DNA of 29,511 nucleotides, from the NCBI GenBank assembly GCA_016190205.1, contig JACPQZ010000027.1, forward strand, positions 1 through 29,511, in the 5' to 3' direction. This DNA comes from Candidatus Omnitrophota bacterium (GTDB lineage: Bacteria > Omnitrophota > JACPQZ01). The notes under the pieces were generated by a model. It saw nothing but the letters and a program-made list of their open reading frames with translations, ran no database searches and was not told the DNA's origin. Below are positions 1 to 29,511 of this stretch, piece after piece. Both the position numbers and the translations under genes were made by a program. The first letter of the stretch is position 1. Each line of letters begins with the position of its first letter.

Positions 1-3000
1 CGCTTGAGCACCGGCAATCTGCTTGGGAGATTCAGCCCCCAGGGAAAAAAGGGAGAAATGCCCGACCTCGACGGTGACGACTTGGTTCACCGTGTCGTTT
101 TCGACGACGGCAAGTTCGACCCAGCGGCCCACAGTCTCATCGTACTGATAAACTTTAAGAAGCGACTTATCCTGAATGCCCGCACGGTCCAGGTCCGTCT
201 GCGTGTAAGGGATCTTGAGAAAGGCCGGCTGATTAAATTCTGTGCCGTCGGGCCCCAAATCTACCACGGGACCCACCGGCTGAATCCCTTCCGGAAGGCT
301 AGGGGGATCCATGGCCTCCGACACTGTAATAGCGGTAGTTTCCGAAAGTCCGTTCTCGGGCACCGAGACCTGTGTTCCGAAAAGCACGCTCGAGGCGCTT
401 TCCACATATACGATACCGCCCTGCCCCCCGATCACCTTCTCCTCGACCACGGCGCTCTCACTCGAGCGGCGGTACCAGCCGGTGTGCCGGGCATTCAGCC
501 GGAACATCCCCCATTCGACGAGACGGGAATCGAAAGGGGTCAGCACATCCCATACATACACCATGCCGGAACTGGATCCGACCGCGATGTCGAGGTCCCC
601 ATCCTGGTCGACATCGGCAATCATAGGCGACGCATACACGCTGGCCCCCAGGACTTTGGGGAATCCGTCCACCTGGCGGCCAGAATGATGCCAGGCATGG
701 AGCTTACCGTCACTGGAGCCCACGATGACCTCCATGCCGCCGTCCCCGTCTATGTCCGCAATGGCGGGCGACGAAAATTCGATGGCGCCTCCAGTGGTGC
801 GCGGCCACCCGGAAACGGGCGCACCGCTGTGATGCCAGGCGTAGACCTTAGCGTCTTCGGAGCCCACGACCACCTCCAAATCACCGTCACGGTCCAGGTC
901 GCCCAGGGCCGGGCTCGAGGTGATTTTTCCCGAGGTCGCCCGCGGCCACCCGGGCTTTAACGCACCCGTGGACTCCAAGACATACAGGCGCCCGTCGTGA
1001 GAACCGAATGCGATGTCCTCATTTCCATCCCGGTCCAGGTCGCCCACGGCGGGGGAAGATTGAACCTTGTCACCGCTCTGAAAGTGCCAAAGCTCTTGGC
1101 CGGAGGAACTCCAGCAATAAAGGGTCCCGTCGTCGGAACCCGCGATAAGTTCCAGACCCGTTGCGGGCAGTATGTCGGCGATGGCAGGAGAAGACACAAC
1201 CGGACCACCCGTCTTCACGGGCCATCCGGTGAGCGGTGCGCCTTCCAGCGTGAGCACGCAAACACTGTCCCCGGCCGTTCCGAACACGGCGTCCAAAGCG
1301 CCGTCGCGGTTAATGTCGTCCACCGCGATGGAAGAAGTCACCGCGCCTATCCCCTCCTCGAGCACGACAGGCCATCCGGGGCGGGGGGTGCCGTCACCGT
1401 TCCAGGCATAAATCTTGTTCGTCTCGCTTCCTACCATCACGTCCATCGCCCGGTCCGAATCCACATCCGCTAAAGTGGGCGCAGCCAGGATGGAGCCGCT
1501 CGTCGCGACCGGCCAGCCCTCAACTCGGCCCGTGCCGTGATCCCAGGCATAAACCCGGCTGTTTCCAGGGTCTTCGACCATGAACCCCGACAGCAACTCG
1601 AAATCCCGGTCTCCGTCCAAGTCCCCCAAAGTAGTGGAAACCGCACCTCCCTCGGCGGCGCGAGGCCAGGACGCCAAAAGATTGGACAGGACCGAGCGCC
1701 TGCGCGGATCAAACCCGAGCCGGTATTCCTCCAGGTTCGTCAAGTGGTCCCCGTCGGGATCGGCGGCCGCGTCCCTGGGGTCGCCGGGATTTAGGCCCGC
1801 TTCGGCTTCCCAGGTATCCGGAAGACCGTCCCCGTCCCGGTCGCCGGCGCTCGCGTCGTAGCGAATGACATTCGTAAGATACCCCCGCACATATTGGGTG
1901 AGGGTCTCGCCGGGCGCTGCAAAGCCCCGCGCGGGATTATTGACTACGGTATAGGGGTTTCCCTCCCAGTCCGTGCCCGGGTAGCTGAAGCCATCAGGTT
2001 CCGCGAAAAGTTCGTGAATCCTCTCCTCGTGGGGCCAGGGCCAAAGATCCTCATCGGTCAAGACATCATATCCGGGCTCGCCCCACAGCGTGCCGGAGCG
2101 GCCGTAGCGCTTTAAGACGGACGCTCCCCTTTTGCTGCCAGCCTCGCCGGTCCCCGTATCCGGAGTCTCGACGATGCTCGCAAGCTGGGCGGTATCCGTG
2201 CGGCTGTGGGTCCCCAGGGCATGACCGGAGGGGTTGTACCAGTTGTAATCGGCGACGTCCACCTGGTCATTGCGATTCGTGTTGGCTAGAAACAAACTGT
2301 TCCGAACCGAGGTGAATGTGTTTTCGTCCTTCCAGCCCGACCACTGCGCGATGCCCTGATCGGTGCGGCCTACCGTCACCTGATCGATGCGGGTGGCCTG
2401 GCCGGCATCCCCGTCACGCATGACGATGCCGGCCTCGCGCACATCCCAAACCACGGAATTTATCACCTCATTCCCGCCGGCGGGCCAGTCTTCATTGATC
2501 AAAAATCCGTTGGAGGGGATGTTGAGGGCGATTGAGCCCATGTATCTGATATTTTTGGCGGCATGCACATTCTGCATGCCGGCACCGAGGCCGCGGCCCG
2601 GGTTGAAATCCACGGCAATGACGTTTTGGGCCAGCGAGTCGTGGGAGGCCGTGATATCGTCCACTGCCCCGTAAAAGCAGACGCCCGACTTGGGCTCGCG
2701 CTCGATATTGCCGTCGAAGCGGACCACGACACGCCGGAGGATCACGTTGCTCGATTCAAACACGATGACCCCGTAGACCATGGTGCCCGCGACCCAGACG
2801 TCCTCGAGCAGCACGTGGTGACTGCCCTCGTTGATGCTGACGACCTCCCCGTAGCGCGAGTCTATAGAGACCCCGTTCTTGACCCCCGTCCTCATGATCT
2901 TGACGTGATCGGAATGGCGTATACGGATATTGCTTCTCCTTAAGGTAAGACCTTCGATCTGGACATAGGACGAACCCCGGGCCTCGCCATCCACCGGCCC

Positions 3001-3459
3001 GCCGAGGTAAATAGACGTTCTTTCCAGAATAGCTCCCCCGTCGCGCTCCGCTCGCACGATGGTGTACGCGGTCTGTGAACCATTGGGCGGGGAAAAGCTC
3101 GAGTAAGGCTGGCTGGAGAAATAACTCCCGATCGACTGCCGGTAGGTGCCGTCCATGAGGATCAGGGTATCGCCGCCGGCCATTCCCCTCCTAAAGGCAT
3201 GTTCGAAAGTGGCCCACGGTGCGGAGCGCGTTCCCGGATTTGCGTCGTGGCCGGAGGGGGAGATGTAATAAGTAGCTGCTAGGGCAGGGCCCGCGCCCGC
3301 GAGCAGGAGAGTAACAAATACAACGTGAGTCCACAGACCACCTATAGACTGTGGGACGTGGGACGTGGGACGTGGGACGTAAACCGTGTACCGTGTACCG
3401 TGACACGAAGCACGATGCACGAAGCACGATGCACGCGGACGAATCAGTTCACGTTTCAT
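1..3459 (-). CDS. Large exported right-handed beta-helix / FG-GAP repeat protein (3' end outside window)
   Basis: An unbroken frame runs from an ATG at 3459 to the left edge (1153 codons, no stop), so the C-terminus is missing. Residues about 46-61 form a hydrophobic signal-peptide core ending in ALA, so the protein is exported. From about residue 63 comes a parallel beta-helix entry (YYISPSG, then a GGDTLILMDGTYR-like turn) continuing to about 420. Residues 535-584 are a calcium-binding DxDGDGLPD/DPDGDHLTNLEEY segment of thrombospondin-3 type. Residues about 590-970 hold roughly seven FG-GAP/VCBS-like repeats (GWP, then SSPAxGDLDxDGD, then VVVGS, then VYAW). Residues about 1034-1139 resemble a ZU5-like domain (DLGPDGTEF). 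The start lies 2 nt after the stop of the upstream epimerase gene, so it is probably the operon's distal gene. The n-region before the hydrophobic core is abnormally long because a 12-unit heptamer array is translated there; a later non-ATG start is possible. Substrate is unknown: it could bind, cleave or anchor polysaccharide. Confidence 0.88.
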   Translation of the reverse strand, partial: MKRELIRPRASCFVHRASCHGTRYTVYVPRPTSHVPQSIGGLWTHVVFVTLLLAGAGPALAATYYISPSGHDANPGTRSAPWATFEHAFRRGMAGGDTLILMDGTYRQSIGSYFSSQPYSSFSPPNGSQTAYTIVRAERDGGAILERTSIYLGGPVDGEARGSSYVQIEGLTLRRSNIRIRHSDHVKIMRTGVKNGVSIDSRYGEVVSINEGSHHVLLEDVWVAGTMVYGVIVFESSNVILRRVVVRFDGNIEREPKSGVCFYGAVDDITASHDSLAQNVIAVDFNPGRGLGAGMQNVHAAKNIRYMGSIALNIPSNGFLINEDWPAGGNEVINSVVWDVREAGIVMRDGDAGQATRIDQVTVGRTDQGIAQWSGWKDENTFTSVRNSLFLANTNRNDQVDVADYNWYNPSGHALGTHSRTDTAQLASIVETPDTGTGEAGSKRGASVLKRYGRSGTLWGEPGYDVLTDEDLWPWPHEERIHELFAEPDGFSYPGTDWEGNPYTVVNNPARGFAAPGETLTQYVRGYLTNVIRYDASAGDRDGDGLPDTWEAEAGLNPGDPRDAAADPDGDHLTNLEEYRLGFDPRRRSVLSNLLASWPRAAEGGAVSTTLGDLDGDRDFELLSGFMVEDPGNSRVYAWDHGTGRVEGWPVATSGSILAAPTLADVDSDRAMDVMVGSETNKIYAWNGDGTPRPGWPVVLEEGIGAVTSSIAVDDINRDGALDAVFGTAGDSVCVLTLEGAPLTGWPVKTGGPVVSSPAIADILPATGLELIAGSDDGTLYCWSSSGQELWHFQSGDKVQSSPAVGDLDRDGNEDIAFGSHDGRLYVLESTGALKPGWPRATSGKITSSPALGDLDRDGDLEVVVGSEDAKVYAWHHSGAPVSGWPRTTGGAIEFSSPAIADIDGDGGMEVIVGSSDGKLHAWHHSGRQVDGFPKVLGASVYASPMIADVDQDGDLDIAVGSSSGMVYVWDVLTPFDSRLVEWGMFRLNARHTGWYRRSSESAVVEEKVIGGQGGIVYVESASSVLFGTQVSVPENGLSETTAITVSEAMDPPSLPEGIQPVGPVVDLGPDGTEFNQPAFLKIPYTQTDLDRAGIQDKSLLKVYQYDETVGRWVELAVVENDTVNQVVTVEVGHFSLFSLGAESPKQIAGAQA
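3351..3434. repeat. Heptanucleotide tandem array, 12 units
   Basis: Twelve contiguous 7-nt units read on the + strand: GTGGGAC four times, GTAAACC, GTGTACC twice, GTGACAC, then GAAGCAC and GATGCAC alternating twice. The array is 84 nt, a multiple of 3. It therefore sits inside the N-terminal coding frame of the beta-helix gene (about residues 9-36) without shifting it. Confidence 0.9.
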
Positions 3460-3460
3460 A

Positions 3461-4501
3461 TTACCCCGCCACAAAGCTCCGCACTGCGGACGAGCTTCCC
3501 GGCCCAAAGCGGGCGCTTGCCTCAATGCGGTCCCAATTTTCCCTAAACCAGCGAAGGGTCTCCCCGAGCCCCGTCTCGAACAGAGTGGCGGGCTCATAGC
3601 CGATGAGCCGCCGGGCCTTATCCACGGATGCCAGAATACGGCTCTTGGTATCCCATTTGCGCCGCTCGGTCAGGGTGTATCCCGCCTCATTGGAGACAGC
3701 CTGGTTAATCATTTTCGCCAGGTCTATAATCTTGATCTCCCGCCCGGAGGCCAAATTAAATTCCTGGCCCACGGCCTGGTCGAAGGAGCCGGCCCGCAGG
3801 AGGCCGTCCACGATGTCGCCGACATACGTGAAATCCCTGGTTTCCTCGCCGCTTCCCGTTATGGGAAGGATCTTCCCCTGCATGGCCCAGAAGATGAAGT
3901 TGGGGATGACATTGCGGTACTGGCCCGGAATTTCCCCGGGGCCGTAGGAATTGAAAAACCGGCACTTGACGACCGGGAGTTCATACTGGTGCCAGAAGAA
4001 GTTCGCGTAGAGCTCGCCCAGCATCTTCGTGATCTGATACGGGGTGGAAAGATGGAGCGACATGAACTCTTCCCTTAAGGGAAGAGGGGCCTGGCTTCCG
4101 TAAATAGAACAGCCTGACGAGGCATAAATAAAGCGCCTGACGCGCGTCATCTTGGAATACTGCAAGAGCCGCAGGGTGCCCAGGCCGTTCACCTCAAGAT
4201 CCGTCTCCGGGTGATCCAGCGAATTTTGATTCGCGAAAAAGGCGGCCAGGTGGTACACGACCTCCGGCTCCTCCATAAACACGCGCTTGAGCTTGACCTC
4301 GTCCCGTATGTCTCCCTCGACAAAAATCACGTTCGGAAGCGAAGGCACGTTCCAGCGCTCGGCGCTCGAGAGGTTATCCAGCACGGTCACCTGCGCCGCC
4401 CCCGCCTCGGCGAGTGCCCGCACAAGGTTGGACCCAATCGCCCCAGCGCCGCCCGTCACCAGCACCCTCTTACCTTTGTATACGTTAAGATACTCACTCA
4501 T
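3461..4501 (-). CDS. NAD-dependent epimerase/dehydratase (extended SDR family)
   Basis: 346 aa, the usual length for extended SDR nucleotide-sugar enzymes. The Rossmann motif TGGAGAIG is at residues 16-23, the active-site region YASSGCSIYG at about 127-135, and the catalytic YxxxK is Y155-Q-I-T-K159. The C-terminal half has NSYGPGE and the conserved RDFTYVGDIVDG segment. By family it would act on a UDP- or other NDP-sugar (4-epimerase, decarboxylase or dehydratase); the sequence alone does not fix which. The ATG at 4501 is chosen over upstream in-frame starts because GAAAGGAG precedes it and because the extra residues would be encoded by the inverted-repeat element upstream. The stop is 2 nt before the start of the large secreted protein, implying co-expression. 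Confidence 0.9.
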   Translation of the reverse strand: MSEYLNVYKGKRVLVTGGAGAIGSNLVRALAEAGAAQVTVLDNLSSAERWNVPSLPNVIFVEGDIRDEVKLKRVFMEEPEVVYHLAAFFANQNSLDHPETDLEVNGLGTLRLLQYSKMTRVRRFIYASSGCSIYGSQAPLPLREEFMSLHLSTPYQITKMLGELYANFFWHQYELPVVKCRFFNSYGPGEIPGQYRNVIPNFIFWAMQGKILPITGSGEETRDFTYVGDIVDGLLRAGSFDQAVGQEFNLASGREIKIIDLAKMINQAVSNEAGYTLTERRKWDTKSRILASVDKARRLIGYEPATLFETGLGETLRWFRENWDRIEASARFGPGSSSAVRSFVAG

Positions 4502-4653
4502 AACACTCTCCTTTCGTTCATTATGAAATGATGAAATGCCCGTCTCGTCCCCTTGGGCCCCATGCGGGCCGATCTCAAGCATCCGGGATACAGCACCCGG
4601 GGCCGGCACCCTTCTCCGCGAAACGTTCGCGCCCCAGCGAGGCGCTCACTCTG

Positions 4654-4712
4654 CATTTTTTGTGCACCGCTCACCTCTGGGCGATCGGGTGGACCCTGCT
4701 GCACAAAAAATG
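4654..4712. repeat. 13-bp perfect inverted repeat with 33-nt loop
   Basis: CATTTTTTGTGCA (4654-4666) is the exact reverse complement of TGCACAAAAAATG (4700-4712). The intervening 33 nt can pair a little more (CACC with GGTG). The T-run is on the 5' side of the stem on either strand, so this is not an intrinsic terminator. Confidence 0.85.
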
Positions 4713-4948
4713 AGGTTCGCTCCGAAGGGCGCCGCCCCCGGCTGCGATCGGCCCGCTGACCTGCAACACCGGCCCAGCCGGTCGATAGGGAAATGCCCGG
4801 CTCGGCCCCTGCAGGCCGCTTCGGCTGTTTTAGGTGTTCTCCGCAGGCGGCGAGGGAAAGAGAACGGCTGCTGTCTGAGGCCCGATTCGAGCGCGACCTC
4901 TGCGTAGCTCCCCGCCGAAACCTGGACGAAAAAGGAGCGAAGCAGGGG

Positions 4949-4972
4949 AAAATCAGCCAGTGGGCTGATTTT
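4949..4972. repeat. Perfect 10-bp stem, 4-nt loop hairpin
   Basis: AAAATCAGCC, loop AGTG, then GGCTGATTTT. On either strand the 3' arm ends in TTTT, so it could act as a weak bidirectional terminator. The U-run is only four long and lies within the stem, so this role is uncertain. It lies inside the 593-bp element, downstream of the glycosyltransferase that ends at 5134. Confidence 0.75.
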
Positions 4973-5133
4973 GGGAGCGCGAGGGCTTAAGCGGGCCGAG
5001 TTCAGCCGTTCCCCGAGCCGGCCAGGAGAACACCGACCCCTCCGAAGCTCCCCTTCGCATGAAGTTCCGGGGGGCGAAGGAGGGGAAAAACAGACGGCGG
5101 CCAAAGGGAACGAGACGGGCATTTCCACTCCTT

Positions 5134-6375
5134 TCACCGATCACCGATCCTAGTTATCAACCGTTCGTACTCGCGGGCACAGTACTCTATCGAAAAATAG
5201 CGTACCGCGTAGTCCCGGCCGCTCGCTCCATATGCTTCCGTCAGCACGCGGTCCTGACGGCACTTCAAAATGGCATCTGCGAGCTCCTGGGGCTCGCCCG
5301 GCGCGACCGCGAGCCCGCACCCCGCCCGGCGTATAATCTGGGGGGCGTCGCCCTCCAGCGGGACGGCAGCCACCGCGGCGCGTCCCGCCGCCATAATGCT
5401 CAAGAGCTTGGACGGAACGACCGGCGTTTTTACCTCTTTGCTCAAGGTGACCAGGCACACGTCGGAGGCATGGAGGAGGCGGGGATATTTTTCCTTTGGC
5501 TGCATGGGAAGAAAGCGCACATTGGAAAGACCCAGGGCCCCCGCTTGACTCTCAAGCCGCGCCTTATCCACTCCGTCGCCCACGATAAGAAAAAGGATGT
5601 CGGGTTTGTCAGATAAGTTCCGAGCCGCCCCCAAAACGGTTTCGAGATCCTGCGAGTGTCCGATCACGCCCGCGAAAGAGACCACAAATGTCTCAGCGCC
5701 TATCCCAAAATCCCTCCGGAATCCATTCACGCGGGGGCCCGGCTGAATCCGGTCCATGTCCACGCCGTTGTGAACCACGTGCAGTTTCTCCGGATCGATC
5801 CCGCAGCGCTCGATGGTGCGCGAGTTTCCGACCGAGTGGACCGTCACCAAATCCGCGCGACGGTAAATAAAACGCTCCAGCCGCCTTAAACCGCCGATGA
5901 GCCACGGGTTTTTGAGGACCCCGAGATCAATGGCGCTCTGGGGGAAGAGGTCCTGAACGTTCAATATAAAAAGGCCTCCTTTAAGCTTCGAAAGGGCCCA
6001 GCCCGCAAGCCCCAGCGGGAGCGGCGGCGAATAAACTAAAGTGGCGTCCGGACTTTCTCCTTTCGCCAAAAGCCCCCGGATAAAAAATATGAAGGCCGAA
6101 ATAAACTGATCGAGCCCGCGCAGAACGTGAACCCCTCTCGGAAGGCAGAGCGTGCGCACCCGAAGCACCCGCATGCCCGCCATCTCCTCTTCGAAGATAA
6201 GGCCCTTGCGGTACTTGGGATCAAGACGATTCCTATCCACATGGTACGAGGGAAAACCGGTCAGGACCTCGACCTCGTGGCCCCAGGAGGCCAGCTTCGA
6301 CCCGATCTCATAAAAAAGATGCGACGCGGAACCATTCTCCGGCGGGAAATACGAGGACACAAGACGGAATTTCAT
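5134..6375 (-). CDS. GT4 glycosyltransferase, WcaI/WbuB-like
   Basis: 413 aa with the GT-B fold layout of family 4. The N-terminus KFRLVSSYFPPENGSASHL, followed by EVLTGFPSYH, is typical of WcaI/WbuB-type transferases of colanic-acid and O-antigen clusters. The N-domain contains NVQDLFPQSA and the linker VVHNGVDMDRI. The donor-binding C-domain has FAGVIGHSQDL, FLIVGDGVDK and VPSKLLSIMAAGRAAVA. It would act on the cytoplasmic face of the inner membrane, adding a sugar (donor unknown) to a lipid-linked repeat unit. The start at 6375 is supported by a 4-bp ATGA overlap with the upstream oxidoreductase; a five-residue longer version is possible. The stop sits on two tandem ATCGGTG heptamers (5134-5147 region), perhaps a minimal version of the arrays seen elsewhere. 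Confidence 0.88.
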   Translation of the reverse strand: MKFRLVSSYFPPENGSASHLFYEIGSKLASWGHEVEVLTGFPSYHVDRNRLDPKYRKGLIFEEEMAGMRVLRVRTLCLPRGVHVLRGLDQFISAFIFFIRGLLAKGESPDATLVYSPPLPLGLAGWALSKLKGGLFILNVQDLFPQSAIDLGVLKNPWLIGGLRRLERFIYRRADLVTVHSVGNSRTIERCGIDPEKLHVVHNGVDMDRIQPGPRVNGFRRDFGIGAETFVVSFAGVIGHSQDLETVLGAARNLSDKPDILFLIVGDGVDKARLESQAGALGLSNVRFLPMQPKEKYPRLLHASDVCLVTLSKEVKTPVVPSKLLSIMAAGRAAVAAVPLEGDAPQIIRRAGCGLAVAPGEPQELADAILKCRQDRVLTEAYGASGRDYAVRYFSIEYCAREYERLITRIGDR

Positions 6376-8516
6376 GGCTCCACCCCACACAAGGGCTCAA
6401 CATCAAGCGGTACACCCGCCTCGAGGGATTCCCGCGCCCGGATGCTCGCCAGCGAAACACGCAGGGCCCGGTTGAGGTCTCGCGCGCAAGCCCGGCCAGG
6501 CTTAAAAAACTGCTCCAGCTCTTCGCGGAATCCCAGCTCTTGAGCCATGAGCCTCGTTTGGCGCCTGCGCCCGCCCTGTACCCATGTGAGCGAGCGGAAG
6601 TCTTCGATCGCGGCCACGCAGTCTCCGCAAAAAATCTCCAGCCGCTCCCGGGAAAAAGCTTTCGAGCCTTGCGCCGTGTACAAAATCGTGCCCAGGGAGC
6701 CGTCGCCAAAAGCCACCGTGATAACCACGTTGTCATCAGACGAATACTTTCCGCCCCTGGCCGGCACCCCCTTCGCATAGACCGAAACCGGATCCGAGTC
6801 CGCCAGGTGCGCCATAAGTTCCAAGTAGTGGCAGACCTCGCCAATCACGCGTCCTCCCCCCTCGGCCGGATCGTGCACCCAGTGCTCCAGGGGAATAAAG
6901 CCTGCGTTTATCCGGTAGGTCATGACCAGGGGTGAGGTGCGCCCCTTAAGGGACGCTTTTGCCCTCGCGACAAGCGGGCTCGCCGAGCGGTTAAAACCCA
7001 CCGCAAGGCGCGGGGCCTTTCCGTTTAAACCGGACATTTTCTCCGCGATGGCCAGAAGCTCCTCCTCGCAAATGGCAAGGGGTTTTTCCACATAGATGTT
7101 CCTCTTTTTTTCCAAGGCCTCGAGCACGAGAGGCGCATGCTGGTGATGACGCGTCAGAATCATGACTGAATCGATCTCGGGATCATCCATAACCTCTTCG
7201 TGCCGGCTCGTGGCATATTCAAACCCAAACTTTTTTGCCAGGTGCTGGGAGCCTACCCCATTTGTGGTCGCGATGGTTTTAAGACGAACGCCCTTGGCGA
7301 GCTTAAGCTGGGGCAGGAGGACGTTTTTCGCAAAGGGCCCCCCGCCGATAACCCCGACGGTGCGGACGGCGCGGGCAGAGGAGGACATGGGGGTTACCTG
7401 AACCGTTGAATCACGATCACACCCCGTGGACCCTCCATCGGCATACTCGAACACGACCCCAATGTACCGATCCCGTCCGGAGATGAGACCGGCATATGCC
7501 TTGAGGGCCTCATCAAAACGGAAGCGATGGGTGATGAGGGGCTTCATCTGAATCTCTTTAGACGCGACGAGCATTAGGTACTCTTCCAAAAGCTGTCGCG
7601 CCCCGTTCTCGCCTGCGTTTTCTCCGAGACTGCCCGGCCCGGCGGCTTTAGAAACAGTAAGCTCGAGCTCCTTTTCCCAAAAGGCCTTTCGGTCAAGCGT
7701 GAGGGCGCACACCCCGACGAGGACGATGCGGCCGCGCGCGCGGGCAATTTGAGCGGCGAGGTCCATGGGACCTGTGTCATTGCTCGACGCGGTCACGATC
7801 ACGCGGTCGGCCCCCCTTCCCCGTGTGAGATTCTCGACCTCTTCTTGAATGCTGTTGAGGAAAGCGTGATGGGCCCCCAGCCCTTTGGCCAGGGCCACCT
7901 TCGCCGGATCGACATCCACTCCGATGGCCTGGGCCCCCCGCGCCTTGACCATCTGCACGGTGAGAAGCCCTAAAAGGCCCAGGCCAATGACCGCCACGCG
8001 GTCACCCGGAACGATCCGTGCGTTGTTAACACCGTGAAGCGCGATCCCCCCCACCATGCCGAAGGCGGCCTCATCCCAATCCACACCCTCCGGGATTTTG
8101 GCGCACAGCCTCTCGGGGACCCAGACCACTTCTCCATGGCCGGCGAATCCCGCCCCCATGCACGCCACGCGGTCGCCCGCGCTAAGATGACTTACGCCCT
8201 CACCTACCCCGATCACTTCGCCGCAGGAGCTGTAACCCAGAGGCACGGGCTCATCCAAACGGTTCATGGCCTCGCGCCACACACTCAAGAATCCTTCCTT
8301 GCCCGCTTTTTCGAGCGCCCGGCGGACGAGGTCGGGCCGGGCCATCGCCTTTCCGAGAAGGCTCTTGCGGGCCGTCTCGATCATGAGCCGCTCCGTCCCA
8401 ATGCTCACGGCCGAAACCTTAGTCCTGACCAGCACCCCTCCGGCCTTAAGCCGGGGTACAGGCACCGTCACCATTTTGAGATCGCCCTTTCTATAACTTT
8501 GTACGACCTGCCGCAT
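6372..8516 (-). CDS. Two-domain oxidoreductase: MDR (zinc alcohol dehydrogenase-like) fused to Gfo/Idh/MocA
   Basis: 714 aa. The N-terminal half (about 1-360) is a medium-chain dehydrogenase: GYSSCGEVIGVGEG, then AGDRVACMG, then the Rossmann motif GLGLLG at 178-183. The C-terminal half (about 385-714) is a Gfo/Idh/MocA enzyme: VGVIGGGPFA at about 388-396, VEKPLA at about 476-481, and the GEVCHYLEL segment with H563. Both halves bind NAD(P). Such fusions recur in polysaccharide clusters and are assumed to oxidise or reduce a nucleotide sugar, but the substrate is not established. ATG at 8516 is preferred to the GTG immediately before it. Its upstream region is a heptamer array, leaving little room for a normal ribosome-binding site beyond GGGGTGA. 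It ends in an ATGA overlap with the downstream glycosyltransferase. Confidence 0.88.
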   Translation of the reverse strand: MRQVVQSYRKGDLKMVTVPVPRLKAGGVLVRTKVSAVSIGTERLMIETARKSLLGKAMARPDLVRRALEKAGKEGFLSVWREAMNRLDEPVPLGYSSCGEVIGVGEGVSHLSAGDRVACMGAGFAGHGEVVWVPERLCAKIPEGVDWDEAAFGMVGGIALHGVNNARIVPGDRVAVIGLGLLGLLTVQMVKARGAQAIGVDVDPAKVALAKGLGAHHAFLNSIQEEVENLTRGRGADRVIVTASSNDTGPMDLAAQIARARGRIVLVGVCALTLDRKAFWEKELELTVSKAAGPGSLGENAGENGARQLLEEYLMLVASKEIQMKPLITHRFRFDEALKAYAGLISGRDRYIGVVFEYADGGSTGCDRDSTVQVTPMSSSARAVRTVGVIGGGPFAKNVLLPQLKLAKGVRLKTIATTNGVGSQHLAKKFGFEYATSRHEEVMDDPEIDSVMILTRHHQHAPLVLEALEKKRNIYVEKPLAICEEELLAIAEKMSGLNGKAPRLAVGFNRSASPLVARAKASLKGRTSPLVMTYRINAGFIPLEHWVHDPAEGGGRVIGEVCHYLELMAHLADSDPVSVYAKGVPARGGKYSSDDNVVITVAFGDGSLGTILYTAQGSKAFSRERLEIFCGDCVAAIEDFRSLTWVQGGRRRQTRLMAQELGFREELEQFFKPGRACARDLNRALRVSLASIRARESLEAGVPLDVEPLCGVEP

Positions 8517-8525
8517 CACTCACCC

Positions 8526-8567
8526 CGCACAACGCACAACGCACAACGCACAACGCGCAACGCACCC
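8526..8567. repeat. Heptanucleotide tandem array, 6 units
   Basis: Units on the + strand: CGCACAA four times, CGCGCAA, CGCACCC. It fills the 63-nt gap between two genes, directly upstream of the two-domain oxidoreductase start, so it lies in that gene's translation-initiation region. Confidence 0.9.
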
Positions 8568-8579
8568 CGCCAGTGTATT

Positions 8580-9749
8580 TCATCTTTTGTTCCACATGAC
8601 CCAGTCATAGAGCGCGAGGACTTCACGGCCATTTCGTGTCCACGTGTGCAGGCGCTCGACGCGCGCGCGCCCCGCCTCACCCAGCCTTGATGCGCCCTCG
8701 CGGTCGGACAGAATCCGCACGATCGCCTGCGCCAAGGCGGCGGAACTGCCGCTTTCAAAAAGGATCCCTTCCTTTCCATCCGTCATAATCTCTTCCAGGG
8801 TGGGGACGCGCGGCGCCACCACAGGCTTGGCCATGCCCATGTATTCCAGGACCTTCATCGGGCACCCGAACGTGTTGGTATGAGGCAGGACGCCCACGTC
8901 AAACAAGGCAACGTATTGCGGGAGGGCCGCATGCGGGACAAAACCCGTAAACCGGAAAGCCGGGCCCAGACCCTGCGATTGAACGAGACCTTCAAAGTGT
9001 CCCTTGAGATGCCCTTCTCCCACAAGCACAAAGACCACGTCGCTCCTTAGCGCGAGTATTTCCTGTGCGGCCTTGATCAATAGATCCACTCCGTGCCAAG
9101 GATAAAAGCCCCCGACGAAACCCACGATCCTGGAGCCGTTCACAACGAGCCTTTCCCGGAGGCCGTCCACCGATACCCCCGGATGAAACTCGTCCGGATC
9201 CACCGCGTTCGCCACCACGCGGATCTTTTCGGGAGTGAGCTTGAAACTTTCCACCAGATGCTCCTTAAGCACCTGGGTCACTACGACGATGGCGTCTGCC
9301 CGATTAAATACCCAGCGGTCGATCGCATCTTCCAGCCGTTTGAAAAACCCGCTGCGCGCGGGGTACACATTGGACGGCGTGCGGGAGGTGAAATTAACCT
9401 CCAATATGAGGGGGATACGCCTTTTCCTCGCCCAAAACGCGCCCGGCCAGCTGAAGATCGCGTAGCGCTCGTATATAAATGAATAACCGGGCCTCCGCGC
9501 CAGGGCTGCCCCCATGCGAGCCCAGCTGTAAAATGTATACAGGAATTCCACAAGTTCCCTTGCCGCGCCGGCCGACCGTCGGCCGGATCTCTTCCCGCCC
9601 GCAAAAGCGGGTGGATTCCAGATATCAACGCCCGGAGGTGAAATCACATCCACCTCATGCCCATGCCGCTTCAAGGCCTTGATCATCTGCCGGATGTGAT
9701 TGCCGTCCGCGCCCGAGGCGCGCGTGCGGTGGTGATAGAGGATTTTCAT
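8580..9749 (-). CDS. GT4 glycosyltransferase
   Basis: 389 aa, GT-B fold. The N-terminus MKILYHHRTRASGADGNHI is followed by GHEVDVISPPG. The C-domain shows VGFVGGFYPWHGVDLLI, VFVLVGEGHLK and the donor-site region CPMKVLEYMGMAKPVVAP with PTLEEI. Expected role: cytoplasmic transfer of a sugar from an NDP or similar donor to the growing repeat unit; linkage and donor cannot be read from sequence. Residues about 46-62 (PPAFAGGKRSGRRSAGA) look like an insertion, encoded by two adjacent palindromes at 9568-9611, in a loop between the first strands of the N-domain. ATG at 9749 has only a weak upstream AGG and is separated from the previous gene by an inverted heptamer array. Confidence 0.88.
   Translation of the reverse strand: MKILYHHRTRASGADGNHIRQMIKALKRHGHEVDVISPPGVDIWNPPAFAGGKRSGRRSAGAARELVEFLYTFYSWARMGAALARRPGYSFIYERYAIFSWPGAFWARKRRIPLILEVNFTSRTPSNVYPARSGFFKRLEDAIDRWVFNRADAIVVVTQVLKEHLVESFKLTPEKIRVVANAVDPDEFHPGVSVDGLRERLVVNGSRIVGFVGGFYPWHGVDLLIKAAQEILALRSDVVFVLVGEGHLKGHFEGLVQSQGLGPAFRFTGFVPHAALPQYVALFDVGVLPHTNTFGCPMKVLEYMGMAKPVVAPRVPTLEEIMTDGKEGILFESGSSAALAQAIVRILSDREGASRLGEAGRARVERLHTWTRNGREVLALYDWVMWNKR
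9568..9611. repeat. Two adjacent palindromes inside a coding region
   Basis: CCGGCCGA/TCGGCCGG (8-bp perfect stem, 3-nt loop, 9568-9586), followed by CCCGC/GCGGG (5-bp stem, AAAA loop, 9598-9611). The segment is read in frame within the glycosyltransferase as PPAFAGGKRSGRRSAGA-like residues. That resembles peptides encoded by REP-type palindromes (PAFAG motifs) in other genomes. Confidence 0.65.
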
Positions 9750-9762
9750 AGCCTATAACTCT

Positions 9763-9899
9763 TTATCAGTTACCAGATACCAGTTACCAGTAACCAGAAG
9801 AAACCAGCTACCAGAAACCAGAAAATTATTTTTTTGCAGGCTTCTCTGGTATCTGGCTTCTGGTATCCTCTGGTATCTGGTAACTGGTTTCTGGTTTCT
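9763..9899. repeat. Inverted pair of ACCAG-type heptamer arrays
   Basis: The left arm (9763-9821) is TTATCAG, TTACCAG, ATACCAG, TTACCAG, TAACCAG, a 10-nt AAGAAACCAG, CTACCAG, AAACCAG. After an AT-rich spacer (about 9822-9843) the right arm (about 9845-9899) has the complementary type, CTGGTNN units. The arms can fold into a long imperfect hairpin. It fills the 148-nt gap and touches the stop codon of the deacetylase gene. A role as terminator or processing site is possible but unproven. Confidence 0.88.
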
Positions 9900-10545
9900 A
9901 ATAGTTTTCATTACTGTCGTCGTTCAAGAACGCTTCCAGATTTACAGGTTGCAGCCCGCGCAGTCTGATGTCTTCGATGAGCTGCGGCAGGATGCGCACA
10001 GTTTGCGCGTAATCCTCGTGCAGGAGGACGACGTCCCCCGACTCGGCACGCGCCACAGAGCCCCGGATCTCTTCGCCGGAGGTGTCGCGCCAGTCAAAGC
10101 TGTCAATGGACCACAGGGCCACTGTCTGCCGACGCACAAAGGCGTACTTGAGCAGCCGGAAACTTAGCTCGCCATAGGGCGGCCGGATAAAACGTGAAGG
10201 CCTGCCGGTCACCCTTTGGATGACCTCCTCCGCCCGTTCGAACTCCTGCCGCATGCCGTCCTCATTGAGTTCGCTCAAACGCCGGTGTGAGTGGGAATGA
10301 TTGCCGACCGTGTGGCCCTCGAGGACCATGCGGCGGATAAGATCGGGCCGTTCCGCGGCCTGCCGCCCGATCACGAAAAACGTCGCCAGTGCCTTGGCCT
10401 TCTTGAGAATCGAGAGTATCTCCTCGGTATGACCCGGATAAGGCCCGTCGTCAAACGTTAGGGCGATGCGCCCGCCGTCCGCCTTCACTTTCGACATGAG
10501 GTATGCGTCCGGCACGAGCCGGTCTGCCAGGTGTTTCCAGTTCAT
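9898..10545 (-). CDS. Polysaccharide deacetylase, NodB/CE4 family
   Basis: 215 aa, essentially a bare NodB domain. Motif 1 is TFDDGP (30-35), giving the catalytic base and metal-binding Asp. Motif 2 is H83-x3-H87 within NHSHSHRRL, motif 3 RPPYG (121-125), motif 4 the DSFDWRD region (148-154), and motif 5 LLHED (174-178). All expected metal ligands are present, so it is probably an active N- or O-deacetylase. No signal peptide is seen from this start, so it may act on a lipid-linked or nucleotide-linked precursor in the cytoplasm. The start at 10545 is chosen because GGAG lies 9 nt upstream; a longer ORF starting at 10608 would translate heptamer repeats (MLVTGIWFLI). Inverted heptamer arrays flank the gene on both sides. 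Confidence 0.92.
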   Translation of the reverse strand: MNWKHLADRLVPDAYLMSKVKADGGRIALTFDDGPYPGHTEEILSILKKAKALATFFVIGRQAAERPDLIRRMVLEGHTVGNHSHSHRRLSELNEDGMRQEFERAEEVIQRVTGRPSRFIRPPYGELSFRLLKYAFVRRQTVALWSIDSFDWRDTSGEEIRGSVARAESGDVVLLHEDYAQTVRILPQLIEDIRLRGLQPVNLEAFLNDDSNENY

Positions 10546-10581
10546 GAACGATTTCTCCAAAGTAACATCATATCTATCGAT

Positions 10582-10729
10582 GAGAAACCAGATACCAGTT
10601 ACCAGCAACCAGAAGATACCAGAGGCCAGAAACCAGAAGAAACCGACGATCGGACATCGAACCTGGTATCTGGTTACTGGAATCTATCTGGTAACTGGTT
10701 ACTGGTTTCTGGTTTCTGGTTGTTATCGG
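10582..10729. repeat. Inverted pair of ACCAG-type heptamer arrays overlapping the asnB 3' end
   Basis: The left arm (about 10582-10644) has AAACCAG, ATACCAG, TTACCAG, CAACCAG, AAGATACCAG, AGGCCAG, AAACCAG. After a short spacer (ACGATCGGACATCGA) the right arm (about 10661-10729) has complementary CTGGTNN units. The organisation is very similar to the 9763-9899 array. The right arm extends into the asnB reading frame and supplies its stop codon (10674-10676). Confidence 0.88.
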
Positions 10730-12626
10730 TATTGTCAATATATTTCCTGTGCCACAACTCCAATACGAGCAGTAAAAAGATTCTGCGGTGCATGTCCTCG
10801 CGGCCCGAGCGGTGTTTCTCAAGCAAGGCCTCAATCGCCGATGGACGAAAATACCCACGCGCCAGCGTCCTTTCCTCAAGCAAGATCGCCGCCGCCTTTT
10901 CATATAAGGGTCCCCGGAACCACGCCTTTAAAGGAAGGGGGAAACCTTTCTTGGACCGCTCCGTCCACCCCGGCGGAAGCCGGCGGCGCATGACCTCCTT
11001 TAGGATGAACTTCCCCTTGTTGCCTTTGAGCTTGAAGGCGTCGGGAAGTGCAATCGCAAACTCTACGAGCTCCTGATCCAGAAATGGACACCGGGTCTCA
11101 ACAGAGGCCGCCATCGTCATCTTGTCGCCCTTGAGCAAAAGGTCATCCGCAAGCCATGTCTTGATATCTACATACTGCATCTCACTTAAGAACGTAGGGC
11201 GCTGTCCTCTTTGGACGAGGTCCGAAAAGTAGGTCTCCATGCGGTGATCTTGGGTCACGCGGAATGCGTCCGAATAAAGACGCGACTTTGCCGTTTCGGT
11301 CAGGTCGTTTGACACAGTTTGGTAGCGCGCAGCGCCGGAAAGAGCCAGCCAATCAAGATATTTCTCCAACTTTTCCGGTACACGCGCGGCCGTCGCGGCA
11401 CTGCGCATCCATTGCAATGCCTTGGCCGGAACGAGGGAACGGATTCGGTTTAACATGAGCATCTTCGCGTAAATACCGTAACCGGCAAAAAGCTCATCTC
11501 CCCCCTCTCCGGACAGGAGCACCGTGACATGCTGTTTAGCCATTTTGGCGATTTGAAAAAGCGGAACGCCGGACGCCTCAATAATGGGCTCCTCCGTGTG
11601 CTCGAGCAGGAGATCCAGGGAATCGAAGAAATCCATCGGTCTCAAACGATATTCATGGTGCTCGGTCTTGAAATGGTGTGCGACCGTGCGGGCCGCGTCG
11701 AGCTCGCTTTCCGCCTCGTCCTCGTACCCCACGGAAAAGGTCTGGATGGGCTTGACCCCCAGCTCATGCATCGAGGCCACGACGGAGCTCGAATCCACTC
11801 CCCCGCTTAAAAAAACGCCGAGTGGAACGTCACTGACCAGCCGAGCGCGTACACTTTCCAAAAGCATTTCCTCAAGTCGTCTGGATGCCTCCTGAAACGA
11901 AATGTCCAGCGGCTGAACGCCTTCCAAGTGCCAGAAACTCTCTACCTTCGCCCGCCCGTCCTCGTAAATCAGCGTGTGGCCGGGTGAGAGTTTCAGCACG
12001 CCCTCGAATAATGTCTCCGGCCCGGGGACGAACCCTAAGGTCAGGTAAAAATCGAGCATGGCGCGGTTTAAGGACGGGCGGACCCAGCCGCTCTTGAAGA
12101 GAGACTTCATTTCCGAAGAAAACACAAGGCCGCGCTCACTGAAATGATAATAAAGGGGCTTCTTACCCACCCGGTCGCGGGCGAGGATGAGGCGCTTTTT
12201 CCGGCGGTCCCAAAGGCCGAAGGCGAACATGCCCTTAAGATGCGTCACGAAGTCCAGACCATAAGCCTCATATGCGTGCACGATCGTCTCGGTATCACTC
12301 GAGGTACGAAACCGGAAGCCTTGCTTTTCCAAATCGGCGCGCAGCGCTTTGAAATTATAGATTTCCCCGTTAAACACGACGCATACCGACTCATCCCCGT
12401 TAAACATGGGCTGGCGGCCACCCTGAAGGTCTATGATGCTTAAACGCCGGTGCGCCAACCCTATTCCCCTGTCTATAAAATATCCTTCGCCGTCTGGGCC
12501 GCGGTGGGCCATGGGCTCCGTGGCGCTCCGTAGCCACTCGCGGGTGAGCGCGCCCTCCGGGCCTACTGCCCGCAAGGGCCGGAGGCCCTCCGTCTCCTTC
12601 TGAATGATGCCAAAAATAGCGCACAT
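10674..12626 (-). CDS. asnB: Glutamine-dependent asparagine synthetase-type amidotransferase
   Basis: 650 aa. The N-terminal class II glutaminase begins MCAIFGI with Cys2 as nucleophile after Met removal, followed by AHRGPDGEG, RRLSIID and VVFNGEIYN. The C-terminal PP-loop synthetase domain has LSGGVDSS and the SGEGGDELFAGY motif. In sugar clusters AsnB-like enzymes may make asparagine or amidate sugar acids; here the context allows amidation of a uronic or glycosyl acid, which is inference. The start overlaps the upstream stop by 1 nt (TAATG). The last 18 or so residues (NTDNNQKPETSNQLPDRFQ) are encoded by a heptamer array and are unlikely to be part of the fold. Residues about 14-27 look like a small extra insertion relative to typical AsnB and coincide with a GC palindrome (12576-12588). 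Confidence 0.92.
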   Translation of the reverse strand: MCAIFGIIQKETEGLRPLRAVGPEGALTREWLRSATEPMAHRGPDGEGYFIDRGIGLAHRRLSIIDLQGGRQPMFNGDESVCVVFNGEIYNFKALRADLEKQGFRFRTSSDTETIVHAYEAYGLDFVTHLKGMFAFGLWDRRKKRLILARDRVGKKPLYYHFSERGLVFSSEMKSLFKSGWVRPSLNRAMLDFYLTLGFVPGPETLFEGVLKLSPGHTLIYEDGRAKVESFWHLEGVQPLDISFQEASRRLEEMLLESVRARLVSDVPLGVFLSGGVDSSSVVASMHELGVKPIQTFSVGYEDEAESELDAARTVAHHFKTEHHEYRLRPMDFFDSLDLLLEHTEEPIIEASGVPLFQIAKMAKQHVTVLLSGEGGDELFAGYGIYAKMLMLNRIRSLVPAKALQWMRSAATAARVPEKLEKYLDWLALSGAARYQTVSNDLTETAKSRLYSDAFRVTQDHRMETYFSDLVQRGQRPTFLSEMQYVDIKTWLADDLLLKGDKMTMAASVETRCPFLDQELVEFAIALPDAFKLKGNKGKFILKEVMRRRLPPGWTERSKKGFPLPLKAWFRGPLYEKAAAILLEERTLARGYFRPSAIEALLEKHRSGREDMHRRIFLLLVLELWHRKYIDNTDNNQKPETSNQLPDRFQ

Positions 12627-13768
12627 TAGAGCTGTCCTCCACCGGCATGCATTTGGAGCGCCTCGCGGTACATGCCCTCGAGCAGTGAAAAATTATGGTC
12701 CCAGTCGGCGCGCTCGCGGGCCAAGCCTAAGTTCCTCCCACCCATTTGCCGGGAGTCTTCCGGATGCTCCAGATGCCACCTCACCGCCTGGCCAACCCCG
12801 TTCACATCCCCGCAGGGCACGACGCGCCCGTTCTCGCCCTCTTTCACCCACTCAAGGAGTGACGGCACATCCGTCGTCACCACGGGAAGCGCGCTCGCCA
12901 GTGCCTCTATGAGCGAAACGCTCGTCCCGTCAGTGTACGAAGTTGTCACATAAAGGTCCGCGGCCTGGAGATAACGGGCAAGCTCCTGCGGCCTCGTCTC
13001 CCCCAAAAAACGCACCACATCTGACAAGCCCAAGCGCTGGACCAGGGCCTCGAGTTCCCCCTTTAGAGGGCCGGAGCCAGCCAACAGGACGCCGATACCG
13101 GGATGCGACTTTTTCACCTCCGGCAGGGCCTTCAAGAACACGTCGATGCCGTACACCGGTTGGAAATAGCGCGTCATGATGAGGATCTTGCGGTCCTTCC
13201 ACCCCAGGGCCCTTCTCACTTCGGCCCGCCCCGCGGGGTCCGGGTGAAAGACTCCCAAGTCAATGCCCCAGGGAAACACGGTGATGCGCTCCGCGGGGTA
13301 GGACGGGACGAGCTCAAGGATTTTTTTCTTGACCGTCTCGGCATCCACCGTAATGAGCGAGGAACGCCGGATGCTGTAGCGTGCCATGGCCCGCCAAATT
13401 CTGCTCTCATCAGGGTGCTCCAAAATATCAGAGCCCCAAGGCATGAGGATGTAGGGCTTAAAGCCTGTGAGCGCGCCCAGGAAACCCGCGTTCAAGACCC
13501 AGCCCCCGTGCACCACATCGGGTTTTAGTTTCATGATGAGCCGGCTCAAGGCGCGGTACATCCTCAAATAGTCCACACCCTTGGCCCAGGCCCCTTTCGG
13601 CGCCTTTCCGTTTCCGATATAAAAGGGCTGAATCCCCTTCAGTCCTTCATACTGCCGGCCGTCGGGGTGGAAATACACGAGGCACGTTTCGTACCCGCGC
13701 TCGGCAAGCTTCACCAGAAAGCGGCGATCGTGATTTCCGTTACCGACGGTGAGATAGAGAACCTTCAA
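12626..13768 (-). CDS. GT4 glycosyltransferase
   Basis: 380 aa, GT-B fold. The N-domain starts KVLYLTVGNGNHDRRFL, with KPDVVHGGW and MPWGSDILEHP. The C-domain has ILIMTRYFQPVYGIDVFL, VLLAGSGPLK, and the donor-site segment DGTSVSLIEALASALPVVTTDVPSLLEW with the E-x7-E-like acidic positions. It should transfer one sugar to the lipid-linked intermediate in the cytoplasm. The start is a TTG at 13768 that overlaps the upstream stop (TTGA), with AAGGAGG about 10 nt before it. This coupled non-ATG start is supported because no better start lies near. It ends by a 1-nt overlap with asnB. Confidence 0.88.
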   Translation of the reverse strand: MKVLYLTVGNGNHDRRFLVKLAERGYETCLVYFHPDGRQYEGLKGIQPFYIGNGKAPKGAWAKGVDYLRMYRALSRLIMKLKPDVVHGGWVLNAGFLGALTGFKPYILMPWGSDILEHPDESRIWRAMARYSIRRSSLITVDAETVKKKILELVPSYPAERITVFPWGIDLGVFHPDPAGRAEVRRALGWKDRKILIMTRYFQPVYGIDVFLKALPEVKKSHPGIGVLLAGSGPLKGELEALVQRLGLSDVVRFLGETRPQELARYLQAADLYVTTSYTDGTSVSLIEALASALPVVTTDVPSLLEWVKEGENGRVVPCGDVNGVGQAVRWHLEHPEDSRQMGGRNLGLARERADWDHNFSLLEGMYREALQMHAGGGQL

Positions 13769-14718
13769 CGGACGGCCGCCTCCTTCGTAAGCCCCAGTTC
13801 TTCGGCATGCGCCTCGCGGTACCAGTCAATCGTGCGCCGGATGCCCTCTTCAAACTCGATTTGCGGCACCCAGCCCAGGATTTTGCGGGCCTTGTCAGCC
13901 GAGACCTCTTTTCCTTTATAGTCTCCCGGGCGTCCCGGCGCGAACTCGATCCGGACATCCCCACCCAGGGCGCTTTTGACCGCCTCGGCGATTTCCTTAA
14001 TTGAAACTCGCCGCGGCCCCTCGAGATTAAACACCTGGTTTTCCGCCTTTGGGCTCGAGGCCAGGATGTGCGCCTCGATGAGGTCGTCAATATAGACGTA
14101 ATTCCGATATTGACTCCCATCCCCCTGAATCACGATAGGCTCTCCCTTCAAGGCCTTGCGGATAAAGATGGGGATCACGAGCTCATCCCGCCCCCGCGGC
14201 CCATAGGGAATCCCGTAGCGCAGGATCGTGAACGGCTGCTTGTAGAGCTGCCAGTAATTATGTATGAGCATCTCGCACGTGATCTTGCTCGATGTGTAGA
14301 TGTGTCCCGCGTCGGGAAGATAAAAAGGCGCGTCCTCATCCATCTTCCCGTTGCCGTTCTCGCGGGTGCCCGTGTAGACCCACACCGTGCTCGCGAAAAA
14401 GACCCGTCGCACCCCGTTTAGGCGCGCGGCCTCAAGGATATTCGTGGTCCCCTTGATGTTAAGCTCCACGGCGTACACGGGATACTTGTACGCGTAGTTG
14501 ACGTTCGAGACGGCGGCCAGGTGGTACACATAGTCGCACCCCTTGGTCGCAGAGATGACGGACGCAACGTCCAAGATGTCCACGTCCTCGAATTGTACAT
14601 CTTTCCTGTGCGGCCTCACCCGGTGGTCGATCACGATGACCTCATACCCTTCGTCCTTCAGCCGGTCCACCAAATGAGAACCGATAAAGCCCGAACCTCC
14701 CGTAACAGCAACCTTCAT
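13765..14718 (-). CDS. NAD-dependent epimerase/dehydratase (extended SDR family)
   Basis: 317 aa. Rossmann TGGSGFIG near the N-terminus (about residues 6-13), YHLAAVSNV mid-domain, and active-site region FFASTVWVYTG with Y-T-S-S-K as the YxxxK catalytic pair. YGPRGRDELVIP and YRNVYIDDLIEAH follow, as in UDP-glucose 4-epimerase and GDP-sugar epimerase/reductase relatives. Product not determinable. The ATG at 14718 is strongly supported by AGGAGGTG 5-6 nt upstream and an ATGA overlap with the aminotransferase stop. An upstream in-frame extension would read through a REP-like element (giving CHCEPRRAG) and is rejected. It lies between the aminotransferase and a GT4, consistent with making the amino-sugar precursor used by neighbouring enzymes. 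Confidence 0.9.
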   Translation of the reverse strand: MKVAVTGGSGFIGSHLVDRLKDEGYEVIVIDHRVRPHRKDVQFEDVDILDVASVISATKGCDYVYHLAAVSNVNYAYKYPVYAVELNIKGTTNILEAARLNGVRRVFFASTVWVYTGTRENGNGKMDEDAPFYLPDAGHIYTSSKITCEMLIHNYWQLYKQPFTILRYGIPYGPRGRDELVIPIFIRKALKGEPIVIQGDGSQYRNYVYIDDLIEAHILASSPKAENQVFNLEGPRRVSIKEIAEAVKSALGGDVRIEFAPGRPGDYKGKEVSADKARKILGWVPQIEFEEGIRRTIDWYREAHAEELGLTKEAAVR

Positions 14719-15878
14719 CGTACACCTCCTATAGTAGTCATAGAGATTGCTTCGCCCCGCTCTGCGAGGCTCGCAATGACATGTTTCAACGATTCCAGCA
14801 CATACTCCGCCTGGGCCTCCGTCATATCTGAAAAAATGGGGAGACAAATGTGCCTCGCACACAGCCTCTCCGCCACCGGGAAGGCGCCCTTCCCAACGGC
14901 CTCGAAGACCGGATGCCGGTGGAGCGGGGTCTCGTACACCTCGCCGCTTAAGGCCACGCCGTATTTTTCGCGCAGAAGTTTTTTAAAGGCCGGTCTAGAA
15001 ATACCATCGTCCAGCACCGCAAGATACTTGTAATAGCACCCCGCGCCTCCGGCAGACTCAATCACAGGGGTGATCCCCTCCATACGACCCAGCCCTTCGT
15101 CATAGATCCGCGCGATGCGCGTTCGTGCCGCGATAAATTGCTTGAGCCTCTTAAGCTGGGCGAGGCCCACGATCGCGTGGAGCTCGCTCATGCGCCAGTT
15201 GTATCCCATGCGCACGTGGAAATTGCTCGAAAAGTCTTTTTTACCCTGGTCGCGGTAAATAAGGGCTTCGTTCCGGATGGCCTCGTCATCGGTCACGATC
15301 ATGCCCCCCTCACCACTCGTCATGATCTTGGTGGGGTAAAAGGAGAAGGACCCTGCCGCGCCGAAGGTGCCCGCCAGGCGGCCGTCCCTTGAGGAGCCGT
15401 GGGCATGCGCGGCGTCTTCCACGAGGACGAGCCTGTGCCTGCGGCACAAGGTCTGGATGGCGGCGATGTCGGGAGTGATCATCCCGCCGATGTGGACGAG
15501 CATGACTGCAGCCGTCTTTGGGGTAAGGCGCTCCTCGATGGTTTCGGGTGTAAGCGCAAAGGTCTCTCCGATATCGGCAAATACGGGTGTCGCCCCGGCG
15601 TGCACCACGGCCGCGGCCGTTGCGAAAAAGGTATTGGTCGGTACAATGACCTCCCGGCCTTCCACCCCGATCGCCCGCAGGATGATCTCGAGCGAGCTCG
15701 TGCCGCTGTTCGTCGCCACGGCGTAGCGCGCTCCGTGAGCGCTGGCAAAATCCTCCTCAAACGCGCGGCCGTGCCTGCCTAAGGTAAGCTGGCCGGTGTC
15801 GAGGACAGTCCTTACTTCCTTTAAAATCCAGTCTTTGTCTTCCTCAAAGAAAACGATCTTCGCTCCCGGAACGTTCAT
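14715..15878 (-). CDS. DegT/DnrJ/EryC1/StrS-family PLP-dependent sugar aminotransferase
   Basis: 387 aa, standard family length. TNSGTSSLEIILRAIGV (57-73) binds the cofactor phosphate, VEDAAHAHGS has D155 that pairs with the pyridine nitrogen, and SFSFYPTKIMTSGEGG has K184 as the PLP Schiff-base lysine. VRMGYNWRMSELHA is the conserved substrate-side motif. It would transfer an amino group from glutamate or glutamine to a keto-nucleotide sugar. The start at 15878 has GGAG a few bases upstream and overlaps the previous stop by ATGA. Its C-terminal end (VIASLAERGEAISM) is encoded by a 44-bp REP-like palindrome, so the natural terminus may have been extended. Confidence 0.93.
   Translation of the reverse strand: MNVPGAKIVFFEEDKDWILKEVRTVLDTGQLTLGRHGRAFEEDFASAHGARYAVATNSGTSSLEIILRAIGVEGREVIVPTNTFFATAAAVVHAGATPVFADIGETFALTPETIEERLTPKTAAVMLVHIGGMITPDIAAIQTLCRRHRLVLVEDAAHAHGSSRDGRLAGTFGAAGSFSFYPTKIMTSGEGGMIVTDDEAIRNEALIYRDQGKKDFSSNFHVRMGYNWRMSELHAIVGLAQLKRLKQFIAARTRIARIYDEGLGRMEGITPVIESAGGAGCYYKYLAVLDDGISRPAFKKLLREKYGVALSGEVYETPLHRHPVFEAVGKGAFPVAERLCARHICLPIFSDMTEAQAEYVLESLKHVIASLAERGEAISMTTIGGVR
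14737..14780. repeat. REP-like palindromic element (GTCAT...GCAATGAC)
   Basis: A 44-bp stretch starting GTCATAGAGATTGCTTCG and ending CTCGCAATGAC, with GTCA/TGAC at its borders and a GC-rich centre. From memory it matches the general pattern of widely dispersed bacterial palindromes that read GTCATTGCGAG ... GAAGCAATCTC. It overlaps the last codons of the aminotransferase gene, giving ERGEAIS in frame. Confidence 0.65.
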
Positions 15879-17077
15879 TGTTCACTCCTATATTGCGTGT
15901 TATGTGAATCGTGATTCGTGTTTCGTGATTCGTAAGTCGCTGACGTTTTGTCCACTTTCCGCGCCAACACCTCATAAATCGACTCATAAGCTGTAATCAT
16001 CTGACGGAAGTTGAACTTTTCGCGGACGATGCGGCGGCCCTCTTCTCCCATGCGGCCGGCCCGCGCGGGATCCGCGATGAGCTCGCAGATGGCGTCGGCC
16101 AGGGCCCGCGGGTTTTTCGCGGGGACTACGAGCCCTGTCTTTTTATCCAGCACGAGCTCCGGGTTTCCGTCCACATCGGTCGCCACGGTGGCTAGGCCCG
16201 CCGCCATCGCCTCCAAAAGGACGACGGGGAGGCCCTCTTTATATGAAGAAAGCACAAAGAGGTCCAGGGCCTTGAGAAACTCCGGAATGTCCCGGCGGTT
16301 TCCGAGAAACGTGACCTGGCCGTCGAGACCCAGCTTGTCCTTGCAAGTCACGAGCTCATCCCGCAGGGGCCCGTCGCCCGCGATTAAAAGTCTGGCCCGG
16401 GGGATGCGCGCAACCACCTTCGTAAAAGCCTCGAGCAGGCACTTGTGATCTTTCTCCGGGAAAAAGCGGGCCACGATTCCAATGGCGGGGGTCTTTTCGT
16501 CCAGACCCAGCTCTTTTCTTTTTTGGGCCCGGTCAATCTGGATGTCGTAGAGCGCGGCCTCCACGCCGTTGTAGATGACCTCGACGGGTTTACGAATCCC
16601 CTCCTCTTCTCTCATGAAGCGGGCCACGCTCCCGGCGACCGCAGTGATGCGGGCCGTGATGCGTGCGAGACAGCGCTCGATTGCGTACCAGCGCTTAAAA
16701 TCATAGTCTGGGGAGGTGTGCTCGGTGTGCACCAAGGGAAGCCGCGCTGCTAATGACGTAAGTCCCCCGTAAAACCACCCGGAGGGGTTGTGCGAATGAA
16801 TGACGTCCACCCCTTTTGAGCGCGCGAGGCGCGCGATCTGAAACGGCAAGGTCCAGTTGACGCCCCGCCCCTTCTCAAAGGTGTAGACGGGGATACCCGC
16901 CTCGTTGAACTCCTGGATGAGCTTTACCTCTTCAGCTTGATGAAAAACGCACACAGATGCCCTGAACCGGTTTTTGTCCATGCGTTTCGCAATCTCGAGT
17001 ATCAATGTCTCAATCCCGCCCATCCCCAGGGAGTAATTGACGAAAAGGATGTGTACGCGATCGCGCGTCATTGCCAT
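15875..17077 (-). CDS. GT4 glycosyltransferase
   Basis: 400 aa with textbook family 4 signatures. The N-terminal glycine-rich loop is LGMGGIETLILEIAKRM, then VDVIHSHNPSGW and HTEHTSPDY. The C-domain has GIVARFFPEKDHKCLLEAF, LLIAGDGPLRDEL, and EGLPVVLLEAMAAGLATVATDVDG with the E-x7-E donor motif. It adds a sugar in the cytoplasm; donor unknown. Start choice: ATG at 17077 after AAGGAG, although a TTG at 17083 overlapping the upstream stop (TTGA) is also possible. The final 18 or so residues (TYESRNTNHDSHNTQYRS) are encoded by a heptamer array and are followed immediately by the ATGA overlap with the aminotransferase gene. Confidence 0.9.
   Translation of the reverse strand: MAMTRDRVHILFVNYSLGMGGIETLILEIAKRMDKNRFRASVCVFHQAEEVKLIQEFNEAGIPVYTFEKGRGVNWTLPFQIARLARSKGVDVIHSHNPSGWFYGGLTSLAARLPLVHTEHTSPDYDFKRWYAIERCLARITARITAVAGSVARFMREEEGIRKPVEVIYNGVEAALYDIQIDRAQKRKELGLDEKTPAIGIVARFFPEKDHKCLLEAFTKVVARIPRARLLIAGDGPLRDELVTCKDKLGLDGQVTFLGNRRDIPEFLKALDLFVLSSYKEGLPVVLLEAMAAGLATVATDVDGNPELVLDKKTGLVVPAKNPRALADAICELIADPARAGRMGEEGRRIVREKFNFRQMITAYESIYEVLARKVDKTSATYESRNTNHDSHNTQYRSEQ
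15895..15943. repeat. Heptanucleotide tandem array, about 7 units, in the 3' end of a gene
   Basis: Units on the + strand: GCGTGTT, ATGTGAA, TCGTGAT, TCGTGTT, TCGTGAT, TCGTAAG, TCGCTGA. It is translated on the minus strand as the C-terminal tail of the GT4 enzyme. It sits between the end of the enzyme fold and the stop/start overlap with the next gene. Confidence 0.88.
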
Positions 17078-17079
17078 GT

Positions 17080-18360
17080 TCAAAATATCTCCTTAACAGC
17101 TAATAAATAGACGCAAAAAAGGATCCCCAGCATTCCAAACCCCACCCGTCCGGCGTCCGGCAGGGAAAACTTTAAGGGCTCAAGCTTAAGCTCCCGCTGG
17201 GCGAGGACAAGCACGATGGCGCCTAAGCCCCACCACAGGAACATGGCGTCAAGCTCCATAGTGACAAAGAAGGTCGTCGCCGCGTAGCCCACGAGGCTTG
17301 CGAAAATAGGCCGGGCGAGCTGGCCGGGGTCGAGACCGTCCGCGTGGCGCGCGTTATGGCGAAGCACGCGATGGAGCCCTTTCAGTAAAACGTAAAACAT
17401 GCCGCAGTAAACGAAAAACCCCACGAGCCCCATCTCCGCAAAGTTTTGTACAAAGTTATTGTGCGTCAGGGATTCGCGGCTTCCGGTGTAGCGCCCGAAC
17501 TGGCCTTTACCGACCCCGAGAACAGGATTCGCCTCCAGAGTGTTTAGGCCCTGCTCCCAGAGCCAGGTGTGCTCCCGGGCGGATTTTTCTTCCGTGGTAA
17601 GCTGGGAAAGGCGCGAGGGGGCTAAGAACGTGAAGAACAAGAAGACTGTGAGTGCGCCCATGACGGCGGCCTTTTTCTTGTTTTGAACCCTTAGCCAGAT
17701 GGCTACCGCGAGCGTGGCGAGAAAAGCCAAAAAGCCCCCGCGCGAATCCGTCACGTGGATCCCTGCAAGGAGCAATCCGCATACCCCAAAATAGAAGAGC
17801 CGCGACAAGGGATTGGCGCCTTTTGAAAGCGCAAATTCGAGCGCGATGGGAAAGGTCGTCACAAAAAGAAGCGCGAGCACGTTAGGCCCGTCCCACATCC
17901 CCACCCAGACTGCCCGTCCCAGCTCATAATTGGCCGTAAACATCTCCTGTCCCGCGAAACCCACTCCGGTATGCCTCTGGTAAAGGCTCTGAACCGCCAT
18001 AAAGGCGATCAAAAACACGATGCATTTCAACACCCGGCGCACGTCCTGAAACGAATTGGGAATGGCCAGGAGCATGAGAAAAGGCGCCGCGCGCTTCACG
18101 TAAAAGACAAACTGCCCGAACCCGGACGCAAAATCCCCCCGCACTGCGTTCGTGATAAAGCAGAGGAGCAAATAGCCGATGAGAAAGCGCGTGGGCGCCA
18201 GAAAAACCGATTTTTTTTGCTGCATGAGGCATAAAAGCGCCGCGAGAATTCCCACGCTTAATATCATGTCCACCACGGGGACACCGATCATGCCGGAATA
18301 CCAGTCCTGGGGCCGGATGAAGAGCGCGACCAGATAGAGAAAGATAATCAGGAGGCCCAT
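17080..18360 (-). CDS. O-antigen polymerase/ligase-like integral membrane protein (Wzy/WaaL superfamily)
   Basis: 426 aa, strongly hydrophobic, with about 10-12 membrane segments beginning at residue 2. A large hydrophilic loop in the second half contains EHTWLWEQGLNTLEANPVLGVGKGQF and SLTHNNFVQNFAEMGLVG. The E-x5-G, NP-x-G-VG and THNNF features are the usual signature of O-antigen ligase/polymerase loops. In a cluster with a flippase it is most likely the Wzy polymerase joining repeat units on the periplasmic face; a ligase role is the alternative. AAGGAGGT lies directly upstream of the ATG at 18360, an unusually good ribosome-binding site. The start overlaps the preceding GT2 gene by 13 bp. 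Confidence 0.88.
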   Translation of the reverse strand: MGLLIIFLYLVALFIRPQDWYSGMIGVPVVDMILSVGILAALLCLMQQKKSVFLAPTRFLIGYLLLCFITNAVRGDFASGFGQFVFYVKRAAPFLMLLAIPNSFQDVRRVLKCIVFLIAFMAVQSLYQRHTGVGFAGQEMFTANYELGRAVWVGMWDGPNVLALLFVTTFPIALEFALSKGANPLSRLFYFGVCGLLLAGIHVTDSRGGFLAFLATLAVAIWLRVQNKKKAAVMGALTVFLFFTFLAPSRLSQLTTEEKSAREHTWLWEQGLNTLEANPVLGVGKGQFGRYTGSRESLTHNNFVQNFAEMGLVGFFVYCGMFYVLLKGLHRVLRHNARHADGLDPGQLARPIFASLVGYAATTFFVTMELDAMFLWWGLGAIVLVLAQRELKLEPLKFSLPDAGRVGFGMLGILFCVYLLAVKEIF

Positions 18361-19343
18361 GTGACCTCCTTACCAGGCCTTGGACTCAAGGCCTGCCTGA
18401 CCGTACGCGCCACCCGCGCTACCGGGCGGGGAAGCAGGGTCTTTAAGAGCAGAGGGTACTTGTCATCGCCCTCATAAACGCGAAACGGGAAATGGCCGAT
18501 GGCTTTTAGCGCACTTAAGCACGCCATGCCGATTTTCCCCGCCTTGAGATACTCGCAGGAGGCGTCCTGCCAGCTAAAGCTCAAGGCCTTGCGGCGGTTG
18601 AGCCAGCCCATCTCTCGGCCGTATTTTTTGATAAACCAAAACTGCCCTTTCTGCATGGTTTCCACATTTTTATGCAGGTTGTGCTCATGCACCCGATAGC
18701 GGACCAGGGGCTCCAAAAGGCTAACGACCCGAAAGCGGTCCGTCACCCTGATCCACATGTCCCAGTCCTCCATGGTCTTAATATTGGAATTAAAGATCCC
18801 GACTTCTTCAAAACAAGTTCTCGGGATCATGACGGCTGAGGGTCCCCCCACAATCCAGTTGCGCACATAGAACGCCTGCCTCGCCTCCTCCCGCGTGGCA
18901 TACCGACCGGCCTTTCGGACCGACAAGAGCTTCCCATCGCCATCGACATAAAAAGCGGAACAGGTCACCATGCCTATTTCAGGGTCGCTCTTGAGAACCT
19001 CTACCTGTTTTTCAACCTTCGTGGGAAGCCAAGCGTCGTCGGCATCCATGAGGTCGATGAACTCCCCGCGCGAAAAGCGGATGCCTTTGTTTCTCGCAAC
19101 AGAGGGGCCGCCGTTTTTCTGCGTGACCACCTGGATGCGGTCTCCATAAGTGGCCAGGATGTCCAGGGTGTTGTCGGTCGACCCGTCGTTTACGACCACG
19201 ATCTCGATCGACGGATAAGTCTGCGCCAGCACGCTGTCAATAGCTTCTTTGACGTAACGGGCGGCGTTATAGGCCGGGATGACGACGCTCACCAGGCCGG
19301 GGACCACCGTGTGCATGTTCTGGAAAGTAGTCGTCGTACTCAT
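18348..19343 (-). CDS. GT2 glycosyltransferase
   Basis: 331 aa, GT-A fold. VSVVIPAYNAARYVKEAIDSVL opens the nucleotide-binding domain, NDGSTD is at 52-57, ARNKGI at 83-88, and the metal-binding DADD at 100-103. The acceptor-side TMEDWDMW (about 190) corresponds to the ED motif of inverting GT2 enzymes. The C-terminal region (SFSWQDASCEYLKAGKIGMACLSALKAI) is an amphipathic helical tail. It adds one sugar to the undecaprenyl-linked repeat unit in the cytoplasm; donor unknown. The start overlaps the flippase stop (ATGA) and its end overlaps the polymerase-like gene by 13 bp, placing assembly, flipping and polymerisation genes together. Confidence 0.92.
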   Translation of the reverse strand: MSTTTTFQNMHTVVPGLVSVVIPAYNAARYVKEAIDSVLAQTYPSIEIVVVNDGSTDNTLDILATYGDRIQVVTQKNGGPSVARNKGIRFSRGEFIDLMDADDAWLPTKVEKQVEVLKSDPEIGMVTCSAFYVDGDGKLLSVRKAGRYATREEARQAFYVRNWIVGGPSAVMIPRTCFEEVGIFNSNIKTMEDWDMWIRVTDRFRVVSLLEPLVRYRVHEHNLHKNVETMQKGQFWFIKKYGREMGWLNRRKALSFSWQDASCEYLKAGKIGMACLSALKAIGHFPFRVYEGDDKYPLLLKTLLPRPVARVARTVRQALSPRPGKEVTWAS

Positions 19344-20815
19344 TGCGACACGAGCCCAGGTTTGAACGCGCGGTACCTGATCAGGTGATTGAGCACCACA
19401 AGCTCCCCCTTGCGGAAAAACCCCGCCATGCCCAGGATGAAGGGATAGGTCAGGACGAGCGCGCCTTTGAGCGCGAGGCCCGCAAGCAGGGCCTCCGTTC
19501 TAATTTGGGTGGATACCAGGAAGAGCGCAAGCGCCGCCCCAAACCCCTTGAAAACGCGCGCCCACTCAAAGGAGACCGGGTACTCCTTCTGGGAGAAGTA
19601 ACACGTGAGCGCGGCCCCCAGGAGTGATCCCACAGGCGTGGCGATAGCCGCGCCGTACATATTGAAGCGCGGCACGAGGGAGAAAAGGAGAATGACCTTA
19701 AAAACGGCGCAGCAGGCCGTGACGTAAAAAACGTATTTGGTTTTTTTGGTCAGGAGGATGCCGGTCTGGAAAATGTAGGAACAACCCATCAAAATGACGG
19801 TGGACACGACCAGAGGCACCACGCGGTAGGCCTCCAGATACTCATCCGAGGCAATGAGCTGGACCGCTTCCTTCGCGAAGACCGAGACCCCGAGCCATAG
19901 GAAGGAAGCCGAGGTCACAAAATAGGTCAAGAAACGCGCGTAAATCTCGCGCGCGTTCTCCTGCTTCATAATGGAGAAGCGATGCGGCCCGAAGGCAATC
20001 GTAAACGGCTGATAAAAGAGCTCGGTGAGGAGCAGGCTGAACCGGCCTCCCAGGCTGTAGAGACCGATCACAGCCAGGGTCGAGAATTTGAGCAGTAAGA
20101 TACGGTCCAGGGAACGGATGACGATGTCGATAACTGTCGCCGGAATCATGGGAAAGCTGTAACGCAAGAAGCTCTTTAAAATTGACAAATTGAAACGAAA
20201 TCCGGAATATTTCAGGGTAAACGGAATCAACAGGCATGCCAAAAGAAATACGCTTGCCAGATTCCCGAGCAGGATCCCCTGAATCCCCTTTTTAAGGATG
20301 ACGACCGTGTAGACATTAAATCCCACCTGGGCCAAGAGCTTAAAGACGGAGCTCAAGACGTAAACCATGGGGCGTTCCTGCGCCCGGATGAGGGCCTTCG
20401 ACACCTCAATCACGAGTTCTAACACGAGGGTCCCAAACAAAATATAAAAGAGGGGCGCGTAGGCCTCGTCCTGAAACAGCGCGCTCGCAATGAGTCCTAT
20501 AAACGGAACCGCCAGCGCCGTCCCACCCACTCCGATGAGCATTGTGGCAAACAGGGCCGTACTCACGACGGTCCTGCGCATCTTCTCTTCTGTGTACTCA
20601 AAATAAAACCGCAGGGTTGCGTGCGCCAGACCCATCGAGAGCAGGGTATGGGCGATGGTCGAGACAAGGTAAAAAAGGCTTAAGATCCCGAAATCGGCTG
20701 GGTTCATGACGTGCGTGTAGAGCGGCAGAAGAATAAACGCCGCGCCGCGGTTTAAAACATTTCCGCAGGCGTATACGAAGGAGTTTCTTCCAAACCGTTT
20801 CATCTCTTCAAACAT
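19340..20815 (-). CDS. Wzx-like polysaccharide flippase (MOP superfamily)
   Basis: 491 aa with roughly 12-14 membrane segments. It starts FGRNSFVYACGNVLNRGAAFILLPLYT and continues NPADFGILSLFYL, the usual first-helix pattern of the polysaccharide transporter branch of MOP exporters. YSFPMIPATVIDIVIRSLDRILLLKF and the VGFN, KFSTLAVIGLYSLGGRF region form helices 6-8. It would move the lipid-linked repeat unit from the inner to the outer leaflet of the cytoplasmic membrane. The first ATG (20815) overlaps the upstream GT2 stop by 8 bp. A second ATG four codons later (20803), preceded by GAAGAG, is an equally plausible start. Confidence 0.92.
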   Translation of the reverse strand: MFEEMKRFGRNSFVYACGNVLNRGAAFILLPLYTHVMNPADFGILSLFYLVSTIAHTLLSMGLAHATLRFYFEYTEEKMRRTVVSTALFATMLIGVGGTALAVPFIGLIASALFQDEAYAPLFYILFGTLVLELVIEVSKALIRAQERPMVYVLSSVFKLLAQVGFNVYTVVILKKGIQGILLGNLASVFLLACLLIPFTLKYSGFRFNLSILKSFLRYSFPMIPATVIDIVIRSLDRILLLKFSTLAVIGLYSLGGRFSLLLTELFYQPFTIAFGPHRFSIMKQENAREIYARFLTYFVTSASFLWLGVSVFAKEAVQLIASDEYLEAYRVVPLVVSTVILMGCSYIFQTGILLTKKTKYVFYVTACCAVFKVILLFSLVPRFNMYGAAIATPVGSLLGAALTCYFSQKEYPVSFEWARVFKGFGAALALFLVSTQIRTEALLAGLALKGALVLTYPFILGMAGFFRKGELVVLNHLIRYRAFKPGLVSQ

Positions 20816-21758
20816 GCTGCTTTCCCCACCCTTTAAAAATTAAACCAAGGCCCCCTACAAAACGTCCTAAGTAATCCCAGAACAGCAACTCATAATGCAA
20901 ACCGATGTCGCGTTGAAAGCTCAAATAGCCCCAGAGGGACTTGAAGCCATTTTCCAAGAACCCACGGATAATCCAACGTGGTAACTTACCGATTTCCTGC
21001 GCCAACCTACGTGCATCCGACAAACCCCCGTAAAACTTCCGCATCCTTGCATAAGATAAACGCATTTGCTCAGGCCGAATCTTATGTCTGACAACTGCCT
21101 TGGGGTCATAGACGACTTTCATCTTTTTCTTGATCATGCGCGAAATTAATTCTGTCTCTTCTCCCTGGGTCAGAAGATTGCCTGTCCTACCGATATCCGT
21201 TCGAAAAAATCCGACTTGCTGAAACACAGATCTGCGTATGGCCATATTAGCGCCAAAGAGAAAAGCGTCGTCGGTATTTTCGTCTGCCACAATCACATGG
21301 GGCCCATGATCCAGACATCCCCACATCCCGCGTATATGCCCCTTTATCTTTTCGTGCAACATCCACGGGTGAGGTGTCTCCGACCATGACGGCAGAATCC
21401 TTCCACCCGCACAGTCGGCATTCATATCCCCGTACGCCCTCCACAGCACGGACAGCCAGTCGCGATGGGGTATGATATCGTCATCCGTAAATACGAGAAA
21501 CCGACCACGGGCCTCTTCAACAGCTCGGTTTAATGCATAACTCTTACCCTGTGTCTTAACGAAAATATATCTGACGTCCCACCTGGTTGTGCGCGCAAAG
21601 CCTTCGGCAACGGTCTTCGTGTTGTCGCTGCTGTTGTTATCAACGATGAGCAACTCGACAGCTAGACCGTGGTCCAGATCTTGTGTCAGCAAGGAATGGA
21701 GCGTGTCCTTCAGGCTCTGGCAACGATTATAGGTGCAGATAATGATGCTTATATCCAT
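20808..21758 (-). CDS. GT2 glycosyltransferase
   Basis: 316 aa from the ATG at 21758, where the canonical GT2 opening MDISIIICTYNR begins. IVDNNSSDNT lies at about 38-47 and TDDD at 91-94 is the metal-binding motif. ADENTDDAFLFGANMAIRR and LLTQGEETELISRM follow as the acceptor region. It resembles the GT2 at 23860-24804 along its whole length (TDDD, GANxA, GEE, LPRWI), so the two are probably paralogues. Longer ORFs begin upstream (to 21899), but the extra residues overlap the TagF-like gene and do not look like a GT2. No strong ribosome-binding site precedes 21758. The reaction is addition of one sugar to the repeat unit. Confidence 0.85.
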   Translation of the reverse strand: MDISIIICTYNRCQSLKDTLHSLLTQDLDHGLAVELLIVDNNSSDNTKTVAEGFARTTRWDVRYIFVKTQGKSYALNRAVEEARGRFLVFTDDDIIPHRDWLSVLWRAYGDMNADCAGGRILPSWSETPHPWMLHEKIKGHIRGMWGCLDHGPHVIVADENTDDAFLFGANMAIRRSVFQQVGFFRTDIGRTGNLLTQGEETELISRMIKKKMKVVYDPKAVVRHKIRPEQMRLSYARMRKFYGGLSDARRLAQEIGKLPRWIIRGFLENGFKSLWGYLSFQRDIGLHYELLFWDYLGRFVGGLGLIFKGWGKQHV

Positions 21759-21783
21759 TTGGTAAGGCGCCCTTTTAGAAATT

Positions 21784-22947
21784 TCATCTCTTGCCATCCA
21801 TCCCCATGAGCGACAAAAGTTCCTCCAGATATCTCTCTTGCGCACGCCCGGGGTAACTGGCAATTTTATCGGCCAGTTCCTCCATGGGTCGAACATCAAA
21901 ATTACTTAAAGCCCTTCCGATATCAGCGCTCAACGAAGAGGTGTCACGCACACAATAGGAAACGCTGCGCAGCTCATGAGTTAAACTGACCCCATCCAGC
22001 TTTAGATCTGGGCGTTGGTAGTAGATGATGGGCCTCGCATAAGCAGGAAAATAAAGGCCGACGGAAGAGTGATCTGTAACTAAGAGATCGGCCGCCTCCA
22101 TATAAAGATGGCCGCCTATTCCCGGAGGGATGATATAAAGATTCTTGACTTTCACCTTGTCTAAAATAGGCTTCCAATTGCGGCCTTCCGACGGCCAGAT
22201 GCCGTAATTCAGCAAGTGGAGCGATAAAATAACGTTGTATTTTGCGCATAGGGCCGGTAATTTTTTGACAAGCTCCATCCCTTGATTTTCAATCAGTGAA
22301 AAGGGGCCCCACGTCGAAGCGATCATCATGGTCCGCCGCCCCGGGTCGAGGTTGATTTCCTTCAGCACCTCTTCCCGGCTGCGCCGATGCCCGTTCAGCA
22401 TCTCATCCATCAAGAGGCTGCCGACGGCACGGACCACAGGGTAAAAATCCGGATGATGATCCTTGACTTGAGAGCGGACGAATTCGCTGGACACAAATAA
22501 ACGGTCATAAAGGATTTTTCCGCGCTCATCCAAAGACCGGGAGCCAAAAACATAGCTTTTGCCGCCTACCAGTTTCCCGGAGTGCAATCCATGTCCGATA
22601 TATATCTTGCGGCAGTCCCTTCTGAAATAAGGTCCGTGGTTCGGAAAGACGATGAGATCCCATTTCAAATAAACGCCCAACCGGTACGGCACGGTTCGCA
22701 AGCTGAATCTCTTCACAAGGGCCCTGATGTCCCCCGACTCCCAGAGATGAGGCCACACGAAACAGACCCACACGCGCATGCCTTTATCCCGGCGCAATCC
22801 CTCATAAAGGGGCCGCGCATAAGTCCACATCAATTTGTTGTGAACGACGATGAGCACATCTTTCTTCCGCTTATGCCGCAGGACTAACGACTCCACGGCT
22901 AAATAAGCGCGCTTCAAAAAGCCAGCGATAAGACCGCCTCTCTTCAT
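21784..22947 (-). CDS. CDP-glycerol glycerophosphotransferase-like protein (TagB/TagF family)
   Basis: 387 aa. KIYIGHGLHSGK (about 115-126) supplies the HG motif, and AADLLVTDHSSVGLYFPAY carries the TDxSS motif of TagF-type polyol-phosphate polymerases and primases. The family transfers glycerol-phosphate or ribitol-phosphate from a CDP-alditol to a lipid-linked acceptor. The next gene upstream encodes a matching cytidylyltransferase, and the two overlap by ATGA, which supports an alditol-phosphate step in this glycan. A short basic N-terminus (LKRAYLAVESLVLRHKRKK) could associate with the membrane surface. Whether it adds a single phosphate substituent or builds a chain cannot be told from sequence. 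Confidence 0.85.
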   Translation of the reverse strand: MKRGGLIAGFLKRAYLAVESLVLRHKRKKDVLIVVHNKLMWTYARPLYEGLRRDKGMRVWVCFVWPHLWESGDIRALVKRFSLRTVPYRLGVYLKWDLIVFPNHGPYFRRDCRKIYIGHGLHSGKLVGGKSYVFGSRSLDERGKILYDRLFVSSEFVRSQVKDHHPDFYPVVRAVGSLLMDEMLNGHRRSREEVLKEINLDPGRRTMMIASTWGPFSLIENQGMELVKKLPALCAKYNVILSLHLLNYGIWPSEGRNWKPILDKVKVKNLYIIPPGIGGHLYMEAADLLVTDHSSVGLYFPAYARPIIYYQRPDLKLDGVSLTHELRSVSYCVRDTSSLSADIGRALSNFDVRPMEELADKIASYPGRAQERYLEELLSLMGMDGKR

Positions 22948-23684
22948 ACTGCCACCGCCCTTTGGGCTTGACGCGCCCCTCCCCGCCGGCCGATTGAAAT
23001 CATGAGCCGAGCCAGCTCTAAATCGAGCCGCGTCGTAATCTTGATATTTTCCGGCGGAGACTCCACCAGCTGCACCTCTTTTCCATAGTTGAGAAAAAGG
23101 ATGGCATCGTTAATATAGGGACCCTTTCCCTCCCGACGAGCCAGGCGGTGCAGACGCTTCAATTCATCAAGCCGAAAGGCTTGGGGATCGCGGGCCTCCA
23201 CGGTATTCGAGCGATCGATAAAATGGTCCACCTGACTCCCCCTGCGCACCACGTTGCTGAACGTGTTGGGAGTGCAAGCCATGGCGGCCCCAACCCTGCG
23301 GGCCGCCGCGATGCATCCCTCTACGACGCGGGGCGGCGTGAAGATACAGACGGCATTGTGGATAACCGCAATTTCAGTATCCGCGTCGGCCTCCACGATC
23401 CCTGCGTAAACGGAATCCCAGCGGGTCGCTCCCCCCGGCACAAGTTTTTGGACCTTTGCGTAATTTCCCTCCCGGATCAGCTGCTCGAAAAACGAAAAGT
23501 AATACGGATGCACCACCAAAATCACTCTGTCGACACTGTCCAGGCGCTCATAAAGGTCCAGCGCGTAGCAGACGATGGGTCTTCCGTTAAGTTCTAGGAT
23601 CTGCTTGGGAACCAACGATGCAAGACGGTAGCCGGTTCCGGCTGCCGGGATGACAGCCGTGACCTTTCCGTACGGGGCGCTCAT
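22944..23684 (-). CDS. IspD/TarI-family cytidylyltransferase
   Basis: 246 aa, GT-A-like nucleotidyltransferase. PAAGTGYRLASLVPKQ (13-28) is the CTP-binding loop with the conserved Arg and Lys, GGATRWDSV follows, DPQAF is at 166-170, INDAILFL near 191-198, and KITTRLDLELA at 215-225. Two motifs are altered: the usual HDAxR is HNAVC (109-113), and the PVxDTxK segment reads CTPNTFSNV. It may therefore be a TarI-like CDP-alditol synthase with shifted specificity, or partly degenerate. Its location next to a TagF-like transferase favours CDP-ribitol or CDP-glycerol formation over isoprenoid MEP synthesis. ATG at 23684 has GGGGAGG upstream and overlaps the preceding small ORF by ATGA. Confidence 0.8.
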   Translation of the reverse strand: MSAPYGKVTAVIPAAGTGYRLASLVPKQILELNGRPIVCYALDLYERLDSVDRVILVVHPYYFSFFEQLIREGNYAKVQKLVPGGATRWDSVYAGIVEADADTEIAVIHNAVCIFTPPRVVEGCIAAARRVGAAMACTPNTFSNVVRRGSQVDHFIDRSNTVEARDPQAFRLDELKRLHRLARREGKGPYINDAILFLNYGKEVQLVESPPENIKITTRLDLELARLMISIGRRGGARQAQRAVAV

Positions 23685-23863
23685 AATAAGCCTCCCCTTA
23701 ACGCGCCGACTACGCGGTCGAAACGCCCGACCCAGCCCGTTCCGTCCCGCACCCCGCCGCTCCTAACCAGGCGGCATACCCAAGCCATCACGCACAGGGC
23801 ATGGGTAACGTCCGCCGGGACCTTAAGGAGGTTAATGACGCTAACTTTTGGGTGTTTGTTCAT
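23681..23863 (-). pseudogene. C-terminal fragment duplicated from the methyltransferase/kinase fusion gene
   Basis: This 60-codon ORF (MNKHPKVSVINLLKVPADV...) matches the C-terminus of the 26924-28408 product. About 31 of 49 aligned residues are identical, including an unbroken 18-residue run (ALCVMAWVCRLVRSGGVR). The nucleotide sequences are also similar (about 23690-23833 against 26945-27085). It lacks any catalytic part of the kinase. It nevertheless keeps an ATG and ATGA overlaps with both neighbours, and its 3' end carries the strong GGGGAGG that serves the cytidylyltransferase gene. This suggests a remnant retained after deletion or recombination, possibly kept for translational coupling. 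An independent small protein cannot be excluded. Confidence 0.75.
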
Positions 23864-24804
23864 TTTGACACCGCTCTGTCATGACGTGCGGAGGCGAGAT
23901 CGCGCAGGCCCAACGCATATCCAATATCAAACCTAAGGTCAAAATAATCCTGATAACCCTTACCCCCCCTTAACCTTATCGCACCATAGCGCATGAGCCG
24001 CAAGGCGATGCGCTTATAGATCCAGCGTGGCAAATTGCCTATGTAGGGTCCAGGCGCAGGTGGAACTTCCAGACCGGCATAGGCATAGCCGCTCGCCTGC
24101 AGGCGGCGCCCGATGTGCCGCCCGTTCAATTTTCGCTCCGGAACAAAATGGTGGACAGCGGCGTCCGGCAGGTAAAGCGGCCGGTACCCCATATGCTTCA
24201 TCCGGTTCATGAGATCGGCTTCTTCGCCTGTGGTCGTGCGGCCTGGTACAGCGTTTAGTCCCTTGGTGACGTCATACCCCCCCGCCCGGCGAACCATTTC
24301 GAGCGGGGCTGCCCAGTTTGCGCCGATGAAATATTCATCCTCCCGCAAAATGCGTTCTTCACCCCCCCAATCAAGTCCCCTGATACATAGAGGAGCGTGC
24401 TTAATCATCTCCCTATCAAAGCGCTCTGTTTCAAACTCACTGACGATTCGCCCTCCAAAAAAGTAGCCTTCTGGGCGGGTACGGTATGCTCGCCAATAAA
24501 AAGTGAGCCAGTCCACACAGGGGCGGACATCGTCATCTGTGAATACAATCAAATCTCCTTTTGCCAGCGACAATCCCTTATTTCTCGCCCTGCTCAAACC
24601 AGGCAGAGGCTCTTCTACGTATACGATCGGAAGCCGTTCAGTATGATCCTTAGCCACGCGTTCAGTTTCGTCTGCGGAGTGGTTATTCACCAGCACAAGC
24701 TCCCAGGTGACTCCCTGAGGGACAACGCAATGGGACAGGGCTTCAAGCGTGATCCCTAAGCGCCGGCTGTTCTTCCAGGTGCATAAGACGACGGAAATAT
24801 CCAT
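23860..24804 (-). CDS. GT2 glycosyltransferase
   Basis: 314 aa from the ATG at 24804, one base after the stop of the pyruvyltransferase-like gene. MDISVVLCTWKNSRRL is the GT2 opening, LVNNHSADET follows, and TDDD at 89-92 binds the metal ion. YFIGANWAAPLEMVRR, TTGEEADLMNRM and GNLPRWIYKRIALRLMRYG complete the domain. It is the paralogue of the 20808-21758 enzyme. The expected role is transfer of a sugar from an NDP donor to the lipid-linked intermediate. Upstream in-frame starts (to 24867) are rejected because they overlap the preceding gene's coding end and add non-homologous residues. Confidence 0.9.
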   Translation of the reverse strand: MDISVVLCTWKNSRRLGITLEALSHCVVPQGVTWELVLVNNHSADETERVAKDHTERLPIVYVEEPLPGLSRARNKGLSLAKGDLIVFTDDDVRPCVDWLTFYWRAYRTRPEGYFFGGRIVSEFETERFDREMIKHAPLCIRGLDWGGEERILREDEYFIGANWAAPLEMVRRAGGYDVTKGLNAVPGRTTTGEEADLMNRMKHMGYRPLYLPDAAVHHFVPERKLNGRHIGRRLQASGYAYAGLEVPPAPGPYIGNLPRWIYKRIALRLMRYGAIRLRGGKGYQDYFDLRFDIGYALGLRDLASARHDRAVSK

Positions 24805-24805
24805 G

Positions 24806-25765
24806 TCAGCCGCCCAACAGACTCTTGTAGCGAACCCCATAGGCCACCCGGAACGCCCTCTGCACAAGCGTAGAGCTGAACACTCCTCGTACCGGAGGCA
24901 TCGCGTTTATCAGCTTCGAGACGGCGGTCATGGGAAGCTCGTCCGACCATCGTACCCCCCTCCCCTGCAACGAATATTCCCATACGGAGCGGTTCTTGTG
25001 ATAACTATTAGGCATGAGCGTGGTCGGCTTGCCCAAGAGTGATCCTAAACATGCCGAATGCAGACGGTTGGTCACGATGGCGCGGGCCCGGCTGTGTAGC
25101 TCAACCCACTGCTCAAACGTATCGCAAAAAAGCACCGGATCCAGCCAGACGGCAGCGTACTCTCGTGCGGCCAGTGGCACCCCTTCCGGATCTTCCCGAA
25201 TGGAATGCAAAACGAAGCGCCCTGTGAGGCCGCTGCATGCAAGCTCAGAGGGTGAAATATTGAGCGCCGTGTCATGATCGATGTCGATCTCCATCCACTT
25301 GGGAGCACACGCCTGCAAATTGCGGTAGGACCTCTCCTCCCTGGCGAACATATGGACCCTCAGAGCCGAGCGGACATCCAAGGCACCGAAAACTTTTTCT
25401 TGTAGGAAGCGGTGATTGTCCTCCAGAGTCTGCGGACCTTGAATGACCACGCCGCGATGTGTGCTTACCGCCCTCTTTAAAATCTCGAAAGGAGCTCCGG
25501 ACCACCACGAAGTGTACCCGCCGTGGCCGTGGATGTAGACGACGTCCTCCTTCTTAAGCTCCGCCTTCATAAAGGAGGCTACGTCTTTACGCTCAAATTG
25601 AATCCCAGCCGCGGCCGCAAGTTTTTCGGCCCCCCTCCAGATCAAGTAATCTCCAAAGTTACCGCCCGGCTCAACAAACAAAAAACGGGATAGACGGTAT
25701 TCCCGAAACAACCGGAATAGCTTGGTGGACACGATGGAGCCGCACGGGCTAATGTGTTGGGACAT
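24806..25765 (-). CDS. Polysaccharide pyruvyltransferase-family protein
   Basis: 319 aa. EPGGNFGDYLIWRGAEKL (about 32-49) is the N-terminal glycine-rich motif of the family. HGHGGYTSWWSGAP, VIQGPQTLED and TNRLHSACLGSLLGKPTTLMPNSYHKNRSVWEYSL (about 233-267) are the conserved C-terminal block, with RLH and NSYHK. Members attach a ketal-linked pyruvate from phosphoenolpyruvate to a hexose; some are involved in other sugar modifications. Cytoplasmic; the acceptor sugar is unknown. It overlaps the upstream PP-loop gene by 17 bp, so the two are translationally coupled and probably act in the same decoration step. Confidence 0.85.
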   Translation of the reverse strand: MSQHISPCGSIVSTKLFRLFREYRLSRFLFVEPGGNFGDYLIWRGAEKLAAAAGIQFERKDVASFMKAELKKEDVVYIHGHGGYTSWWSGAPFEILKRAVSTHRGVVIQGPQTLEDNHRFLQEKVFGALDVRSALRVHMFAREERSYRNLQACAPKWMEIDIDHDTALNISPSELACSGLTGRFVLHSIREDPEGVPLAAREYAAVWLDPVLFCDTFEQWVELHSRARAIVTNRLHSACLGSLLGKPTTLMPNSYHKNRSVWEYSLQGRGVRWSDELPMTAVSKLINAMPPVRGVFSSTLVQRAFRVAYGVRYKSLLGG

Positions 25766-26927
25766 GGCTCTTAACCTCGGGCCGCCACAGATGCAGACTA
25801 CGAAGACCCCACTTCAGAACTTGTTTCATGGCTCGCCACAGAGCCAGACCCCCCCTCCTCGCATAGTAGAACCCAAGCCAAAGGGCCAGGCAACGCGTGA
25901 GGACGCTTTTTATTCCCAGCCTGCGCGCCGCCTCAAGATCTTCCTTCACATACTTCACCGTACCTTCACTCATATCCAGTTTTCGAAGCTTGGCTATACT
26001 GAATCTGGATCGAAATGTCGTGCATCGGTTCAGCACGCCCAGCATGGAAAGGGGGATCATCGTCCGCACGCATTTCTCGCAGCGGCCGCAGTTGTAGGTG
26101 CCGCCCAGGTTTTCCCAGCAGACTCTAAGGGTTTTGAGAACGATCTCACTCCCTATGATACGTTCGATTTTTCCAAAGCGTGTAGCTTCACAGCCATCGT
26201 GATCGATCTCCATCCCCTCCGTACTCCAACGGGGGTCCACCAGAGGATGTGATCCTCTTGGATGAAGGTGTAAATACGTATTCGAAGCTGGGATATAAAT
26301 TTTTCCCAATTGCGGAGCCAGGAGCAGGGCCACGCTGGCCAGAGCAGAACCGTGATAATGCGTGCCCCAGTGGGCAAACCTTTCCGAAAAATCTCGCAGG
26401 TTGGTATCTACTTCGATCAACTGCTTCCCAAACTCCCTGCTGATCCCCCTGATGGCGCAGGCCGCCTCGGCCCGCAGAGCAGTATCGGCCAACTTAAGAT
26501 CAAACCCGTGCACAAATACCAGATGGGTAATCTCCTCCCGGTGCTTGAGGAAGGTATAAAATGAATCTACCCCGCCTGAAAAAAAACACCCGACTCCGCG
26601 GGCGGCACCGTTCCCTAAACCGCCGCCTGTCCGGACATCTGTGCGAACCCCATGCAAACCGGGGTCCCACACACGATATATTTCCTGAATGCGCGCTGCG
26701 CCCCGAAAAAGCCTTTTGGATACGCTCCCGTCGAGGTGGAGCGGTCCTCCCTCCTGCATCGCGGGAATGAGCGTGGCGGCGAAAAATGTTTCGTCACCAG
26801 ACGAAACAGGGCCTTGTGAAGAACGGTAATAGATGTCGTAGCTTCGATCGTTCTTCACATGGATCCTCGAGGAAACCATGAACTGCCCGTTCTCCACCCC
26901 GCACCGGGGTCTTTCTACCGAAATCAC
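25749..26927 (-). CDS. PP-loop ATPase with QueC-like zinc site, function unknown
   Basis: 392 aa. GCFFSGGVDSFYTFL (113-127) is a PP-loop (SGGxDS) of the adenine-nucleotide alpha hydrolase superfamily. Near the C-terminus C270, C280, C283 and C286 (NCGRCEKC) form a Cys-x9-Cys-x2-Cys-x2-Cys cluster, close to the zinc site of QueC/ExsB. The N-terminal 100 residues do not match QueC. Such enzymes activate a carboxylate or carbonyl by adenylation and then ligate ammonia or similar. I do not know a characterised member with this layout in a polysaccharide operon. The start is a GTG at 26927 overlapping the previous stop (GTGA), with AAGGGA upstream. Next to pyruvyltransferase and kinase-fusion genes, it may modify a sugar acid. 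Confidence 0.8.
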   Translation of the reverse strand: MISVERPRCGVENGQFMVSSRIHVKNDRSYDIYYRSSQGPVSSGDETFFAATLIPAMQEGGPLHLDGSVSKRLFRGAARIQEIYRVWDPGLHGVRTDVRTGGGLGNGAARGVGCFFSGGVDSFYTFLKHREEITHLVFVHGFDLKLADTALRAEAACAIRGISREFGKQLIEVDTNLRDFSERFAHWGTHYHGSALASVALLLAPQLGKIYIPASNTYLHLHPRGSHPLVDPRWSTEGMEIDHDGCEATRFGKIERIIGSEIVLKTLRVCWENLGGTYNCGRCEKCVRTMIPLSMLGVLNRCTTFRSRFSIAKLRKLDMSEGTVKYVKEDLEAARRLGIKSVLTRCLALWLGFYYARRGGLALWRAMKQVLKWGLRSLHLWRPEVKSHVPTH

Positions 26928-28408
26928 GCGTTCCCTTTTAGGATTGACTTGACCGCGTTCAGAACTTGGTCAAAGCCTGCCAGCCATTTCGGATCATGAC
27001 GCACCCCCCCGCTCCGCACGAGGCGGCACACCCAGGCCATCACGCATAGGGCAGGCATGACTTCTGCCGGGATCTTGAGGAGGTTTAGGTAAACGTCGAA
27101 ATCCCGCTTCATAGGCCCGGAATACTGTTGCGGCATAAACTCCCCGATGATCATATCTTCAAAAGTCTTTCCGTAAAAAAGCTCCCCTGCGCGCGCCGCG
27201 CTGTAGTACAGGTCGAGGAGTGGGAGACCCTTTTCGTTCGACATCTCCCAGTCCACGATGGCGGCGAGGCGCCGGGTCTTCGGATCCACCAAAAAGTTTT
27301 CGTAGTAAAAATCCCCATGCTCCCAGACCAGCGGAATGCGCTGGCCTAAAACTATCTTGTGGACCGCGTCTTCGATCCGCTTGAGGCCGGAGGCGCGTTC
27401 CCCCAGGGCGGGATAGAGCGCCTGGAACGGTTTCGCAAAGAGTTGTTGGTACAAGGCCTCATCCACCGTGCGGCGCTCACAGGTCATCTTTTGAAACTGG
27501 ATGAGATAACCGGTTGCCTGCGCGATGACCGGCCTTAGAACCGGCGTGGGCTGGTCCACAGAAACTGCGGGAAAACCTTCCAACACTGCATAGCGGCGGC
27601 CTTCCAGGACCCCGCCCCAGTAGAACTCCGGCGCCTTGATCTCTTTCAATAGAAACCTCTTCCCAAGCGCCTTGAGGATTTCTTCCTCATGCTCCATAAA
27701 GCCCTCGGCCCAGCGTATGATGGGAAACTTGACCGCGAGCAGTCGGTTCCCCAGGCGGACCTGTAAAACACCTTTACCGTGGAGGACGAAAGCGCGTTCC
27801 ACCTTTGGACTCGCCGTGACATGCCAGCGCCTTTTGGCCTCGCTGGACACCTCGCGCAAGAGCGCCTCAATGAATGACGGTTCAGCCGGCTCCCGGACTG
27901 CTGTCAGAGCATGCGCGGGGGCAAAGCGCGAAAAAATACGGCTTGAGAAAAACCTTTCCTTGATGCCTTCCCGCAGGTTGATCGCTCCCCGGAAGGGCCT
28001 GGGGCCTAAGCCCATGACCTCGCCAGCGTTTTCCGCATCCGGATGCAGCGCGTATTCGCGGACACCTGAAAAGCCAGCCTGCTCCAGTGCGCGCCTGACT
28101 TTTTTTCTGGAAACGGCATGTCTCATCCCATTGGCGCGCACGAGGTGGTTATAGCCCCAGCGGTTGGGCACGGTTACAAAAAGCCACCCATCTGACTTGA
28201 GCACGCGCGCGGCCTCGGCCAAAAATTTGGGGGAAGAGCCTTGGGAGGCCAGGCTCGCATCAGGCACGACCACACCGTCAAAACTCTTGTCTGGAAAAGG
28301 CCAGGCGCCAGACGCGCCGGTGCCGTTTAGGGAACTTGCGTCCAGCACCCGCCCGCCCTGCGGGTTCCTCGTCAAAAAACTTAGACGGAAACCGTTTTCG
28401 ACGCCCAT
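26924..28408 (-). CDS. Truncated SAM-methyltransferase-like domain fused to an APH/choline-kinase-type phosphotransferase
   Basis: 494 aa. Residues about 20-160 resemble the second half of a class I methyltransferase (WPFPDKSFDGVVV, AARVLKSDGWLFVTVPN, HAVSRKKVRRALEQAGF). The SAM-binding motif I (E/DxGxGxG) is absent; VLDASSLNGTG sits in its place, so methylation is doubtful. Residues about 200-494 are an aminoglycoside phosphotransferase-like kinase: HGDFYYEN (364-371) is the catalytic HxDxxxxN motif and IVDWE (385-388) the metal-binding loop. Neighbouring genes suggest it phosphorylates a sugar or alditol. The ATG at 28408, with GGGAG about 9 nt upstream, is preferred to a GTG two codons earlier. 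It overlaps the galE 3' end by 28 bp. Its C-terminus is duplicated as the pseudogene fragment near 23.7 kb. Confidence 0.78.
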   Translation of the reverse strand: MGVENGFRLSFLTRNPQGGRVLDASSLNGTGASGAWPFPDKSFDGVVVPDASLASQGSSPKFLAEAARVLKSDGWLFVTVPNRWGYNHLVRANGMRHAVSRKKVRRALEQAGFSGVREYALHPDAENAGEVMGLGPRPFRGAINLREGIKERFFSSRIFSRFAPAHALTAVREPAEPSFIEALLREVSSEAKRRWHVTASPKVERAFVLHGKGVLQVRLGNRLLAVKFPIIRWAEGFMEHEEEILKALGKRFLLKEIKAPEFYWGGVLEGRRYAVLEGFPAVSVDQPTPVLRPVIAQATGYLIQFQKMTCERRTVDEALYQQLFAKPFQALYPALGERASGLKRIEDAVHKIVLGQRIPLVWEHGDFYYENFLVDPKTRRLAAIVDWEMSNEKGLPLLDLYYSAARAGELFYGKTFEDMIIGEFMPQQYSGPMKRDFDVYLNLLKIPAEVMPALCVMAWVCRLVRSGGVRHDPKWLAGFDQVLNAVKSILKGNA

Positions 28409-29361
28409 TTCCACGCGCTCCCAATGAGGGTGTCCAAATCAGAATACCTCGGCCTCCAGCCGAGCTCACGACGAATGCGTTCACTCGACGCCACCAAGAC
28501 CGCCGGGTCCCCCGGCCGGCGGGGCCGGTCCACGAAGGGGACCTTCTTCCGCAATAACGCTTCCGTGGCCTGAACAATCTCCCTGATGGAAAACCCTTTT
28601 CCATTACCCAGGTTGTAAACTGCCGAATCCTTTCCTGCGCGAAGCGCGCGATACGCCAGGACATGCGCCTCGGCCAGATCGCTCACATGGATATAATCGC
28701 GAACAGCGGTGCCATCAGCAGTCGCGTAGTCGGTGCCGTAGATCTCAAGCCGGGGAATCTTCCCCAACACGGCGTTCAAGACATTCGGGATGAGGTGTGT
28801 CTCCGGCTCATGATCCTCCCCGAAACGCCCCTTGGGATCCGCGCCCGCCGCGTTGAAATAACGCAGGGCGACGGTGCGCATGAAACCCGCCGCGCGGTAC
28901 GTCTCGAGCGCCCGCTCAAATACGAGCTTCGACCAGCCGTACGGATTGGTCGGCCTTAAGGGGTGGTGCTCCGGAATAGGCACCTCTTCCGGTTCTCCGT
29001 AGACCGCGGCCGTGGAACTAAAAATGATCTCTTTTACCCCGCAACGGACCATGGCCTCGAGAAGAGTGAGTCCGTGGCTTACGTTATTCGTGAAGTATTT
29101 TTCCGGATCCCGCACCGATTCGCCCACCTCGCAGTGGGCAGCCATGTGGATCACGGACTCGACATGGAATCTCTTAAGGGTCTCCGCCACCCCGTCAGGA
29201 TCAGCGGTGCTCCCCTCGACAAAATCGGCGCCCCGCGGCACAAGCTCCCGGTGGCCTTTGGTTAGATCATCCAGCACCACCGTCCGGACGCCCTCATCCA
29301 CAAGCCTCTGCACGATGTGACAACCGATGTACCCGGCCCCGCCGGTGACTAAACACGCCAT
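28381..29361 (-). CDS. galE: UDP-glucose 4-epimerase (GalE-like SDR)
   Basis: 326 aa, the typical GalE length. TGGAGYIG is at 6-13, S116 and Y141/K145 form the SDR catalytic triad (SSTAAVYG; YGWSK), RYFNAAGAD lies near 168-176, and the GalE signature EDHEPETHLIPNVL near 182-195 is strong. The GTDYATADGTAVRDYIHVSDLAEAH segment is also typical. It interconverts UDP-glucose/UDP-galactose or the N-acetylated forms. It appears to be the first gene of the run within the window. Its ATG at 29361 has GGAG about 11 nt upstream, and the leader contains a heptamer array. No clear sigma-70 promoter could be assigned in the 150 nt to the window edge. Confidence 0.93.
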   Translation of the reverse strand: MACLVTGGAGYIGCHIVQRLVDEGVRTVVLDDLTKGHRELVPRGADFVEGSTADPDGVAETLKRFHVESVIHMAAHCEVGESVRDPEKYFTNNVSHGLTLLEAMVRCGVKEIIFSSTAAVYGEPEEVPIPEHHPLRPTNPYGWSKLVFERALETYRAAGFMRTVALRYFNAAGADPKGRFGEDHEPETHLIPNVLNAVLGKIPRLEIYGTDYATADGTAVRDYIHVSDLAEAHVLAYRALRAGKDSAVYNLGNGKGFSIREIVQATEALLRKKVPFVDRPRRPGDPAVLVASSERIRRELGWRPRYSDLDTLIGSAWKWASKTVSV

Positions 29362-29390
29362 ATGCCTAAAATCTCCATAAATGCTCCGAA

Positions 29391-29449
29391 AGAGAAACCA
29401 GAAACCAGTTACCAGAAACCAGAAGATTACAGATACCAGATACCAGAAT
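29391..29449. repeat. ACCAG-type heptamer array upstream of galE
   Basis: Units on the + strand include AAACCAG, TTACCAG, AAACCAG, a degenerate AAGATTACAG, ATACCAG and ATACCAG. It has the same unit family as the arrays at 9763-9899 and 10582-10729 but is single-armed within the window. It lies about 30 nt upstream of the galE start, in its 5' leader. Confidence 0.85.
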
Positions 29450-29511
29450 TAAAGAATAAGAGCCCTTAACATGCTTGTGATTTCTCTGGCATCATTGCGA
29501 AGAGTGACATA

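What the first reader, a model, noticed from the sequence alone, without database searches (positions are those of the whole stretch)
3351..29449. Family of heptanucleotide tandem arrays at the non-overlapping gene junctions
Arrays at 3351-3434, 8526-8567, 9763-9899, 10582-10729, 15895-15943 and 29391-29449 all have period 7 but different unit sequences (GTGNNAC, CGCACAA, ACCAGNN, TCGTGNN). A two-unit trace lies at 5134-5147. They occur where genes are not overlapping, or inside the extreme ends of ORFs. Short tandem heptamers (STRR) are known from heterocystous cyanobacteria, but here the units diversify while the period is held. That suggests a copying mechanism acting on length rather than on sequence.
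Basis: partly seen in the sequence, partly recalled or inferred. Interest (0 to 1): 0.75.

Follow-up and report, generated by a model that had tools for sequence, protein, structure and literature searches.

The report
Heptamer arms of tiny gene-carrying elements
The seven-letter repeats scattered between this bacterium's genes are the paired arms, usually left without their gene, of tiny element-like units that carry one small protein gene (called IVP or S23), and across three phyla each version of that protein tends to sit between its own seven-letter word.

Summary
The window has 8 period-7 arrays where chance gives 0. The genome has 286 in 940 kb and almost none at other periods. Two of the three ACCAGNN arrays form long hairpins; the third is one arm cut by the contig end.

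Four of five IVP genes (PF05635, S23p, "four helix bundle protein") in this genome have heptamer arrays alongside, three of them on both sides. The window's last 63 bases are the 3' end of such a gene, inside an ACCAGNN arm.

Across three phyla, IVP flanks show lag-7 periodicity and the two arms of a locus are complementary (z = 18, 15, 14). Y1-transposase flanks show no lag-7 signal. The unit differs between loci, yet IVPs 60-70% identical keep similar arms.

Best explanation: the arrays are arms, and gene-less derivatives, of small IVP elements, relatives of the 23S-rRNA intervening sequence, in which heptamers were already noted (Coxiella, PMC4990558). The heptad spacing probably matches an IVP multimer that reads the unit (inferred). 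No reverse transcriptase was found in this genome. How the elements move is unknown.

The parts
29449..29511 (-). 3' end of an IVP (S23p, four-helix-bundle) gene, last 20 codons and stop, cut by the contig end
   Evidence: Translation YVTLRNDAREITSMLRALIL*, identical to the end of the IVP gene at G000:C24:40299-40613; 151-bp BLASTN match, 96.7%
29393..29448 (+). ACCAGNN arm (4 heptamers, AAG, then 3) of that IVP element
29361..29392 (.). 32 bp outside the arm shared with two C24 copies; in the window it runs to the ATG of the epimerase gene (28381-29361, minus strand)
9763..9824 (+). left arm of gene-less ACCAGNN element 1
   Evidence: hairpin z = -9.0
9825..9844 (.). loop of element 1, no gene
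9845..9899 (-). right (inverted) arm of element 1
10583..10638 (+). left arm of gene-less ACCAGNN element 2
   Evidence: hairpin z = -10.1
10639..10662 (.). loop of element 2, no gene
10663..10721 (-). right (inverted) arm of element 2; by the ORF list it runs into the 3' end of the asparagine synthase ORF (10674-12626, minus strand)
3351..3435 (.). mixed array GTGGGAC, ACCGTGT, then CACGAAG/CACGATG; the last unit resembles the arms of the IVP element at G000:C21:23009-23323
   Evidence: no significant hairpin
8526..8563 (.). solo CGCACAA array between two minus-strand genes
15904..15939 (.). solo CGTGATT-type array inside the 3' end of a glycosyltransferase ORF (15875-17083, minus strand)

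Best explanation
The heptamer arrays are the arms of small IVP elements (about 430-470 bp), or what is left of them. A full element is: a 5' arm of tandem heptamers, one gene for the four-helix-bundle protein IVP/S23p, and a 3' arm complementary to the first. Gene-less copies (two arms and a short loop) and solo arms make up most of what is seen in the window. SHOWN: the association, its period-7 specificity, complementarity of the arms, dispersed copies, presence/absence at fixed sites, purifying selection on IVP. INFERRED: a multimer of IVP (solved relatives are pentamers) binds successive heptads, which fixes the spacing at 7 while the unit letters drift in step in both arms and with the protein; gene-less copies are spread or kept in trans. 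UNKNOWN: the chemistry of movement (no RT found in this genome, no target-site duplication seen, no known transposase linked).
For: Four of five IVP genes of this genome have arrays alongside, three on both sides, each with its own unit; a 63-base IVP gene end lies inside the window's last arm. 35 IVP loci of the phylum: period-7 arrays within 200 bp upstream in 25, downstream in 22, both in 17; periods 4-6 and 9-13 none; control windows 5 of 70. Lag-7 excess in IVP flanks of three phyla: +0.113/+0.094, +0.046/+0.064, +0.102/+0.131, other lags about 0 +/- 0.01, repeated on 40 new loci. Arms of one locus complementary: z = 18.2, 15.0, 13.7. Arm similarity follows IVP similarity: mean cross-score 10.5 at 40-45% identity, 19.0 at 60-70%; Mantel r = 0.27, 0 of 500 permutations. 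Dozens of ACCAG copies with one layout and an internally deleted IVP copy (C24:38971-39193). Genomes with 4 or more ACCAG hits: 16 of 17 have IVP against 156 of 268 others, p = 0.0018. Site polymorphism among congeners. IVP dN/dS 0.00-0.18. Coxiella IVS has tandem heptamers by its S23p ORF, copy number varying between strains (PMC4990558).
Against: Binding of IVP to heptads is not shown. Many more unit families than IVP genes exist in this genome, so most arrays have no resident gene of their own unit. One of five IVP genes has no array. The Bacteroidota signal is weaker by simple array counts. IVP-less site versions could be losses: the more distant genome G351 has IVP at all four tested sites. 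Only 3 of 20 IVP-rich genomes showed arrays in the stretch sampled. The IVP-arm correlation may partly be shared descent.
Confidence: 0.72

Rival explanations
1. Replication slippage alone: a polymerase footprint of about 7 nt favours gain and loss of heptamers (idea of Mrazek and colleagues 2007), with no element involved.
For: Heptanucleotide excess is known in many bacteria and was explained this way (PMC4679880, PMC4692102). Copy number of some arms differs between close relatives (site F). Slippage may well homogenise units inside an arm.
Against: Does not explain IVP linkage, inverted complementary arms, fixed 4+3 layout, retention of the unit with IVP, or near-absence in 262 kb of IVP-less genomes of the same phylum.
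Confidence: 0.1
2. Arrays are host features (insertion hot spots or regulatory sites) and IVP genes land in them or recruit them.
For: Two of the three IVP-less site versions hold a solo array of another unit between the same two genes; arrays far outnumber IVP genes.
Against: Arms match each other at each locus (z 14-18) and follow the IVP protein; at site E protein and arms differ together.
Confidence: 0.12
3. Binding sites of a host regulator of translation or transcription, or terminators, as proposed for TAACTGA repeats of Beggiatoaceae.
For: Arrays sit in co-directional gaps and some run up to start codons; TAACTGA repeats lie just upstream of starts (PMC4679880).
Against: A single regulator cannot use more than 60 units in one genome; convergent gaps, where terminators are expected, are depleted; no Rfam match.
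Confidence: 0.04
4. Products of a reverse transcriptase (DGR-like or telomerase-like) or of a REP-associated tyrosine transposase.
For: IVP is a distant relative of the DGR accessory protein Avd (weak DivGenRetAVD match, E = 1e-4; PMC10053308); four Y1 transposases in the genome.
Against: No RVT_1 hit in this genome, the densest in ACCAG heptamers of those searched (assembly 92.8% complete, so not absolute); Y1 genes are not next to arrays and have no lag-7 flanks.
Confidence: 0.02

Closest known systems
23S rRNA intervening sequence (IVS) encoding S23p/IVP, e.g. Coxiella burnetii (PMC4990558)
   Same: One IVP/S23p gene, about 430 nt, terminal inverted repeats, tandem heptamers beside the ORF.
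   Different: Here the elements lie between (or in the ends of) protein genes, not in 23S rRNA; arms are longer heptad arrays; many gene-less copies; IVP is under purifying selection, not decaying.
Heptameric simple sequence repeats: STRR of heterocystous cyanobacteria, GGGAATC of Xanthomonas (PMC4692102), TAACTGA of Beggiatoaceae (PMC4679880)
   Same: Intergenic tandem heptamers; in Xanthomonas also inverted pairs (70 and 75 cases).
   Different: Those reports describe one or a few units per genome and no linked gene; here more than 60 units, with IVP linkage. The solved IVP 2gsc (Xcc0516) is from X. campestris, but its flanks were not tested here.
Diversity-generating retroelement accessory protein Avd
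   Same: Same four-helix-bundle superfamily (weak match).
   Different: No template/variable repeat pair sought or seen; no reverse transcriptase detected in this genome.
MITE and REP/BIME elements
   Same: Short, multi-copy, hairpin-forming, gene-less derivatives.
   Different: Arms are heptad tandem repeats; no transposase; no target-site duplication seen; Y1 transposase flanks lack the pattern.

Membership tests
23S rRNA intervening sequence (IVS) | encodes S23p/IVP | tested here: met
   PF05635 / TIGR02436; C-terminal 20 codons in the window
23S rRNA intervening sequence (IVS) | terminal inverted repeats forming a stem | tested here: met
23S rRNA intervening sequence (IVS) | size near 430 nt | tested here: met
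   C24 element about 470 bp; filled sites about 360-470 bp longer than IVP-less ones
23S rRNA intervening sequence (IVS) | located inside a 23S rRNA gene | tested here: not met
   No Rfam (hence no rRNA) match in 20 IVP loci of about 3 kb or in the window; neighbours are protein genes
23S rRNA intervening sequence (IVS) | excised from RNA by RNase III | not testable with these tools
   needs RNA data
STRR / long simple sequence repeats | tandem heptamers beyond chance | tested here: met
STRR / long simple sequence repeats | simple repeats without element structure | tested here: not met
   fixed layout and paired arms
MITE-like element | multi-copy, inverted arms, derivable from a gene-carrying element by deletion | tested here: met
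   C24:38971-39193 is an internally deleted copy of C24:40216-40680; 32 pairs
MITE-like element | target-site duplication | tested here: inconclusive
   none visible at the polymorphic sites read; ends not sharply defined
REP with RAYT | Y1 transposase linked to the repeats | tested here: not met
Diversity-generating retroelement | reverse transcriptase with Avd | tested here: not met
   no RVT_1 hit in this genome

The most novel reading that the evidence does not exclude
IVP proteins define a widespread class of minimal mobile elements without a known transposase. A ring-shaped IVP multimer reads a tandem heptad word in the two arms, protein and word co-evolve so that each family has its own code, and the heptameric repeats reported separately in Xanthomonas, Nostoc, Beggiatoa, Bacteroidetes and the Coxiella IVS are footprints of this class.
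Probability: 0.45. Interest if true: 0.92.

Novelty: new variant of a known kind. Interest (0 to 1): 0.82.

Why it matters
The excess of heptanucleotide repeats in bacteria has had no specific explanation beyond a suggested polymerase footprint, and the IVP/S23p family, very common and of solved structure, has no known function. The two puzzles appear to be one: in three phyla the gene sits between heptad arms whose word follows the protein. This gives a directly testable function (sequence-specific heptad binding), a candidate new kind of selfish element, and a practical rule for annotating such repeats.

Tried and rejected
Rfam scan of the window and of 20 IVP loci: nothing. Reverse transcriptase and RAYT as drivers: not supported. 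RNA-hairpin selection by G-U versus A-C mismatches: no difference (180 vs 169; 142 vs 164). Exactly five units per arm to match a pentamer: the mode is 4-5, not sharp; kept only as an idea. Specificity residues in IVP: weak correlations only, best at residues 50-56 and 98-104 of the L147 fragment (r up to 0.08). Nostoc plasmid IVPs lie in clusters of hypothetical genes and were not pursued. Simple self-match detection missed many degenerate Bacteroidota arrays, so pooled autocorrelation was used.
Full report
What is there. The window is a complete contig (G000:C15) of a 1.65-Mb draft genome. At a score where shuffled sequence gives none, the window has eight period-7 segments and no segment of any other period from 4 to 13. 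The two-unit trace at 5134 is at chance level. In 940 kb read from the same genome there are 286 period-7 arrays and 0-5 at other periods except 14, a multiple of 7; shuffles of the first 553 kb gave none. More than 60 unit sequences occur. The arrays are enriched between genes and in co-directional gaps.

The ACCAGNN arrays are elements, not loose repeats. In 940 kb there are 32 pairs in which an ACCAGNN array is followed after 16-372 bases by its inverse, plus 12 single arms, several at contig ends. Most arms have the same layout: four heptamers, AAG or ATAG, then three heptamers. The two pairs in the window fold with z of -9 and -10. The variable dinucleotides of the two arms match each other less than those of different elements do (0.33 against 0.547 +/- 0.032), which leaves roughly one mismatch per heptamer in the stem. 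A layout shared by dozens of dispersed copies means that whole elements were copied (inference).

The linked gene. One ACCAG loop on contig C24 encodes a four-helix-bundle protein (IVP, S23p; TIGR02436 E = 2e-21; PDB 2gsc and 2rld). The genome has five IVP genes. Four have heptamer arrays within about 130 bases, three on both sides, each with its own unit. The last 63 bases of the window are the end of an IVP gene identical in its final 20 residues to the C24 copy, just inside the arm at 29393-29448, so the contig breaks inside a gene-carrying copy. C24:38971-39193 is an internally deleted copy. These three copies share about 32 bases beyond the arm but lie before different genes.

Generality. 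IVP genes occur in 172 of 285 genomes of the phylum, 116 of 148 in the phylum of the Bacteroidales MAG and 70 of 118 in the phylum of Desulforhopalus. Flanks of IVP genes show a lag-7 excess in all three, with other lags near zero and no signal in regions 600-1000 bases away, nor in the genes themselves for the two phyla where I checked; 40 further loci repeated this. The two arms of one locus resemble each other's reverse complement far more than arms of other loci do (z = 18, 15, 14). Y1-transposase genes of the same phylum show no lag-7 signal, though their flanks have some complementarity (z = 8.8, much lower absolute score). In 262 kb from 20 IVP-less genomes there was one low-complexity period-7 array; in 321 kb from 20 IVP-rich genomes there were 17, in three genomes.

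Word and protein. Between loci the unit varies widely, but it is not free: arm similarity rises with IVP identity above 50% and is high at 60-70%, where neutral spacer would be expected to be saturated (dS above 2 between the two IVPs of site E). In the two phyla tested, the sense strand of the 5' arm is richer in G than C (61 loci against 9). Arms next to IVP genes most often hold 4-5 units; the solved Xanthomonas relative is a ring of five subunits (PMC4990558). I infer that an IVP multimer reads successive heptads, which would hold the spacing at seven while letting letters drift in step. I found no report of such binding.

Turnover. Four closely related Bacteroidota genomes share most of the IVP sites read, yet three of the four sites tested have the IVP in some and lack it in others. 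Two of the IVP-less versions hold a solo heptad-like array of another unit. At a further site (E) one species carries a different IVP with different arms. A more distant genome has a gap of IVP size, with an IVP hit, at all four sites, so loss is as possible as gain. No target-site duplication was visible. IVP has dN/dS of 0.00-0.18, so the protein is under selection.

Mechanism. Best supported: small selfish or domesticated IVP elements plus gene-less derivatives. Not established: how they move. No reverse transcriptase was found in this genome, Y1 transposases are not linked, and mismatches give no sign of RNA-level selection, so DNA-level recognition is somewhat favoured.

Known or new. Heptanucleotide excess in bacteria is known and was ascribed to a polymerase footprint (Mrazek 2007, as cited in PMC4679880 and PMC4692102). 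Inverted heptamer pairs were described in Xanthomonas (PMC4692102). The Coxiella 23S-rRNA IVS has tandem heptamers next to its S23p ORF, varying in number between strains (PMC4990558). I found no paper among those held that joins heptamer arrays in general to IVP. The elements here share four defining features with the IVS and fail one (location in 23S rRNA), so I call them IVS-like, not IVS.

Limits. Hosts are mostly unnamed; my gene model is crude; IVP loci were taken mostly from the top-scoring hits; the sample of IVP-less genomes is modest; the IVP-arm correlation may partly reflect shared descent.

Noticed in passing
L092:1420-1575 (Desulforhopalus vacuolatus DSM 9700): An ACCAG/CACCA heptamer array with a short inverted start appears to lie in frame inside a UDP-GlcNAc 2-epimerase-like ORF, and an IVP gene lies about 1 kb upstream on the same contig.
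   Followed up: partly
window:29511 and G000:C24:47851-47974: Both contigs end inside ACCAG IVP elements, one with the left arm and gene start, the other with the gene end and right arm; they could be the two halves of one copy, which would place the window next to C24.
   Followed up: partly
window:4533-4559 and 5099-5125: A 27-nt inverted repeat, 93% complementary, 539 bases apart, unrelated to the heptamers.
   Followed up: no
window:23748-23833 and 27000-27085: An 86-base direct repeat, 83% identical, in different parts of the gene cluster.
   Followed up: no
Bacteroidota congeners, site C (L338, L342, L347, L335): The 5' half of the IVP gene in L347 is far more diverged than its 3' half and flanks, as if recombined with another IVP copy.
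   Followed up: no
flanks of Bacteroidota IVP genes: A small secondary lag-8 excess downstream (+0.029), possibly arms with 8-nt spacing.
   Followed up: no
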